Part shown: one piece after another, positions 1 to 64,000 of the stretch
Position numbering within the stretch: the first letter of the stretch is position 1
Layout of the letters: each line of letters begins with the position of its first letter
NCBI RefSeq assembly: GCF_015277895.1
Contig: NZ_CP063815.1
Location: forward strand, 1,116,001-1,180,000
Reading direction: 5' to 3'
Source: Microbacterium abyssi
GTDB lineage: Bacteria; Actinomycetota; Actinomycetes; Actinomycetales; Microbacteriaceae
DNA: 64,000 bases
Program-made: the position numbers and the translations under genes
Notes under the pieces: generated by a model
What the model was told of the DNA's origin: nothing
Seen by the model: the letters and a program-made list of their open reading frames with translations, nothing else
The model's database searches: none

Positions 1-276
1 CAGCACCGCACCGGTGCCGAGACCGATCGCGAGGAGCAGATGCAGGAGCCGCACCCACAGTGCCGGTTCCCTGGGCTCGCCGACCGCCGACACCACGAAG
101 ATCACGTACCAGAACAGGAACGACACGATGACTGCGATCGTCCACCCCGTGAGGTATGCCAGGCCGGTGCGACGGGAGTCCTTCGAGAGGAGCACCCCGA
201 GGAGGGCCATGACGGCGAGTGGACTCGCGATCACCCCGAGAGCGATCGGGACGAGCTCCCACAGCACGGTCCTCAC
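1..276 (-). CDS. GAP/Sap-family membrane protein (cut by left edge)
   Basis: Ninety-two codons are visible before the window ends, so the C-terminus is missing. The start is a GTG at 276-274 that overlaps the TGA of the upstream gene (GTGA), so translational coupling is likely. The visible part is a polytopic membrane protein: hydrophobic stretches near residues 5-28, 35-58 and 70-92, with the pattern ELVPIALGVIASPLAVMALL followed by a basic loop. This resembles the GAP (GPL-addressing) / Sap family, whose mycobacterial members are needed for surface lipid export. The family call rests on my recognition of this N-terminus; the substrate is unknown. Confidence 0.6.
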   Translation of the reverse strand, partial: MRTVLWELVPIALGVIASPLAVMALLGVLLSKDSRRTGLAYLTGWTIAVIVSFLFWYVIFVVSAVGEPREPALWVRLLHLLLAIGLGTGAVL

Positions 277-1598
277 CCCTGGTCATCGGGGGCCTCGGCG
301 ACCGGGGACGGCGCCGGGCGACGGACGATCTCTACGATCAGGAACACCACGACGGCGGCGATGATCACGCCGATGACGCCGCCCAGCGTCGGCGGGCGAT
401 TCGTGAAGATCAGCAGAGCGGCGCCGATCGCCACCGCGGCGAGGATGGCGGATCGCCATCGTTCGACGAGCTCGCCGAAGCGGCCGGTGGTGAGACCTCG
501 ACGCTCGCCGGCGGCTCTGGTGGCGTCTGCTCCCTGTCTGGCGGCATCCCGCAGCGCACGCGCGGGGCGTGTCGAACCGGCCAGCCACGATCCGATGGCG
601 ATGAGCGCGCCGAGTACGGCAAGGGCGACGGCCGTCGACTGCAGAAGGACGGTGAGTTGCGCGAACAGCGCCGCCGCCGCGGCGGCCGGCATGACGGCGG
701 GGCTGACGGCGCCGATGAAGAACGACTGCCCGATTCCGATGCCGGCGGCGAACAGCGCGAACAGCAGTGCGAACAGCGCGGCGGTCCACGCCAGCGCATG
801 CACGGGGCGTCGCGCGACGCTCACCCCCGCGACGAGCAGGAGAAGAACGACCCAGGGCAGCCAGTACCCGGCCGCGACCGCCGTCGTGTACACGGTGCGC
901 ACGAGTACGAGCGCGTCCGCCTGCAGGATCGGGATCTCTCTGTCGATCTCCGGGATCAGATCGGCGATCGCGATGCCCCGGTCGGACAGCTCCTCCTTGA
1001 CCCTGACGGCCAGGACGCCCAGCTGCAGAGAGAGGGTGCCGTCCTCGGCGAGCTGCAGCGCCGCATTCGGGTCGCCCTGGATGAGCGCGACCGCGCGTTC
1101 GTGAGTCCGTCGAAGGGATCGCTCCCATATCTCGGCGAACGCAGGTGAGTCGACGATCTGGTCGACGACATCGCCGATCAGCGTCTGCACGCCCTGCGCG
1201 GCGGGACCCTCCAGCAGCCCGAGCGCGGCATCCGCCCGCGGTGGAAGGCCGAGTTCGCGCACCCCGTCGAACACCTCGCCGACGAGCTGCGGCACGTCGA
1301 TCTGGGTGGTGATCGCGGTCGTGACCTCGTCGGCGACGAAGGCCTGCACCTCTGGACTCTCCGCCAGCGGCGCGAACGTCGAGACGAACTGATCGGTGTC
1401 CACGAGCTGAAGCCGTGCCCAGGTGCCGAGTGCCGCGACCGGCGCCAGCAGCAGCCCGACGGCGATCAGAACGACGGCGAGAGCCGTGCGTGCCCGGCCG
1501 CGACCTGAAACGGGCTCGACCGGAGCGCCCATGCGCAGCCGCTCGTTCTCCTGCTCGAGATCGGCGACTCGACGTCGCAGTTCGTCAGCTTCGCTCAT
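273..1598 (-). CDS. conserved actinobacterial membrane protein, function unknown
   Basis: The 441-residue product has a short charged N-terminal coiled-coil-like segment (residues 1-23, heptad-like ELRRRVADLEQENERLRM). A first membrane segment lies at about 39-61, then a soluble domain of about 185 residues (62-247), then about five more membrane segments near 248-262, 267-292, 320-343, 385-399 and 406-425. The soluble part begins TDQFVSTFAPLAESPEVQ and is probably extracytoplasmic, given its position between membrane segments. I recognise no catalytic motif. It is coupled by a 4-base overlap to the downstream GAP-like gene, which suggests the two act together at the envelope. A palindrome lies 26-41 bases upstream of its start. 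Confidence 0.75.
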   Translation of the reverse strand: MSEADELRRRVADLEQENERLRMGAPVEPVSGRGRARTALAVVLIAVGLLLAPVAALGTWARLQLVDTDQFVSTFAPLAESPEVQAFVADEVTTAITTQIDVPQLVGEVFDGVRELGLPPRADAALGLLEGPAAQGVQTLIGDVVDQIVDSPAFAEIWERSLRRTHERAVALIQGDPNAALQLAEDGTLSLQLGVLAVRVKEELSDRGIAIADLIPEIDREIPILQADALVLVRTVYTTAVAAGYWLPWVVLLLLVAGVSVARRPVHALAWTAALFALLFALFAAGIGIGQSFFIGAVSPAVMPAAAAAALFAQLTVLLQSTAVALAVLGALIAIGSWLAGSTRPARALRDAARQGADATRAAGERRGLTTGRFGELVERWRSAILAAVAIGAALLIFTNRPPTLGGVIGVIIAAVVVFLIVEIVRRPAPSPVAEAPDDQG

Positions 1599-1623
1599 GA
1601 TGCCCGCCCGCCCGCAGAACAGT

Positions 1624-1639
1624 GGTGTCGTGCGACACC
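1624..1639. promoter_or_regulatory. 16-bp palindrome upstream of the 441-aa membrane protein gene
   Basis: Arms GGTGTCG (1624-1630) and CGACACC (1633-1639) are separated by two bases. The site lies 26-41 bases upstream of the ATG at 1598 on the minus strand, where an operator would be expected. No cognate regulator can be named from the sequence. Confidence 0.4.
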
Positions 1640-1667
1640 GTATGGGCGACGTGACCGTGCCGGGCTG

Positions 1668-1696
1668 CGCTGCTCACCCGACGCGGGTGAGCAGCG
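1668..1696 (-). terminator. stem-loop terminator after the biotinylated carboxylase subunit gene
   Basis: A perfect 13-bp stem (1668-1680 with 1684-1696) closes a 3-base loop, 7 bases beyond the stop codon at 1703. There is no T-tract, which is common for actinobacterial stem-loop terminators. Confidence 0.7.
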
Positions 1697-1702
1697 GGCG
1701 GG

Positions 1703-3466
1703 TCAGCTGATGGTCAGCAGCTGGTGACCGGCCGCGACAGTGCTCCCGGCATCCGCGTTGATGTTGCCGATGACGCCGTCCTTGTGCGCCTGCATCGGCT
1801 GCTCCATCTTCATCGCCTCGAGCACCACCACGAGGTCGCCCTTGACGACCTGCTGGCCCTCCTCGACGGCGATCTTGACGACGGTGGCCTGCATCGGCGA
1901 CTTCACGGCGTCGCCGGAGGCTCCGGCCGAGGCTGTGGTGGCGTGGCTGCGGCGCGACGGCGGGACGGCGGCGGGGCGGCCGGCTGTGCCGGCGGCGACC
2001 GTCACGCGATCGGGCAGGCTCACCTCGAGGCGCTTGCCTGCGACCTCGACGACGACCGTGTGCCGGCTCTCGGCGGCGGTGGGCGACTCCAGTTCGCCGT
2101 CCCAGGCCGGGATGTCGTTGTCGAACTCGGTCTCGATCCAGCGGGTGTAGACGCCGAACTCGCCGCTCTCGGCGGTGAACGCGGCATCCCGAACGACCTT
2201 GCGGTGGAACGGCAGGACGGTCGGGAGCCCGGCGACCTCGAACTCGTCGAGAGCGCGGCGGGCGCGCTCCAGCGCCTCCTCGCGGCTCTTGCCCGTGACG
2301 ATGATCTTCGCCAGCAGCGAGTCGAAGGCGCCGGAGACCGAGTCGCCGGCGGTGACGCCCGAATCGAGTCGGATGCCGGGACCGCCGAAGGTCTTGAAGA
2401 CGTGGATGGGGCCGGGCTGGGGGAGGAAACCGCGACCCGGGTCCTCGCCGTTGATGCGGAACTCGAACGAGTGACCGCTCGGGGTCGGGTCGTCGTAGTC
2501 GATGGTGCCGCCCGCGGCGATGCGGAACTGCTCGCGCACCAGGTCGATGCCGGTGATCTCCTCGGAGACCGGATGCTCGACCTGCAGGCGGGTGTTGACC
2601 TCGAGGAACGACACGGTGCCGTCGGCGCCGATGAGGAACTCGCAGGTGCCGGCGCCCACGTAGCCGACCTCCTTGAGGATCGCCTTGGACGCCGCGTACA
2701 GCTGGCGGTTCTGCTCCTCGGTGAGGAACGGCGCCGGCGCCTCTTCGACGAGCTTCTGGTGGCGGCGCTGCAGCGAGCAGTCGCGCGTCGAGATGACGAC
2801 GACGTTGCCTTCGGCATCCGCCAGACACTGGGTCTCGACGTGACGCGGCTTGTCGAGATACTTCTCGACGAAGCACTCACCGCGGCCGAAGGCGGCGACG
2901 GCCTCACGGGTGGCCGACTCGAACTGCTCCGCGACCTCGTCGAGCTCGCGGGCGACCTTCAGGCCTCGTCCGCCGCCGCCGTACGCGGCCTTGATCGCGA
3001 TCGGCAGGCCGTGCTCCTTCGCGAACGCGATGACCTCGTCGGCTGTCTCGACAGGGCCCGGAGTGCCGGGGGCGAGCGGCGCGCCGACCTTCTCGGCGAC
3101 GTGGCGGGCGGTGACCTTGTCGCCGAGTGACTCGATGGCGTCGGGTGACGGGCCGATCCAGGTGATGCCGGCGGCGATCACGGCACGGGCGAAATCGGCG
3201 TTCTCGGCGAGGAAGCCGTAGCCGGGGTGCACGGCGTCGGCACCGGAGCGACGGGCGATCGAGAGGATCTTCTCGATCTGCAGGTAGGTGGTCGCGCTCG
3301 TCTCGCCGCCGAGAGCGTATGCCTCGTCCGCGAGCCTCGTGTGCAGCGCGTCGCGGTCCTGGTCTGCGTAGACGGCGACCGAGGAGATCCCGGAATCGCG
3401 AGCGGCACGGATGATGCGTACGGCGATCTCTCCGCGGTTGGCGATGAGCACCTTCTCGATGGGCAT
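1703..3466 (-). CDS. accA3: acyl-CoA carboxylase biotinylated alpha subunit (biotin carboxylase + BCCP)
   Basis: This subunit carboxylates its own biotin with ATP and bicarbonate and passes the carboxyl group to a beta subunit, feeding malonyl-CoA and methylmalonyl-CoA to lipid synthesis. The 587-residue protein starts [20 protein letters not shown], the typical biotin carboxylase N-terminus. The ATP-grasp domain follows (glycine-rich loop YGGGGRGLK), then the C-terminal domain (EFRINGEDP). A biotinyl domain closes the protein with EAMKM and acceptor Lys553. A longer frame runs upstream, but ATG 3466 fits the family N-terminus and has a TAGGCT hexamer at 3479-3474, 7 bases away, implying a leaderless transcript. 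Its likely partners AccD and AccE lie at 12982-14780. The length is close to that of mycobacterial AccA3. Confidence 0.95.
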
Positions 3467-3544
3467 GAGTGCCAGCCTAGCGAGATCGGACGCGATCCTT
3501 TTGAGCACTCTCCACAAGAAATCCTCGAAAACGTCGCGGAATGT

Positions 3545-4186
3545 CTACGACCACAGATCCGTCCACGGCACGTCGAGCTGCCGTGCCAGGCGACGGATGG
3601 TCGACAGCGACATGCCTACGACCGTGGAGGGGTCGCCGTCGACTCGCGTGATGAACGCGCCGCCGAGGCTGTCGACGGTGAACGCGCCGGCGACGTGAAG
3701 CGGTTCGCCGCTGGCGACGTACGCGGCGATCTCCTCGTCGGTGATGTCATCCGCGAAGGTCACGGACGCTTCGGCGACGGCGGTCGCCTCGCGCGGCTCG
3801 TGCCCGGGCTGCAGCCGGAAGACGGAGTGGCCGGAATGCAGGATGCCGGTCGCACCGCGCATGTCGCGCCAGCGCCTGGTCGCCTCCTCAGCTGTGTACG
3901 GCTTGCCGTAGACGCGGCCACCGAGGGCGAACATCGAGTCGCCGCCGATCACGATGCCGTCGAATGCCGGTTCATCGGCCGCGACCCGGACCGCGACATC
4001 GGCGGCCTTGGCACGGGCGAGCAGCAGCACGAGCTCGTCCGGTGGAAGATCGCCGCCGCGTTCGGTGGCAGCCTGGGCGGTCACGGCATCCTCGTCGGTC
4101 TCGGGGGCGCGCGTGAGCGGTTCGATGCCCGCCTGTCGCAGCAGCATCAGGCGGGCAGGCGAAGTGGAGGCGAGACAGACCTGCAT
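3545..4186 (-). CDS. maf: Maf-family nucleoside triphosphate pyrophosphatase
   Basis: The 213-residue protein starts MQVCLASTSPARLMLLRQAG, the Maf signature S(T)SP.R..LL. It continues with GGDSMFALGGRVYGKP, matching the conserved D and the G.(V/I).GKP segment. Maf proteins hydrolyse non-canonical or modified (d)NTPs to monophosphates and are linked to septum control in some bacteria. ATG 4186 was chosen over a much longer upstream frame because homologs begin here and because TACGGT at 4198-4193 lies 6 bases away. It sits next to the biotinylated carboxylase gene, as in other actinobacteria where maf lies between accE and accA3. Confidence 0.93.
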   Translation of the reverse strand: MQVCLASTSPARLMLLRQAGIEPLTRAPETDEDAVTAQAATERGGDLPPDELVLLLARAKAADVAVRVAADEPAFDGIVIGGDSMFALGGRVYGKPYTAEEATRRWRDMRGATGILHSGHSVFRLQPGHEPREATAVAEASVTFADDITDEEIAAYVASGEPLHVAGAFTVDSLGGAFITRVDGDPSTVVGMSLSTIRRLARQLDVPWTDLWS

Positions 4187-4225
4187 GACTCCACCGTATC
4201 GTCGCGCGAACCGTATCCTCGAAGG

Positions 4226-5425
4226 ATGGCCTCTTCCGCATCCGCACTGCTCGACCTCGATATCACCGGCATCGCGCACGGCGGCACGTTCATCGCTCGC
4301 CACGAGGGCCGAGTGGTGTTCGTCTCGGACGCCATCCCCGGCGAGCGCGTGCGCGCGCGCATCACGGACGACGCGAAGGCATCGTTCTGGCGCGCCGAGA
4401 CCGTCGAGGTGCTGGATGCCTCCCCGCACCGCCGCCCGCACGTGTGGCCGGAGGCGGACGTCTCCCTGGACCCGGACGAGCGGGCCGGCGGTGCCGACCT
4501 CGGTCACATCGACCTCGACCACCAGCGCGTCCTGAAGCGCCAGGTGCTCGACGAGGCGCTCGACAAGTTCGCCGGCGGCGGTCTGGAAGCTCCGGAAGTG
4601 GCCGCCGTCGACGACTCCGACGGCACCGGGTGGCGCACGCGCGTCTCGCTGCACGTCGACGCCGAGGGCGTCGTCGGGCCCTACGCTGCCCGCAGCCACC
4701 GAGTGATCCCGGTCCGGTCGCTGCCGCTCGCGCGACCACGCGTCGCCGCCGAGGCGCTGTCGCTGCGGAACGCCAAGCAGGGGCGCATCGATCTGGTCGA
4801 GTCGGCGGACGGCGAGGTGCACGTGCTGCGGCGTCCGGAGCGCGGCAAGCGCCCCGCCGCGCGGGTGATCTCCGAGCGGGTGGGCGAGCGCTCGTTCCGG
4901 GTGGACGCCGACGGCTTCTGGCAGGTGCATCCGCACGCGGCATCCACTCTGGACGCGGCCGTGCGCGCGGCGCTCGCCGGCCGGGTCGACCCGGAGGCCA
5001 CGCATCTCGACCTCTACGGCGGCGTCGGGCTGCTGGCATCCTCGCTCGCCGCGGCGGGCGCCACCGACATCGTCACGGTCGAGTCCAGCCGGGCTGCTAC
5101 CGCTCACGCGCAGGAGAACCTCGCCGACCTCGACGCGACCGCAGTGACGGCGCGGGTCGACCGCTACCTCGCGGGGCTCCCGGACGGAGCGCGGGCCGGT
5201 GCCGTCGTTCTCGACCCACCGCGCGCGGGCGCCGGGCGCGCGGTGGTCGAAGGTGTCCATGCCCTCCAACCGGATGCCGTCGTCTACGTGGCCTGCGACC
5301 CCGTGGCCCTGGCGCGAGACCTCGCAACATTCCGCGGTCTCGGCTGGGAAGTGGGCTCGCTCCAGGCGTTCGACCTGTTCCCGCACTCGCACCACATCGA
5401 GGCCGTCGCGCTGCTGACCCGTTGA
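4226..5425 (+). CDS. TrmA/RumA-like class I SAM-dependent RNA methyltransferase
   Basis: The 399-residue protein has an N-terminal TRAM-like beta-barrel (about 1-60, with GIAHGGTFIARHEGRVVFV and PGERVRARI). A Rossmann methyltransferase domain follows, with LDLYGGVGLLASSLAAAGA as the SAM-binding motif, LDPPRAGAG as motif IV, and YVACDP carrying the expected catalytic cysteine of RNA m5U methyltransferases. The four-cysteine iron-sulphur motif of RlmD is not visible. The probable reaction is 5-methylation of uridine in tRNA or rRNA; the exact target cannot be read from sequence. TATCCT at 4214-4219 ends 6 bases before ATG, and no Shine-Dalgarno sequence is apparent. Confidence 0.88.
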   Translation: MASSASALLDLDITGIAHGGTFIARHEGRVVFVSDAIPGERVRARITDDAKASFWRAETVEVLDASPHRRPHVWPEADVSLDPDERAGGADLGHIDLDHQRVLKRQVLDEALDKFAGGGLEAPEVAAVDDSDGTGWRTRVSLHVDAEGVVGPYAARSHRVIPVRSLPLARPRVAAEALSLRNAKQGRIDLVESADGEVHVLRRPERGKRPAARVISERVGERSFRVDADGFWQVHPHAASTLDAAVRAALAGRVDPEATHLDLYGGVGLLASSLAAAGATDIVTVESSRAATAHAQENLADLDATAVTARVDRYLAGLPDGARAGAVVLDPPRAGAGRAVVEGVHALQPDAVVYVACDPVALARDLATFRGLGWEVGSLQAFDLFPHSHHIEAVALLTR

Positions 5426-5453
5426 ATCCTCAGCAGATCGATAGGCTGAGCAC

Positions 5454-6116
5454 ATGAGCACTGTCGCGTTCATCGACGATCACGAGTCCGTCCGGCTGGG
5501 ACTGGAACTCGCGTGCGAGCGCGCCGGCGAGGGGACCGTCGTCTTCTCGGGCAGCACGGTCGGCTCCTACCTCGACTGGCGGGCGACGCCAGGATCGAGG
5601 CCCGCCGATGTGGTGGTGCTCGATCTGACCCTGGGCGATGGGACGACCGTCACCGAGAACGTGACAGCTCTCGTCGCCGACGGCGCGAGTGTGGTCATAC
5701 ACAGCGTCGCCGACCGTCCCGCCGCGGTGCGTGAGGCCCTCGCGGCCGGCGCAGCCGGAGTGGTGAGCAAGTCCTCCGCCCTCGACGATGTGGTCGACGC
5801 GATCCGCACCGTCGCGCGCGGCGACGCCCTCAACAACGTGGAATGGGCCAGCGCCGTCGAAGGCGACAGGGAGTTCGCCGACGCGCAGCTGTCGGTGCGG
5901 GAGCGCGACGTGCTGCGCCTGTATGCGGCGGGCCTCCCGCTGAAGGCCGTCGCAGAGCGGCTCGGCGTCGCGTACTCCACGGCCAAGGAGAACATCACGC
6001 GCGTACGGGTGAAGTACGTCGAGGTGGGCCGCCCGGCGCCCACGAAGGTCGACCTGCTCCGCCGGGCCATGGAAGACGGCATCGTCTCCCCCGACGGGGC
6101 GACGAGTGTCGGCTGA
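5454..6116 (+). CDS. NarL/FixJ-type response regulator
   Basis: The 220-residue protein has a receiver domain with acidic pair DD (IDDHESVRLGLE), phosphoacceptor Asp57 in VVVLDLTLGD, and the KS switch region (VVSKSS). A LuxR-type helix-turn-helix sits at the C-terminus (LSVRERDVLRLYAAGLPLKAVAERLGVAY). It should be phosphorylated by the kinase encoded immediately downstream, whose GTG overlaps this gene's 3' end by 11 bases. TAGGCT at 5442-5447 ends 6 bases before ATG, so the transcript is probably leaderless. Targets are unknown. Confidence 0.92.
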   Translation: MSTVAFIDDHESVRLGLELACERAGEGTVVFSGSTVGSYLDWRATPGSRPADVVVLDLTLGDGTTVTENVTALVADGASVVIHSVADRPAAVREALAAGAAGVVSKSSALDDVVDAIRTVARGDALNNVEWASAVEGDREFADAQLSVRERDVLRLYAAGLPLKAVAERLGVAYSTAKENITRVRVKYVEVGRPAPTKVDLLRRAMEDGIVSPDGATSVG

Positions 6117-7338
6117 CGCCGCGCTGCGCGAGGCGTGGGGGCGGATCCCATCACCGGGTACCGCGGACACCGCGTTCGAACGATTCACCGGAAAGCGGAT
6201 GGAGCGCATCCTCGCCACCGTCGTGGCGATCGGCTCCGCGATCCTGGGCGCTCAGGCGCTCATCTCCGCGATCGGGGGCATGACCGAGCGCACCTCCGGC
6301 GTGCAGATCATGCTGCTGGTGGCCGTCTACGTGCCGCTGGTGGGGATGCTGGTCGCGTGCGCCATCGGACGCGGTGTGCGTGTGGCCGGCGGTGCCTTCG
6401 CGATCGTCTACGTGGTCGCTCTCGCAATGTGGCCGTTCGTGCTCGAGTCCGACGGTGCCAAGGAGAGCCAGCCGTGGATCTTCTTCCTGGTCAACGTCGG
6501 CGTCGTCGCGGCGCTGCTGGCGTTCCCGATCTGGGCGCAGCTGGTCTGGGCGCTCGGGGTGCCGTTGGTCTACGGCTACGTGCGCCTCGTCGAGGGGGAG
6601 TTCACCGCCACGTTCTGGACGACCACGGCGTTCGACGTGTCGTTCACCATCATCCTGGGGCTCGTCATCATCGCGCTCGGCTGGATGTTCCGCTCCGTCG
6701 CCGCCGGGGTCGACGAGGCCCGCGGGAAGGCCGTCGCCTCCTACGCCTCGGCGGCGGCAGCCGCGGCGGCCGAAGAGGAGCGGGTCGCGATGGCCGCACT
6801 CATGCACGACAGCGTGCTGGCCGCGCTGCTGGCCGCGGAGCGCGCCGACTCCGACCGGGCGAGGGATCTCGCCGTCGCGATGGCCAGGGAGGCGCTCACC
6901 CGGCTGGCGAACACCGAGGCCGCGGTCGCCCAGGAGGGCAGCGACGACCCGGTCGGCACCGCGCTCATCGTCGCCGAGCTTCGCAGGGCGCTGTCCGAAC
7001 TCGGCGCCGACGCGATCGTCGAGGAGCGGGGCTCCGCCGGCCTCGTTCCCGGTAAGGCCGCGCGGGCCATCGTGCTCGCGGCTCGGCAGGCGATCGGCAA
7101 CGCGATCGCCCATGCGCAGGGCAGAGGGCTGCACATCGTCGCGGAGGGCGACGGGGATGACAGCGTCACCGTCACCGTGATCGACACCGGCCCCGGCTTC
7201 GACATGGCGTCGATCGGCGAGGACCGGCTCGGCATCCGCGCCTCGATCCTGGCCAGGATGGCGGCTGTCGCAGGCAGCGCGACGGTCGACTCGGATTCGA
7301 CGGGCACGCGGATCGTGCTCGGATGGGAGCGCACGTGA
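6106..7338 (+). CDS. membrane sensor histidine kinase (HisKA_3 type)
   Basis: The 410-residue protein has an N-terminal membrane domain of about five to six helices (roughly residues 35-200). The dimerisation helix carries LMHDSVLAAL, with His234 as the expected phosphorylation site. A HATPase domain follows, with an N-box-like GNAIAHA and the DTGPGFD G1 motif near the C-terminus. The start is GTG at 6106, inside the end of the response regulator gene. No extracellular sensing domain is apparent, so the signal may be membrane-borne. It is coupled through GTGA to the next gene. Confidence 0.9.
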   Translation: MSADAALREAWGRIPSPGTADTAFERFTGKRMERILATVVAIGSAILGAQALISAIGGMTERTSGVQIMLLVAVYVPLVGMLVACAIGRGVRVAGGAFAIVYVVALAMWPFVLESDGAKESQPWIFFLVNVGVVAALLAFPIWAQLVWALGVPLVYGYVRLVEGEFTATFWTTTAFDVSFTIILGLVIIALGWMFRSVAAGVDEARGKAVASYASAAAAAAAEEERVAMAALMHDSVLAALLAAERADSDRARDLAVAMAREALTRLANTEAAVAQEGSDDPVGTALIVAELRRALSELGADAIVEERGSAGLVPGKAARAIVLAARQAIGNAIAHAQGRGLHIVAEGDGDDSVTVTVIDTGPGFDMASIGEDRLGIRASILARMAAVAGSATVDSDSTGTRIVLGWERT

Positions 7339-8348
7339 ACCGCTCCGTGCGCGGCGTGGCCACAGCGCTCGCCGTGGGCTTCGCCATCTACTTCGCGGCC
7401 CGCGCCGTCTGGTGGACGGTGCAGCCGGTCGCGCCGCTGCTGATGGTGGCATCGATCCTGCTCTACCTGGCGATCGTCGTCACGACGGTTCTGGTCGAGA
7501 CGCCGGACGGCGTGCGGATGCCGGTCTGGTGGGGCGTCGTCGCCGTCGCCGCGAGCATCGCCATCCCGATCATGGTCAACGCCTCCCTGCTGCCGCTGCA
7601 TCGGACCGCGCCCTTCGCGACCTCGTACATCGGCGGGATCGGAGTGCTGGCAGTGGTGTGCATCGTCCGCCGACGCCCCTTGGCCGGCTGGCTGGTGCTC
7701 GCCGCTCTCGCAGTCTCGTCATCGGTGTACCTGGGCCTGTTCGTCGCCTTGGAGCTCGGCTTGGTCGGGTCGATCATGTGGGCGGTGGTCGCGCAGCTCC
7801 TCGTGCTGTTCTGGGACCGTGCGGTGCACGACACCGAGCACCTCGCCGACATCCAGCGCGCAGTGTCCTCCTGGCACGCGATCCAGCTCGTACGTCAGCG
7901 GGAACGTCGGCTGCGGGTGCAGTACGCCCTCGCATCGGCCGGCCCGGTGCTCGCCAGGACGGTGGCCGCGCACGGCCGGCTCACGGACGAGGAGCGGCAC
8001 GACGCGCGCATGGCCGAGGGCCGGTTGCGCGATGAGCTTCGGGGTGCCAGCCTGCTCAACGACGCGGTACGCGATGCGATCCGTGAGGTACGGCTGCGCG
8101 GCAGCGCCGTCACGGTGTTCGACGAGGGCGGCCTGGACGAACTCGACGAGGATCGCCGGGATCAGATCCGGGACGAGCTGGCCGACGTCCTCACGAACGC
8201 GGATGCGGAGCGGATCATCATACGCTCGCCCAGGGACGCGCATGCCGCCGTCACCGTGGTCGGGCGGACGGGCGCAGGAGATTCCTCTGATGAGGACGCC
8301 GTGGGGCTGTGGCACGTGATCCCGCGCGAGGCGGATGCCGCGAAGTGA
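7335..8348 (+). CDS. membrane protein resembling a degenerate histidine kinase
   Basis: I place the start at GTG 7335, which overlaps the kinase stop as GTGA; an in-frame ATG at 7323 is the alternative. The product (about 337 residues) has roughly six membrane helices in its first 165 residues, then a charged helical linker (HDTEHLADIQRAV). The C-terminal half is laid out like a kinase core but has no MHD-type phosphoacceptor and no GxGxG ATP-binding motif. This is an inference from layout rather than a recognised family. It could be a co-sensor or scaffold for the upstream two-component pair. Confidence 0.65.
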   Translation: MNRSVRGVATALAVGFAIYFAARAVWWTVQPVAPLLMVASILLYLAIVVTTVLVETPDGVRMPVWWGVVAVAASIAIPIMVNASLLPLHRTAPFATSYIGGIGVLAVVCIVRRRPLAGWLVLAALAVSSSVYLGLFVALELGLVGSIMWAVVAQLLVLFWDRAVHDTEHLADIQRAVSSWHAIQLVRQRERRLRVQYALASAGPVLARTVAAHGRLTDEERHDARMAEGRLRDELRGASLLNDAVRDAIREVRLRGSAVTVFDEGGLDELDEDRRDQIRDELADVLTNADAERIIIRSPRDAHAAVTVVGRTGAGDSSDEDAVGLWHVIPREADAAK

Positions 8349-8353
8349 GAGAG

Positions 8354-8386
8354 GGCGAGGGGCGGCGAAGCCGCCCGCCCCTCGCC
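8354..8386 (+). terminator. GC-rich stem-loop after the two-component operon
   Basis: GGCGAGGGGC (8354-8363) pairs with GCCCCTCGCC (8377-8386), and GGC/GCC pairs continue inside with a short bulge. It starts 6 bases after the stop codon at 8348. No T-tract is present. Confidence 0.65.
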
Positions 8387-8545
8387 GGATGCGGTGAAGT
8401 TACCCGAAAACCCACCGCCGGAGATCGATCACCGTCTGCCTACCCTGGGGCAGAGAGACCGATCGAACGCGAAGCGTCGACTACAGTCTGACCGAGCCTC
8501 AGGAGGTTTGTCTGTAGGTATTTCGGGGGACACGGATTCGCGTGA
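8387..8545. other. upstream region of the ROK regulator gene
   Basis: There is no gene here. A TACAGT hexamer at 8482-8487 could be a -10 element, giving a leader of about 50-70 bases. A strong AGGAGG at 8501-8506 is followed by no ATG or GTG at ribosome-binding distance, so its role is unclear. No riboswitch-like fold was recognised. Confidence 0.3.
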
Positions 8546-9799
8546 ATGCGCCATGATGGAGCCGTGGATCTGCGTCGCCGGGGTACCAACCTTCCGAAGA
8601 TGGGGGACTTCAACCAGTCCGTCATCCTCGAGACGATCCGCCGCTCAGGCGAAGGCCTGAGCAGGACAGAGCTCGTCGACGCCACAGGCCTGTCCGCGCA
8701 GACCGTGACGAACATCACCCGTCGGCTCCTCGACGACGGCATCGTGGAAGAGGCCGGCCGGACGATCCAGGGCCCCGGGAAGCCCCGCACCACGCTGCGA
8801 CTGAACGCGGGCAGCCGACTGTCGATCGGTGTGCACCTCGACCCCGCGGTCATGACGTTCGTGCTGCTCGATCTCGCGGGCACAGTCGTGGGCCGCCGTA
8901 CCCGCCGCACGCCGGCCACCGACGCGCGTCGCATCATCAGCGCGATGGCGGAGACGATCGACACGCTCATCGACCGCTCCGGTGTGTCCCGCGACCTCAT
9001 CACCGGCATCGGCGTTGCGACGCCGGGTCCGCTCGACGCCGAGCGCGGCACCGTGATCGATCCGCCGAAGCTCCATTCCTGGCACCGCGTGCCCCTTCGT
9101 GATGCGCTCGCCGAGGCTACCGGGTTCCGCGTGACGCTCGAGAAGGACACCACGGCGGCCGCCGCAGCAGAACTGTGGACGGGCGACGTGCCGCCGGACG
9201 GATCGTTCCTGTTCGTCTATCTCGGAATCGGCATCGGCGCGGCGCTCGTGCTCGATGGCGAGGTCGTGCGCGGGGCTTCGCGCAACGTCGGCGAGGTGGG
9301 GCACATCATCATCGACCCGGACGGACCCGAATGCGGATGCGGGAAGCGCGGCTGCGTCGAAGTCGTGTGCACTCCTCAGGCGATCGTGGAGCACGCCGAA
9401 CGGGTGGGGGTGTTCGCCGATGACAGGGTCGGCAGCGACCCCGAAGCCGTCGATGAGCGATACAGCGCCCTGTGCGATCTCGCGAACGACGGCGACCACG
9501 CCGCACGCGGGGTGCTCGATGAGTCGGCGGCGCACCTTTCCGTTCTGATCTCCGTGCTCACCAACATGCTCGACGTCGACCGGGTGGTCCTTGGCGGGCC
9601 GTTCTGGTCGCGAGTCTGCGCACGCCACCTCGCGCTGCTGCCTCGGCTGCTCGATCGGCAGAGTGCCACGCGCGCCGTGCGCGACCTGCCGGTCGTCGGG
9701 ACCGTCGTCGGCGACGACGTCGGCGCGATCGGTGCGGGATGCGTCGTGCTCGACGAGGTGCTCTCGCCACGAGCATCCGCTCTCTTCCTCGACTCCTGA
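8546..9799 (+). CDS. ROK-family transcriptional regulator
   Basis: An N-terminal winged helix (about 22-75: FNQSVILETIRRSGEGLSRTELVDATGLSAQTVTNITRRLL) is followed by a ROK sugar-kinase-like domain (about 85-400). The latter contains GIGVATPGPLD and the zinc-site pattern CGCGKRGCVEVVC. ROK repressors usually bind a sugar or sugar phosphate and control nearby carbohydrate genes. The alpha-mannosidase gene 73 bases downstream is the obvious target, with a palindrome in its promoter. The start is uncertain: ATG 8546, or GTG 8564 (VDLRRRGTN), and neither has a convincing ribosome-binding site. The product is 417 or 411 residues. Confidence 0.88.
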   Translation: MRHDGAVDLRRRGTNLPKMGDFNQSVILETIRRSGEGLSRTELVDATGLSAQTVTNITRRLLDDGIVEEAGRTIQGPGKPRTTLRLNAGSRLSIGVHLDPAVMTFVLLDLAGTVVGRRTRRTPATDARRIISAMAETIDTLIDRSGVSRDLITGIGVATPGPLDAERGTVIDPPKLHSWHRVPLRDALAEATGFRVTLEKDTTAAAAAELWTGDVPPDGSFLFVYLGIGIGAALVLDGEVVRGASRNVGEVGHIIIDPDGPECGCGKRGCVEVVCTPQAIVEHAERVGVFADDRVGSDPEAVDERYSALCDLANDGDHAARGVLDESAAHLSVLISVLTNMLDVDRVVLGGPFWSRVCARHLALLPRLLDRQSATRAVRDLPVVGTVVGDDVGAIGAGCVVLDEVLSPRASALFLDS

Positions 9800-9811
9800 G
9801 GACGAGAGGTC

Positions 9812-9842
9812 TTGACAAGGGTAAATCCAATCGATTGACTAT
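9812..9842 (+). promoter_or_regulatory. alpha-mannosidase promoter with embedded palindrome
   Basis: A consensus -35 TTGACA lies at 9812-9817 and a weak -10 (GACTAT, 9837-9842) follows after 19 bases. Between them is the perfect palindrome CAATCGATTG (9828-9837). A repressor bound there would block polymerase. The ROK regulator encoded just upstream is the likely candidate; this is inference. Confidence 0.5.
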
Positions 9843-9872
9843 CTGCAACCCGACGTTGGAGTCCCATGGCGC

Positions 9873-12800
9873 ATGCACGACACAGCCGCACTCACTGAAG
9901 CCCGAGTTCGACGCTTCATCACCGAGCGGTTGCGACCGAATGTGCACCGGGACCTCACGCCAGCTGCTCTGGCGAGTTGGGAAGTGCCGGGGGAGCCGGT
10001 ACCGTTCACCGAAGCTGTGGGTCAGGTCTACGAGCGTTTCGTCGTGGGGACGAGATGGGGGAGGCCGTGGGGGACGACATGGCTGAAGCTGCGGGGAACG
10101 GTACCGGACGCGCCCGGTGCCGAACTGCTGTTCGACCTCGGATTCAACGCCTCCGAGCCGGGATTTCAGGCCGAGGGCACCGTCTACCGCCGTGATGGTT
10201 CGATCGTCAAGGCAGTCGAGCCGCGCAACGCGCATGTGCCGCTCGAAGGAGAGCCGGGCGAGGAGTTCGAGCTCTACCTGGAAGCCGCGGCGAATCCCGA
10301 TGTCGCCGACGGATTCCGCGACTTCCGGCCCACGCCGCTCGGGGCGCTCGACACCGCGGGCGACGAGCCGCTGTACGAGTTCCGGCAGGCCGACATCGCC
10401 GTCAGGGACGTCGAGGTCTGGGAACTGCTGCAGGATGCGGTCGTGCTGTTCGAGCTCATGATGGAGCTGCCTCAGACCGCGCCGCGACGCGCCGAGATCC
10501 TGCGAGCCCTCGAGCGCATGGTCGACGCAACCGATCCTGACGACGTCGCCGGCACGGCGTCGGACGCGCGGACCGAACTCGCCGAGGTGCTCGCGAGCCC
10601 GGCATCCGGCTCGGCGCACCGCGTGCACGCGGTCGGTCACGCCCACATCGATTCGGCCTGGCTGTGGCCGGTGCGCGAGACGCAGCGCAAGGTCGCGCGG
10701 ACGTTCTCGAACGTGCTGTCGCTGCAACAGGAGACGGACTTCGTGTTCGCCGCGTCGTCCGCCCAGCAGTACGCCTGGCTCAAGAAGTACCAGCCGGAGC
10801 TGTTCTCGCGGGTGCGGGAGGCCGTGGCATCGGGCCGGTTCATCCCCGCCGGCGGGATGTGGGTCGAATCCGACACGAACATGCCGGGCGGTGAGGCGCT
10901 GGCGCGACAGTTCGTCCGGGGCAAGCGCTTCTTCATGACGGAGTTCGGCATCGAGCCGCTGGATGTCTGGCTGCCCGACTCCTTCGGCTACTCCGCGGCG
11001 CTGCCGCAGATCGCGCGCGCCGCCGGGTCGCGCTGGATGCTGACGCAGAAGATGTCGTGGAACGAGACGAATCGGATGCCGCACCACACGTTCCTGTGGG
11101 AGGGAATCGACGGGACGCGGATCTTCACGCACTTCCCGCCCGTGGACACCTACAGTGCGCGACTGAGTGGCGCGGAGCTCGCTCATGCCGAGCAGCGGTA
11201 CGCCGAGAAGGGCGCCGCGAACACCTCTCTCGTGCCGTTCGGACACGGCGACGGCGGGGGCGGCCCGAACCGCGAGATGGTAGCCGCAGCGCAGCGACTG
11301 CGCTCGCTGGAGGGCTCGCCGACTGTGACGCTGTCGAGCCCCGCGCAGTTCTTCGAGGCCGCCGAGGCGGAATACGATCGTCCGCCGGTGTGGTCGGGGG
11401 AGATGTACCTCGAGTTCCACCGCGGAACGTACACGTCGCAGGCGCGCACCAAGCGCGGCAACCGCCGCAGCGAGCACGCTCTGCGCGAGGCCGAGTTGTG
11501 GGCGACAGCGGCGGCGCTGCGCGGGGCCGCATACCCCTACGACGAGCTCGAAACGCTATGGGAGACGGTGCTGCTGCAGCAGTTCCACGACATCCTGCCT
11601 GGCAGCTCGATCGGCTGGGTGCACCGAGAGGCTGAGCGTCGGTACGACGAGGTTCTCGCCGCGGTCGAGCAGCTCACGACCCGCGCACTCGGAGAACTCG
11701 TCGGTGACGGTACGAGCGCGCTTGCCGCGAACGCGGGGCCGTACGGTCAATGCGGGACGGCCGCGATGGGCGTCTCCGTCGTCACACCGGCGTCGGAGGC
11801 TCCCGCCGCCGTGATCCGCACGCGGCGCGGGTTCGAACTGACCAACGAGCACCTGTCGGTGCAGCTCGACGAGGCAGGCCTGGTGAGCTCTCTCGTCGTT
11901 CGCGCAACAGGGCGCGAAGCGATCGCACCCGGGCTGGAGGGGAACCTCCTGCAACTGCATCGCGATACGCCGACGCGGTGGGACGCGTGGGACATCGATG
12001 AGCACTATCGTCGTCATGTCGTCGACCTGACCGATGTGGAATCCATCGACCACGTCCCTCATCCCACCGCCGCAGTCGTCTGCGTGGTCCGCAGCCGGGG
12101 GGCAACGCGGATCACGCAGACCTTGACGCTCGGGGCGGGCTCACGGGCCCTCGAGATCGAGACGGCCGTGGACTGGCACGAGCGGCAGAAGCTGCTGAAA
12201 CTCGCGTTCCCGCTCGACGTGCACGCGGATCGTGCGAGCTCGGAGATCCAGTTCGGCCACGTGCAGCGCCCGACGCATGCCAACACGTCGTGGGACATGG
12301 CGCGCTTCGAGACGGTCGCACACCGGTGGGTGCACGTGGGCGAGACCGGGTTCGGCGTCGCGATCGCGAACGACTCCACTTACGGACATGACATCACGCG
12401 CGGGACCCGAGATTGCGGCGGGACGATCACGAACGTGCGCCTGTCGCTGTTGCGGGCGCCCCTGTACCCGGACCCCGAGGCTGATCAGGGCGAGCACACG
12501 TTCCGGGTCAGCATCCGTCCCGATTCGTCGGTCGCGGATGCCGTGCGCGAGGGGTACCGACTGAACCTGCCCGTGCGTGAGATGGTCGGCGCGGGCCCGG
12601 TGGAGCCTCTCGTGACGGTGTCGTCGGATGCCGTGGTGGTCGAAGCCGTCAAGCTCGCGGAGGATCGCGGCGGTGATGTGATCGTGCGACTCTACGAGGC
12701 GCACGGAGGTCGGGCCGCCGCGACGGTGTCGACCTCATTCGCGTTCGACGACGTGATCGAGACAGACCTGCTTGAACGCGAGGTGGATGCCGCGACGGTC

Positions 12801-12884
12801 ATGTCTGCGTCAGGCGAGCATGTGTCTCTGACCCTGCGTCCGTTCCAGCTCGTCACCCTCCGTTTCCGCCGCCCCCGCGGCTGA
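9873..12884 (+). CDS. GH38 alpha-mannosidase
   Basis: The 1003-residue protein contains HAHIDSAWLWP (His256, His258, Asp260), the zinc-binding start of the GH38 catalytic domain. PDSFGYSAALPQ follows with nucleophile Asp369, then the C-terminal beta-sandwich domains typical of the family. It should cleave terminal alpha-linked mannose from glycans. No signal peptide is visible, so it is probably cytoplasmic and acts on imported oligosaccharides. No sugar transporter is adjacent. ATG 9873 was chosen because the protein begins in the expected N-terminal domain and has a promoter about 40 bases upstream. It converges with accE. Confidence 0.93.
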   Translation: MHDTAALTEARVRRFITERLRPNVHRDLTPAALASWEVPGEPVPFTEAVGQVYERFVVGTRWGRPWGTTWLKLRGTVPDAPGAELLFDLGFNASEPGFQAEGTVYRRDGSIVKAVEPRNAHVPLEGEPGEEFELYLEAAANPDVADGFRDFRPTPLGALDTAGDEPLYEFRQADIAVRDVEVWELLQDAVVLFELMMELPQTAPRRAEILRALERMVDATDPDDVAGTASDARTELAEVLASPASGSAHRVHAVGHAHIDSAWLWPVRETQRKVARTFSNVLSLQQETDFVFAASSAQQYAWLKKYQPELFSRVREAVASGRFIPAGGMWVESDTNMPGGEALARQFVRGKRFFMTEFGIEPLDVWLPDSFGYSAALPQIARAAGSRWMLTQKMSWNETNRMPHHTFLWEGIDGTRIFTHFPPVDTYSARLSGAELAHAEQRYAEKGAANTSLVPFGHGDGGGGPNREMVAAAQRLRSLEGSPTVTLSSPAQFFEAAEAEYDRPPVWSGEMYLEFHRGTYTSQARTKRGNRRSEHALREAELWATAAALRGAAYPYDELETLWETVLLQQFHDILPGSSIGWVHREAERRYDEVLAAVEQLTTRALGELVGDGTSALAANAGPYGQCGTAAMGVSVVTPASEAPAAVIRTRRGFELTNEHLSVQLDEAGLVSSLVVRATGREAIAPGLEGNLLQLHRDTPTRWDAWDIDEHYRRHVVDLTDVESIDHVPHPTAAVVCVVRSRGATRITQTLTLGAGSRALEIETAVDWHERQKLLKLAFPLDVHADRASSEIQFGHVQRPTHANTSWDMARFETVAHRWVHVGETGFGVAIANDSTYGHDITRGTRDCGGTITNVRLSLLRAPLYPDPEADQGEHTFRVSIRPDSSVADAVREGYRLNLPVREMVGAGPVEPLVTVSSDAVVVEAVKLAEDRGGDVIVRLYEAHGGRAAATVSTSFAFDDVIETDLLEREVDAATVMSASGEHVSLTLRPFQLVTLRFRRPRG

Positions 12885-12917
12885 GGAGGTGCCGACGGTG
12901 GCTCTCGGGGCGGGTCG

Positions 12918-12973
12918 TTGAGCGAGCGGAGCGAGACGAAACGGGTTGAGCGAGCCGAAGGCGAGTCGAAACC
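12918..12973. repeat. two tandem units of a dispersed TTGAGCGAGC-type repeat
   Basis: Unit 1 (12918-12943) begins TTGAGCGAGCGGAGCGAGAC and ends GAAACG. Unit 2 (12946-12973) begins TTGAGCGAGCCGAAGGCGAG and ends TCGAAACC. They fill most of the 97-base gap between the convergent mannosidase and accE genes. Each unit is partly self-complementary in meaning (GCGAGC...GCGAGT). From memory, such units occur in intergenic gaps of Microbacteriaceae and other actinobacteria; copy number outside this window cannot be checked here. Confidence 0.7.
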
Positions 12974-12981
12974 TCGCCCGT

Positions 12982-13197
12982 TCAGCCCGAGAACCGCCCC
13001 CACGGGATGTCTCGGCGCAGCGGCTTGCGCAGCGGACGCTGAGTCCGCTGCCATGCTGAGACACGCGGCTCTTCGGCGACGGCATCCGCAGCTTCCCGCC
13101 CGTAGGCGTCCGTGACCACCGCGATAAGGGCGGCGAGCTCCTCCTCGTCCGCAGTGCCGCGGACGATCCGGAGTCCGGGAGTGGGCTGATCGATCAC
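12982..13197 (-). CDS. accE: acyl-CoA carboxylase epsilon subunit
   Basis: A 71-residue protein with the family pattern: an N-terminal [20 protein letters not shown] and a C-terminal basic, tryptophan-containing tail ([19 protein letters not shown]). Actinobacterial epsilon subunits bind the alpha and beta subunits and stimulate the carboxylase. Its ATG at 13197 overlaps the beta subunit stop as ATGA, so translation is coupled. Confidence 0.9.
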
Positions 13198-14780
13198 AGC
13201 GGGATGTTCCCGTGCTTCTTCGGGGGCAGCTCCGCACGCTTGCCGCGCAGGGAGCGCAGCGCCTTCGCGATCGAGACGCGCGTGTTGGCCGGTTCGATCA
13301 CGCCGTCGATCTCACCGCGCTCGGCGGCGAGGAACGGCGAGGTGACGCTGTAGGTGTACTCGTTGGCGAGGCGGGTGCGGACGGCGGCGACATCCTCGCC
13401 GGCCTCCTCGGCGCGCTTGATCTCGTTGCGGTACAGGATGTTGACGGCGCCCTGCCCACCCATGACCGCGACCTCTGCGGTGGGCCAGGCGAGGTTGACG
13501 TCGGCGCCGAGCTGCTTGGAGCCCATCACGATATACGCGCCGCCGTACGCTTTGCGCAGAATCACCGTGACCAGCGGAACCGTCGCCTCGGCATAGGCGT
13601 AGATGAGCTTGGCGCCGCGGCGGATCACGCCGGTCCACTCCTGGTCGGTTCCGGGCAGGTAGCCCGGCACGTCGACGAGAGTGACGATCGGGATCGAGAA
13701 CGCGTCGCAGAAGCGCACGAAGCGGCTGGCCTTCTCGCCGGCCTCGATGTTCAGCGTGCCTGCCATCTGCGAGGGCTGGTTCGCGATGATGCCGACCGAG
13801 CGGCCCTCGATGCGACCGAAGCCGACGACGATGTTCGGGGCGAACAGCGGCTGCACCTCGAGGAAGTCATCGTCGATCACGTGGTCGATGACCGTGTGGA
13901 TGTCGTAGGGCTGGTTCGCGGAGTCGGGGATGATCGTGTTCAGTGTGCGATCGGCATCCGTGGTCTCCCACTCGAAGTCGCTCTCGTAACCCGGGATCTC
14001 CGCCATGTTGTTGTCCGGCAGGAAGCCGAGCAGAGTGCGGGCGTAGTCGAGCGCGTCGTCTTCGTCCTCGGCCAGGTAATGGGCGACGCCGGAGCGCGTG
14101 TTGTGGGTGAGAGCGCCGCCGAGCTCCTCCATGCCGACATCCTCGCCCGTGACGGTCTTGATGACGTCGGGGCCGGTGACGAACATCTGGCTGGTCTTGT
14201 CGACCATGATCACGAAGTCGGTGAGCGCCGGGCCGTAGACGGCGCCGCCGGCGGCCGGGCCCATGATGATCGAGATCTGCGGGATGACGCCGGAGGATCG
14301 GGTGTTCAGACGGAAGATCTCGCCGTACTTGCTGAGCGCGAGCACGCCCTCCTGGATGCGGGCGCCGCCGGAGTCGAGGATGCCGATGATGGGCATGCCG
14401 CTGGTGAGGGCGAACTCCATGATCTTGATGATCTTGTCGCCGGCGACCTCGCCGAGCGAGCCGCCGAACGTGGTGAAGTCCTGCGAGTAGACGGCGACGG
14501 TGCGACCGTGGATCGTGCCGATGCCGGTGACGACGGAGTCGCCGTAGGGACGATTGCGGTCCATTCCGAACGACGTGGTGCGATGGCGGACGTACTCGTC
14601 GAATTCGACGAAGCTGCCGGAGTCGACGAGCAGCTCGATGCGCTCGCGGGCCGTCATCTTGCCCTTGGCGTGCTGCTTCTCCCGCGCGATCTTCTCGGGC
14701 TCGGTGACCGCCTCATCGAAGCGGGAGCGGAGGTCGGCTATCTTGCCGGCGGTCGTGGAGAGGTCAGGGATGTCCGTCAC
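13194..14780 (-). CDS. accD: acyl-CoA (propionyl/acetyl-CoA) carboxylase beta subunit
   Basis: This carboxyltransferase moves the carboxyl group from biotin to acetyl- or propionyl-CoA. The 528-residue protein shows the two crotonase-like halves of the family: [17 protein letters not shown] and [10 protein letters not shown] with [16 protein letters not shown] in the N half, and [13 protein letters not shown] and [14 protein letters not shown] in the C half. It is most like the actinobacterial AccD5/PccB group. I chose GTG 14780 (VTDIPDLST) over an upstream ATG because of homolog length and TAGGGT at 14793-14788, 7 bases upstream. It forms an operon with accE. Confidence 0.94.
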
Positions 14781-14892
14781 GGATTCCACCCTAGTAGCGG
14801 TGCGACCTGCGGCGTTGGATGCCTCGCACAACGGAGGGCGGGTTCCTTTGGCGGTTCGCGCGCGGTCGGCTCAGGCCCTCGTATTCCAATTT

Positions 14893-14916
14893 GTAGAAGA
14901 TCGGTGAATCTTCTAC
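14893..14916. promoter_or_regulatory. inverted repeat operator candidate upstream of isocitrate lyase
   Basis: Perfect 9-bp arms GTAGAAGAT (14893-14901) and ATCTTCTAC (14908-14916) flank a 6-base spacer. This is AT-rich compared with its surroundings, and it is flanked by TTCCAATTT and GTGGAATTG. It lies 81-104 bases upstream of the aceA ATG and about 113 bases upstream of the accD start, so it could serve either divergent gene. It does not match the corynebacterial RamB motif that I know. Confidence 0.5.
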
Positions 14917-14996
14917 GTGGAATTGTGGGGAAGACGGTGTTTTCTTGGCGCAAGGTGGATGCAATGCGACTCAGCCACCACCGCAAAGGAATCAGG

Positions 14997-16592
14997 ATGA
15001 CTGCCTACCAAGACGACATCGACGCCGTTCAGACGCTCAAGGAGCAGAGCGGCTCCAGCTGGGATGCGATCAACCCGGAGCACGTCGCCCGCATGCGGGC
15101 GCAGAACCGCTTCCGGACCGGACTCGAGATCGCCCAGTACACGGCCGACATCATGCGCCGCGACATGACGGAGTACGACGGGGACTCTTCGCTGTACACG
15201 CAGTCGCTCGGCGTCTGGCACGGCTTCATCGGCCAGCAGAAGCTCATCTCGATCAAGAAGCACCTGAAGACGACCAACAAGCGCTACCTCTACCTGTCGG
15301 GGTGGATGGTCGCCGCGCTCCGCTCGGAGTTCGGGCCGCTGCCCGACCAGTCGATGCACGAGAAGACGTCGGTGCCCGCGCTCATCGAGGAGCTCTACAC
15401 GTTCCTGCGTCAGGCCGATGCCCGCGAGCTCGATCTGCTCTTCACCGAGCTCGACGACGCCCGCGTGGCCGGCGACGAGACGGCGGTGGAGTTCATCCAG
15501 TCGCAGATCGACAACTACGAGACCCACGTCGTACCGATCATCGCCGACATCGACGCCGGTTTCGGCAACCCCGAGGCCACCTACCTGCTCGCCAAGAAGA
15601 TGATCGAGGCGGGTGCCTGTGCCATCCAGATCGAGAACCAGGTCTCGGACGAGAAGCAGTGCGGCCACCAGGACGGCAAGGTCACGGTTCCGCATGAGGA
15701 CTTCATCGCGAAGCTCGCCGCCGTGCGGTACGCGTTCCTCGAGCTCGGCATCGACAACGGCGTGATCGTCGCCCGCACCGACTCGCTCGGCGCGGGACTG
15801 ACGCAGAAGCTCGCCGTGACTCACGAGCCGGGCGACCTCGGCGACCAGTACAACTCGTTCCTCGACGTCGAGGAGATCTCCGAGGACGAGCTCGGCAACG
15901 GCGACGTCGTCATCAAACGCGACGGCAAGCTCCTGCGCCCCAAGCGTCTCGCGAGCAATCTGTTCCAGTTCCGTGCCGGCACCGGCGAGGCCCGTTGCGT
16001 GCTCGACAGCATCACGTCGCTGCAGAACGGCGCTGACCTGCTGTGGATCGAGACCGAGAAGCCGCACGTCGCGCAGATCGCCGGGATGATGAACGAGGTG
16101 CGCAAGGTCATCCCGAACGCGAAGCTCGTCTACAACAACAGCCCGTCGTTCAACTGGACCCTCAACTTCCGCCAGCAGGCCTACGACCGGTTCGCGGAGG
16201 AGGGCAGGGATGTCTCGGCCTACGAGCGCGCCGAGCTCATGAGCGTCGACTACGACGGCACCGAGCTCGCCCAGGTCGCTGACGAGATGATCCGCTCGTT
16301 CCAGCGCGACGGTTCCGCGCAGGCCGGGATCTTCCATCACCTCATCACGCTGCCGACGTACCACACGGCCGCTCTGTCGACGGATGACCTCGCCAAGGGC
16401 TACTTCGGAGACGAAGGAATGCTCGCCTACGTGCAGGGTGTCCAGCGCCGTGAGATCCGTGAGGGGATCGCGACGGTCAAGCACCAGAACATGGCCGGCA
16501 GCGACATCGGCGACAACCACAAGGAGTACTTCGCCGGTGACGCAGCCCTCAAGGCAGGCGGCAAGGACAACACGATGAACCAGTTCAGCTGA
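14997..16592 (+). CDS. aceA: isocitrate lyase (long form)
   Basis: It cleaves isocitrate to glyoxylate and succinate for growth on acetate or fatty acids through the glyoxylate shunt. The 531-residue protein has KQCGH with catalytic Cys222 (usual motif KKCGH), IADIDAGFGNPEATY for metal binding, and YNNSPSFNW near the C-terminal half. It is longer than the E. coli enzyme (434 residues) and belongs with long AceA-type forms. ATG 14997 has AAGGAATCAGG upstream as ribosome-binding site. Malate synthase is not in the window. A 9-bp inverted repeat upstream is the probable control site. Confidence 0.95.
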   Translation: MTAYQDDIDAVQTLKEQSGSSWDAINPEHVARMRAQNRFRTGLEIAQYTADIMRRDMTEYDGDSSLYTQSLGVWHGFIGQQKLISIKKHLKTTNKRYLYLSGWMVAALRSEFGPLPDQSMHEKTSVPALIEELYTFLRQADARELDLLFTELDDARVAGDETAVEFIQSQIDNYETHVVPIIADIDAGFGNPEATYLLAKKMIEAGACAIQIENQVSDEKQCGHQDGKVTVPHEDFIAKLAAVRYAFLELGIDNGVIVARTDSLGAGLTQKLAVTHEPGDLGDQYNSFLDVEEISEDELGNGDVVIKRDGKLLRPKRLASNLFQFRAGTGEARCVLDSITSLQNGADLLWIETEKPHVAQIAGMMNEVRKVIPNAKLVYNNSPSFNWTLNFRQQAYDRFAEEGRDVSAYERAELMSVDYDGTELAQVADEMIRSFQRDGSAQAGIFHHLITLPTYHTAALSTDDLAKGYFGDEGMLAYVQGVQRREIREGIATVKHQNMAGSDIGDNHKEYFAGDAALKAGGKDNTMNQFS

Positions 16593-16609
16593 GTCCAGCC
16601 AGATGACGA

Positions 16610-16642
16610 AGGAGCGTCTCGGCCATGGGCCGGGGCGCTCCT
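16610..16642. terminator. stem-loop between convergent aceA and a hypothetical gene
   Basis: AGGAGCG (16610-16616) pairs with CGCTCCT (16636-16642), and CGGCC/GGCCG pairs form an inner stem. It lies 18 bases after the aceA stop and can serve both strands. Confidence 0.65.
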
Positions 16643-16661
16643 GACCTGTGTGCGAGCGGAC

Positions 16662-16964
16662 TCACACGACGAACCTCCAGACGTACTCGAGCCCGTCAGC
16701 GGGGCGGAACCACGCGATCGTGACGACCACGTCATCCACTTCAGCGGCGCACAGACACAGTTCGATGTCTTCCGAGGGCAGAACTTGACCCCACAGCTGC
16801 GTCCTCTCGCCGCTCCGGTCGTCACGGAAGACGCGCACGAAGTCGGCGCTCTCCGCACTGCCGTTGACGAGGACGGGATGGCGGGGATCCGTGCGACGGA
16901 CGAACCACGGCACGCGATACGCGACGGGCGGAGGAGTCTCGGACGGATCGATGGGGCGCAGCAT
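16662..16964 (-). CDS. small conserved hypothetical protein
   Basis: A 100-residue protein beginning MLRPIDPSETPPPVAYRVPW, rich in aromatic residues, with no membrane segment. I do not recognise a domain. An upstream in-frame GTG (16973) exists, but TACCGT at 16977-16972 ends 7 bases before ATG 16964, which fits the leaderless pattern of this window and favours the shorter form. It stands alone between aceA (convergent) and the next minus-strand gene. Confidence 0.6.
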   Translation of the reverse strand: MLRPIDPSETPPPVAYRVPWFVRRTDPRHPVLVNGSAESADFVRVFRDDRSGERTQLWGQVLPSEDIELCLCAAEVDDVVVTIAWFRPADGLEYVWRFVV

Positions 16965-17039
16965 GCGTGCCACGGTAGGAACGACCGCCGACGCCCGGCA
17001 GCGGCTCTCGGGAACGTACTCGCGAACAGGGGAGAAGCG

Positions 17040-17984
17040 TCAGGAATCCGTGTCTGTGGAGGCCGAGTCGAGCTCGCGCTCCTTGCGCCGCACCCGCGTC
17101 ACCTCGCCGACCTTGTGCCCGACCCAGCCTGCGCCGCGGGCGACCGTGCCGGCGGCTCCGGCGACTGCGGTTCCGGCATAGCGCGCCCCACGCAGCATCC
17201 GCATCTCGAACTTCTGCGTGCCGTCGACCGGCTCGAGGTCAGGGGGCAGCACCGCCGGTGCCACGCCGAAGGCGCGACGAGAGGTCGTCAGCACGCGCCG
17301 CCCGAGCAGGTGATTTCCTGCGCCGCCGACCGCGGCGCCGATGCCGAACGGCATCGCCTTGCCGACGAACGACGCACCGCCGGCCGTGGCGAAGTGCTTG
17401 ACGAAACGGGACTTGAGCTGGTCGACGACCGGCCCGACGGCGGCGCGGGGGAGCGACTTCGTCACGAGCTCTCCCCAGTAGGACGAGCGGGTCGATCCCT
17501 TCCCGGTCACCTGCTTCGCGAGCTGGCCCACGAGATCGACGCCCTCCTTGCCGAGCATCAGCGTCATGACAAGGGCGCGCGCGCGATCGGGGTTCTCCAC
17601 CGCGATGCCGTGCACCTCGGCCAGCGACTGCGCGAACAGCGCCGTGGACTCCAGGAACCCGAGGGTCTCGATGCCCGACAACGCCAGCGTCACCCCGGTT
17701 CCGATACCGGGCACGACGGCGGTCGCGCCTACGGCGGCACCGCCGGTCGTGACGGCGGCCAGATACCGGCGTTCCAGGATGCGCACGAGCTGGTCGGGTG
17801 CGGCACTCGGATTGCGCAGGCGGATGCTGCGGATGTGCGCGAGCACCAGCGGACGCTGGATGGACAGCACCCTGTCGAGGCCCCGCACGGTGAGCGGATG
17901 CTCGTCCGAGCCGACAGGGGGCACTCCCTTGTCCCAGGCGGAGTCGTCGGGGAGGGAGTGGATCTTGTGCACCTTCTTGGCCAT
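17040..17984 (-). CDS. conserved hypothetical protein, EcsC-like in layout
   Basis: The 314-residue protein has a polar N-terminus (MAKKVHKIHSLPDD), a helical region, and an Ala/Gly-rich hydrophobic segment (about 75-115: TTGGAAVGATAVVPGIGTGV). Further amphipathic Gly/Ala segments and a highly charged tail follow. The hydrophobic core with a PGIGT turn recalls EcsC-family proteins, but I am not certain. TAGGAT at 17997-17992 lies 7 bases from ATG, suggesting leaderless transcription. No partner gene is evident. Confidence 0.55.
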   Translation of the reverse strand: MAKKVHKIHSLPDDSAWDKGVPPVGSDEHPLTVRGLDRVLSIQRPLVLAHIRSIRLRNPSAAPDQLVRILERRYLAAVTTGGAAVGATAVVPGIGTGVTLALSGIETLGFLESTALFAQSLAEVHGIAVENPDRARALVMTLMLGKEGVDLVGQLAKQVTGKGSTRSSYWGELVTKSLPRAAVGPVVDQLKSRFVKHFATAGGASFVGKAMPFGIGAAVGGAGNHLLGRRVLTTSRRAFGVAPAVLPPDLEPVDGTQKFEMRMLRGARYAGTAVAGAAGTVARGAGWVGHKVGEVTRVRRKERELDSASTDTDS

Positions 17985-18020
17985 CAGGACGATCCTAGAT
18001 TCCGCGTCCGGGAGAAGGCA

Positions 18021-18052
18021 GAGAGCCCGCCCCTCGACGGGATCGGGCTCTC
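18021..18052 (-). terminator. stem-loop after the nucleotidyltransferase gene
   Basis: GAGAGCCCG (18021-18029) pairs with CGGGCTCTC (18044-18052) around a 14-base loop that can itself fold (CCCCTC/GGG). It lies 31 bases past the stop at 18083. Confidence 0.65.
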
Positions 18053-18082
18053 GGCGCTTCGAGCGGCTCAGCGGCCGATCGG

Positions 18083-18775
18083 TCAGACGTAGAGGTTCGC
18101 CTGCTCAAGGTCCTCCGCGAAGTCGACCTCGACCGCGTACAGGTCGGAGACGTCCATCGGCTCGAGCAGCAGGCCGTCCTCGGCGATCGCCAATTCGAGA
18201 CCGCCCTCGAAGTATTCCTGATCGTCGACGCGCGACAGCTGGCGCATGAACGCCTTCTTGTACGTGGAGGAGATGTAGTTGATGCCGATCGCCTCGCCGA
18301 GACCGCCCTTGACGCTCTTCGAAAGCTCGTTGATGAAGCCCTCGGCGGTGACGGTGTACTTGACCTCCTCGTCGCTGACCTTCGAGGTGTTGACGGCCAC
18401 GAACGACTGGTCGCGCTCGATGAACTCGATCGCGCGGCCGAGGATGCGCGGGTCGAAGACCACGTCGCCGTTCATCCAGAGCACGCCACCCTTGCCGGTC
18501 GCGCCGAGGGCGCGCAGCAGGCTCTTGGACGTGTTGGTCTCGTCGTAGCGCTCGTTGTGCACGTAGTTGACGTTCGGGAACGCCTCGATGATCGTCTCGG
18601 CACGGTATCCGACGACGGCGGTGATGCGGGCCTCGTTGCCGAAGACGGCACGGATGTTCTCGTGCTGCTGCTGCATGATGGTGCGCCCGTCGTTGAGCTG
18701 GGTCAGCGGCTTCGGCAGTGCGCGCCCGAGGCGCGAGCCCATGCCGGCGGCGAGGATGACGGTCTGAAGAGTCAC
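18083..18775 (-). CDS. NTP-transferase, phosphocholine cytidylyltransferase-like (LicC type)
   Basis: The 230-residue protein begins TLQTVILAAGMGSRLGRALP-KPL, the nucleotide-binding signature G.G.R...PKPL of sugar-1-phosphate and phosphocholine nucleotidyltransferases. WMNGDVVFDP supplies the metal-binding Asp and YAVEVDFAEDLEQA the second acidic motif. The short length favours the LicC-like group over GlmU or RmlA. The substrate is uncertain (phosphocholine or a sugar phosphate for surface polymers). The start is GTG 18775 with TTAGGAG upstream, a clear ribosome-binding site. No transferase partner is nearby. Confidence 0.75.
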   Translation of the reverse strand: MTLQTVILAAGMGSRLGRALPKPLTQLNDGRTIMQQQHENIRAVFGNEARITAVVGYRAETIIEAFPNVNYVHNERYDETNTSKSLLRALGATGKGGVLWMNGDVVFDPRILGRAIEFIERDQSFVAVNTSKVSDEEVKYTVTAEGFINELSKSVKGGLGEAIGINYISSTYKKAFMRQLSRVDDQEYFEGGLELAIAEDGLLLEPMDVSDLYAVEVDFAEDLEQANLYV

Positions 18776-19007
18776 GAATACTCCTAAAAAGAATCTGTGT
18801 TCACGGCCGGTTCACCGGCCAGACACTTCTTCGTGCCGAGTTCATGGTAGCCATGCCCCCTGTGAAGCCTCGGGGTAAGTCGTTGCCGTTGCCATTTCGT
18901 GATCAGGTACACACGGGATCCACAGGTCGCAGGATCCGGCGCGTCACCCTGTGCCGATTGTTTCGCGTGCCCAGGAGAAAGTCCACTCCCGTTGATACCG
19001 TAGGACG
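18776..19007. other. divergent intergenic region, nucleotidyltransferase / ABC transporter
   Basis: The 232 bases between divergent genes hold no gene that I can support. GGCCGG (18805-18810) and CCGGCC (18815-18820) form a small hairpin in the 5' leader of the minus-strand gene. Upstream of the ABC gene, TACCGT (18996-19001) ends 6 bases before GTG 19008 and may be its -10. Confidence 0.4.
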
Positions 19008-20546
19008 GTGACTGCTTCCTTGGACGACCACCCCGAAGAGCCGGATGACGCGTCTGGCGCCACGGCCGAGAAGAAGGCGACCACCACGAAGTCCGCTGCG
19101 GTGAAGGCCGTCGCCGCACGCCCGTCGAAGCCGGCAGCGAAACGCACCACGGCCGCGAAGGCGGCGACCGCTAAGACCGAGGGCGCCAAGGCCACCGCGG
19201 CGAAGAAGACGACAGCGGCGCGGACCGGCGCCGCGAAGGCGGCGGCGGCGAAGACGGCATCTTCTCGCACCGCAGCCGCGAAGACCACGGCGAAGAGCGC
19301 AGCATCGAAGACCACGGCAGCGAAGACCGCTGCAGCCAAGGCTGCCGCGGCGAAGGCGGCGGCGACCAAGGCCGCGAAGGCGGCCGCGGCGAAGGCCGCG
19401 AAGGAGGAAGCGGCGAAGGCGGAGACTGAATCGCGGGATGCCGCGGCAACCGCCCCTTCGCGCGTCAAGCCGCTGGTCGCTTCAGAAGACGCGGCCGCCA
19501 CCGCAGAGACCATCGTGGAACCGGAGGTGCTCGCCGACCTCGGCCTGGCCGCCGAGTCTGAGCCCGCAGCGGTCGTGGAGGCAGAGCCGGTCGTCGACGC
19601 CGCGCCGGCCGCCGAGGCAGAGCCGGTCGTCGAGGCAGAGCCCGCCGCAGAACGGGAGCCGGCCGCGAAGGCGGGAGCGATCGCCGACGACGAGCTGAAC
19701 GCCGAGTCCGACGCAGAGCCGCAGCCCGTACCCGGCATCGACGCTGCGGCCGAGGCTGTCGTCACCGACGTTCCGGCAGCCACGGCGACCGACGCGATCG
19801 TCGTGCGCGGACTGGTCAAGGCGTTCGGCGACCATCGCGCGGTGAACGGGATCGACCTCACGGTTCCGGCGGGGTCGTTCTACGGCATCGTGGGTCCGAA
19901 CGGCGCCGGCAAGACGACCACGCTCTCGATCCTCGCGGGGCTCCTGAGCGCCACGACGGGCGAGGTCGAGATCTGCGGCATCGACCAGTCCGAGAACCCC
20001 CTCGCCGCCAAGCGCGTCTTGGGCGTGCTGCCCGACCGCCTGCGCACCTTCGACCGGCTCACCGGGCGCCAGCTGCTGCACTACTACGGACTGCTGCGCG
20101 GACTCTCCGCCGACGTCATCGAGAAGCGCTCGGCGGACCTCATGCGCGCATTCGACCTCAGCGACGCGGCCTTGCGGGTCGTTTCCGACTACTCGGCAGG
20201 CATGACGAAGAAGATCATGCTCGCCGGCGCCATGATCCACTCGCCGCGCGTGCTCGTGCTCGACGAGCCGTTCGAATCCGTCGACCCCGTCTCCTCGGCG
20301 GTCATCCTCGACATCCTCCGCGCCTACGTCTCCCACGGCGGCACCGTGATCCTGTCGAGTCATGGCATGGACCTCGTGGAGCGGGTGTGCTCGCGCGTCG
20401 CGATCATCGTCGCCGGCGACGTGCTCGCCGAAGGCACGGTCGATGAGGTGCGCGCCGGACAGACACTCGAGTCCCGCTTCATCGAACTCGCAGGCGGAAC
20501 CGGCGAGGTGGAGGGGCTCGAATGGTTGCACACGTTCTCCGACTGA
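19008..20546 (+). CDS. ABC transporter ATPase with N-terminal Lys/Ala-rich histone-like tail
   Basis: This 512-residue protein has three parts. Residues 1 to about 145 are Lys/Ala/Thr-rich (repeats such as AAKAAAAKAAATKAAKAAAA), like a histone H1 tail. Residues about 146-255 are acidic Ala/Glu/Val/Pro-rich (EPVVDAAPAAEAEPVVEAEP). Residues about 262-512 are an ABC ATPase with Walker A GPNGAGKTT (from 296), a signature region SDYSAGMTKKIMLAGAM in place of LSGGQ, and Walker B VLVLDEPFES. No credible start exists just before the ABC domain, so the tail appears to be genuinely translated. The permease gene overlaps its 3' end by 25 bases. The tail may bind nucleic acid or acidic polymers, or may be low-complexity expansion. 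Confidence 0.85.
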   Translation: MTASLDDHPEEPDDASGATAEKKATTTKSAAVKAVAARPSKPAAKRTTAAKAATAKTEGAKATAAKKTTAARTGAAKAAAAKTASSRTAAAKTTAKSAASKTTAAKTAAAKAAAAKAAATKAAKAAAAKAAKEEAAKAETESRDAAATAPSRVKPLVASEDAAATAETIVEPEVLADLGLAAESEPAAVVEAEPVVDAAPAAEAEPVVEAEPAAEREPAAKAGAIADDELNAESDAEPQPVPGIDAAAEAVVTDVPAATATDAIVVRGLVKAFGDHRAVNGIDLTVPAGSFYGIVGPNGAGKTTTLSILAGLLSATTGEVEICGIDQSENPLAAKRVLGVLPDRLRTFDRLTGRQLLHYYGLLRGLSADVIEKRSADLMRAFDLSDAALRVVSDYSAGMTKKIMLAGAMIHSPRVLVLDEPFESVDPVSSAVILDILRAYVSHGGTVILSSHGMDLVERVCSRVAIIVAGDVLAEGTVDEVRAGQTLESRFIELAGGTGEVEGLEWLHTFSD

Positions 20547-22087
20547 GGGTCGCGCTGATGCTCGGCGCACTGCGGGGTGACCGGGCCGTGCGCACCGTGG
20601 TGGGGCTGTTGGCGCTCGTCGCCGCGACCGTCGCCGTGTGCACCGCAGTCCTCAGCCTGGCCGATGCGCCCTTGGCGGTCGCGCGCACCGTGATCGTGCT
20701 CGGCGGAGCGGCATCTCTGCTCGGATTCCTCATCGGCCCGATCCTCACGGGCACGGTCGACCAGCTCGATCCCCGCCGCTTCGGGGTGTTCGGCGTCGAC
20801 GTGCCGCACATGCCGTGGATTCTCGCGATCGGCGGACTCGTGAGTGTGCCGTCGTTCGCGCTCATGGCCGTCGCCGCATGCGTCGTCATCGCGCTCATCG
20901 AACTGGGCACGCCCACGGCGATCGCCGTCTTCGTGGGAGCGGTCGGCGTCGTCTCGTCGAACATCGCCGCGCGCATCGGCATGGCGACCAGCGCACTGCT
21001 CCTTCCTGAGCGCCGGTCGCGCGAGCTCACGGCGCTGTTCGTGCTCGTCGTCGTCGTCGTCGCCTTCCCGGTCGCCGTGTTCCTCGCCTCCCTGGAATGG
21101 GATGGCCGGGTACCGGATGCCGTGGCATCCGTCACCGCCGCGATCGGGCTCACTCCGCTGGCAGCGATGCCCGCGTTCGCGCTCTCCGTCGCGGGGAGCG
21201 ACCCCGCGGGCGCGTGGGCGAGCGGAGTCGTCGCCCTCGTCACTGTGATCGCTTTATGGGCAGGCTGGTCATGGCTGGTGCGACGGCTGCTCACGAACAC
21301 CGACCGGCCGGCGACCTCCCGCGAGCGGTCGGGCCTCGGCTGGTTCGGTCTGCTGCCGCCGAATGCGTTCGGTGCGATCGCCTCGCGCAGCCTGGTGTAC
21401 TGGCTGCGCGATCGCCGGTACATCGTGAACTTCGTGATCGTCCCGATCGCCGGCATCCTCACCGTCTTCCCTCTGCTCGTCGCCGGCGTGCCTCTCTACA
21501 TCGCCGCCCTCGTGCCCGCGCCCGTCATGGCGCTGTTCTTCGGTTGGCTGCCACATAACGACGTGGCCTACGACTCGACGGCACTGTGGGTGCACGTCGC
21601 CAGCGGAGTGCGCGGAGTCGCCGACCGCGCCGGCCGGCTCATCCCGATCTGCCTGGTCGCCGTCCCGGCGCTGGCCGTGGCGATCCCGCTGACCCTGGCG
21701 ATGGTCGAGAGCTGGTATCTGCTGATGCCGATGATCGGCCTCGCCGCGAGTCTGTTCCTCGGGGGGCTGGGCGTGTCCAGCATCATCTCGGTGACCTCGC
21801 CGTACGCGGTATCGCGTCCGGGAGACAGCCCGTTCCAGCAGCCGCAGCGCTCGGCATCCCGTGGCGGATACGCACCCGCCATCGCGTTCATCAGCGCCCT
21901 CGTGCTCAGCGCACCGACGATCTGGTTGTTCGTCATGACCGTCATCGAGGACGACTCCTACAACCCGGCCACCTTCTGGGCAGGGATCGCCACAGGGGTC
22001 GTCGTCCTGGTGCTCGGCCTGGTCATCGGCGGACGCGTCTACGACCGCGGCGGCGCGCGCCTGATGGAGTTCGTCGAGACGGCCTGA
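20522..22087 (+). CDS. ABC transporter permease, polytopic
   Basis: The 521-residue protein has about 12 predicted membrane segments (first pair near 27-48 and 56-80, last near 490-510), with a hydrophilic break around residues 258-285 (TNTDRPATSRERSG). It overlaps the ATPase gene by 25 bases and is its obvious partner. The layout suggests an export-type ABC-2-like permease. The substrate is unknown. ATG 20522 is the first start in frame; no separate promoter is needed. Confidence 0.8.
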   Translation: MVAHVLRLRVALMLGALRGDRAVRTVVGLLALVAATVAVCTAVLSLADAPLAVARTVIVLGGAASLLGFLIGPILTGTVDQLDPRRFGVFGVDVPHMPWILAIGGLVSVPSFALMAVAACVVIALIELGTPTAIAVFVGAVGVVSSNIAARIGMATSALLLPERRSRELTALFVLVVVVVAFPVAVFLASLEWDGRVPDAVASVTAAIGLTPLAAMPAFALSVAGSDPAGAWASGVVALVTVIALWAGWSWLVRRLLTNTDRPATSRERSGLGWFGLLPPNAFGAIASRSLVYWLRDRRYIVNFVIVPIAGILTVFPLLVAGVPLYIAALVPAPVMALFFGWLPHNDVAYDSTALWVHVASGVRGVADRAGRLIPICLVAVPALAVAIPLTLAMVESWYLLMPMIGLAASLFLGGLGVSSIISVTSPYAVSRPGDSPFQQPQRSASRGGYAPAIAFISALVLSAPTIWLFVMTVIEDDSYNPATFWAGIATGVVVLVLGLVIGGRVYDRGGARLMEFVETA

Positions 22088-22127
22088 GACCGCCCCGCAG
22101 CGTCCGGCGGACGGATAGACTCGGCGC

Positions 22128-22394
22128 ATGAGTACTCCGCTGGACAGCCCCGATCAGGGCGGCGTGGCAACGCTTGATCGTGAACTGGAAGAACTTCTCA
22201 AGGAAGAGAATGTCGAGCCTGGCGACCACGAGCGCTTCTCGCACTACGTGAAGAAGGACAAGATCCTCGAGTCCGCGATCACCGGTAAGCCGGTGCGTGC
22301 GCTGTGCGGGAAGAAATGGACCCCGGGCCGCGACCCGGAGAAATTCCCGATCTGCCCCACCTGCAAGGAGATCTACGAGTCGATGGTCAGCTAG
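22128..22394 (+). CDS. DUF3039 small protein with putative zinc knuckle
   Basis: An 88-residue actinobacterial protein matching DUF3039: an acidic N-half (LDRELEELLKEENVEPGDHERFSHY), then ALCGKKWTPGRDPEKFPICPTCKEIY, whose three cysteines and nearby histidine may bind zinc. Its function is unknown. TAGACT at 22116-22121 ends 6 bases before ATG with no Shine-Dalgarno, a clear leaderless arrangement. It converges on pncB with 5 bases between stops. Confidence 0.88.
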   Translation: MSTPLDSPDQGGVATLDRELEELLKEENVEPGDHERFSHYVKKDKILESAITGKPVRALCGKKWTPGRDPEKFPICPTCKEIYESMVS

Positions 22395-22399
22395 GACCG

Positions 22400-23725
22400 T
22401 CACTCCTGATCGAGGAAGACTGTCGGGATCGCGGGATCTGACTTGCTCAGCGCGAGTGCGCGCACCGGGAGTTCCTCGCGCACGTGCAGGTGATGCTCGC
22501 GAGCGGATGCCGTTCCCGCCGCCCCCTCGTATGTGCTGTCGATCACGCCGCCGTCGACGAGCGTGACCTGCAGCGGCCGGGACTCGGCATGCTCGGCGGC
22601 GGTCCCCAGCTCTTCGAATCCGTCGGAGACGACGATCGTCTCCGCTGTCGCGACGCCATCGCGCAGCGTGCGGAACGCGGCCTTCCGGCCGCCCTTGGAA
22701 CCCTTGTCGGTGGAGGCCTTCGCGACCGCGACCCAGCCGCCGTCGGCTCCCTGTCGAGCCACGAGCTTGTAGACCATGCCGGCTGTCGGATACCCCGATC
22801 CGGTGACCACGGACGTGCCGACGCCATAGAAGTCGACGGGGGATGCCGCCAGTGCCGCGATGGCGTATTCGTCGAGGTCGCTGGTGACGGTGATCTTCGT
22901 GTTCCGCGCGCCCAGCTGGTCGAGGTGCTCGCGGACGGCTGCCGCCACGGTCGGCAGGTCGCCGGAATCCAGGCGCACGCCGCCGAGGTCCGTGCCGGCG
23001 ACGCGGATCGCGGTGTCGACGCCCTCGCGGATGTCGTAGGTGTCCACGAGCAGGGTCGTGTCGACGCCGAGGCTGTCGACCTGCGCGCGGAACGCGTCCT
23101 CCTCGGTCTCGTGCAGCAGTGTCCACGAGTGCGCGGCGGTGCCCATGGTGGGGATGTCCCAGCGGCGCCCTGCTTCGAGGTTGCTGGTCGCGCCGAAGCC
23201 TGCGATGTAGGCGGCCCGCGCCGCCGCCACAGCCGACATCTCAGCCGCGCGCCGCGAGCCCATCTCCGACAGCGGCCGCTCGCCGGCGGCGATGCTCATC
23301 CGCGATGCGGCCGTCGCGACGGCGGAGTCGTGGTTCAGCACGCTCAGGGCGATCGTCTCGAGCACCACGGCGTCGGCGAAGGACCCCTCGACGGTGAGGA
23401 TGGGGGAGCCGGGGAAGTACAGCTCACCTTCGCGGTAACCATGGATCGAGCCGGTGAACCGGTAGTTCTCCAGATACGTCAGCGTCTCGGCATCCACCAC
23501 GTGGTTGTCGCGCAGGAACCGCAGCTCGTCCTCACCGAACCGGAAGTCGCGCAGCAGCGACAGCAGGCGGCCGGTGCCGGCGACGACTCCGAACCGTCGG
23601 CCGCCGGAGAGGCGTCGGGCGAAGAGCTCGAACACGCTCGGTCGTGCGGCTGTGCCGTGGCGCAGTGCCGCGCCCAGCATCGTGAGTTCGTAGCGGTCGG
23701 TGAGCAGCGCCGTCGACGAGTTCAT
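22400..23725 (-). CDS. pncB: nicotinate phosphoribosyltransferase
   Basis: This enzyme makes nicotinate mononucleotide from nicotinate and PRPP for NAD salvage. The 441-residue protein shows LLTDRYELTMLGAAL at the N-terminus, FGATSNLEAGRRW and GTAAHSW in the middle, and VRLDSGDLP and GVGTSVVTGSG for phosphate binding, all typical of NAPRTase. TAAGCT at 23737-23732 ends 6 bases before the ATG. It is divergent from murI. Confidence 0.95.
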   Translation of the reverse strand: MNSSTALLTDRYELTMLGAALRHGTAARPSVFELFARRLSGGRRFGVVAGTGRLLSLLRDFRFGEDELRFLRDNHVVDAETLTYLENYRFTGSIHGYREGELYFPGSPILTVEGSFADAVVLETIALSVLNHDSAVATAASRMSIAAGERPLSEMGSRRAAEMSAVAAARAAYIAGFGATSNLEAGRRWDIPTMGTAAHSWTLLHETEEDAFRAQVDSLGVDTTLLVDTYDIREGVDTAIRVAGTDLGGVRLDSGDLPTVAAAVREHLDQLGARNTKITVTSDLDEYAIAALAASPVDFYGVGTSVVTGSGYPTAGMVYKLVARQGADGGWVAVAKASTDKGSKGGRKAAFRTLRDGVATAETIVVSDGFEELGTAAEHAESRPLQVTLVDGGVIDSTYEGAAGTASAREHHLHVREELPVRALALSKSDPAIPTVFLDQE

Positions 23726-23785
23726 GCGCTCAGCTTACTGTCGGGCTTCGATCCTCCCGTCTCGCGAAGGGTAGGCTGGTGATCC

Positions 23786-24655
23786 ATGAACGCGGCACCG
23801 ATCGGCATCTTCGACTCCGGTGTCGGCGGACTCACCGTGGCCCGCGCGATCCGCGCCCAGCTGCCGCGGGAATCCTTCGTCTACATAGGCGACACGCTCC
23901 ACTCGCCGTACGGGCCCAAGCCCATCGCCGACGTTCGCCGCTACTCGCTCGAAGTGCTCGACACCCTGGTCGACCAGGGTGTGAAGATGCTCGTGATCGC
24001 CTGCAACACGGCATCTGCCGCCATGCTGCGCGACGCACGCGAACGCTACGACGTGCCGGTGGTCGAGGTCATCGGCCCCGCCGTCCGCCGCGCCGTCTCG
24101 ACCACGCGCAACGGCCGGATCGGCGTCATCGGCACGGTCGGCACGATCGGGTCGCGCGCCTATCAGGACATGCTCGAGGTAAACGAGCAACTCGAGGTCT
24201 TCACCGCGGCGTGCCCGCGCTTCGTCGAGTTCGTCGAGGCCGGCGTGACCGGAACCCGCGAGGTGCTCGAGACCGCGGAGAAGTACCTCGCACCGCTGCG
24301 CGGCGCCGACGTCGACACCCTCGTGCTCGGATGCACCCACTACCCGTTCCTGCGCGGCGCGATCAGCTACGTGATGGGCGAGGGCGTCGCGCTGGTCTCC
24401 AGTGACGACGAGACCGCGGGCGACGTGTACCGTCAGCTGACGCGCGGCGACCTGCTGGCTCCTCCTGACGCCAGGGCGACGTACGTCTACGAGGCGACGG
24501 GGGAGTCCACCGAGGAGTTCACCGCGCTTGCGAACCGCCTCATGGGCGCCGAGGTGCGCGACGTGCAGCACGTGCAGACCGGCGTCATCACGCTTCCGGA
24601 TCTTTCCGAACTCGCCGACAACACGGCATCCGACCCGAAGGGAACCCATGTCTGA
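23786..24655 (+). CDS. murI: glutamate racemase
   Basis: It provides D-glutamate for peptidoglycan. The 289-residue protein has the N-terminal [16 protein letters not shown] and the two catalytic cysteines, Cys73 in IACNTAS and Cys183 in LGCTHYP. TAGGCT at 23772-23777 ends 8 bases before ATG. Its 3' end overlaps rph by 8 bases, so murI-rph-rdgB form an operon, an order common in actinobacteria. Confidence 0.96.
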
Positions 24656-25388
24656 CATCGTCCGCGCGGACGGCCGCGCCACCGATCAGCTCCGCGAGAT
24701 CACGATCGAGCGCGGCTGGAGCGCGAACGCCGAAGGCTCGGCGCTGATCAGCTTCGGCGGCACGAAGGTGCTGTGCACGGCATCATTCACGGGCGGCGTG
24801 CCGCGCTGGCTCACCGGCAAGGGCAAGGGCTGGGTGACCGCGGAGTACGCCATGCTGCCTCGTGCGACGAACAGCCGCAACGATCGCGAGAGCGTGAAGG
24901 GGCGCGTCGGCGGTCGCACGCACGAGATCTCGCGCCTGATCGGCCGCGCGCTGCGCGCTGTCATCGACACCAAGGCGCTCGGCGAGAACACCATCGTCAT
25001 CGACTGCGATGTGCTGCAGGCCGACGGTGGCACCCGCACGGCCGCGATCACCGGCGCATACGTCGCGCTCGCCGACGCGATCGAGTGGGGTCGTGAGAAG
25101 AAGTTCATCGGCAAGAACGCCACGCCGCTGCTCGACTCCGTCGCCGCGGTGTCAGTCGGAATCATCGACGGCGAGCCGATGCTCGACCTGGCATATGTCG
25201 AGGACGTGCGCGCGGAGACCGACATGAACGTGGTCGTCACCGGCCGCGGCCTCTTCGTCGAGGTGCAGGGAACAGCCGAGGGAGCGCCGTTCGACAAGCG
25301 CGAGCTCGATGCGCTGCTCGACCTGGGCGTCGCAGGCTGCGCCAACCTCAAGGAGGCGCAGCTGACCGCCCTGGCGGCCGAGCGATGA
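24648..25388 (+). CDS. rph: ribonuclease PH
   Basis: This phosphorolytic exoribonuclease trims tRNA 3' ends. The 246-residue protein begins with [17 protein letters not shown] and has [34 protein letters not shown] for RNA and phosphate binding, and [17 protein letters not shown] longer frame begins upstream inside murI, but ATG 24648 matches the family N-terminus. It overlaps rdgB as ATGA. Confidence 0.96.
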
Positions 25389-25978
25389 GGGTCGTCCTCG
25401 CCACGCACAATCCGCACAAGGTGGCGGAATTCCAGCAGATCGTGGCGATGACAAGGGCCGACCTGGAGGTCGTCGGCTACGAGGGGCCCGAGCCTGTCGA
25501 GGACGGCGTCACCTTCGCGGAGAACGCGCTGATCAAGGCGCGCGCCGCCGCCGCGCACACCGGTCTCGCGGCGTTCGCCGACGACTCGGGGATCTGCGTC
25601 GACGTGCTCGGCGGCTCGCCTGGCATCTTCTCCGCCTACTGGGCCGGTCAGAAGAAGGACGCGAAGGCGAATCTCGAGCTGCTGCTCGACCAGCTCGCCG
25701 ACATCGCCGACCCGCACCGGACGGCGCAGTTCGTCTCGACGATCGCGCTCGTGACTCCGGACGGCGCCGAGCAGACCGTGGCAGGAATCTGGCCAGGGCG
25801 TCTCGCGCGCTCGGCGGCGGGCGAGAACGGCTTCGGCTACGACCCGATCTTCATTCCCGACGGCCAGCCCGAAGGCGTCGAGCGCACCACGGCTGAGTTC
25901 AGCGACCAGGAGAAGCAGTCGCAGTCACACCGCGCCAGGGCGTTCACGGCGTTCGTGCCGCTGCTGAAGACGCTCTGA
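25385..25978 (+). CDS. rdgB: RdgB/HAM1-family XTP/dITP pyrophosphatase
   Basis: It removes deaminated purine nucleotides (dITP, XTP) from the pool. The 197-residue protein has the N-terminal [15 protein letters not shown], the [14 protein letters not shown] active-site loop, and [13 protein letters not shown] near the C-terminus. Its ATG overlaps the rph stop (ATGA). It is the last gene of murI-rph-rdgB. Confidence 0.96.
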
Positions 25979-26001
25979 CGCGGACCTGCAGGCCCGCCCC
26001 T

Positions 26002-26021
26002 CGTTACTGAGAATCGTTACC
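26002..26021. promoter_or_regulatory. repeated motif upstream of the cation efflux gene
   Basis: Direct repeats CGTTAC (26002-26007 and 26015-26020) lie 13 bases apart and bracket TGAGAAT. The stretch TGAGAATCGTTACC resembles the half-conserved form of a Zur/Fur-type box. It sits about 46 bases upstream of the proposed -10 (TAGCCT, 26066-26071). Metal control is plausible but unproven. Confidence 0.35.
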
Positions 26022-26077
26022 CTTCCCGACTAGCCGAAACGGCCTCCGACGGCCGGTTCCGCTCGTAGCCTGGATAC

Positions 26078-26989
26078 ATGCACGATCATGCGCACGGGAT
26101 CCGCGGGGCGGGCAGTCGCCGACTGCTGACGATCTCGCTGTGCCTCACCGCCACCGTGATGGTGGTGCAGATCGTGGGCGCGCTCCTCACCGGATCTCTC
26201 GCATTGCTCGCCGACGCGGCGCACATGTTCACCGATGCCTCAGCGCTGGTGATCGCTCTCATCGCGAGCGCTGTCGCCGCACGTCCCGCCGACGACCGAC
26301 GCACCTTCGGCTATCAGCGCGCCGAGGTGCTGGGCGCACTCGTCAACGCGATCATCCTCATCGTCCTGTCCGTCAGCGTGGGCATCGAGGGAGTGCGACG
26401 CCTGGTCACCCCCGGTGACGGTGAAGTCGCCGGCCCTCTCATGCTCGTCGTCGCCGTCATCGGATTGATCGCCAACGCGATCGCGATGTGGCTGCTGAGC
26501 TCCGCGCAGAAGACGAACATCAACGTGCGCGGCGCGTACCTCGAGGTGCTCGGCGACATGATCGGGTCGGCCGCCGTGATCGTCGCGGCCGTCGTCATCG
26601 TGGTGACCGGATGGATGCCGGCGGATGCCATCGCGTCTCTGTTCATCGCGGTCATGATCATTCCGCGCGCGATCACGCTGCTCCGCGAGGTGTTCTCGGT
26701 ACTGGCCGAATCGGCGCCGAAGGACACGCACGTCGGCGAGATCCGCGATCATCTGCTCGGCTTCGACGGCGTCACCAGTGTGCACGACGTGCACGTGTGG
26801 CAGCTCACCCGCGGCGCGCCGGTGTTCACCGCACACGTCGGCGTGCACCCGGCGGTGTTCGCCGATGGGCGCGCCGGCGCGCTGCTCGAGCAGCTGCAGG
26901 GATGCCTCGCCGACCACTTCGACGTCGCACACTCCACGTTCCAGCTCGAGCCGGACGGACAGGCGGAGTGCACGGAGACCCACGCCTGA
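26078..26989 (+). CDS. cation diffusion facilitator, zinc/cobalt/cadmium efflux type
   Basis: The 303-residue protein has six membrane helices and a C-terminal cytoplasmic metallochaperone-like domain. The metal-site motif HMFTDASALVIAL (HxxxD) is in helix II and EVLGDMIGSAAVI (usually HxxxD) is in helix V. Here the helix V histidine is replaced, reading E(V)LGD, which may change metal preference. The N-terminus MHDHAHG is a small His cluster. TAGCCT at 26066-26071 ends 6 bases before ATG. It converges on ligD. Confidence 0.9.
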   Translation: MHDHAHGIRGAGSRRLLTISLCLTATVMVVQIVGALLTGSLALLADAAHMFTDASALVIALIASAVAARPADDRRTFGYQRAEVLGALVNAIILIVLSVSVGIEGVRRLVTPGDGEVAGPLMLVVAVIGLIANAIAMWLLSSAQKTNINVRGAYLEVLGDMIGSAAVIVAAVVIVVTGWMPADAIASLFIAVMIIPRAITLLREVFSVLAESAPKDTHVGEIRDHLLGFDGVTSVHDVHVWQLTRGAPVFTAHVGVHPAVFADGRAGALLEQLQGCLADHFDVAHSTFQLEPDGQAECTETHA

Positions 26990-26995
26990 GATGCG

Positions 26996-29365
26996 TCACT
27001 CCCGCCTGATGTCCGCGACCTCCTTGTCTGGACGCAGGCCGCGCCAGCGCGGGTGGCGGAGCGCTCCGTCGGAAGTCCACTCACTGAACTCGACCTCGCC
27101 CACCAGTTCCGGGCGCACCCACTGCGCGTCGCGCGCATCCGGCGGCGCGACGTCCCCCAGCGGGTTCTCGTCGGTGCGCAGCGGTTCGAGGCGCCCGAGC
27201 AGATCGCGCAGCATCCGATCGTCGAACCCGGAGCCGACCCTGCCGACGTAGCGCAGCCTGCCGTCGGCATCGGGCACGCCGAGCAGCAGCGACCCGAACG
27301 TGCCCGCCCGGTTGCCCTTGCCGGGCCGGATGCCGGCGATCGCGACCTCCTGCGTGCGCGTGTGCTTGATCTTCAGCCAGTCGCCGGAGCGGGTGCCGGG
27401 GCGATACCGCGATCCGGATCCCTTGACGACGATCCCCTCGAGTTCGAGCTCTCGGCTGATCTGCATCGCGGCATCCAGGTCGTCGAAGACCGGCGGCACG
27501 ATGACGGGTCGGTCGGCGCTCTCGCCGAGCGTCTCGAGCAGCGCGCGGCGGTCGCGCAGCGGGATGCCGGTCAAGTCGTTGCCGTCGAGGCGCAGCAGAT
27601 CGAACAGGTGATAGGCGATCGGCGTGCGGACGACCTCACGCTCGATCTCGCGCGCCTTGGTGAGGTGCATGCGGCGCTGGAGCCGTCCGAAGCTCGGGCG
27701 CCCTGAGGCATCCAATGCGACGATCTCGCCATCGACGATCGCGTCGCCGGCGGCGAAGTGCGGGGCGCCGTCGGCGGTGAGTTCCGGGTAGCGGTCGGTG
27801 ATGTCCGTGCCGCTGCGCGCATGCAGGCGGAGGCGGCCATCCTGCCACGTGCCGATCGCACGGATGCCGTCCCACTTGATCTCGCTCCACGGATCGCGCA
27901 GCGCGCGGGCGAGGCCGGGCGTGCCGGACTCGGCGAGCATGGGACGCAGAGGGCCGTCCGTGGGGCGCGCAGACCCCTGCTGCTTCCCCGATCCCTGCTG
28001 CTCCTTCATCCGGTGCAGCAGCCAGGACGACTTCTCGCCAGATCCCTCCGTGCGGATCAGGGCGAGCCGGGCGCGGCCGAGCGGACCGGTTCCGGTGAAC
28101 GTGCCGATCACTTCGTCGTCGCGCCATTTCTCGAGCTCGACCGTGCCGCTGTCCCAGATGGTCATGGTTCCGGCGCCGTACTCGCCGCGCGGGATCTCGC
28201 CGTGGAACGTCAGGTACTCCAGCGGGTGAGGTTCGGTCATGACGGCGAGTCGGTTGCGTGCGGGGGACTCAGGCACGCCCTTGGGGACCGCCCAGCTCAC
28301 CAGCACGCCGTCGTGCTCGATGCGCAGATCGAAGTGCAATCTGCGGGCGTGGTGCTCCTGGATGACGAACCGCGGGAGCGGGCCCGGGACGGCGATCGAG
28401 GTGCGCTCGGGAACCGGCTCCGGCGTACGGGCGGCGTCGCGCTTCGCGCGGTACGGAGCGAGCGCGGCGTCCGCGGATGACAGCATGAATCCGGCGAACG
28501 GGTCGACACCCTCCTCGACGCGCGCGGCTACCTCGTCGAAGTCGAGGTGTCGGAGGTCGGGATCATCGAGTTCGTCCCAGGTGCGCGGTGCGGCCACCGT
28601 CGGATGGAACCTGCCACGCAGCGAGTACGGCGAGATCGTGGTCTTCGACCCGTTGTTCTGGCTCCAGTCGATGAAGACCTTGCCGGCGCGGACCGACTTC
28701 GACATCGTGCTGGTGGCGATGTCCGGGTGGTCTGTCTCGATGGACCGGGCGAGCTCGCGGGCGATCGCGGAGGCCTGATCGCTGGTCTGTCTGCCGTCGA
28801 GCCGGGCGTACAGATGGATTCCCTTGCTGCCGCTCGTGACCGGCACCGGGTCCAACCCGATGTCGCTGAGGATCGCGCGGGCGAGCCGCGCCACGTGCGC
28901 GCACTGGGCGAGGTCGGCGCCGGGCCCGGGATCGAGGTCGAGCACGAGCCGGTCGGGATTCTGACGCTCGCCGTCCGCGCCGAACCGCCACTGCGGCACG
29001 TGCAGCTCGATGCTGGCGACCTGCGCCATCCACACGAGCGTAGGCAGGTCGCCGGCGATCGGGTACTCCTTCGCGCCGCCGGAGTGCTCGATCGGCAGGC
29101 GGCGCACCCACTCCGGCGCACCCCGCTCGAGCTGCTTCGCGAAGAACGCCTCGCCCGGAGCATCCGCAGTTCCCACCCCCTCCACCCACCGCTTTCGGGT
29201 CACGGGGCGACCGGAGAGCAGCGGCAGCATGCGGGGGGCGACGCGGGTGTAATAGGCGATCACCTCGCCCTTGGTCGTTCCTGCATCGGGATACAGCACC
29301 TTGTCGAGGTTCGTCACGCGCAGACGCCTGCCGCCGACCTCGACCATCTGCGCTGTTGCTGGCAT
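26996..29365 (-). CDS. ligD: multifunctional ATP-dependent DNA ligase LigD (polymerase, phosphoesterase, ligase)
   Basis: It processes and seals double-strand breaks with Ku in non-homologous end joining. The 789-residue protein has, in order, an AEP polymerase domain (about 1-290; LDLDPGPG metal motif, SGSKGIHLY), a 3'-phosphoesterase domain (about 340-470; HHARRLHFDLRIEHDG, HGEIPRGEYGAG) and an ATP-dependent ligase domain (about 480-789; Lys497 in EIKWDGIR, DGEIVALD, GIVVKGSGSRY). This is the mycobacterial order. ATG 29365 was chosen over a longer frame because homologs begin near the VGGRRLRVTNLDKVLYP segment and TACTCT at 29377-29372 ends 6 bases upstream. It is divergent from ku. Confidence 0.95.
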   Translation of the reverse strand: MPATAQMVEVGGRRLRVTNLDKVLYPDAGTTKGEVIAYYTRVAPRMLPLLSGRPVTRKRWVEGVGTADAPGEAFFAKQLERGAPEWVRRLPIEHSGGAKEYPIAGDLPTLVWMAQVASIELHVPQWRFGADGERQNPDRLVLDLDPGPGADLAQCAHVARLARAILSDIGLDPVPVTSGSKGIHLYARLDGRQTSDQASAIARELARSIETDHPDIATSTMSKSVRAGKVFIDWSQNNGSKTTISPYSLRGRFHPTVAAPRTWDELDDPDLRHLDFDEVAARVEEGVDPFAGFMLSSADAALAPYRAKRDAARTPEPVPERTSIAVPGPLPRFVIQEHHARRLHFDLRIEHDGVLVSWAVPKGVPESPARNRLAVMTEPHPLEYLTFHGEIPRGEYGAGTMTIWDSGTVELEKWRDDEVIGTFTGTGPLGRARLALIRTEGSGEKSSWLLHRMKEQQGSGKQQGSARPTDGPLRPMLAESGTPGLARALRDPWSEIKWDGIRAIGTWQDGRLRLHARSGTDITDRYPELTADGAPHFAAGDAIVDGEIVALDASGRPSFGRLQRRMHLTKAREIEREVVRTPIAYHLFDLLRLDGNDLTGIPLRDRRALLETLGESADRPVIVPPVFDDLDAAMQISRELELEGIVVKGSGSRYRPGTRSGDWLKIKHTRTQEVAIAGIRPGKGNRAGTFGSLLLGVPDADGRLRYVGRVGSGFDDRMLRDLLGRLEPLRTDENPLGDVAPPDARDAQWVRPELVGEVEFSEWTSDGALRHPRWRGLRPDKEVADIRRE

Positions 29366-29425
29366 GTCGCCAGAGTAACGGCAAGCCCCTGTCGCTCGAC
29401 GGTCATTGCGGTGTCTACTGGTGTC

Positions 29426-30235
29426 ATGAGGTCGATCTGGAAGGGTGCCCTGACGTTCGGGCTGGTGAACGTGCCGGTGAAGGTGTACTCCGCCACCGAA
29501 GACCACGATGTGCCGCTGCACCAGGTGCACGATGAGGACGGCGGGCGGATCCGTTACAAGCGCACGTGCGAGATCTGCGGTCAGGTCATCGCGTACTCGA
29601 ACATCGACCGCGCCTACGAGGACGACGGGCAGATGGTCGTGCTCACCAAGGACGACCTGGACGCACTGCCCGCCGAGCGCAGTCGCGAGATCGACGTCGT
29701 CGAGTTCGTGCCGAGCGAGCAGGTCGATCTCCTGACGCTCGACAAGGCCTACTACCTGGAGCCGGACTCGAAATCGCCCAAGGCGTACGTGCTTCTGCGG
29801 AAGACGCTCGAGCAGACCGACCGCACCGCGATAGTGCGCTTCACGCTGCGGCAGAAGACGAGGCTCGCCGCATTGCGCGTGCGCGGCGACGTGCTCGTTC
29901 TGCAGACGCTGCTGTGGGCCGACGAGGTGCGTGAGGCATCCTTCGAGTCGCTCGACGAGGACGTGAAGATCTCGAAGAAGGAGCTCGAACTCTCAGCGAG
30001 CCTCGTGGACAGCTACGCCAGCGACTTCGACCCGGAGTCGTTCGTGGACGAATACCAGAAGGAGCTGCGTACCCTCATCGACGCGAAGATCGAAGCAGGC
30101 GACACCTTCGACGTCGCCGAGACCTTCGCCGAAGAGGGTGAAGCAGAAGGCAAGGGCGGCGAGGTCATCGACCTCATGGAGGCGCTCAAGGCGAGCGTGG
30201 AGAAGTCGCGGGCGAAGAAGAAGGATGCAGGCTGA
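29426..30235 (+). CDS. ku: Ku protein for non-homologous end joining
   Basis: The 269-residue protein begins MRSIWKGALTFGLVNVPVKV, the signature of prokaryotic Ku, with the RYKRTCEICGQVI segment and LLWADEVREA typical of the ring-forming core. The C-terminus has a short lysine-rich tail (KSRAKKKDAG). Ku dimers encircle DNA ends and recruit LigD, encoded divergently 60 bases away. The longer frame running upstream lies antisense to ligD and is rejected. The start is ATG 29426. Confidence 0.96.
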   Translation: MRSIWKGALTFGLVNVPVKVYSATEDHDVPLHQVHDEDGGRIRYKRTCEICGQVIAYSNIDRAYEDDGQMVVLTKDDLDALPAERSREIDVVEFVPSEQVDLLTLDKAYYLEPDSKSPKAYVLLRKTLEQTDRTAIVRFTLRQKTRLAALRVRGDVLVLQTLLWADEVREASFESLDEDVKISKKELELSASLVDSYASDFDPESFVDEYQKELRTLIDAKIEAGDTFDVAETFAEEGEAEGKGGEVIDLMEALKASVEKSRAKKKDAG

Positions 30236-30250
30236 GGCGGCATCCCCTCG

Positions 30251-31009
30251 CTAGTGCTTGCCGTCGCCGTCGATGTCCGGCGCGCGGTCGAACACCTCGC
30301 GGTCGAGGGTGAGTTCGTCGGCTTCGACCGCATCCGTGTCCGGATCGCCACCGGCCGCGACCGCCTTCTTCACCTTGCGACGCTCTGAGAAGTAGTGCCA
30401 CAGCGTGACCAGCGCCGTGCCGCCCACCGCGGCGAGCAGGATGATGTCGATGTACTCGGTCACCAGGTGCGCGACCCACGGTATGAAGGCGATCAGGTAG
30501 CCGACCATCGTCAGACCGAAGCCCCACAGCACGGCGCCGATGAAGTTGTACAGGCTGTATTTCTTCCACGGCATGTGACCGACGCCGGCGGCGACCGGCG
30601 CGAACGTGCGGACGATGGGCACGAAGCGCGCGAGGATCACGGTGAGTCCTCCGTATCGTTCGAAGAACGCGTTCGTGCGCTCGACGTTCTTGCGGCTGAA
30701 CAGCCCGGATTCCTTGCGTTCGAAGACGGCCGGGCCGCCCTTGTGCCCGATCAGGTAGCCGACTTCGCCGCCGACGAATGCGGCGAGCGCGATCAGCAGC
30801 GACACGATCCAGATGTTCACGCCGAACACGTTGCTGGTGTGCGTGAGCAGCCCGGCGATCACGAGCAGGGTGTCGCCGGGGAGCAGGAAGCCGACCAGCA
30901 GCCCGGTCTCGGCGAAGACGATGAAGCACACCACCAGGAGCGCCCAGGGGCCGGCCGCGCCGATGATCACCTCGGGATCGAGCCAGGGGATGAGTGCGAT
31001 GTGGTGCAT
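30251..31009 (-). CDS. DedA-family membrane protein
   Basis: The 252-residue protein has the family motifs FAETGLLVGFLLPGDTLLVIAG, a reentrant-like GEVGYLIGHKGGP, and ARFVPIVRTFAPVAAGVG, with the conserved R in F.P..R. DedA proteins act as flippases or transporters for polyprenyl or other lipids and are needed for envelope homeostasis. The C-terminal 45 residues are charged and lie in the cytoplasm. It converges with ku and follows the tRNA-Leu gene on the same strand. Confidence 0.92.
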   Translation of the reverse strand: MHHIALIPWLDPEVIIGAAGPWALLVVCFIVFAETGLLVGFLLPGDTLLVIAGLLTHTSNVFGVNIWIVSLLIALAAFVGGEVGYLIGHKGGPAVFERKESGLFSRKNVERTNAFFERYGGLTVILARFVPIVRTFAPVAAGVGHMPWKKYSLYNFIGAVLWGFGLTMVGYLIAFIPWVAHLVTEYIDIILLAAVGGTALVTLWHYFSERRKVKKAVAAGGDPDTDAVEADELTLDREVFDRAPDIDGDGKH

Positions 31010-31059
31010 GGATTCCCGTCGAGCAGATGCGTGCTGCGGTCAGTTGATGCTGCTGCCAG

Positions 31060-31141
31060 TGCGGAAGGTGGGACTTGAACCCACACGCCGTGAGGCACAG
31101 GAACCTAAATCCTGCGTGTCTGCCAATTCCACCACTCCCGC
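31060..31141 (-). tRNA. tRNA-Leu (anticodon UAG)
   Basis: Reading the minus strand, the 82-base gene begins GCGGGAGTGGTGGAATTGGC and ends CTTCCGC plus discriminator A. The acceptor stem pairs GCGGGAG with CTTCCGC. The anticodon arm is CAGGA-TTTAGGT-TCCTG, giving anticodon UAG. The long variable arm (GCCTCACGGC) is a type II feature expected for leucine, and the T-loop GGTTCAAGTCC is canonical. The 3' CCA is not encoded. Confidence 0.95.
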
Positions 31142-31274
31142 GCGGTTTTCTTCAGTCTAGATGTGCACCTGCCCACGTGACAGCACGGTATTCCGGCCTC
31201 GCGGGTAGGGGAAACCCGAGCCCGGTTGTGGATAACTTCCGAGGCTGACGCCGGATTCTTGCGAGGATGCCGAG

Positions 31275-32417
31275 GTGAGCCAGCCGTCCCTCGTCGTCGC
31301 CGAACGCGTCCGTCGCAGACTGCGCGCCGAGCGCACCGATCCGACGCTCGCTCCCGACGAGGCGCGTCGGATCGCCCAGGCAGAGGTCCGACGGCACAAC
31401 GACCTGGCGTTGTCGCGCGGCGACGCGATGATCGACGACGAGTCTGCCTGCGTGCGCGACGTACTGGCGTCGGTCAGCGGATTCGGCGTACTGCAGCCGC
31501 TTCTGGACGATCCCAGCATCGAGGAGATCTGGCTGAACGGTCCCGATCGCGTGTTCATCGCGCGCGGTGGCGTCTCCGAGCGGATCCCGCTCGGATTGAC
31601 GGATGCCATGGTGCGCGACCTCGTCGAGCGGATGCTGCAGGCGACGCGGCGCCGGGTCGACATCAGCCAGCCCTTCGTCGACGCGTCGCTTCCCGACGGG
31701 TCGCGCCTGCACGTCGCGATCGCGGACGTGGTGCGCGGCTCCTGGGCGGTCAACATCAGAAAGTTCCTCCCGGGGTACCGCACGCTGGACGCGCTGGTCG
31801 CGCTCGGGTCGATCCCCGACGGCGTCGCGGGGATGCTGCGCCGCGCCATGCGCGACGGGCTCAGCGTCATCGTGTCCGGTGCGACGCACGCCGGCAAGAC
31901 GACGCTGCTCGGGGCGCTGCTCGCCTCGTGCGCCGACGCGCAGCGCATCGTCACGGTGGAGGAGACATTCGAGCTCGCAGTCGACGGCCCCGACCTCGTC
32001 GCGCTCCAGGGCAGGCAGGCGAGCCTCGAGGGCACCGGCGAGATCACGTTGCGCCGGCTGGTGAAGGAGGCGCTGCGCATGCGCCCGGATCGGCTGGTGG
32101 TCGGCGAGGTGCGCGACGCCGAGGCGCTCGATCTGGTCCTCGCCCTGAACACGGGCGTTCCCGGCGCGGGGACCGTGCACGCGAACTCGGCGGTCGAGGC
32201 GCTCGAGAAGCTCACGATCCTGCCCCTCCTGGCGGGCCGCAACATCGACAGGTCGTTCATCGCGCCGGCGCTCGCGGCCTCCGTCTCCCTGGTGGTGCAC
32301 TGCGCCCGCGACGCGGCAGGCAGACGGTTCGTGGACGAGGTCATCGCCCCGACCGGCGACGTCGTCGAGGGTCGCATCATCACCCGGTCGGTGTACCGCG
32401 CGGAGCCGCGAACATGA
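31275..32417 (+). CDS. tadA: TadA/CpaF-type secretion ATPase
   Basis: This ATPase powers assembly of Tad (type IVc) pili. The 380-residue protein has the N-terminal domain typical of CpaF (VLQPLLDDPSIEEIWLNGPDRVFIAR), Walker A GATHAGKTT from residue 202, the Asp-box region RIVTVEETFEL, and Walker B region RPDRLVVGEVRDAEA with GTVHANS (His box). The start is GTG 31275 with GAGG 8 bases upstream. It overlaps tadB as ATGA. No tadZ lies upstream, where DedA and tRNA-Leu are found instead. Confidence 0.93.
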   Translation: MSQPSLVVAERVRRRLRAERTDPTLAPDEARRIAQAEVRRHNDLALSRGDAMIDDESACVRDVLASVSGFGVLQPLLDDPSIEEIWLNGPDRVFIARGGVSERIPLGLTDAMVRDLVERMLQATRRRVDISQPFVDASLPDGSRLHVAIADVVRGSWAVNIRKFLPGYRTLDALVALGSIPDGVAGMLRRAMRDGLSVIVSGATHAGKTTLLGALLASCADAQRIVTVEETFELAVDGPDLVALQGRQASLEGTGEITLRRLVKEALRMRPDRLVVGEVRDAEALDLVLALNTGVPGAGTVHANSAVEALEKLTILPLLAGRNIDRSFIAPALAASVSLVVHCARDAAGRRFVDEVIAPTGDVVEGRIITRSVYRAEPRT

Positions 32418-33274
32418 CCCTGCTGCTGGGCGCGGCGCTCGCGGCTGGGCTCCTGCTGTGCGCATCGCCGTGGCTGTGGCCCGCGCGCGAGCGGGTCGAA
32501 CGACCCGAACGTCGCGACGACCTGCTCACCCGGCTCATGGACGAGTCGGGTTTCGCTTCGGTCGAGCGGCACAGGGTGATCGTGGTGATCCTCACGCTGG
32601 CGCTCGTCGCCGCGGCCGTCGTGTGGCTCGTCACCGGCATCCCCGTGCTGGCAGTGCTCGCCGCGCTCGCCGCCGGCGCCGCGCCGATCGCGTTCCTTCG
32701 CGCACGGCGCCTTCGCCTTCTCAAGGCCAGACGTCAGATGTGGCCCGACGTGTGTGATCTGCTCGTGGCCGCGATCAGGGTCGGCCTCTCCCTTCCGGAC
32801 GCCGTCGCGAGCCTGGCCGATTCGGCACCCGCAGCCGTGCGCCCCGCATTCGCGGTCTTCGCCCGCGATCTGCGTGCCACCGGGCGATTCGAGACCAGTA
32901 TCGGCAGGCTCAAGACCACGCTCGCCGATCCGATCGCCGACCGCATCATCGAGACGCTGAAGATGGCGCGCCAGGTCGGCGGCACGGAGCTCACCGGTGT
33001 GCTGCGTGCGCTGTCCTCGTCGGTGCGCGCCGACGCGACGCTGCGCGGGGAGGTCGAGGCCAAGCAGTCCTGGATCCGCGGGGCGGCCGTGCTCGGTGTG
33101 GTCGCACCATGGGTGATCCTCGCGTTGCTGGCGCTGCGCCCTGAGGGTGCCCAGGCCTACGCGAGCCCGGAGGGCATGATGGTGATCGTCTGCGGCGCGA
33201 TCGTCTCTGTGATCGCATTCCGCATCATGATCCGCATCGGACGCCTTCCCGAGCCGCGGCGGTGGTTCGCATGA
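32414..33274 (+). CDS. tadB: TadB-type inner membrane platform protein
   Basis: The 286-residue protein has two N-terminal membrane helices (about 1-18 and 55-100), a cytoplasmic T2SSF domain (about 115-245; WPDVCDLLVAAIRVGLSLPDAVASL) and C-terminal helices near 225-275. Its ATG overlaps the tadA stop and its own stop overlaps tadC (ATGA both times). A longer frame that extends through tadA is an artefact. It forms the membrane platform with TadC. Confidence 0.9.
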   Translation: MTLLLGAALAAGLLLCASPWLWPARERVERPERRDDLLTRLMDESGFASVERHRVIVVILTLALVAAAVVWLVTGIPVLAVLAALAAGAAPIAFLRARRLRLLKARRQMWPDVCDLLVAAIRVGLSLPDAVASLADSAPAAVRPAFAVFARDLRATGRFETSIGRLKTTLADPIADRIIETLKMARQVGGTELTGVLRALSSSVRADATLRGEVEAKQSWIRGAAVLGVVAPWVILALLALRPEGAQAYASPEGMMVIVCGAIVSVIAFRIMIRIGRLPEPRRWFA

Positions 33275-34206
33275 CCCTGGCGACGGATGCCGCGATCGCG
33301 ATCCTTCTGGGCGGGCTGCTCGGCGCCGGTCTCATCTGCATCCTGGCGACGGCGCCGCGGTGGCGGGCGGCGTCGTTGACCGCGCGCATCGCCCCGTACA
33401 TCCGCGACGCCGTGGAGGATGCCGCGCTGCCGTCGGGAATCCTGCCCGATGCGGGCGTGCTGCCTGTCGACGCCGGTTCACTGTGGCGGCGCCTGCACAC
33501 GCGGGTGCTGCGCGTGGGGGACTCGGACGCGCTGGCGCTGCGGCTCTCGCAAGCCGGCCTCGACGACGAGCCGGCCGTGTTCCGCGCGCGGCAGCTGGGA
33601 TGGGCGCTCGGCGGGTTCGCGATCGGCAGCGCGCTGGTCATCATCCTCGCGATCACCGGCCGGATGACGCCGCCGGCTGCCGTGCTGCCGATTCTGCTCG
33701 GCGTGGGCGCGGTCATGGCCGTCGATCTCGTGCTCAGCACCCGCGTCAGGACGCGGCTGGCAAGGCTCAGCGACGAGCTGCCGACCACGCTGGAGTTCCT
33801 CGCATTGTGCCTGTCGGCAGGGGAGGGGTTCCTGGATGCGCTGCGGCGGGTCGCCGCGATCGGCTCGGGCGAGCTCACCCAGGAGCTTCGGCAGGTCGTG
33901 CTCGCGGTCGGCACCGGATCGCCGCTGGCCGACGCGCTCGGCGAGATGGCATCGCGGCTGCGGCAGCCGGGCCTCTCGCGCGCCGTGGACCAGATCGGCT
34001 CCGCTCTGGAGCACGGCGCGCCGCTCGCCACCGTGCTGCATGCACAGGCGGCTGACGCGCGTGAGGAGGCCAAGCGCACCCTGATCGAGCAGGCCGGACG
34101 GCGGGAGATCCTCATGATGCTGCCACTGGTGTTCCTGATCCTGCCTCTCAGCGTTCTTTTCGCCGTCTTTCCCGGGATGTTCATCCTGCAATTGGGCCTC
34201 GGCTGA
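33271..34206 (+). CDS. tadC: TadC-type inner membrane platform protein
   Basis: The 311-residue protein has helices near 5-28, 105-150 and 280-305 and a T2SSF-type core: ELPTTLEFLALCLSAGEGFLDAL ... LVFLILPLSVLFAVFPGMFI. I chose ATG 33271, which overlaps the tadB stop; a GTG three codons earlier is possible. It is the second platform subunit of the Tad machine. Confidence 0.9.
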   Translation: MTLATDAAIAILLGGLLGAGLICILATAPRWRAASLTARIAPYIRDAVEDAALPSGILPDAGVLPVDAGSLWRRLHTRVLRVGDSDALALRLSQAGLDDEPAVFRARQLGWALGGFAIGSALVIILAITGRMTPPAAVLPILLGVGAVMAVDLVLSTRVRTRLARLSDELPTTLEFLALCLSAGEGFLDALRRVAAIGSGELTQELRQVVLAVGTGSPLADALGEMASRLRQPGLSRAVDQIGSALEHGAPLATVLHAQAADAREEAKRTLIEQAGRREILMMLPLVFLILPLSVLFAVFPGMFILQLGLG

Positions 34207-34240
34207 CGAAACGACCGAACGACACTCACGAAGGGACCGA

Positions 34241-34441
34241 ATGATGAATCGAGTACGAACCTGGTGGGCGAGCCTCGCCTCCGACGCGCGGCAGTTGGTC
34301 GACGACGACACCGGAGATGTTCCCGGCTGGGTGCTGGTGACCCTGATGACGGCAGGACTCGTGGTCCTGATCTGGGCCGTGGCAGGGCCGGCACTGACCG
34401 GACTGTTCGAGCAGGCGATCTCAAGGGTGTCCGGACTCTGA
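34241..34441 (+). CDS. Flp-like pilin candidate with degenerate processing motif
   Basis: A 66-residue protein has a charged N-terminus ending DDDTG, then a single long hydrophobic helix (WVLVTLMTAGLVVLIWAVAG). Length and position, directly after tadC and before TadE-like genes, fit a Flp pilin. The usual processing signature G-xxxx-E-Y reads G-DVPG-W-V here, so the conserved Glu5 and Tyr6 are missing. ATG 34241 follows GAAGGGACC, a fair ribosome-binding site. Either the peptidase tolerates this motif or the protein is an unprocessed component. Confidence 0.7.
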   Translation: MMNRVRTWWASLASDARQLVDDDTGDVPGWVLVTLMTAGLVVLIWAVAGPALTGLFEQAISRVSGL

Positions 34442-34442
34442 C

Positions 34443-34838
34443 ATGCGTGGGTGGGCGCACGACGATCGCGGGTCGAGTCCGGTGGACTTCGTCCTCGTCG
34501 GCGCGCTCCTGACCACGCTCACCCTCGCAGTCCTGCAACTGGGCTTCGCGGTGTATGTTCGCAACGTCGTCCACGACGCCGCGGTCGAGGGAGCCCACTA
34601 TGCGGCGCTGGCCGACACGACGCTCGAAGACGGCGCCGATCGCACGCGCCTGGCGATCAGCAGAGCCGTCGGCGACGCGTTCGCAGACGATGTCGCGGTG
34701 ACGCAGAGCGACCGGCTCGGGCATCCGACAGCAGTCGTGACCGTCCGCACCACGCTGCCGATAATCGGGCTGCTCGGGATCCCGTACGCGCTGGAGGTGG
34801 ATGCGGATGCGCCGATGGAGTCGCTGGGCGACGAATGA
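34443..34838 (+). CDS. tadE: TadE-like pseudopilin
   Basis: The 131-residue protein has the N-terminal motif DDRGSSPVDFVLVGALLTTL. Cleavage after Gly would leave Asp at +5 and Phe at +6, conservative versions of the E-Y signature of TadE-like pseudopilins. A hydrophobic helix follows, then a soluble domain (about 40-131). It starts one base after the pilin-like gene ends and overlaps the next gene by 38 bases. Confidence 0.8.
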   Translation: MRGWAHDDRGSSPVDFVLVGALLTTLTLAVLQLGFAVYVRNVVHDAAVEGAHYAALADTTLEDGADRTRLAISRAVGDAFADDVAVTQSDRLGHPTAVVTVRTTLPIIGLLGIPYALEVDADAPMESLGDE

Positions 34839-35262
34839 CGATGGCTCGGCCGCGCTGGAGTTCATCACGATCGGCGTGATCCTGCTCGTGCCGCTCGCGT
34901 ATCTCGTGATCACGCTCGGCGCTGTGCAGCAGACGCTGCTCGGGGCGGAGGCTGCTGCCCGGCACACGGCGCGAGTCATCGGACAGGCTGAGGACTCGGC
35001 AGCAGCCGGCGCGAGCGGCGACGCCGTGCTCGCGAGCGTGATCGATGAGTACGGAATGAGTGCAGAGAACGTCGACGTCTCCGTGACCTGTACCCCCGCC
35101 ACGGACGAGTGCCCGACCGCGGGGGCGACCGTGATCGTCACCGTCAGCACTCAGGTGTCGCTGCCATTCGTGCCCGAGATCTTCGGCCTCGATCGTGCCA
35201 CGCAGATCCCGCTGCAGGCCGCTGCCGCTCAGAAGGTCTCCCGGCTGTGGGGCGCGGGATGA
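34801..35262 (+). CDS. second TadE/TadF-like pseudopilin
   Basis: The 153-residue protein carries DDGSAALEFITIGVILLVPL, with Glu at +5 and Phe at +6 after the presumed Gly cleavage site, the classic TadE pattern. Its C-terminal domain includes two cysteines (CTPATDEC) that could form a disulphide outside the membrane. The start may be ATG 34801 or 34807, both inside the preceding gene. It overlaps the next gene as ATGA. Confidence 0.8.
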   Translation: MRMRRWSRWATNDDGSAALEFITIGVILLVPLAYLVITLGAVQQTLLGAEAAARHTARVIGQAEDSAAAGASGDAVLASVIDEYGMSAENVDVSVTCTPATDECPTAGATVIVTVSTQVSLPFVPEIFGLDRATQIPLQAAAAQKVSRLWGAG

Positions 35263-35678
35263 CCGGAAGCCTGCGCCGTGACGACGAAGGCAGCATCCTT
35301 CCGCTCCTTCTCGGCTACGTCGTGCTGGCCATCGCGGTGGTCGTCGTCTGCACGTGTGCCACCGACCTGTACATCGCCCAGAAGCGCCTGGATTCGCTGG
35401 CGGATGCCGCCGCGCTCGCCGGAGCGGACGGATTCACCCTCGTCGTCGAGGGCGAGGGCGTGCGCGCCGAGCTCACCGACGACGGCGTGCAGGATCAGGC
35501 GGCCGCGATCGTCTCGGCGATGGCATCCGGCACCCGGCTGGTATCGGCATCCGCTCCCGATGGGGTCTCGGCGCAGGTGACGGTCGCGACGCAATGGCAT
35601 CCGCCGCTCGTCTCAGCCTTCGTGCCCGCCGGAGTTCCCCTCGAGGCGACGGCGACCAGTCGCACCGCGCTGCGCTGA
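35259..35678 (+). CDS. TadG-like pilus assembly protein
   Basis: The 139-residue protein has DDEGSILPLLLGYVVLAIAV, a membrane-anchored N-terminus as in TadG-like proteins (Pfam family Tad), followed by DLYIAQKRLDSLADAAALAGADG, a signature of this group. It lacks the Glu+5 of true pseudopilins. It is the last gene of the Tad cluster and converges on the MFS gene 10 bases away. Confidence 0.8.
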   Translation: MTGSLRRDDEGSILPLLLGYVVLAIAVVVVCTCATDLYIAQKRLDSLADAAALAGADGFTLVVEGEGVRAELTDDGVQDQAAAIVSAMASGTRLVSASAPDGVSAQVTVATQWHPPLVSAFVPAGVPLEATATSRTALR

Positions 35679-35688
35679 TCGGCAGGGA

Positions 35689-36951
35689 TCAGCCGCGAGG
35701 ATCGCGGCGCGGACTGAACCGGGGGATCCAGCGGATGAACCCGAGCGCTCCCAGCATCCCGATCACGCCGACCATCGCGGACGCCGCCGAAAGCGAGGCG
35801 ATCGCGGTCACGCCCGACACGAGGAGGGGCGCGGCGGCGCCGCCGGCATCCGTCAATGTCCGCCACGACCCCAGGAACGGCGCCGGATCCTGCGCGGGCG
35901 CGACATCCGCCCCGAGCGTGAGCAGGATGCCGCTGGAGAGGCCGTTGCCGACGCCGAGCACCGCCGCCAGCATCCCGAACCACAGCACGGCCGCCTCACC
36001 GTCGTGCGTCAGCGACAGCACGAGGAACCCGGCGCCCATCAGCACCATCGCAGGCATGGCCGCCCACAGCCGGCCGAACCGGTCCATGACCTGACCGCTG
36101 GCGTAGAACAGGGCGAAGTCGATCGCGCCGGAGACGCCGACGACGAGTGCGATGGTCTGCGCGTCGAGACCGAGCGACACGCCCCACAGCGGCAGCACGA
36201 CCTGGCGGGCCGAGCGAACCGCCGACAGTGATGCCGCGGCCAGTCCGAGTCGGCCGAGCACACCGCGAAAACGCCACATCGTCGGGAAGATCCCGGCCCG
36301 CTCGAAGGTCGGGATCGTACCGCTCACGGGCTCACCGGAATCTTCCGCGAGCGCCGAGTGGTTCGTGACCGGTGGATTGGTCTTCTCCGGGTCCGGGCCG
36401 AACAGGACCAGCACGACCATGACCACGAGGCAGGCGAGGAAGAACCAGATAGCCGCATGCTCGTCGCCGAAGATCTGCAGCAGTGCCGCTGTGACGAAGG
36501 GGCCGACGAAGATCCCGAGACGGAAGCTGCCGCCCAGCAGCGACAGCGCCCTGGCCCGGAAGTCCAGCGGCACGCGCGTGGTCATGAAGGCGTGCCGCGC
36601 GAGCCCGAACGCTGCCGCGCAGAAACCGAGCAGGAACACGGATGCCGCGAACACCGCGATCACGGGTGCCAGCACCATCCCGATCACGGCGACCATCGAG
36701 ACGACGCCGGCGATGACCATGGTGAACCGCTCGCCGATCCGGGCGACGGCCCAGCCGGCCGGCAGATTGCCGCAGAGCTGACCGATGACGAGGGCGGAGG
36801 CGACCAGGGCTGCCGCCGCGACGTCGGCGCCCATGTTCGCCGCGATGACGGGGATCAGCGGGATGACGGCGCCCTCGCCCATCGAGAAGAGGATGGTGGG
36901 CAGGTACACCATCGGCCCGAACTGTCTCAGGACGGTCGATGCACTGCTCAC
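35689..36951 (-). CDS. MFS transporter
   Basis: About 420 residues with 12 membrane helices and the loop motif GWAVARIGERFTMVIAG between helices 2 and 3. A hydrophilic central loop (about residues 180-215) separates the halves. The open frame extends to ATG 37032, but that would overlap the divergent prfB start. TAGCGT at 36964-36959 ends 7 bases before GTG 36951, so I place the start there; GTG 36960 is the alternative. The substrate is unknown; the group includes many drug exporters. It converges with the Tad cluster. Confidence 0.85.
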   Translation of the reverse strand: MSSASTVLRQFGPMVYLPTILFSMGEGAVIPLIPVIAANMGADVAAAALVASALVIGQLCGNLPAGWAVARIGERFTMVIAGVVSMVAVIGMVLAPVIAVFAASVFLLGFCAAAFGLARHAFMTTRVPLDFRARALSLLGGSFRLGIFVGPFVTAALLQIFGDEHAAIWFFLACLVVMVVLVLFGPDPEKTNPPVTNHSALAEDSGEPVSGTIPTFERAGIFPTMWRFRGVLGRLGLAAASLSAVRSARQVVLPLWGVSLGLDAQTIALVVGVSGAIDFALFYASGQVMDRFGRLWAAMPAMVLMGAGFLVLSLTHDGEAAVLWFGMLAAVLGVGNGLSSGILLTLGADVAPAQDPAPFLGSWRTLTDAGGAAAPLLVSGVTAIASLSAASAMVGVIGMLGALGFIRWIPRFSPRRDPRG

Positions 36952-36958
36952 TATCGTC

Positions 36959-36964
36959 ACGCTA
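36959..36964 (-). promoter_or_regulatory. -10 hexamer deciding the MFS gene start
   Basis: TAGCGT read on the minus strand ends 7 bases before GTG 36951. This matches the spacing at more than 20 other genes in the window and favours GTG 36951 over the upstream in-frame starts. Confidence 0.5.
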
Positions 36965-37030
36965 CTCCGGATCGAGCCGTCGACCCGCAGGACCGCATCT
37001 CCCAGCTGATCCGCGATAGGCTGAGTCGTC

Positions 37031-38140
37031 ATGCTCGAACTCGATCTCTCCGCCGAAATTCAGGCGCTCAGGCACACATACGGCGACATCAGCGAGGTCG
37101 TCGACGTCACGCGACTCCAGGCCGACATCGCCCGGCTCAGCGAAGAGGCCGGCGCCCCCGATCTCTGGGACGACCCGGAGAAGGCGCAGAAGGTCACCAG
37201 CGCACTCAGCCACAAGCAGGCCGAGCTCAAGCGCGTGAACGACATCGGCCGGCGTCTGGACGACCTCGAGGTTCTCGTCGAGCTCGCCAACGAGATGGAG
37301 GACGAGGAGTCGGCAGCCGAGGCGCGCGCCGAGCTCACCGCTCTCACCGCGGTCATGAGCCAGCTCGAGGTCCAGACGCTGCTCGACGGCGAGTACGACG
37401 ACAGGAGTGCGATCATCACGATCCGCTCCGGCGCCGGCGGCGACGACGCGACCGACTTCGCCGAGATGCTCATGCGCATGTACCTGCGCTGGGCCGAGCA
37501 GCACAAGTACCCGGTCAAGGTGATGGACACCGCCTACGCCGAAGGCGCCGGGATCAAGTCCGCGACCTTCGAGATCGACGCGCCCTACGCCTTCGGCACG
37601 CTGTCGGTCGAGGCCGGCACGCACCGCCTGGCCCGCATCAGCCCGTTCGGCTCCGCCGACAAGCGCCAGACGAGCTTCGCCGCCGTCGAGGTCATCCCGC
37701 TGATGGAGGAGGCCACCGAGGTCGACATCCCGGAGAACGACATCCGGGTCGACGTCTTCCGCTCCTCGGGCCCCGGCGGGCAGTCGGTCAACACGACCGA
37801 CTCGGCCGTGCGCCTGACGCACCTGCCGACCGGCATCGTCGTGTCGATGCAGAACGAGAAGTCGCAGATCCAGAACCGCGCCGCCGCCATGCGCGTGCTG
37901 CAGACCCGCCTCCTGCTGCTGCAGAAGGAGGAGGAGGCCGCGAAGAAGAAGGAGCTCGCTGGCAACATCACCGCGAGCTGGGGCGACCAGATGCGCTCGT
38001 ACTTCCTCTACGGCCAGCAGCTCGTGAAGGACCTCCGCACCGGCCACGAGTCCGGCAACCCGGCGGCCGTGTTCGACGGCGATCTCGACGACTTCATCTC
38101 TGCGGGCATCCGCTGGCGCAAGCGTCCCGACGAGGACTGA
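37031..38140 (+). CDS. prfB: peptide chain release factor 2
   Basis: It terminates translation at UGA and UAA. The 369-residue protein has the SPF stop-codon recognition motif ([16 protein letters not shown]) and the GGQ motif ([17 protein letters not shown]) that triggers peptide release. The frame is uninterrupted, so there is no programmed +1 frameshift site of the E. coli type. TAGGCT at 37017-37022 ends 8 bases before ATG. It heads the conserved block prfB-ftsE-ftsX-smpB. Confidence 0.97.
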
Positions 38141-38197
38141 CAGCCTCCGGGTGTCGCTCGCGGCCAGGCGCGTACCCGCGCTTAGGCTCATAAGGCC

Positions 38198-39169
38198 ATG
38201 ATTCGGTTCGAGAACGTCACCAAGCGCTACCGCGGCACGAAGAGGCCGGCTCTCGCCGGTGTCGACTTCGAAGTCCAGCGGGGCGAATTCGTCTTCCTCG
38301 TCGGAGCATCCGGATCGGGGAAGTCGTCCTGCCTCCGGCTGATCCTCCGCGAGGATGTGCCCACCTCCGGTCGCGTCGCCGTCCTCGGACGCGACCTGCG
38401 ATCGCTCGCGAACCGGAAGGCGCCGTACTTCCGCCGCCACATCGGCTCGGTGTTCCAGGACTTCCGGCTGCTGTCGTCCAAGACGGTGTTCCAGAACGTC
38501 GCATTCACGCTTCAGGTGACGGGCTCCTCGCGCGGTTTCGTGCAGCAGGCCGTTCCCGAGGCGCTCGCTTTGGTGGGCCTTGAGGGCAAAGAGAAGCGGA
38601 TGCCGCACGAACTGTCCGGCGGTGAGCAGCAGCGCGTCGCCATCGCGCGTGCGCTCGTCAACCGCCCGCAGGTGCTGCTCGCCGACGAGCCGACCGGAAA
38701 CCTCGACCCCGCGACCTCCGTCGACATCATGCAGCTGCTCGCGCGCATCAACGCCGGCGGCACCACCGTGCTGATGGCGACGCACGAGGCGGCCTTCGTC
38801 GACCAGATGCGCCGCCGGGTCATCGAGCTCAAGAACGGCGAAATGGTCCGCGACGAGACGCACGGCGGCTACGGTGATCGTTCGATGATCCCGCAGCTCA
38901 CGCCCGAGCAGGAGCGCGGAGCCGCCGCGACGGCCGCGCTCACGGCCGTGCAGGAGGTGCAGCGGCAGACGGAGTCGCTCCAGCCGCTCACCGCAGACAT
39001 GATCGCGTCGATGAAGGCCGCGCGAGACGCGCAGCCGCCGGCGGAGCCGCCCGCTCCTCGTACGCATCCGGTCGTCCTGCCGGAGGTCGATGTCGCCGAG
39101 CTCGGCGTCGCCGACCGTCTCGGGCTGTCCGCGGCCGATGACGACGAGGAAGTGGGGCCGACCTCGTGA
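38198..39169 (+). CDS. ftsE: cell division ATP-binding protein FtsE with long C-terminal extension
   Basis: The 323-residue protein has Walker [10 protein letters not shown], signature [15 protein letters not shown] and Walker [14 protein letters not shown] in the first 220 residues. The remaining 100 or so residues are polar, Ala/Pro/Glu-rich and probably disordered, an extension beyond the usual length of about 230. With FtsX it couples ATP hydrolysis to activation of cell wall hydrolases at the septum. TAGGCT at 38183-38188 ends 9 bases before ATG. Confidence 0.95.
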
Positions 39170-40077
39170 GGGTGGGACTGATTCTGATGGAGGCCCTCGG
39201 CGGCCTTCGTCGCAACATCTCGATGGTGATCTCCGTCGTGCTCGTGACCTTCGTGTCGCTGACCTTCGTCGGTGCTGCGATCCTCATGCAGGGGCAGATC
39301 AGCACGATGCGCGGCTACTGGACGGAGCGTGCGCAGGTCTCGGTCTCGATGTGCTCCACAGTCTCGACGGCCGAAACATGTCTCGACGGCGCGGCCACCG
39401 AGGACCAGCGCGATGAGGTCAAGGCCGAACTCGAAGGCGACGCGCTGGGCTCGCTCATCAGCAACCTCCGGTTCGAGACCAAGGAGGAGGCGTACGCGAA
39501 CATCACCGAGCTGCTCGGCGAACAGGCGAGCGTGCTCACGGAGGAGCAGATGTCGGAGAGCTTCTACGTCACGCTCAAGGATCCGACGCAGTCCCAGGTG
39601 ATCGTCGAGGCGTTCTCCGGTGTCGCCGGAGTCGAGGAGGTGCGCGATCAGCTCCAGTACCTGGACCCGCTGTTCTCGGCGCTGACGGTCGCCACCTACA
39701 TCGCGGTCGGCATCGCCGTTCTCATGCTCATCGCCGCGGTGCTCCTCATCGCTACGACCATCCGCCTGTCGGCCTATGCGCGCCGCAAGGAGATCGGGAT
39801 CATGCGTCTGGTGGGCGCATCGAACCGCTTCATCCAGACGCCGTTCGTGCTCGAGGGCGTGTTCGCCGCGTTCCTCGGGTCCGCGCTCGCGAGCGGCGCC
39901 GTGATCCTCGGCATGCACTTCGGCGTCGACGGCTACCTGAAGGGACGGGTGCCGTTCATCACCACGTGGGTGAGCATGCAGGACGCCCTCGTCGTCGTGC
40001 CGATCCTCATCGCGATCGGCGTCGTCCTCGCCGCACTCTCGGCCGGCTTCGCGATCCGCCGCTGGTTGCGCACGTAG
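39166..40077 (+). CDS. ftsX: cell division membrane protein FtsX
   Basis: The 303-residue protein has four membrane helices (about 22-43, 183-207, 230-255 and 278-298) with a large extracytoplasmic domain between the first two. This domain contains a cysteine pair (SMCSTVSTAETCLDG) that could be disulphide-bonded. The start is GTG 39166, overlapping the ftsE stop (GTGA). It relays the FtsE signal to a peptidoglycan hydrolase. Confidence 0.95.
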   Translation: MRVGLILMEALGGLRRNISMVISVVLVTFVSLTFVGAAILMQGQISTMRGYWTERAQVSVSMCSTVSTAETCLDGAATEDQRDEVKAELEGDALGSLISNLRFETKEEAYANITELLGEQASVLTEEQMSESFYVTLKDPTQSQVIVEAFSGVAGVEEVRDQLQYLDPLFSALTVATYIAVGIAVLMLIAAVLLIATTIRLSAYARRKEIGIMRLVGASNRFIQTPFVLEGVFAAFLGSALASGAVILGMHFGVDGYLKGRVPFITTWVSMQDALVVVPILIAIGVVLAALSAGFAIRRWLRT

Positions 40078-40152
40078 CATCCGCTCTGAGCGGGCGCGCT
40101 GCTGTTGTAGGGTGGAGGGCTGGCCGTACGACGGGATACACAGGAGAGAAAC

Positions 40153-40629
40153 ATGCCCAGGGAACGCGGGGAGAAGGTCATCGCGACCAATCGTCGCGCC
40201 CGTCACGACTACAACATCGAGAAGTCGTACGAGGCGGGTCTGGTGCTCACCGGCACCGAGGTGAAGTCGCTGCGCCAGGGGCGCGCGAACCTGTCGGACG
40301 GGTACGCGTACATCAAGGGCAAGGAGATCTTCCTCGACGCCGTCCACATCCCGGAGTACTCGCAGGGGCACTGGACGAACCACTCAGCCAAGCGCATCCG
40401 CAAGCTCCTGATGCATCGCGAGGAGATCCAGAAGCTCGAACACGCGGTTTCCGCCGGCGGCTACACGCTCGTGCCGCTCAAGCTCTACTTCCTCGACGGC
40501 CGTGCGAAGGTCGAGATCGCTCTGGCCAAGGGAAAGCGCGAGTTCGACAAGCGCCAGACGCTCCGCGAGCGACAGGACACCCGCGAGGCCGAGCGCGCCA
40601 TGCGGCTGCGCAACCGCATGGGGGAGTAG
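40153..40629 (+). CDS. smpB: SsrA-binding protein SmpB
   Basis: It binds tmRNA and rescues stalled ribosomes. The 158-residue protein begins [18 protein letters not shown], then [33 protein letters not shown] and the basic C-terminal tail ([24 protein letters not shown]). ATG 40153 has AGGAGAG upstream. The tmRNA gene itself is not found in this window. Confidence 0.97.
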
Positions 40630-40632
40630 TCC

Positions 40633-42495
40633 TCAGGGCGAAGGGGTGAACCCGAACGCCCGCCCGAGGAACGCCAGTTCTCGCTCCAGCGCGTCGACGA
40701 TCGTCTCCGCCCGGCGGAACCCGTGGCCTTCACCCGGATACAGCACGTACTCGTGCGGGATGCCGCGTGCCGCCAGCGCGTCGCGGATGGCCTCGGACTG
40801 CGACGGGGGCACGACCCGGTCGTCCTCGCCCTGCAGGAGCAGCACCGGCACGTCGATCCTGTCGGCGTGGGTGAGCGGTGACCGATCGATGTACACCTGC
40901 TCGGCTTCGGGCAACGGGCCGACGAGCCCGTCGATGTAGTGCTTCTCGAAGTCGTGCGAGTCCCGCGCCAGCATCCGCAGATCGGTGACGCCGTACCGGC
41001 TGATGCCGGCCGCGAACACTCCTCCGCGCACCAGAGCCGACAGCACGGTCCAGCCGCCCGCCGATCCGCCGCGGATCGCGATCCGCGCGGGGTCGGCGCG
41101 TCCGGACTCGGCGAGACCGCGCGCGGCGGCCAGCACGTCGTCGACGTCGACGACGCCCCACTGTCCATCGAGCCGCTCCCGGTAGTCACGGCCGTAGCCT
41201 GTGGAGCCTCCGTAATTGACGTCGAGCACGCCGATGCCCCGACTCGTGTAGTAGGCGATGGCGGCGGATGCCGCACCGGCAACGTGGGCAGTGGGCCCGC
41301 CGTGCACGAACACGATGTAGGGCGGCAGCTCTCCGTCGGGGGCGGATGCGTCGGGGTTCGCGGGCGCGAAGTCGAAGGCGTGCACAGGTCCGTGAGCACC
41401 GTCGATAGTGAGCTGTTCTGCCGGCGGCATCCAGTCGGGAGGCGTCGGTGCGCCGCCGCGGATGCGCGTGACCTTGCCGGAGTCGACGTCCACGCTCCAG
41501 AGCCCGGCACTGACGCCCGAGCCTCCGCCGGACAGCAGCACACGCGTGCCATCGACATCGTCGACGCTGACGTGGGCGCCGGCGGGGACGTCGAGCATGC
41601 GGGCGGTGCCGTCGGTGTCGATCACGACGATCTCATCGGACCCGTTCGTGCGCACCGCGACGATACGGCCATCGGCGAGCGGCTGGAACCAGCGGTTGCC
41701 GAGGACCCACAGGCCGTAGCCGGTGTCGGCGTCGGTGGACGTCAGTGCGGTGGCATCCGAGACTCGCTCGAGCCCGTCCAGGGCGATGCGCTGCAGCTGC
41801 CAGCGTCCACTCGGGTCGTCGGCATACACGAGCTCGGTGTCGCTCAGCCACTCCGGCTGCAGCGCCGCACGAGTCGGAGTGGACGCGATGGTGTCGCCTT
41901 CGAGGCCGGCCACGTGCAGCTGCGCGAGCTGCCACGGCATGTGCCGGTCGCTCCACTGCACCCACGCGATGCGCTCGCCGTCGGGGGAGAGTGCAGGATG
42001 CGCGACGAACCCGGACGTCGCGACGATCACGGTCGCCTCGCCACCGTCGGTGGGTATCTCGATGATCGACCGCCGGTGCTGCGCGCCGGTCAGGTCCTCT
42101 CTGATCGCCAGCAGACGCCCACTCTGCACCCGCAGCCCGCCGTGGTTCGGTCCGGGCGCGGTCAGCGGTTCGGGTTCGCCGCCGCGCGGCATCCGGTACA
42201 CCCGCTGATCGCCGGCGTCGACGAAGAACAGCGTTCCTTCGTCGTCCACGGTCCACGCTCCGCCGCCGTACTCGTGCACGCGAGATCGCGCGCTCCACGG
42301 CTCCGGGAGCAGCACGTCGCCGGACGAGCTCCGTACCGTCACGCGCCCGCCCTCTGCCGGCACCGATTCACCCCACCAGATCTCGTCGCCGACGAAGCGG
42401 GCGCCGTCTATGCGGGGCGCGGAGGAGGCGATGTCGGCGGCGGCGAACGGCGAGGACCATGTTCCAAAGGGCGAAGTTCCGTACGGCTGGGGCAT
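40633..42495 (-). CDS. S9-family (prolyl oligopeptidase-like) serine peptidase
   Basis: The 620-residue cytoplasmic protein has an N-terminal beta-propeller (about 30-370, with repeats such as HPALSPDGERIAWVQWSD) and a C-terminal alpha/beta hydrolase domain. The catalytic triad is Ser478 (RGGSAGG), Asp559 (GEDDRVV) and His591 (EGHGF). It should cut short peptides, as dipeptidyl or acylaminoacyl peptidases do. TAGGCT at 42507-42502 ends 6 bases before ATG. It converges with smpB and is divergent from metF. Confidence 0.92.
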   Translation of the reverse strand: MPQPYGTSPFGTWSSPFAAADIASSAPRIDGARFVGDEIWWGESVPAEGGRVTVRSSSGDVLLPEPWSARSRVHEYGGGAWTVDDEGTLFFVDAGDQRVYRMPRGGEPEPLTAPGPNHGGLRVQSGRLLAIREDLTGAQHRRSIIEIPTDGGEATVIVATSGFVAHPALSPDGERIAWVQWSDRHMPWQLAQLHVAGLEGDTIASTPTRAALQPEWLSDTELVYADDPSGRWQLQRIALDGLERVSDATALTSTDADTGYGLWVLGNRWFQPLADGRIVAVRTNGSDEIVVIDTDGTARMLDVPAGAHVSVDDVDGTRVLLSGGGSGVSAGLWSVDVDSGKVTRIRGGAPTPPDWMPPAEQLTIDGAHGPVHAFDFAPANPDASAPDGELPPYIVFVHGGPTAHVAGAASAAIAYYTSRGIGVLDVNYGGSTGYGRDYRERLDGQWGVVDVDDVLAAARGLAESGRADPARIAIRGGSAGGWTVLSALVRGGVFAAGISRYGVTDLRMLARDSHDFEKHYIDGLVGPLPEAEQVYIDRSPLTHADRIDVPVLLLQGEDDRVVPPSQSEAIRDALAARGIPHEYVLYPGEGHGFRRAETIVDALERELAFLGRAFGFTPSP

Positions 42496-42522
42496 GGCTC
42501 GAGCCTATGCCGGGATCTCTGA

Positions 42523-42558
42523 CACACGACGTCACACGGGTACACACGCGGTCACAGA
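42523..42558. promoter_or_regulatory. four direct repeats at 10-bp spacing upstream of metF
   Basis: CACACG occurs at 42523-42528, 42533-42538 and 42543-42548, and CACAGA at 42553-42558, each exactly 10 bases apart, so all face the same side of the helix. They lie 60-95 bases upstream of the metF ATG and 28 bases upstream of the S9 peptidase start. This looks like an array for a cooperative regulator of methionine genes; no known regulator motif matches. Confidence 0.45.
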
Positions 42559-42617
42559 GGGTGCGGCGGATGCCTGCGCGTTCTACCGTCGTGGCCAGCC
42601 CACCTGTCAGGAGAGAG

Positions 42618-43601
42618 ATGCCACCCGAGTTCGCGACGCTCGACAGCTCCCGCGTGCCCTTCTCCTTCGAGCTGTATCCGCCGCGCTCCGCCTCGAGCGA
42701 AGAGTCGCTGCACGAGACCATCCACCGGCTCGCGGATGCCGGTCCCGACTTCATCTCCGTCACCTACGGCGCAGGGGGATCGACGGGCGGCCGGTCGCTC
42801 GAGGTGCTCCGCTTCATCCGCGAGAACACCGACGTCGAGCCGCTGGCGCACCTGACCTGCGTCGGCAACACCTACGCCGGTGCGGCCGCGCTCATCCGCG
42901 AGTTCCTGGATGCCGGCATCCTGAGCTTCCTCGCCCTCCGCGGCGATCCGCCTGCCGGCCGGACAGAGCCCTTCCTCGGCGATCCGCCTGCCGGCCGGAC
43001 AGAGCCCTTCCTCGGCGACCTGGAGACGTCGGCGCAGCTCGTGCAGCTGATCGGCCGCGTGCAGGCCGAGCGCGTCCCGTACGAGGAGACGCCGATCCCC
43101 GGGCTTCCCGGCGCCGCACGCATCACCAGCCGCCGCCACGTCAACATCGCCGTCGCCGCCTTTCCGAACGGGCATCCGCGGGCCACGCATCGAACGCAGG
43201 ACGTCGAGGCGCTCCTGGCCAAGCAGGCGGCCGGGGCCACCTTCGCGATCACGCAGCTGTTCTTCCACTCCGACGACTACTCCGCGTTCGTCGAACGCGC
43301 CCGCGCAGCCGGAGCGACGATCCCCATCCTCCCCGGCATCATGCCGATCACGTCGCCCGCGCGACTCGCCCGTGTGCTCGAGCTGACCGGTGAGGATCTG
43401 CCCAGCGAACTCGCCATCGCGCTGGAGATCGAGCCGACCGCCGAGGGCCGACGCGAGATCGGCATCGAGTGGGCCGCCCGCCTCACCCGAGAGGTCGTCG
43501 CCGCCGGTGCCCCCGGCGTGCACCTGTACGCGTTCAATCAGCACGAAACCGTCCTCACCGTCCTCGCCGAGGCGGGCCTGCTGCCCGCACTGCGTTCGTA
43601 G
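42618..43601 (+). CDS. metF: 5,10-methylenetetrahydrofolate reductase with internal 12-residue duplication
   Basis: It makes 5-methyl-THF, the methyl donor for methionine synthesis by MetE downstream. The 327-residue TIM-barrel flavoprotein has SFELYPPRSASSEE, VTYGAGGST, HLTCVGNT, the LRGD motif near residue 107, QLFF and HLYAFNQHE. Residues 109-120 (GDPPAGRTEPFL) are repeated exactly at 121-132 through an in-frame 36-bp tandem duplication beginning at the LRGD aspartate. Without the second copy the length would be 315. ATG 42618 follows CAGGAGAG, a good ribosome-binding site; a longer upstream frame is rejected. Confidence 0.95.
   Translation: MPPEFATLDSSRVPFSFELYPPRSASSEESLHETIHRLADAGPDFISVTYGAGGSTGGRSLEVLRFIRENTDVEPLAHLTCVGNTYAGAAALIREFLDAGILSFLALRGDPPAGRTEPFLGDPPAGRTEPFLGDLETSAQLVQLIGRVQAERVPYEETPIPGLPGAARITSRRHVNIAVAAFPNGHPRATHRTQDVEALLAKQAAGATFAITQLFFHSDDYSAFVERARAAGATIPILPGIMPITSPARLARVLELTGEDLPSELAIALEIEPTAEGRREIGIEWAARLTREVVAAGAPGVHLYAFNQHETVLTVLAEAGLLPALRS
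42942..43013 (+). repeat. exact 36-bp tandem duplication inside metF
   Basis: Copy 1 spans 42942-42977 and copy 2 spans 42978-43013. The two copies are identical, so the event is recent or the sequence is under conversion. The next bases (GGCGA) match the start of the unit, which provides microhomology for slippage. The reading frame is kept. Confidence 0.97.
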
Positions 43602-43624
43602 ATCCACCCCGAAAGGAACACACC

Positions 43625-45940
43625 ATGACTGCACTCCCTCAGGGGACGATCCTCGGCTACCCGCGCATCGGCCGTCGCCGCGAGCTCAAGAAGGCCGTCG
43701 AGGCGTTCTGGTCCGGCCGCTCCGACGTGGCAGCGCTCGAGCAGACAGCGGCCGAGCTGCGCGCCACCACACGGGAGCGCCTCGCCGCACTCGGCCTGGG
43801 GCAGAAGGACTCCGCGATCCCGGAGTCGTTCTCGTTCTACGACCAGGTGCTGGACGCCGCGGTCACGGTCGGTGCGATCCCCGAGCGCTTCGATGACCTG
43901 CGCTCGACGGACGGCTCGATCGGCCTGCCGGCGTACTTCACGATCGCGCGAGGCGAGGGAGAACGCGCGCCGCTGGAGATGACCAAGTGGTTCGACTCGA
44001 ACTACCACTACCTCGTGCCCGAGATCGGGCCGGAGACGACGTTCTCGCTATCGAGCGATCGGCTCGTGCGCGAGGTCGAAGAGGCCGTGGCCGCCGGGTT
44101 CGTGACGCGTCCTGTCATCGTCGGTCCGGTCACGCTGCTCGCCCTGGCGAAGGCGTCGGATGCTGCGCCGGAAGGCTTCGACCCGCTCTCGCGTCTCGAC
44201 GACGTCGTGCCCGTGTACGCGGCGCTGCTGGCGCGCCTGCGGGCCGCCGGCGCCGAGTGGGTGCAGTTGGACGAGCCTGCCCTGGTCAGCGAATCGCTGC
44301 CCGCCTCCGCGGAGCAACTGGCGGATGCCGCGGGTCGCGCCCTGCACGTCATCGGCGGTGCGACCGACCGTCCCTCGATCCTCGTGGCCGCGCCGTACGC
44401 GTCGCTGAACGCGACATTCGCGGTGCTGGCAGCGGCCCCGATCGAGGGCATCGCAGTGGACCTCGTGCGCGGCGCGGTGCCTGACGCCGCTGCCGGGCTC
44501 GAGAGCAAGGCTCTCGTGGGTGGTGTGATCGACGGGCACAACATCTGGCGAGGCGACCTGTCCGCGGCGTTCGAGAAGCTCGAGGCACTGGGACGGCTGG
44601 GGGCGGCATCCGTCTCGGCATCCACGTCCACCTCGCTCCTGCACGTCCCGCACGACGTGACCGAGGAGACCGCGCTGGACGAGCGTCTGGTGTCATGGCT
44701 GGCGTTCGCGGACCAGAAGGTCGATCAGGTCGTCACCCTGGCACGCGGTCTCGCCGCCGGACGCGCGGCGATCGAGGATGAGTTGGATGCCGCATCCGCA
44801 GCGCTCGCTGATCGCCGGAGCGCGCCGGGGGTCCGCGACGGCGCCGTGCGTTCGCGCGGTCTCGTCGACGCCGACTTCTCGCGCGCTCCCTATGCCGAGC
44901 GCGAGACGGCCCAGCAGGACTCCCTCCAGCTGCCGGCGCTGCCGCTGACGACGATCGGCTCCTTCCCGCAGACCGGTGAGATCCGCCGGGCGCGAGCCCG
45001 GTTCACGCGCGGCGAGCTGTCGCAGGCGGAGTACGAGACGTTCCTCCGGAGCGAGATCGACGCGGTCATCGAGCTGCAGGAGGAGCTCGGCCTCGACGTG
45101 CTCGTCCACGGCGAGCCGGAGCGCAACGACATGGTGCAGTACTTCGCCGAGAATCTCGACGGGTTCGCGGTCACCGAGCACGGCTGGGTGCAGTCGTACG
45201 GGTCGCGGGCCACGCGTCCGTCGATCCTGTGGGGCGACGTCTCACGCCCCGCGCCCATCACGGTCGATTGGTCGCGGTACGCACAGTCGAAGACCGCCAA
45301 GTACGTCAAGGGAATGCTGACGGGGCCGGTGACGATCCTCGCCTGGTCGTTCGTGCGCGACGACCAGCCGCTCGGTGCGACGGCGAACCAGGTCGCCCTC
45401 GCCCTGCGCGACGAGATCAGTGATCTCGAGGATGCCGGCATCGCGATCATCCAGGTGGACGAGCCGGCGCTGCGGGAGCTGCTGCCCCTCAAGGTGGGCG
45501 ACCAGTCGGCGTATCTGGAATGGTCGGTGGGATCCTTCCGGCTCGCCACGGGCGGCGCCGCGGTCGGCACGCAAGTGCACACCCACCTGTGTTACTCGGA
45601 GTTCGGCGTCGTCATCGACGCCATCAGGGCGCTGGATGCGGACGTAACCTCGATCGAGGCTGCCCGCAGCCGGATGGAGGTCGTGGCCGACATCGCCGAG
45701 GTCGGGTTCGACCACGGCATCGGGCCGGGTGTTTACGACATCCACTCGCCGCGCGTGCCCGCGGTCGACGAGATCGAGGCATTGCTGCGTCGCGCGGCCC
45801 TGGAGATCCCCACGCGTCAGCTGTGGGTCAACCCGGACTGCGGACTGAAGACGCGCGGATACGACGAGACGAGGGCATCGCTGCGGAACATCGTCGACGC
45901 CACCCGTCGTGTACGCGAGGACGTGAACGTCACGGTGTGA
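43625..45940 (+). CDS. metE: cobalamin-independent methionine synthase
   Basis: It transfers the methyl group from methyl-THF polyglutamate to homocysteine. The 771-residue protein has the duplicated barrel of MetE: ILGYPRIGRRRELKKA at the N-terminus, LTTIGSFPQT at the start of the C half, and zinc ligands in HTHLCYSEF and NPDCGLKTR. ATG 43625 follows GAAAGGAACAC. It is 23 bases after metF, so the two are co-transcribed. No B12 riboswitch is seen upstream of either gene. Confidence 0.97.
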   Translation: MTALPQGTILGYPRIGRRRELKKAVEAFWSGRSDVAALEQTAAELRATTRERLAALGLGQKDSAIPESFSFYDQVLDAAVTVGAIPERFDDLRSTDGSIGLPAYFTIARGEGERAPLEMTKWFDSNYHYLVPEIGPETTFSLSSDRLVREVEEAVAAGFVTRPVIVGPVTLLALAKASDAAPEGFDPLSRLDDVVPVYAALLARLRAAGAEWVQLDEPALVSESLPASAEQLADAAGRALHVIGGATDRPSILVAAPYASLNATFAVLAAAPIEGIAVDLVRGAVPDAAAGLESKALVGGVIDGHNIWRGDLSAAFEKLEALGRLGAASVSASTSTSLLHVPHDVTEETALDERLVSWLAFADQKVDQVVTLARGLAAGRAAIEDELDAASAALADRRSAPGVRDGAVRSRGLVDADFSRAPYAERETAQQDSLQLPALPLTTIGSFPQTGEIRRARARFTRGELSQAEYETFLRSEIDAVIELQEELGLDVLVHGEPERNDMVQYFAENLDGFAVTEHGWVQSYGSRATRPSILWGDVSRPAPITVDWSRYAQSKTAKYVKGMLTGPVTILAWSFVRDDQPLGATANQVALALRDEISDLEDAGIAIIQVDEPALRELLPLKVGDQSAYLEWSVGSFRLATGGAAVGTQVHTHLCYSEFGVVIDAIRALDADVTSIEAARSRMEVVADIAEVGFDHGIGPGVYDIHSPRVPAVDEIEALLRRAALEIPTRQLWVNPDCGLKTRGYDETRASLRNIVDATRRVREDVNVTV

Positions 45941-45973
45941 CGTCGCGCGCCGCACGTCTGCATCGCGTGCGCC

Positions 45974-46027
45974 GATAACGGAGAAACCGCCCTTCCGGAG
46001 CTCCGGAAGGGCGGTTTCCGCGTTATC
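45974..46027. terminator. long bidirectional terminator between metE and lexA
   Basis: The core 45983-46018 is a perfect 36-bp palindrome (arms beginning GAAACCGCCCTTCCGG). The outer GATAACG/CGTTATC (45974-45980 and 46021-46027) extends it to 54 bp with one two-base mismatch on each side. It lies between converging genes and should end both transcripts. The inner arms end in A/T runs (GAAA, TTTC). Confidence 0.9.
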
Positions 46028-46042
46028 GATGGGCTGCGGGTC

Positions 46043-46729
46043 TCAGACCGCGCGGAGGACTGCGACGACCTTGCCGAGCACCACGGCGTCGTCGCCGAGG
46101 ATCGGTTCGAACGAGGTGTTGCGGGGGAGCAGCCAGGTGTGTCCGTCGCGCTGGCGGAAGGTCTTCACCGTGGCCTCGCCGTCGAGCATCGCTGCGACGA
46201 TCTCGCCGTTCTCGGCGGTGTTCTGCGTGCGGACGACCACCCAGTCGCCGTCGCAGATCGCGGCGTCGATCATCGACTCACCGGACACCTTGAGCATGAA
46301 CAGCTCACCCTTGCCGACCAGCTGGCGGGGGAGCGGGAAGATCTCATCGACCTGCTGTTCGGCGGTGATCGGGATGCCGGCAGCGATCTGACCGACCAGC
46401 GGCACCATCGCCGCATCCCCGACCGGAATGGCGGAATCGGCCGGGTTCTCGCTGCTCGTGCCGGGAAGGTCGATGAGGACCTCCATCGCGCGGGTCTTGC
46501 CGGGGTCGCGGCGCAGGTAGCCGCTGAGCTCGAGCTGGCCGAGCTGGTGGGTGACGCTGGACAGCGACTTCAAGCCGACGGCGTCGCCGATCTCGCGCAT
46601 ACTCGGCGGGTAGCCGTACTTGGCGATCGAGGTCTGGATGACCTCGAGGATCGCCATCTGCTTCGGGCTGAGATTCTTGCGCCGACGAGTGCGAGGCGCC
46701 TCGGCCTCTGTGGCGGAGTTGTCGCTCAT
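46043..46729 (-). CDS. lexA: LexA repressor (SOS response)
   Basis: The 228-residue protein has an N-terminal winged helix (about 18-85; [33 protein letters not shown]) and a C-terminal self-cleaving peptidase. The cleavage site is Ala117-Gly118 (AAGIP), with catalytic Ser152 (SGESM) and Lys189 (ATVKTF). The spacings equal those of E. coli LexA. It should self-cleave on RecA filaments and derepress DNA repair genes. AAGGAG lies upstream of ATG 46729. The divergent LysM gene carries an SOS-like box in its promoter. Confidence 0.97.
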
Positions 46730-46992
46730 GGGTGCTCCTTCGTGCGCGATTCCGGGGCTGCTCTTCGAATGTCGGTGGCCCGTGGTGGGGTGGCGTTATC
46801 GAAACCGTATCCGAGAAACAGCCCGATTCGGAAGATCTGTTCGAGCGTGTCGAGTGATTGACCGGTCCCGTTTCGAATAAGTCTTGACAGATGTTCGAAT
46901 TCGAATATAGATTCGGTACGTAGCTTCGCATTCATCGCTCCCGGCCGAGTGATGAATGCGAACGCTACGCCAAAGAGGCAGAGGAGAATCCC
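46730..46992. other. divergent control region lexA / LysM gene
   Basis: These 263 bases hold no gene. The plus-strand promoter at 46884-46911 is described separately. TTCGAATTCGAA (46894-46905) is a further perfect palindrome directly beside the SOS-like box. Candidate lexA promoter elements on the minus strand (for example GATACGG near 46805-46815) are weak, and I could not place a second clear SOS box there. Confidence 0.5.
46884..46916 (+). promoter_or_regulatory. promoter with overlapping SOS (LexA) box for the LysM gene
   Basis: The -35 TTGACA (46884-46889) and -10 TATAGA (46906-46911) are 16 bases apart. TCGAATATAGATTCGG (46901-46916) contains CGAAT-N4-ATTCG, a variant of the actinobacterial LexA box CGAAC-N4-GTTCG, lying over the -10. 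LexA encoded alongside would therefore repress this promoter until DNA damage. Confidence 0.75.
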
Positions 46993-47355
46993 ATGAGCAC
47001 CATCAGCATCACCGCCCCAGCAGTCCGCCCCGCTCGCCCCGCGACCCGGCTTCGACTGACCTCCCGCGGTCGACGCGTACTGGTCGCTCTCGCCGCGCTC
47101 CCTCTCGCCGGCGGCATCGCCTTCGCTGCGATCAGCGGGGGCTCCGCGATCGCCTCCGGCGACGCGGTCGCCACGGCGAGCTTCGAGACCGTGACGGTCC
47201 TGCCCGGCGACACCCTGTGGTCGATCGCAGAGTCGCTCGCTCCGACGGCAGACCCGCGTGCGGTGATCGGCGACATCGAGCGCCTCAACGCTCTGGGCAC
47301 CGGCTCGCTCCAGGTGGGACAGCAGCTGGCGATCCCCGCCGAGTACGCGCACTGA
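46993..47355 (+). CDS. LysM-domain membrane protein, probable SOS-induced division inhibitor
   Basis: The 120-residue protein has a basic N-terminus, one membrane helix (about 29-52: VLVALAALPLAGGIAFAAIS) and a LysM peptidoglycan-binding domain (about 66-117: TVLPGDTLWSIAESLA ... LQVGQQLAIP). Small LysM membrane proteins divergent from lexA include YneA of Bacillus and ChiZ of mycobacteria, both SOS-induced and blocking cell division; DivS has the same role in Corynebacterium. The placement and promoter here match that role. GAGGAGAATCCC precedes ATG. Confidence 0.85.
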   Translation: MSTISITAPAVRPARPATRLRLTSRGRRVLVALAALPLAGGIAFAAISGGSAIASGDAVATASFETVTVLPGDTLWSIAESLAPTADPRAVIGDIERLNALGTGSLQVGQQLAIPAEYAH

Positions 47356-47364
47356 TCCCACCGT

Positions 47365-47370
47365 TAGCAT
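47365..47370 (+). promoter_or_regulatory. -10 hexamer deciding the hisC start
   Basis: TAGCAT ends 7 bases before GTG 47378. The ATG at 47369 overlaps this hexamer, so GTG 47378 is the better start. Confidence 0.55.
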
Positions 47371-47377
47371 GGGAAGG

Positions 47378-48463
47378 GTGACTGCTTCCCTCGGCGACCT
47401 GCCCCTCCGCGACGATCTTCGCGGGCTCACACCTTACGGCGCACCGCAGGCTCCGCTGCCGATTGCGCTCAACGTCAACGAGAACACGCACGCGGTTCCC
47501 GACGAGGTCGCCAGCGACATCCTCGACGACATCGCCGTCGCCCTCCGTGGAGTGAACCGCTACCCCGACCGCGAGTTCACGACACTGCGTGAGGGGTTCG
47601 CCGCCTATCTCGGCCACGGACTGGAGCCCGAGCAGATCTGGGCCGGCAACGGCTCCAACGAAGTCCTGCAGCACATCATGCAGGCGTTCGGCGGTCCCGG
47701 ACGCACCGTGTTCGGCTTCGCGCCCACCTATTCGATGTACCCCCTCATCGCGCAGGGGACCGGGGCCCGATGGGTCGCCGGTGAGCGCGAGCCCGACTAC
47801 ACGATCACCGCGGAGGAGGCGGCCGCGCAGGTCGAGCGTGCCGACGCCGACATCGTCATGCTGTGCTCGCCGAACAACCCGACAGGCACCCCGCTCGGGC
47901 TCGACATCGTCGAGGCCGTCTATGAGGCTGCTCGTGGCATCGTCGTCGTAGACGAGGCGTACCAGGAGTTCGCGCCGCGGGATGCGGCATCCGCCCTCAC
48001 GCTGTTGGACGGGCGCCCGCGCCTGGCCGTCTCGCGCACGATGAGCAAGGCGTTCGCGTTCGCCGGCGCGCGCGTGGGCTATCTCGCTGCCGATCCGGCG
48101 TTCATCGACGCACTGCGCCTCGTGCGGCTGCCGTACCACCTCAGCGCGCTGACGCAGGCAGCTGCCATCGCGGCGCTGCGCAACGCCGACATCATGCTCG
48201 GCATGGTCGACGAGATCATCGCGCAGCGCGATCGCATCACGGCGACGCTCGAGGCTCTCGGCTACCAGCCTCACGAGTCGTGGTCGAACTTCGTGCTGTT
48301 CGGCGGCGTCGCCGATCCTCGAGCGACATTCGAAGCGCTGTACGAGCGCGGCATCCTCGTGCGTGACGTCGGCATTCCGAACCACCTGCGGGTCACGGCG
48401 GGCACGGAGGCGGAGACGACGGCGTTCCTGGATGCGCTGGCCTCGATAGAATCGGCCTCATGA
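47378..48463 (+). CDS. hisC: histidinol-phosphate aminotransferase
   Basis: A PLP enzyme of histidine synthesis that converts imidazole acetol phosphate to histidinol phosphate. The 361-residue protein has the N-terminal [54 protein letters not shown] and PLP Lys224 in [17 protein letters not shown]. The start GTG 47378 is supported by a leaderless -10. It heads hisC-hisB-hisH-hisA; hisD, hisF, hisG and hisI are outside the window. Confidence 0.95.
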
Positions 48464-49065
48464 GCGCTTCCCGCACCGCTTCGCGTACCCGCAGCACCTC
48501 CGAGTCGACTGTCGAGATCGAGCTGAACCTCGACGGCACGGGACAGAGCCGCATCGACACGTCGGTGCCGTTCTTCGATCACATGCTGACGGCGTTCGCG
48601 AAGCACTCGCTCACCGACCTGACCGTGCGGGCGTCCGGCGACACGCACATCGACGCCCACCACACGGTCGAGGACGTCTCGATCGTACTCGGACAGGCGC
48701 TCCTCGAGGCGCTCGGCGACAAGTCGGGCATCTCGCGGTACGGAGATGCGCTGGTCCCGCTCGACGAGGCGCTCGCACAGGCCGTCGTCGACATCAGCGG
48801 CCGGCCGTACCTCGTGCACACCGGCGAGCCCGAGGGCTTCGAGCATCACCTGATCGGCGGTCACTTCACCGGGTCGCTGGTGCGCCACGCCTTCGAGGCG
48901 ATCGCGTTCAACGCTGGGCTCACCGTGCACGTCCGCGTGCTCGGCGGACGCGACCCGCACCACATCGCCGAGGCCGAGTTCAAGGCCTTCGCGCGAGCGT
49001 TCCGCCAGGCCAAGGCCCTCGATCCGCTCGTCGACGGCATCCCGTCCACCAAGGGGGCGCTGTGA
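48460..49065 (+). CDS. hisB: imidazoleglycerol-phosphate dehydratase
   Basis: The 201-residue protein has the metal-binding motifs [28 protein letters not shown] and [16 protein letters not shown]. It catalyses the dehydration step of histidine synthesis. It is monofunctional, without the phosphatase domain of the E. coli enzyme. Its ATG overlaps the hisC stop (ATGA). Confidence 0.97.
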
Positions 49066-49691
49066 CACGGAAGGTTGTCGTCTACGACTACGGATCGGGC
49101 AACGTCCACTCCGCGGTCAAGGCGCTGATCGCCGCCGGCGCCGACGCCACGCTCTCCGGCGACCGTGCTGAGGCGCTCGAGGCCGACGGACTGCTGGTTC
49201 CCGGCGTGGGCGCATTCGCCGCGGTGCGCGAGGCGCTCCTCGAGAAGGGCGGCGATGAGATCATCGATCGGCGCCTGGCAGGCGGCCGCCCCGTTCTCGG
49301 CGTTTGCGTCGGCATGCAGGTGCTCTTCTCGCACGGCGTCGAGCGCGGGCAGAACGTCGACGGCCTCGCGGAATGGCCGGGAACAGTCATGGAGCTGAAC
49401 GCACCCGTGCTGCCGCACATGGGCTGGAACACCGTGGCGCCGGACGAGGGCAGCGTACTGTTCCGCGGCATCGAGGACGAGCGCTTCTACTTCGTGCACT
49501 CCTTCGCCGCGCAGAGCTGGGAGCTCGACGTCATCCCGCCGTTCCCGAAGCCCAAGCTCACGTGGACCACCTACGGTGAGCCGTTCCTTTCGGCGGTCGA
49601 GAACGGCCCGCTGTCGGCCACCCAGTTCCACCCCGAGAAGTCGGGCGATGCCGGCATCCGCCTGCTGAGGAACTGGGTCGACAGCCTCTGA
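49062..49691 (+). CDS. hisH: imidazole glycerol phosphate synthase glutaminase subunit
   Basis: The 209-residue class I glutamine amidotransferase supplies ammonia to HisF. Motifs are YDYGSGN at the N-terminus, catalytic Cys82 in [10 protein letters not shown], and the His-x-Glu site in ATQFHPEKS. The start is GTG 49062, overlapping the hisB stop. HisF is not in the window. Confidence 0.97.
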
Positions 49692-49780
49692 TGACCACGA
49701 CGTTTTGAACCCTGCACGGAGGCGGACTAGTGTCGGGTCTCGTGCCCGCTCTCGGCGCACTCCACACACCCGAGGATGAC

Positions 49781-50527
49781 ATGAACGACTTCGCGTCCAC
49801 TCCCAAGCTCACTCTTCTCCCGGCGGTCGATGTCGCCGGCGGCAAGGCGGTACGCCTGACCCAGGGAGAGGCGGGCTCCGAGACCAGTTACGGCGACCCG
49901 CTGGATGCCGCGGGCGAGTGGGCCGACCAGGGCGCGGAGTGGATTCACCTCGTCGACCTCGACGCGGCCTTCGGGCGCGGCAGCAACACGGCGATCCTGC
50001 GCAAGGTCATCAAGCAGCACCGCGACATCAACATCGAGCTCTCCGGCGGCATCCGCGACGACGCCAGCCTCGAGGCGGCGCTGGAGAGCGGAGCAGCCAG
50101 GATCAACCTCGGCACCGCCGCGCTCGAGAACCCGGAGTGGGCCGCCGACGTGATCAGCCGTTTCGGCGAGGCCGTCGCCGTGGGCCTGGACGTCCGCGGT
50201 ACGACGCTCGCCGCTCGCGGATGGACGAAGGAGGGCGGCGACCTCTGGGAAGTGCTCGCTCGGCTCGAGGACGCCGGCTGCAGCCGGTACGTCGTCACCG
50301 ACGTGACCAAGGACGGCACCCTGCGCGGACCGAACCTCGAACTGCTGCGCGAGATCACCTCTCGCACGCCGAAGCCCGTGGTCGCCTCCGGGGGCATCTC
50401 CAGCCTCGATGACATCATCGCGCTTCGTGAGCTCGTGCCGCTCGGCGTCGAGGGTGCGATCGTCGGCAAGGCTCTCTACGCCGGTGCGTTCACGCTGGCC
50501 GAGGCGCTGGATGTCGCCGGCGACTGA
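49781..50527 (+). CDS. hisA: HisA/PriA phosphoribosyl isomerase
   Basis: The 248-residue TIM-barrel isomerase has [18 protein letters not shown] with the catalytic Asp, [21 protein letters not shown] and [15 protein letters not shown] with the second Asp. Actinobacterial members (PriA) often also perform the TrpF step of tryptophan synthesis; whether that applies here depends on the absence of trpF elsewhere. ATG 49781 follows GAGGATGAC and fits homologs; a frame opening 51 bases earlier is rejected. Confidence 0.94.
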
Positions 50528-51299
50528 CGACGCCTGCGACCACGGCGACCACGGCGATTCCGCCGGCGTCCCGTGGGAGGGGCGCAGCTTCGAAGCGAAC
50601 CCGCACGCGGCTGACGACGGCTCCGCCGACCCCGCGCTGCTCGCCGCCCTGCTGCGCTTCCGTGCAGGGGAGGGCAGTCAGACCGAGGTCGTGGATGCCT
50701 TCCGCTCCGCTCGTGTGCTGATCCCGCTCATCGCCGAGAAGGGCGAAGAGGGCGTGGGGCCGACCGGCCTCGCCGTCGACAAGACGCAGGAGCTGTCGAT
50801 CGTCACGGTCGCCGCTCCCGACGGACGCACGGTGCAGCCGGTGTTCTCGTCGGTCGAGGCTATGCAGAAGTGGGACCAGAAGGCGCGGCCGATCCCGGTC
50901 GAGTCGGTGCGCGTCGCGCTGTCTGCCACGTCCGAGCAGACCGACCTGATCGTGCTGGATCCGACGAGCGACACCGAGTTCGTCATCCGGCGCCCCGCGG
51001 TCTGGGCGATCGCGCAGGAACAGCACTGGGAGCCGAGCTTCCTCTCGCCCGAGGTCTACACCGCTCTGCAGTCGAGCATCGCGCACGAACTCGCCGTGAT
51101 CGACATCGCGGTCGCCGCAGGCGACCCGGATGCGCGCCTGCACGGCCCCGAGCTGATCGTGATCCTGGAACTCATCGACGGTCTCGAGCGCGACGTGCTG
51201 GATGCCGTGCTCCAGCGCCTCGCTCAGCGATGGGCCGCCGACGACCGCATCGCGGTCCTCGCTGACTCGCTGACGGTCAAACTCCGCCGCGCCGCCTGA
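50511..51299 (+). CDS. SseB-like protein
   Basis: The 262-residue protein overlaps hisA by 17 bases. It has the N-terminal SseB domain pattern: [36 protein letters not shown] followed by [26 protein letters not shown]. Such proteins are often coded with histidine genes in actinobacteria; the role is unknown, perhaps protein interaction. The first 40 residues are acidic and His-rich ([12 protein letters not shown]). The longer upstream frame lies inside hisA and is rejected. Confidence 0.8.
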
Positions 51300-51345
51300 C
51301 TCCTGTCTCTTGCGCCGACGTCAAGGCGTGGGCCCGAGAACCCGA

Positions 51346-51738
51346 CTAGTTGACCGGACCGGTCCATTTCTCGCCCGGGCCCTTGCCGATCGGGTCGGGG
51401 ATCGCGGATGCTTCGCGGAACGCGAGCTGCAGCGAACGCAGCCCGTCGCGCAGCGAGCGCGCGTGCATGTCGCTGATCTCGGGCGCTCCTGCGGTGATGA
51501 GACCGGCGAGGGAGTTGATGAGCTTGCGGGCCTCGTCGAGGTCAAGCTGAGAATCGGGATCGTCGGCGAGGCCGAGCTTGACGGCCGCGGCGCTCATCAG
51601 ATGCACGGCGGTGGTGGTGATCACCTCGACGGCCGGGACGTCGGCGATGTCACGGGTGGCCGATGACGCGGCCTCCTCCTGCTGCTGCCAGCGCTCGTTG
51701 CGCTCGTCGTGGCCATGGTCGGGAGCCGGAATCGTCAC
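51346..51738 (-). CDS. DUF1844 protein
   Basis: About 130 residues with a polar, Glu/His-rich N-terminus and a helical core TTAVHLMSAAAVKLGLADD followed by DLDEARKLINSLAGLI, matching DUF1844. The family's function is unknown; it is typically found next to infC in actinobacteria. I place the start at GTG 51738 with AAGG about 5 bases before it. An upstream ATG is less likely as it would lengthen the protein into the divergent infC promoter. Confidence 0.8.
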   Translation of the reverse strand: MTIPAPDHGHDERNERWQQQEEAASSATRDIADVPAVEVITTTAVHLMSAAAVKLGLADDPDSQLDLDEARKLINSLAGLITAGAPEISDMHARSLRDGLRSLQLAFREASAIPDPIGKGPGEKWTGPVN

Positions 51739-51755
51739 TTCGCCTTGCCTTCTGT

Positions 51756-52002
51756 TAGACTTTGGCGGGCTCCGGAGCGTAATGTTCCGGATCGAAAGAG
51801 GATTCACTTCCCACCCGCGCTTGCCGTTCCAGGCTACCGGGTCTTGCGCTCCGCCGGTTCACGCCGGTAGATCGGACGATGTCCGATGATCAGGGTGCGA
51901 AGCCGACGTCTGAATGTCGGCGGGTGGGATGACGACTCCGATTTCGCGAGGCGGCGCAGAGCGCGTCGCAGCGTCCGAATCCCATCGTCTAAGGAGTTCC
52001 GC
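51756..52002 (+). promoter_or_regulatory. infC promoter and long structured leader
   Basis: TAGACT (51756-51761) is the best -10, giving a leader of about 235 bases before infC. The leader contains several potential hairpins (CCGGAGCGTAATGTTCCGG near 51772-51790, CGACGTCTGAATGTCGGCG near 51905-51925). Leaders of infC-rpmI-rplT operons are known sites of IF3 or L20 feedback in other bacteria; here this is inference. Confidence 0.5.
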
Positions 52003-52602
<600 letters not shown>

Positions 52603-52678
52603 CTCCGCCACCGAAGACTCCCGCATCGAGCGGGTTGACAACGTCGCCCTGAGAGGGCGCCACACGAAGGAAGAAAAG

Positions 52679-52873
52679 ATGCCGAAGCAGAAGACCCACT
52701 CGGGTGCCAAGAAGCGCTTCAAGATCACCGGCAGCGGAAAGCTGAAGAAGCAGCAGGCCGGCATGCGCCACAACCTCGAGCACAAGTCGAGCCGCCGTAC
52801 CCGTCGCCTCAACCAGGACCAGGTGCTGTCGCCCAACGACACCAAGGTCGCCAAGAAGCTCCTCGGCCGCTGA
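52679..52873 (+). CDS. rpmI: 50S ribosomal protein L35
   Basis: A 64-residue basic protein beginning [20 protein letters not shown], with [17 protein letters not shown], the L35 pattern. GAAGGAAGAAAAG precedes ATG. It is the second gene of infC-rpmI-rplT. Confidence 0.98.
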
Positions 52874-52905
52874 GCGCCCGAACGCACGAATAGGAACACA
52901 GGAAA

Positions 52906-53292
52906 ATGGCAAGAGTCAAGCGGGCGGTAAACGCCCACAAGAAGCGTCGCGTCATCCTCGAGCGCGCCTCCGGTTACCGCGGTCAGCGTTCGCGCCTCTA
53001 CCGCAAGGCCAAAGAGCAGGTCATCCACTCGCTGGTCTACTCGTACCGTGACCGCCGCAAGCGCAAGGGCGACTTCCGTCGCCTGTGGATCCAGCGCATC
53101 AACGCCGCTGCCCGTCAGAACGGCATCACGTACAACCGCTTCATCCAGGGCCTCGGTCTCGCCGGTGTCCAGGTCGACCGCCGTATGCTCGCCGAGCTCG
53201 CGGTGAACGAGCCGGCGACCTTCACGTCGCTGGTCGAGACGGCCAAGAAGGCTCTGCCTTCGGACGTCAACGCACCGAAGTCGGCTGCGTAA
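52906..53292 (+). CDS. rplT: 50S ribosomal protein L20
   Basis: The 128-residue protein begins [20 protein letters not shown], with [16 protein letters not shown] and [26 protein letters not shown]20 assembles early on 23S rRNA and represses its own operon in some bacteria. It has a short Lys/Ala-rich C-terminal tail. A perfect terminator follows 12 bases after the stop. Confidence 0.98.
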
Positions 53293-53304
53293 GCATCCCT
53301 TCAC

Positions 53305-53340
53305 GGAACGGGCGCTCCCCTCAGGGGGAGCGCCCGTTCC
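53305..53340 (+). terminator. terminator of infC-rpmI-rplT
   Basis: Perfect 16-bp arms (53305-53320 and 53325-53340), each GC-rich with GGAACGGGCGCTCCCC on the left, close a TCAG loop 12 bases after rplT. It may also serve the convergent DUF2809 gene. Confidence 0.92.
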
Positions 53341-53347
53341 TGCGTTC

Positions 53348-53767
53348 TCACGGCCTGAGTGCCGCGCGACGTCGCAGTGACCGAGAGATCAGGGCGTCCA
53401 GCAGCATCACGAAGACGACGGCGAACGCATAGACGAGAAGATCGCGCCGGTCGAAGCCCGATCCCACCACGAGCACGGCCGGCGGAAACAGTCCCGTCAT
53501 CCTCGCGGGCGCGTCGGTGAGCTGCAGAAGCTCGATCACGCTGCAGAAGACGATCGCCAGCGCCGCGCACAGCGAGCGTGCGCGCCGCGGCAGTATGAAG
53601 GCGACTACGAGGTAGATGAGCGTCGCGTAGAGCGCGTCGCCGGCCACATCGCCGAGGATGCCGGAGCCGAACCGATGCACGCAGAGCCCTGCCGCGACGG
53701 TCAGCACGGCGAGACAGGCGACGGTGATCCGACGCCTGGTGGCTGATCGCGCGGAAATGGACGGCAC
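53348..53767 (-). CDS. DUF2809 membrane protein
   Basis: The 139-residue protein has about four membrane helices with the family pattern [18 protein letters not shown] and [10 protein letters not shown], plus [19 protein letters not shown] near the end. The family's function is unknown. The start is GTG 53767; TAGAGT at 53779-53774 ends 6 bases before it. The basic C-terminus ([11 protein letters not shown]) should be cytoplasmic. Confidence 0.8.
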
Positions 53768-53865
53768 GCCGGGACTCTATTCGGGAAGACTGCGTGATCG
53801 CCCCATGTAGGCCACCGGTTGAACGCGCTCCGGGATCCATCCCGGTATCCCTCTAGACTGAAACC

Positions 53866-54678
53866 GTGCTGGAGAATCCGCGGTCGCCGCGTGTCAGAGC
53901 CGTCGCGAAGCTGACGAAGCGCAGCGCGCGGACGGACACCGGGTTGTTCCTGCTCGAGGGTCCGCAGGCTGTTCGCGAGGCGCTATCGTACCGTCCGGAT
54001 GCCGTCGTCGAACTGTTCGCGACGCCGACGGGGTGGGAGAAGCATCCGGATCTGCGTGCTGCCGCCACCGCGCGCGGCGTGGACTTCGAGTTCGTCACAG
54101 AGTACGTACTGGGCGCCATGGCCGATACGGTCACCCCGCAGGGCGTGATCGCCGTCGCCCGTCAGATCCCGACCTCCGTGCGCGACATCTTCGCGGCGTC
54201 CCCGCGTCTCATCGCGATCTGCGAGGAGGTGCGCGATCCGGGGAACCTCGGGACGATCATCAGGGCCGCGGATGCCGCCGGCGCCGATGCCGTCGTCCTC
54301 ACCGGCCGCACGGTCGACCCGTACAACCCCAAGGTGGTTCGCTCGACGACGGGCTCGCTGTTCCACCTGCCTGTCTCGGTCGGAGGGGACCTTGAGGACG
54401 TGGTGCGGCGCGCGCATGCGGCAGGGATCACCGTGCTCGCTGCGGACGTGAAGGGCGACGATCTTCTGCAGGCCCGGGCGGATGGCATCCTGTCCCAGCC
54501 CACGGCGTGGCTGTTCGGCAACGAGGCGCACGGGCTCGAGCAGAGTTCCCTGGATCTCGCCGACCACGTGCTGAAACTGCCGATCTTCGGACGCGCAGAA
54601 TCCCTCAACCTCGCCACGGCGGCGAGCGTCTGCCTCTACGAGAGCGCCTTCACCCAGCGCGCCGTCGACGGCCGGTGA
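53866..54678 (+). CDS. TrmH/SpoU-family RNA 2'-O-methyltransferase
   Basis: The 270-residue protein has an N-terminal SpoU substrate-binding domain (about 5-100) and a knotted SPOUT domain with EEVRDPGNLGTIIRAADAAGAD, WLFGNEAHGLEQ and LPIFGRAESLNLATAASVCLYE. It should methylate a ribose in rRNA or tRNA; TsnR- or RlmB-like enzymes are commonly coded here, after rplT. The start is GTG 53866 with TAGACT (53854-53859) 6 bases upstream, so it is leaderless. A small inverted repeat CCGGGAT-CC-ATCCCGG (53830-53845) lies upstream. Confidence 0.93.
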   Translation: MLENPRSPRVRAVAKLTKRSARTDTGLFLLEGPQAVREALSYRPDAVVELFATPTGWEKHPDLRAAATARGVDFEFVTEYVLGAMADTVTPQGVIAVARQIPTSVRDIFAASPRLIAICEEVRDPGNLGTIIRAADAAGADAVVLTGRTVDPYNPKVVRSTTGSLFHLPVSVGGDLEDVVRRAHAAGITVLAADVKGDDLLQARADGILSQPTAWLFGNEAHGLEQSSLDLADHVLKLPIFGRAESLNLATAASVCLYESAFTQRAVDGR

Positions 54679-54690
54679 CGGCGCCCGCTC

Positions 54691-54708
54691 GGTTACAACT
54701 GTGTAACC
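54691..54708. promoter_or_regulatory. GlnR-like box upstream of gluABCD
   Basis: GGTTAC-AACTGT-GTAACC is a perfect inverted repeat and contains GTTAC-N6-GTAAC, which fits the actinobacterial GlnR half-site pair GTnAC-N6-GnAAC. Its centre is about 60 bases upstream of the predicted start of transcription at the gluA ATG, suitable for activation under nitrogen limitation. The gluA -10 is TAGTGT (54747-54752). Confidence 0.65.
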
Positions 54709-54758
54709 CGCGGGTGTGGATGCTGGTTCCCGGCGCGCTGTGCTTCTAGTGTGGGCAC

Positions 54759-55508
54759 ATGACCGAGACTGGCGCACCCCTTGTCGTGGTGGAGAACGTT
54801 CAGAAGCACTACGGCGAGTTCCAGGCCCTGGCCGATATTGACCTGACAGTGCACAGAGGTGAGGTCGTCGTCGTGATCGGGCCGTCCGGGTCGGGCAAGT
54901 CGACGCTGTGCCGCACCATCAACCGCCTCGAGACGATCACCAGCGGATCGATCACGATCGACGGCAAGGAGCTGCCGGCCGAAGGCAAAGAGCTCGCTCA
55001 CCTGCGCGCCGACGTCGGGATGGTCTTCCAGTCGTTCAACCTCTTCGCCCACCTCACGATCCTCGAGAACGTGACCCTGGGCCCCATCAAGGTGCGCGGG
55101 CTGAAGAAGGCGGATGCCGACAGAGAGGCGATGGCGCTCCTCGAGCGCGTCGGCGTCGCACAGCAGGCGTCGAAGCTGCCCGCGCAGCTCTCCGGCGGCC
55201 AGCAGCAGCGCGTCGCGATCGCGCGCGCTCTCGCGATGCAGCCCAAGGTCATGCTCTTCGACGAGCCGACCAGCGCGCTCGATCCCGAGATGATCAACGA
55301 GGTCCTCGACGTCATGGTGCAGCTCGCCAAGGAGGGCATGACGATGATCGTCGTCACCCACGAGATGGGCTTCGCCCGCAAGGCGGCGAACCGCGTGGTG
55401 TTCATGGCGGACGGCAGGATCGTCGAAGAGGCGACCCCGGAGGAGTTCTTCACGAACCCGAAGAGCGACCGCGCCAAGGACTTCCTCTCGAAGCTCCTCA
55501 CCCACTGA
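54759..55508 (+). CDS. gluA: glutamate/polar amino acid ABC transporter ATPase
   Basis: The 249-residue protein has Walker [11 protein letters not shown]-loop [12 protein letters not shown], signature [15 protein letters not shown], Walker [15 protein letters not shown] and the switch His in VTHEMGFA. This subfamily (GlnQ/GluA) powers polar amino acid uptake. TAGTGT (54747-54752) ends 6 bases before ATG. It is the first gene of gluABCD. Confidence 0.95.
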
Positions 55509-55545
55509 CCTTTCCTCTCACACACAGCACACGAAGGAGACGCTC

Positions 55546-56448
55546 ATGCGACGCACACGGACACTGGCGGGAATCGGGATCGCGGCGACCGCGCTGCTCG
55601 CCCTCACCGCCTGCAACAGCGGCAGCCCGACGACGCCCGGCGGCGACGGCGGCGAAGAGGGCGACGCGCCCGCATACGAGGTGGCAACCGACGTCCAGCT
55701 CGAGGGCAGCCCCACGTTCGACGCCATGGTCGAGCGCGGCGGACCGATCATCGGAGTCAAGGAAGACCAGCCCAACCTCGGCTACCTCGACGTCACCACC
55801 GGAGAGCGCAGCGGCTTCGACATCGAGATCGCACGCTGGATCGCCGCATCCCTCGGCTTCGAAGAGGGCGACATCACCTACGAGCCGATCGCATCGGCGA
55901 ACCGCGAGCAGGCGCTCGTGAACGGCGACATCGACTACTACGTCGGCACGTACTCGATCACCGACTCGCGCAAGGAGCAGATCGACTTCGCCGGTCCGTA
56001 CTTCGTCACAGGGCAGGGCTTCCTCGTCGGAGCCGACAGCGAGATGACCGAGGTGAACGATGTCTCGGACTTCAATGGCATGACGGTCTGCTCGGCCACC
56101 GGTTCGACGCCGATCCAGAACATCAAGGACAACTTCCCTGAGATCGAGACGGCGGAGTACGACATCTACTCGCAGTGCGTCGAGGATCTGATCAGCGGCA
56201 AGGTGGACGCGGTCACGACCGACGCGGCGATCCTGATCGGCTACGCTGCGCAGAACCCCGACGAGCTGAAGGTGCTCGACGGTCTGTTCACCGAGGAGCG
56301 CTACGGCGTCGGCATCCCGAAGGGCGACACAGCCCTGCTGGATCACATCAACACGCTGTTCACCGATGGCGGCGACACGTGGCAGGCGATCTTCGACGCG
56401 ACGCTCGGCCAGTCCGGCATCGAGGTCGAGCAGCCGGCCGTCGACTGA
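55546..56448 (+). CDS. gluB: glutamate ABC transporter substrate-binding lipoprotein
   Basis: The 300-residue protein has a lipoprotein signal with lipobox LTAC and lipidated Cys23, then a low-complexity linker (NSGSPTTPGGDGGEEGD). The periplasmic-binding fold follows, with GVKEDQPNLGYLDVTTGERSGFDIEIARWIA and TYSITDSRKEQIDFAGPYF, typical of glutamate and other polar amino acid binders. GAAGGAGACGCTC precedes ATG. Confidence 0.94.
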   Translation: MRRTRTLAGIGIAATALLALTACNSGSPTTPGGDGGEEGDAPAYEVATDVQLEGSPTFDAMVERGGPIIGVKEDQPNLGYLDVTTGERSGFDIEIARWIAASLGFEEGDITYEPIASANREQALVNGDIDYYVGTYSITDSRKEQIDFAGPYFVTGQGFLVGADSEMTEVNDVSDFNGMTVCSATGSTPIQNIKDNFPEIETAEYDIYSQCVEDLISGKVDAVTTDAAILIGYAAQNPDELKVLDGLFTEERYGVGIPKGDTALLDHINTLFTDGGDTWQAIFDATLGQSGIEVEQPAVD

Positions 56449-56514
56449 CGATCGGATGATGAGGGGCGGCCCCAGTGGCCGTCCCTCACCTGATATCTGA
56501 GAAGGGGAGGGCGC

Positions 56515-57171
56515 GTGGACGCCATCTTCGGCAACCTCGACCTGTGGGGCGAGGGCATCACGTACACCCTGCTGGTGTTCTTCTTCGGAGGCATAATCGC
56601 GCTGGTGCTGGGCACCATCGTCGGCGCGATGCGGGTGTCGCCGGTTCCGGTCGCGCGCGCGGTCGGCACCGCGTACGTCACCCTCGTGCGCAATACGCCG
56701 CTCACGCTGGTGTTCTTCTTCTTCGTCTTCGGATACAGCGCACTTGCGCTGCCGACGCTGTCGAACACCGTGCTCGGCATCCTGGCGATCGGGGTGTACA
56801 CCGCGACATACGTCGCCGAGACCCTGCGCGCCGGCATCAACACCGTGCCGGTCGGTCAGGCCGAAGCAGCCAGAGCGATCGGACTTCCCTTCGGGCAGGT
56901 GATGACGCAGGTCGTGCTGCCGCAGGCATTCCGATCGGTGGTGCCGCCGATGATGAGCGTGTTCATCGCGCTGCTGAAGAACACCACCGTCGCGGCCGGG
57001 TTCTCCATCGCAGTGCTTCCCCAGCTGCAGTCCACCATCTCCAACTCGCACACGCGCCAGGGCAGCCCGATGGAGGTCCTGCTCTGGGTCGCGGTCATCT
57101 TCGTAGCTCTGGTCATGCTGCTGACCTGGTTGCAGCGAACGCTCGAGAACCGATGGAGGATCGCACGATGA
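56515..57171 (+). CDS. gluC: glutamate ABC transporter permease GluC
   Basis: The 218-residue permease has about five membrane helices and the EAA loop GQAEAARAIGLPFGQVMTQVVLPQAFR that contacts the ATPase. The start is GTG 56515 after GGGGAGGGC. It overlaps gluD as ATGA, so both permeases should be made in equal amounts. Confidence 0.94.
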   Translation: MDAIFGNLDLWGEGITYTLLVFFFGGIIALVLGTIVGAMRVSPVPVARAVGTAYVTLVRNTPLTLVFFFFVFGYSALALPTLSNTVLGILAIGVYTATYVAETLRAGINTVPVGQAEAARAIGLPFGQVMTQVVLPQAFRSVVPPMMSVFIALLKNTTVAAGFSIAVLPQLQSTISNSHTRQGSPMEVLLWVAVIFVALVMLLTWLQRTLENRWRIAR

Positions 57172-58094
57172 CGTCTGTGCTCTTCGACGTCCCCGGCCCC
57201 CGTGCCCGTCGTCGCAACATGATCCTCACGATCGCGACGATCGTCGTGGTCGTCGCCGTGATCGCGTTCCTCGTCTGGCGGCTCTCACTGACCAACCAGT
57301 TCAGCGCCGCGAAGTGGAACGTCTTCACCTACACCGCTGTGTGGTCTTCGATCGGCCAGATGCTGCTGAACACCCTGCGCGCCTTCGCGCTGGCCGCCGT
57401 GCTGAGCCTTGCGCTCGGGTTCGTGCTCGCCATCGGGCGCATGTCGGACCACGCCTGGGTGCGGGTGCCGGTGACCGTGATCACCGAGGTCTTCCGCGCC
57501 ATTCCGGTGCTCGTCCTGATGATGATCCTGTACTACGGTCTGCCGACTCTCGGTGTGAAGGTCGAACCCTACTGGGCCGTGGTCTTCGCGCTGATGGCCT
57601 ACAACGGATCCGTGCTCGCCGAGGCGCTGCGCGCCGGCATCGAATCGCTGCCCCGTGGTCAGGGGGAGGCGGGCTATGCGATCGGTCTGCGCAAGAGCGG
57701 GGTCATGAGGCTGATTCTGCTGCCGCAGGCCGTGCGGGCCATGCTTCCGGTGATCGTCGCCCAGCTGGTCGTCGTGATGAAGGACACGGCGCTCGGATTC
57801 ATCATCACTTATCAGGAGCTGCTCTACTACGCCAAGCTGCTCAGTTCCCAGCCGGGACGCCCGATCCTGCAGTCAGCACTCATCATCGGTGGCATCTACA
57901 TCATCATGTGTCTGATCCTCTCCGGCATCGCCAAGTGGGCCGAGATCAAGACGCGCCGCTCCCCGAAGATGAAGGCTCTCGCCGCCGACAACGCCGCAGT
58001 GATGCACGACGGTACCGACACCGAGCTCATCGCGGCGCAGCGCGGACTCGGGAAGTACGACGGCACGAACACGGGCGGCGGTGGCGCAGTCTGA
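57168..58094 (+). CDS. gluD: glutamate ABC transporter permease GluD
   Basis: The 308-residue permease has a longer N-terminus than GluC (first helix about 19-40), then the helices and EAA loop GQGEAGYAIGLRKSGVMRLILLPQAVR. The last 45 residues are hydrophilic. ATG 57168 overlaps the gluC stop; an ATG five codons earlier (MEDRTM) is possible. It ends the operon, 30 bases before pheS. Confidence 0.93.
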   Translation: MTSVLFDVPGPRARRRNMILTIATIVVVVAVIAFLVWRLSLTNQFSAAKWNVFTYTAVWSSIGQMLLNTLRAFALAAVLSLALGFVLAIGRMSDHAWVRVPVTVITEVFRAIPVLVLMMILYYGLPTLGVKVEPYWAVVFALMAYNGSVLAEALRAGIESLPRGQGEAGYAIGLRKSGVMRLILLPQAVRAMLPVIVAQLVVVMKDTALGFIITYQELLYYAKLLSSQPGRPILQSALIIGGIYIIMCLILSGIAKWAEIKTRRSPKMKALAADNAAVMHDGTDTELIAAQRGLGKYDGTNTGGGGAV

Positions 58095-58124
58095 GTCGCA
58101 GCGGCGCCGGTAGACTCATGTCTT

Positions 58125-59165
58125 GTGTCTGACGCCCCCGAAATCACGCCCGAGGCGGTGGAATCCGCCGTCGCAGCAGCGCTCGAAGCGATCGGCGCCG
58201 CCGCCACAACCGCCGAGTTGAAAGCGGCCCGCGCCGCGCACGTCGCCGAAGGGTCGCCGCTCGCGGTCCTGAACGCATCGATGCGCCAGGTCGCCCCGGA
58301 GCACAAGGCGACCTTCGGCAAGCTCGTCGGCCAGGGCCGCGGACGCGTCACTCAGGCGCTGACGGCGAAAGAGGCCGAGCTCGCCGAGGCGGAGCTGTCC
58401 GCGCGCCTCGAAGAGGAGCGCATCGACATCACGGCCGTCTCCACGCGCACGCGCGTCGGCGCACGGCATCCGCTCATGCAGCTCCAGGACGACATCTCCG
58501 ACGTCTTCGTCGGCATGGGCTGGGAGATCGCCGAGGGGCCTGAGCTCGAGCACGAGTGGTTCAACTTCGACGCGCTCAACTTCGACGTCGATCACCCGGC
58601 GCGGCAGATGCAGGACACGTTCTTCGTCGACCCCACCGACCGCCACCTCGTCATGCGCACGCACACGAGCCCCGTCCAGGTGCGCTCGATGCTCGACCGC
58701 GAGGTCCCGATCTACGTGCTGTGTCCCGGCCGGGTCTACCGCACCGACGAGTTCGACGCGACGCACCTGCCGGTCTTCACCCAGGTCGAGGGCCTCGTCG
58801 TAGACAGGGGCATCACCATGGCGCACTTGAAGGGCACGCTGGACCACCTCGCCAAGCAGCTCTTCGGCGAAGAGGCGAAGACGCGCCTGCGGACGAACTT
58901 CTTCCCGTTCACCGAGCCGTCCGCCGAGTTCGACCTCTGGCACCCGACGTTCAAGGGTGGTGCGCGCTGGATCGAGTGGGGCGGCTGCGGAATGGTCAAC
59001 CCCAACGTGCTGCGCGCGGCGGGGATCGATCCGGAGGTGTACAGCGGCTTCGCGTTCGGCATCGGCGTCGAGCGCGGTCTGATGTTCCGCTCCGACGTGC
59101 AGGACATGCGCGACATGGCAGAGGGCGATATCCGTTTCAGCGAGCAGTTCGGGATGGTGGTGTGA
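58125..59165 (+). CDS. pheS: phenylalanyl-tRNA synthetase alpha subunit
   Basis: The 346-residue catalytic subunit has an N-terminal coiled coil (about 1-90), then class II motifs: HPLMQLQDDISDVFVGMGWE, the RTHTSPVQVRSM region (motif 2-like) and GIGVERGLMFRSDVQDMRDM (motif 3). The start is GTG 58125 with TAGACT (58111-58116) 8 bases upstream; there is no terminator between gluD and this gene. Its stop overlaps pheT by one base. Confidence 0.97.
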   Translation: MSDAPEITPEAVESAVAAALEAIGAAATTAELKAARAAHVAEGSPLAVLNASMRQVAPEHKATFGKLVGQGRGRVTQALTAKEAELAEAELSARLEEERIDITAVSTRTRVGARHPLMQLQDDISDVFVGMGWEIAEGPELEHEWFNFDALNFDVDHPARQMQDTFFVDPTDRHLVMRTHTSPVQVRSMLDREVPIYVLCPGRVYRTDEFDATHLPVFTQVEGLVVDRGITMAHLKGTLDHLAKQLFGEEAKTRLRTNFFPFTEPSAEFDLWHPTFKGGARWIEWGGCGMVNPNVLRAAGIDPEVYSGFAFGIGVERGLMFRSDVQDMRDMAEGDIRFSEQFGMVV

Positions 59166-61660
59166 TGCGCGTCCCCATCTCGTGGCTGCGTGAGTACGTC
59201 GATGTGGCAGCAGATGCCACGGCCGAGGACGTCTTCGCGGCGCTCGTGTCCGTGGGATTCGAAGAGGAGGAGCTGCACGGCTTCGCGCTCTCCGGTCCCG
59301 TGGTCGTCGGTGAGGTGCTCTCCTTCGAGGAGGAGCCGCAGTCCAACGGCAAGACCATTCGCTGGTGCCAGGTGGATGTCGGCGAGGCTGAGCCTCGTGG
59401 CATCGTGTGCGGCGCCTCGAACTTCGCGGTGGGCGACAAGGTCGTGGTGACTCTCCCCGGCGCCGTGCTGCCCGGCCCGTTCCCGATCGCCGCGCGCAAG
59501 ACCTACGGTCACGTCTCAGACGGCATGATCGCGTCGGCGCGCGAGCTGGGGCTCGGCGATGAGCACGACGGCATCCTCGTCCTCTCGACGCTCGGCATCG
59601 ACGCTCCGGTCGGAACGGATGCCATCGCTCTGCTGGGTCTCGACGATGAGGCCGTCGAGATCAACGTGACCCCTGACCGCGGCTACGCGTTCTCGATCCG
59701 CGGCGTCGCACGTGAATACGCGCACGCGACGGGCGCGGACTTCCGCGACCCCGCCGAGCACGAATGGTCGGAGGTCGCACCGGGAACGGGCTTCCCGCTG
59801 GCGGTCGACGCCGCGCCGCTGCGTGAGAACCCGGCGGTGCAGGAGTTCGTCGTGCGCGTCGTGCGCGACGTGGATCCCTCCCGTCCGACCCCGCCGTGGA
59901 TGGCCGCGCGCCTGTCGCTCGCCGGCATCCGCTCGCTCGGCATCCTGATCGACATCACCAACTACGTGATGCTCGAGCTCGGCAACCCGATCCACGGCTA
60001 CGACCTCGACAGGCTGTCCGGCGGCATCACGGTGCGCCGTGCGCAGCCGGGCGAGAAGATGACGACGCTCGATGGTCAGGAGCGCAAGCTCCACGTCGAG
60101 GATCTGCTGATCACCGATGAGTCCGGTCCGATCGGCCTGGCCGGCGTCATGGGCGGCGGCACGACCGAGATGTCGGACGCGACCCGCAACGTGCTCATCG
60201 AGGCGGCGATCTTCGACCCCATCTCGATCGCACGCACCGCCCGCCGGCACAAGCTGCCCAGCGAGGCATCCAAGCGGTTCGAGCGCGGCGTCGACCCGCT
60301 CGTGCCGTTCGTGGCCGCGCGCCGCGTCGCCGACCTCATGGTCCAGCTCGCCGGCGGACGCATCGACGAGCTCGGTGGCGCCCTGTTCTCGGAGTTCGAG
60401 ATCGCCGGGATCGCGCTGCCCGCCGAGTTCGTCGCCGGCCTCATCGGCGTGGACTACACCGACGAGGAGATCATCGGCGCCCTGGAGACGATCGGCGCCG
60501 AGCTCGCCGAGACGTCCGACGGGTGGCAGGTCATCCCGCCGAGCTGGCGTCCCGACCTCACCGACAAGTGGACACTCGCCGAAGAGGTGGCCCGCATCCA
60601 CGGGCTGGGCCGCATCCCCTCGGTGCTGCCGACCCCACCGGCCGGCCGCGGGCTCTCCGGCGCGCAGCAGGGCCGACGTCGTGTCGCCAACGCACTCGCG
60701 GCAGCCGGACTCGTGGAGACTCCGGCGTTCCCGTTCACGACCGAGGCGCAGAACGACCTGCACGGCTCGGCGACCGGGGAGAAGCTGCCAAGCGTGAAGC
60801 TGGCGAACCCGCTCGACGGACAGGCGCCGTTCCTGCGCCGCTCGCTGGTCCCCGGGCTGCTTCAGGTCGCACACCGCAACATCGCGCGCGGCCTCACGGA
60901 CCTCGCGATCTTCGAGACCGGGTCGGTGTTCCTCCCCGAGCCCGGCGTCACTTACGGCACCGATGAGGTGCCGCCGCTGGGGCAGCTGCCCTCGGACGAG
61001 AAGCTCGCCGAGCTGAATGCATCCATCCCGCCGCAGCGCCGTCATGTCGCAGCCCTGTTCACCGGCAGCGTGACCCCGCGCCAGCCCGGCCGAGCCGCAG
61101 AGGCCTACGGGCTCTCCGAGGCGCTGGACGCGGTGCGCGTCATCGCTGTGGCCGCCGGCGTGGAGATCGACGTCGTGCAGGGGCAGCGCGCAGCCCTCCA
61201 CCCCGGGCGCGCCGGCGTGCTGACCGTCGACGGCGCCGAGATCGGCTACGTCGGCGAGCTGCACCCGAACGTGTCTTCCGATGCTGACCTGCCGGGCCGT
61301 GCGGTCGTGCTGGAGATCGATCTCGACGGCATCCTGGCACAGGCCGGCACGCGCGTCGTCGCCGCGTCGCTCTCGACGTACACGGCCGCCACGCAGGACG
61401 TCTCGCTCGTGGTCCCGACGTCGGTGACCGCCGGCGAGCTGCGTGCCGCGCTCGTCGAGGGCGCCGGTGAGCTGCTCGAGTCGGCGCGACTGGTCGACGA
61501 TTACCGGGGCCAGGGGCTGGATGCAGGGCAGAAGAGCCTGACGTTCGCGCTGCGGTTCCGGGCATCCGATCGCACGCTCACGGCCGCCGAGGCGACCGAG
61601 GCGAAGCTCGCCGGCGTGGCCGTAGCGGCAGAGCGATTCGGCGCGAGCATCCGCGACTGA
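59165..61660 (+). CDS. pheT: phenylalanyl-tRNA synthetase beta subunit
   Basis: The 831-residue protein has the tRNA-binding domain (about 40-150; IVCGASNFAVGDKVVVTLPGA), the B3/B4 editing region with FERGVDP, the B5 domain (about 405-480), a catalytic-like core and the C-terminal ferredoxin-fold anticodon-binding domain (about 735-831; STYTAATQDVSLVV). ATG 59165 fits MRVPISWLREYV. A much longer frame that starts inside pheS is rejected. Confidence 0.97.
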   Translation: MRVPISWLREYVDVAADATAEDVFAALVSVGFEEEELHGFALSGPVVVGEVLSFEEEPQSNGKTIRWCQVDVGEAEPRGIVCGASNFAVGDKVVVTLPGAVLPGPFPIAARKTYGHVSDGMIASARELGLGDEHDGILVLSTLGIDAPVGTDAIALLGLDDEAVEINVTPDRGYAFSIRGVAREYAHATGADFRDPAEHEWSEVAPGTGFPLAVDAAPLRENPAVQEFVVRVVRDVDPSRPTPPWMAARLSLAGIRSLGILIDITNYVMLELGNPIHGYDLDRLSGGITVRRAQPGEKMTTLDGQERKLHVEDLLITDESGPIGLAGVMGGGTTEMSDATRNVLIEAAIFDPISIARTARRHKLPSEASKRFERGVDPLVPFVAARRVADLMVQLAGGRIDELGGALFSEFEIAGIALPAEFVAGLIGVDYTDEEIIGALETIGAELAETSDGWQVIPPSWRPDLTDKWTLAEEVARIHGLGRIPSVLPTPPAGRGLSGAQQGRRRVANALAAAGLVETPAFPFTTEAQNDLHGSATGEKLPSVKLANPLDGQAPFLRRSLVPGLLQVAHRNIARGLTDLAIFETGSVFLPEPGVTYGTDEVPPLGQLPSDEKLAELNASIPPQRRHVAALFTGSVTPRQPGRAAEAYGLSEALDAVRVIAVAAGVEIDVVQGQRAALHPGRAGVLTVDGAEIGYVGELHPNVSSDADLPGRAVVLEIDLDGILAQAGTRVVAASLSTYTAATQDVSLVVPTSVTAGELRAALVEGAGELLESARLVDDYRGQGLDAGQKSLTFALRFRASDRTLTAAEATEAKLAGVAVAAERFGASIRD

Positions 61661-61663
61661 TTC

Positions 61664-61693
61664 CCCGTTGCCCGTGCGCGCACGGGCAACGGG
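61664..61693. terminator. bidirectional terminator between pheT and the EEP gene
   Basis: A perfect 30-bp palindrome with arms CCCGTTGCCCGTGCG and its complement lies 3 bases after the pheT stop and 23 bases after the convergent EEP gene's stop. There is no loop or T-tract; the transcript can form a hairpin with a small terminal loop. Confidence 0.85.
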
Positions 61694-61716
61694 CGCGGCT
61701 GGCCGGTGCGGCGGCG

Positions 61717-62733
61717 TCAGCCGGCGGGCTCGAGCTGCACCACGAGCGCGCGGTGGTCGGAGCCGGCGGCATCCAGGACCAGCGAGCCGGTCGGCTCCCA
61801 GTTCTGACTCGCCATGACGTGGTCGATCGGCGCGCCGACGATCTCGGGGTACGACGCCGGCCAGGTGCCGGTGACGCCTGTTCCGGTGCGCGCGGCCGCA
61901 TCGCGGCAGTAGCCGATGTCTCCGCCGCCGACCCCGAGCCCCGCCATGTGGTCGAGGGTCGAGTTGAAGTCTCCGGCCAGGATGAAGTCGCCCTCCGGGC
62001 ACTGGTCGGCGATCCATTTCAGATCGGACTGCCAACGCTGCATCGCCTCGATGCGCGGTGCGACCGCGTGGACGGCGACGATCGTGGGACCGGTGCCGTT
62101 CACCGGCATCACGACGGCGCTGGGAACAGAGCTGGTGTTGCTGCTGCCGTCCTCCGATGACGCGATCACCGAGTAGTCGCCGAGCTCGGGAGAGATGAGG
62201 ATCGTGGTCTCCCAGGCCTGCGGACCGTTCTCGACATCGCCGAACTGCACGTGGTGGACCCACATCGGCTGCCCCTGCTCACGCAGCATGACGGCGATGC
62301 GCTCGCCGACCGACTCAGCCGTCTCCGGCAGCGTGACGACATCGGCCTGCTGGGTGAGGATCTCATCGGCCACAGTCTCGGCCGGTACCGCTTCTCCGGC
62401 GGTGTTCCAGGTCAGCACGCGGACGCTCTCATCGGTCTTCTCCGGCAGGGCGCCGGAACCGAATCCACGCATCGCCCCGATCGCCCCGGTCGCGGCTGCC
62501 GCCAGCAGCGCGACGATGAGGATGGATGCCGCGAACCCGCGCAGCGGGCGCACGAACAGCAGCAGTAGGGATAGGAGCGCGATCACCAGGAACGCGGCGA
62601 GGACGAGGCCGCGCACGGCCACGAGCTGCGCGAACGGGTACGTCTGCTCGAGCTGGAAGAACTGCGGCCACACCACGACCGCCGACGCGATTGCGAACAG
62701 CACTGTGATGAGGATTCCCAGCAGACGAAACAT
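61717..62733 (-). CDS. membrane-anchored endonuclease/exonuclease/phosphatase family protein
   Basis: The 338-residue protein has about three N-terminal membrane helices (about 4-22, 33-60 and 65-90), then an EEP domain (about 103-338) with VRVLTWNTAGEAV, DVVTLPETAE (the usual metal-binding Glu), AGDFNSTLDHM and SDHRALVVQ. The catalytic domain is probably outside the membrane. The substrate is unknown (nuclease or phosphodiesterase). ATG 62733 has TAGGCT (62747-62742) 8 bases upstream; the longer frame is rejected. Confidence 0.88.
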   Translation of the reverse strand: MFRLLGILITVLFAIASAVVVWPQFFQLEQTYPFAQLVAVRGLVLAAFLVIALLSLLLLFVRPLRGFAASILIVALLAAAATGAIGAMRGFGSGALPEKTDESVRVLTWNTAGEAVPAETVADEILTQQADVVTLPETAESVGERIAVMLREQGQPMWVHHVQFGDVENGPQAWETTILISPELGDYSVIASSEDGSSNTSSVPSAVVMPVNGTGPTIVAVHAVAPRIEAMQRWQSDLKWIADQCPEGDFILAGDFNSTLDHMAGLGVGGGDIGYCRDAAARTGTGVTGTWPASYPEIVGAPIDHVMASQNWEPTGSLVLDAAGSDHRALVVQLEPAG

Positions 62734-62818
62734 CCCTTCGAGCCTAGATGCGCACGCTGTGAATCGCCTGCCGCGACGCCTCCGTGCCGCCGTGTTCTCG
62801 CGGCAGTAATGTCGAGGC

Positions 62819-63688
62819 ATGACCGATGTGCAGACCTTCGCGGGGCCCGCCGACCTGCACCTGCACTCCAATCACTCCGACGGCACCGAGAATCCGGGGC
62901 AGGTGGTCCGTCAGGCGCATGCCCACGGCATCCGCACGCTTGCGCTCACCGACCACGACCGCACGACCGGCTGGGACGAGGCGGGACATGCGGCGGCGTC
63001 GCTCGGCATGACGTTCATCCCGGGGATGGAGCTGTCCGCCAAGCACCAGTGGCGCAGCGTCCATGTGCTCGGATACCTCTTCGACCCCGAGAACGCGGCG
63101 CTGCGCGCCGAAACCGGCCGCATCCGCAACGACCGGGTCGGTCGCGCCGAGCGCATCGTGCGCAACATCGGGCGAGACTACGCGCTGAGCTGGGCGGACG
63201 TGCTGGAGCAGACCACGACGGATGCCACGGTCGGAAGGCCGCACATCGCCGATGCCCTGATCGCCCGCGGCATCGTCCGCGATCGCTCGGAAGCGTTCGA
63301 CGGCATCCTGCATCCGCGCGAGGGGTACTACGAGCCGCACTACGCGCCGGATCCGCTCACGGCCGTGCGGCTGATCACACAGGCCGGGGGAGTCGCGGTG
63401 ATCGCACACCCCGTCACCTCGGGCCGCGACCGCATGATGCCGCTCGCATTCATCGAGGAACTCATCGCCGCAGGTCTCGGCGGTCTCGAGATCGATCATC
63501 GCGAGAACACCGAGGCAGGCAAGCGCACGCTGCGTGGTCTCGCCGCGAAGCACGACCTCATCGTGACGGGGTCGAGCGACTACCACGGCGCGGGCAAGCC
63601 CAATCTTCCCGGCGAGAACACGACGTCGGAGGAGATGGTCGCGCGGATCATCTCGCAGGCGTCGGGGACGAGCCCCCGGTACCCGTAG
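62819..63688 (+). CDS. PHP-domain phosphatase (TrpH/YciV type)
   Basis: The 289-residue protein has the metal sites DLHLHSNHSDG, LTDHDRTTGWDEA, PGMELSAKH, VIAHPVT and the C-terminal SSDYHGAGKP. Enzymes of this group remove phosphates from nucleoside 3',5'-bisphosphates or trim RNA 5' ends. TAATGT at 62807-62812 ends 6 bases before ATG. It is divergent from the EEP gene and convergent with the protein at the right edge. Confidence 0.92.
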   Translation: MTDVQTFAGPADLHLHSNHSDGTENPGQVVRQAHAHGIRTLALTDHDRTTGWDEAGHAAASLGMTFIPGMELSAKHQWRSVHVLGYLFDPENAALRAETGRIRNDRVGRAERIVRNIGRDYALSWADVLEQTTTDATVGRPHIADALIARGIVRDRSEAFDGILHPREGYYEPHYAPDPLTAVRLITQAGGVAVIAHPVTSGRDRMMPLAFIEELIAAGLGGLEIDHRENTEAGKRTLRGLAAKHDLIVTGSSDYHGAGKPNLPGENTTSEEMVARIISQASGTSPRYP

Positions 63689-63754
63689 GCGTGCCTCTCA
63701 CCCTCTCGCCCGCCGCGGGGGCGGCTCAGGATGAGAGATACGCCCTAAGCGCGC

Positions 63755-64000
63755 TCAGGCGCCTGCGGGCGCGGCGCCACCGGAGCGGCGACGACGGCGA
63801 CGGCGCTGCGGAGCGGGCTTGCCATCGCGGTGCTCACGGGTGGCGTCCCCGTCGTGGGTTCCGGCGCCTGCGGCGTCGCGATCCGTCGCGGGCGCGGCGT
63901 TCGAACCACCCGAAGCGGGCGTCTCGCCGCTCTCGGTGAAGGTGGAGCCGACCTGCTCACCCGACGAGCCGCGACGGCGACGGCGACGGCGACGCGTGGT
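63755..64000 (-). CDS. C-terminal basic tail of a protein cut by the right edge
   Basis: Eighty-one codons read in from the window end without a start: a run of eight arginines near the edge, a polar Gly/Ser/Thr/Asp linker (TESGETPASGGSNAAPATDR), then [17 protein letters not shown] and the stop at 63757-63755. Such Arg-rich tails are seen on DEAD-box RNA helicases of this family of bacteria, which is my best guess. The catalytic part is not in the window. The frame has no internal ATG start. Confidence 0.55.
   Translation of the reverse strand, partial: TTRRRRRRRRGSSGEQVGSTFTESGETPASGGSNAAPATDRDAAGAGTHDGDATREHRDGKPAPQRRRRRRRSGGAAPAGA

Follow-up and report, generated by a model that had tools for sequence, protein, structure and literature searches.

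A hexamer of the form TAnnnT is found at a fixed, short distance upstream of about one-fifth of the genes that we sampled in the genome of Microbacterium abyssi. Judged from the DNA sequence, it is best explained (probability roughly 0.9) as the −10 element of promoters that have no other core element and that make leaderless mRNAs. The messages of these genes probably start right at the protein start.

The window, i.e. the whole stretch of 64,000 nucleotides that was analyzed, had been reported from a sequence-only reading to contain 23 pairs of hexamer and start codon. All are present at their reported positions, with a gap of 6–9 bases between hexamer and start, so that the hexamer begins 12–15 bases upstream of the start codon. 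Pfam matches are found for 21 of the 23 genes, the genes starting at 16964 and 17984 having none. The 23 pairs are listed here with the fraction of orthologs in which TAnnnT is kept at a gap of 6–9.

3474..3479, minus strand, TAGGCT, gap 7; gene 1703-3466, biotin carboxylase/biotin carrier; orthologs 6/6
4193..4198, minus strand, TACGGT, gap 6; gene 3545-4186, Maf; orthologs 4/5
4214..4219, plus strand, TATCCT, gap 6; gene 4226-5425, TRAM/RNA methyltransferase; orthologs 3/4
5442..5447, plus strand, TAGGCT, gap 6; gene 5454-6116, response regulator; orthologs 5/6
14788..14793, minus strand, TAGGGT, gap 7; gene 13194-14780, carboxyltransferase; orthologs 23/23
16972..16977, minus strand, TACCGT, gap 7; gene 16662-16964, no Pfam hit; orthologs 6/6
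17992..17997, minus strand, TAGGAT, gap 7; gene 17040-17984, no Pfam hit; orthologs 16/23
22116..22121, plus strand, TAGACT, gap 6; gene 22128-22394, DUF3039; orthologs 24/24
23732..23737, minus strand, TAAGCT, gap 6; gene 22400-23725, NAPRTase; orthologs 24/24
23772..23777, plus strand, TAGGCT, gap 8; gene 23786-24655, Asp/Glu racemase family; orthologs 24/24, gap 8 in 22
26066..26071, plus strand, TAGCCT, gap 6; gene 26078-26989, cation efflux; from the sequence of the window
29372..29377, minus strand, TACTCT, gap 6; gene 26996-29365, LigD; orthologs 10/11
36959..36964, minus strand, TAGCGT, gap 7; gene 35689-36951, MFS; orthologs 20/20
37017..37022, plus strand, TAGGCT, gap 8; gene 37031-38140, peptide chain release factor, which we take to be prfB; orthologs 20/20 in the genus
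38183..38188, plus strand, TAGGCT, gap 9; gene 38198-39169, ABC ATPase, presumably ftsE from its position; orthologs 18/18, all with gap 9
42502..42507, minus strand, TAGGCT, gap 6; gene 40633-42495, S9 peptidase; orthologs 10/10, only 1 at the same start
47365..47370, plus strand, TAGCAT, gap 7; gene 47378-48463, aminotransferase; orthologs 13/13
53774..53779, minus strand, TAGAGT, gap 6; gene 53348-53767, DUF2809; orthologs 3/3
53854..53859, plus strand, TAGACT, gap 6; gene 53866-54678, SpoU RNA methyltransferase; orthologs 20/20, all with gap 6
54747..54752, plus strand, TAGTGT, gap 6; gene 54759-55508, ABC ATPase; orthologs 14/20
58111..58116, plus strand, TAGACT, gap 8; gene 58125-59165, phenylalanyl-tRNA synthetase alpha (pheS); orthologs 20/20, all with gap 8
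62741..62746, minus strand, TAGGCT, gap 7; gene 61717-62733, Exo_endo_phos; orthologs 24/24
62807..62812, plus strand, TAATGT, gap 6; gene 62819-63688, PHP domain; orthologs 23/24, 11 at the same start

The Maf gene (4186) and the TRAM/RNA methyltransferase gene (4226) are divergent, with 39 bp separating their starts.

The frequency of the hexamer was measured in two samples of the genome, which is a single contig of 3,267,287 bases. The first comprised the window and 20 further stretches, from which 399 of 415 called genes were used, the 16 near stretch ends being dropped. The larger covered 864 kb (about 26%) with 758 called genes. Genes and starts were called from coding potential alone in both samples, and are therefore independent of the motif. 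With the called starts held fixed, TAnnnT at a gap of 6–9 precedes 111 of 747 genes of the larger sample (11 of the 758 had too short an upstream sequence). Dinucleotide shuffles of that sample (200 in all) average 7.9 such genes, with an s.d. of 2.75 and a maximum of 15. Comparison with shuffled sequence had been set beforehand as a check on the pattern, and in this 26% sample the outcome is positive. In the window alone, 15 of 58 genes have the hexamer compared with 0.71 in shuffles (maximum 4 in 500). The motif-blind caller flags three further candidates in the window that were absent from the earlier list, at 19008, 48460 and 49742, possibly chance matches, and it fails to recover two short genes that were listed (22128 and 53767).

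Where starts were free to shift within 90 bases, 158 of the 758 genes (21%) have the hexamer. Six control distances yield 7, 17, 18, 10, 22 and 24 genes, so that the background is roughly 2%. Neither AT...T nor TA...C peaks at the same distances in the first sample. Among in-frame start codons the hexamer lies at the right distance from ATG in 68/494, GTG in 37/635 and TTG in 3/78, while seven non-start codons subjected to the same in-frame test give 0.2–2.3% each (from GCG, 2/1056, to ATT, 2/87). In the first sample it precedes 55 of the 237 genes that open a unit, compared with an average of 5.1 in 4-base windows farther upstream. It was claimed that genes inside operons lack the hexamer. 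This is too strong, because it precedes 20 of the 162 genes that lie close behind another on their strand (0.1 farther upstream); what stands is that the hexamer is about half as frequent there.

We examined conservation in two sets of orthologs. Set 1 covers 14 of the 23 genes, using stretches from 20 other Microbacterium genomes and six named loci, five from Microbacterium (Maf 84–91% identical) and one from Clavibacter (Maf 55%). Set 2 adds eight genes, bringing the coverage to 22 of 23, with 26078 left out. A match required the hexamer before the aligned start or before another start no more than 12 codons away. Orthologs were excluded from both sets if they aligned only from beyond residue 25 or lay too near the end of the locus. 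Set 1 further excluded those below 45% identity or, for proteins under 600 aa, with less than half of the query covered, and set 2 those under 40% identity. The control genes (19 for set 1 and four for set 2, two of the latter without orthologs) were hand-picked as operon or Shine-Dalgarno genes.

TAnnnT is kept at a gap of 6–9 in 330 of 348 ortholog instances of the 22 genes, drawn from related species that are not independent trials (one genome, G001, contributes two loci for 62733/62819), compared with 7 of 313 for 21 control genes. The two sets behave alike, with 166/176 versus 7/270 (19 controls) in set 1 and 164/172 versus 0/43 (the two controls with orthologs) in set 2. Counting only matches at the same start leaves 267 of 348 (131 of the 166 and 136 of the 164) compared with 1 of 313 in the controls. 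Every one of the seven control matches comes from a single gene, 49730, where 7 of 16 orthologs have it. As controls within these orthologs, other distances or TA...C score 3, 13 and 5 of 176 in set 1, and 3 or 4 of 172 in set 2 (4, 3 and 3). In the alignments the hexamer, the discriminator and the start are kept while the upstream bases drift. Conservation is weaker at 17984 and 54759, where the hexamer is absent from 7/23 and 6/20 orthologs respectively. For prfB it extends farther, as 54 of the 58 best-scoring loci, almost all of them outside the genus and within its family or order, have the hexamer at a gap of 6–9, and by eye the other four have it at a gap of 10. The relatives of prfB, and those of the pmt/rsmI pair described below, were the best 29 besides our own in each search (59, 60 and 39 genomes).

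Four starts had been corrected on the strength of the pattern, and the orthologs bear this out. The hexamer is found in 23/23 orthologs of 14780 (21 at the same start), in all 6 alignable orthologs of 16964 among 23 loci (4 at the same start) and in 13/13 of 47378 (9 at the same start). For 36951 it is found in 20/20, but only 8 are at the same start, the rest being up to 10 codons away.

The signal has the form of a promoter element. Alignment of 100 signature genes of the first sample gives the consensus TAG-n-C-T-G-R, corresponding to a −10 element plus a G/purine discriminator. In the same genes neither T nor G is enriched at the places expected of an extended −10 (TGn). A scan that scored TTGAC-like words only found no −35 element, with matches of at least 4/5 at spacers of 15–19 in 12 of 158 genes. 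Control spacers gave 11, 4, 5 and 6 of the same 158. The missing −35 may be compensated by factors known from actinobacteria, RbpA and CarD among them. The earlier statement that no Shine-Dalgarno sequence lies between hexamer and start is mostly correct. A Shine-Dalgarno word of at least 4 is lacking in 86 of the 100 signature genes compared with 148 of 283 other genes, and the other 14 signature genes have a 4-mer (13) or a 5-mer (1). When the scan was moved 45 bases farther upstream, 237 of 280 had no word.

Two further features were considered. An in-frame TAG stop might have been the source of the TAG bias, but G at position 3 is equally common at gap 7 (20/29 genes), where TAG is out of frame, as at gap 6 (35/62), and this cause is therefore rejected. 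A pyrimidine–purine initiator might have provided extra proof, but C at −1 is not specific, being hardly commoner before signature starts (55/100) than before other starts (143/283), so that it carries no weight.

We prefer the leaderless reading because the hexamer resembles a −10 element and keeps its distance from the start codon, because orthologs conserve it amid drifting sequence, and because Shine-Dalgarno words are few. From the observed position, enrichment and conservation we infer that leaderless transcription is widespread, as had been claimed. The hexamer would be the −10 element of a housekeeping-type promoter, probably read by a sigma-A-like factor. RNA would start where the start codon does, or at most about three bases upstream. 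The mRNA would thus have no real 5′ leader or Shine-Dalgarno sequence, would be translated as a leaderless message, and the ribosome would start on its 5′ end.

The distribution of gaps bears on where exactly the RNA begins. Most of the hexamers might be promoters of mRNAs with very short leaders of 1–5 nt, rather than exactly leaderless, but we regard this as unlikely. The peak is sharp, with a gap of 6 in 96 and 7 in 46 of the 158 signature genes, and in these 142 the usual spacing from −10 to transcription start site (TSS) would put the RNA start on the start codon or one base upstream. The remaining 16 have gaps of 8 (11 genes) or 9 (5 genes), and these may carry leaders of 2–3 nt rather than none. 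Such genes hold their gap strictly (9 in 18/18 orthologs of 38198, 8 in 20/20 of 58125), so that short leaders fit them as well as leaderless messages. For 38198, G-(C/T)-C precedes the ATG in 18/18 orthologs; for 37031, the 15 orthologs with gap 8 mostly have G-(T/C)-C there. Yet the gap-8 gene 23786 has G-Y-C in no more than 6 of its 24 orthologs, which rules it out as a general leader of gap-8/9 genes.

It is much less probable that the hexamer acts in the mRNA, as a signal for translation, and not as a promoter element. Its distance from the start codon is indeed fixed, and few of these genes have a Shine-Dalgarno word. But it is shaped like a −10 box with its discriminator, and a distance of 12–13 suits that from −10 to TSS. 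Moreover it is commoner at divergent starts (85/234) than overall (158/758), and its frequency is roughly halved in closely following genes, where mRNA can come from upstream. That chance hexamers were picked by eye and starts shifted to fit has a negligible probability; some starts in the earlier list had been moved toward the pattern, but the counts at motif-blind starts and the ortholog conservation refute it.

Signature genes are concentrated in closely spaced divergent pairs. In our own larger sample both sides carry the signal in 19 of 38 divergent pairs less than 100 bp apart compared with 1 of 79 at 100 bp or more, where the distances depend on the chosen start, which could shift 90 bases toward a hexamer. 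The excess at close pairs is partly expected, because leaderless genes need no leader and the starts are movable toward a hexamer. Among pairs that have the signal on both sides, the closest lies outside the window, at genome positions 1,012,625/1,012,648, and its starts are separated by 22 bp. We have named it pmt/rsmI after its Pfam matches, which are PMT domains in one gene and TP_methylase with RsmI_C in the other. Of the 22 bp, the central 10 form a core with one TA common to both hexamers, and a gap of 6 bases on either side separates this core from the starts. The symmetric core of the compact divergent pairs is ANNNTANNNT.

Among the 30 best-scoring Microbacterium pmt/rsmI loci (our own included), 16 have the shared core, verified in each, with starts 22–23 bp apart. 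Nine have two separate hexamers, 35–62 bp apart, and five, including one at a contig end, showed no second signal close by. The shared core was not seen in 28 loci outside the genus, a weak result given that the rsmI start is poorly fixed there (recognized by a hexamer in only 3 of the 28). The same layout with a shared TA occurs between prfB and the divergent MFS gene in 7 of 20 species, with starts 25–26 bp apart; in the window itself these two starts are 79 bp apart. Thus opposite-strand −10 elements overlap through a shared TA in all 16 plus 7 compact pairs, with starts 22–26 bp apart.

By their layout, these 22–26 bp pairs resemble bidirectional promoters of minimal size, each serving two leaderless genes. 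Each RNA would begin on or beside the start codon of its gene. We think it rather probable that the single TA of the core would provide positions −12/−11 of two opposed promoters of the −10-only type, in a control region for two genes that is near the smallest possible and kept by selection. There would be room for only one polymerase at once, so that the two genes would compete or be coupled.

The observation of the hexamer in Microbacterium is real and its original reading right in substance, and signals of this kind are already known in the phylum. The analysis yields predicted leaderless genes and corrected starts, both well supported, for Microbacterium, for which no leaderless or TSS study was found in open-access literature listings. 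The pairs with a shared core might be the sole part new to a specialist; among the open-access papers listed, no title or abstract opening describes the combination of bidirectional or divergent promoters with leaderless genes. Being so compact, the pairs are natural systems in which bidirectional initiation and competition between polymerases could be tested.

Zheng et al. (2011; PMC3160421) predicted leaderless genes for Actinobacteria and describe TANNNT about 12 bp before the start in >20% of genes across the phylum, with little information in the three middle bases. Our genes resemble those TA-led genes in the hexamer, the distance of about 12 bp and the share of genes. They differ in coming from another genus and in a mild preference for G as the third and C as the fifth base, and ortholog footprinting has been added. 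For Mycobacterium tuberculosis, Cortes et al. (2013; PMC3898074) report mapped TSSs with TANNNT, no conserved −35 and mostly purine starts. Leaderless genes there are 22% of those expressed in exponential phase and 26% of those with a primary TSS, and they gain under starvation; of 14 tRNA synthetase genes for which such a TSS was mapped, 7 are leaderless. Closely juxtaposed divergent promoters are common in that report, and in one divergent pair both genes are leaderless. Leaderless genes are also reported to escape some antibiotics. TANNNT, the lack of a conserved −35 and a similar share of genes are common to both organisms, but the M. tuberculosis set rests on mapped RNA while Microbacterium, of a different family of the phylum, is known here from sequence.

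The compact pairs may be compared with the bidirectional promoters of Warman et al. (PMC12825309), where symmetric −10 elements are shared and flanked by opposite TSSs. The commonest TSS distance in Escherichia coli is 18 bp, and 10 and 23 bp are also common. If both of its RNAs begin on the start codons, pmt/rsmI with gaps of 6 and 6 would have a TSS distance of 23 bp and fall into one of these classes; on such predicted TSS positions only a 6/6 pair gives exactly 23 bp. Unlike those promoters, the Microbacterium pairs would have both TSSs at or beside start codons, with the core promoter filling the intergenic gap.

Genes in which eight or nine bases separate the -10-like hexamer TAnnnT from the start codon carry G-(C/T)-C directly 5' of ATG in orthologs at two places:

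Window 38183-38198, hexamer and start of an ABC ATPase gene (ftsE, judged by position)
Window 37017-37031, hexamer and start of a peptide chain release factor gene (prfB)

The trinucleotide immediately precedes ATG in 18/18 orthologs of the former and most of the 15 gap-8 orthologs of prfB, and in only 6/24 for the Asp/Glu racemase family gene starting at 23786. Judged from sequence, genes of this spacing with G-(C/T)-C before ATG may form a class with 3-nt leaders.

Three further starts in the window, absent from the list of the sequence-only reading, have the hexamer at a gap of 6-8, possibly by chance:

19008
48460
49742

Divergent gene pairs were also noted:

L062-L068, around 9975-10027, prfB paired with an MFS gene that runs the opposite way, shared core
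L148 1479-1500 (G000:C1:1012626-1012647 in the same genome, outside the window), pmt/rsmI intergenic region, divergent
L010 17996-18015, a further divergent pair at very close spacing, 18 bp by the gene calls

The prfB and MFS starts lie 25-26 bp apart with the shared-TA core between them in 7/20 species. The divergent pmt and rsmI starts, separated by 22 bp, flank a single such -10 core, found in 16/30 Microbacterium loci (own locus included). In the L010 pair the signal precedes the minus-strand gene only, with a gap of 6.
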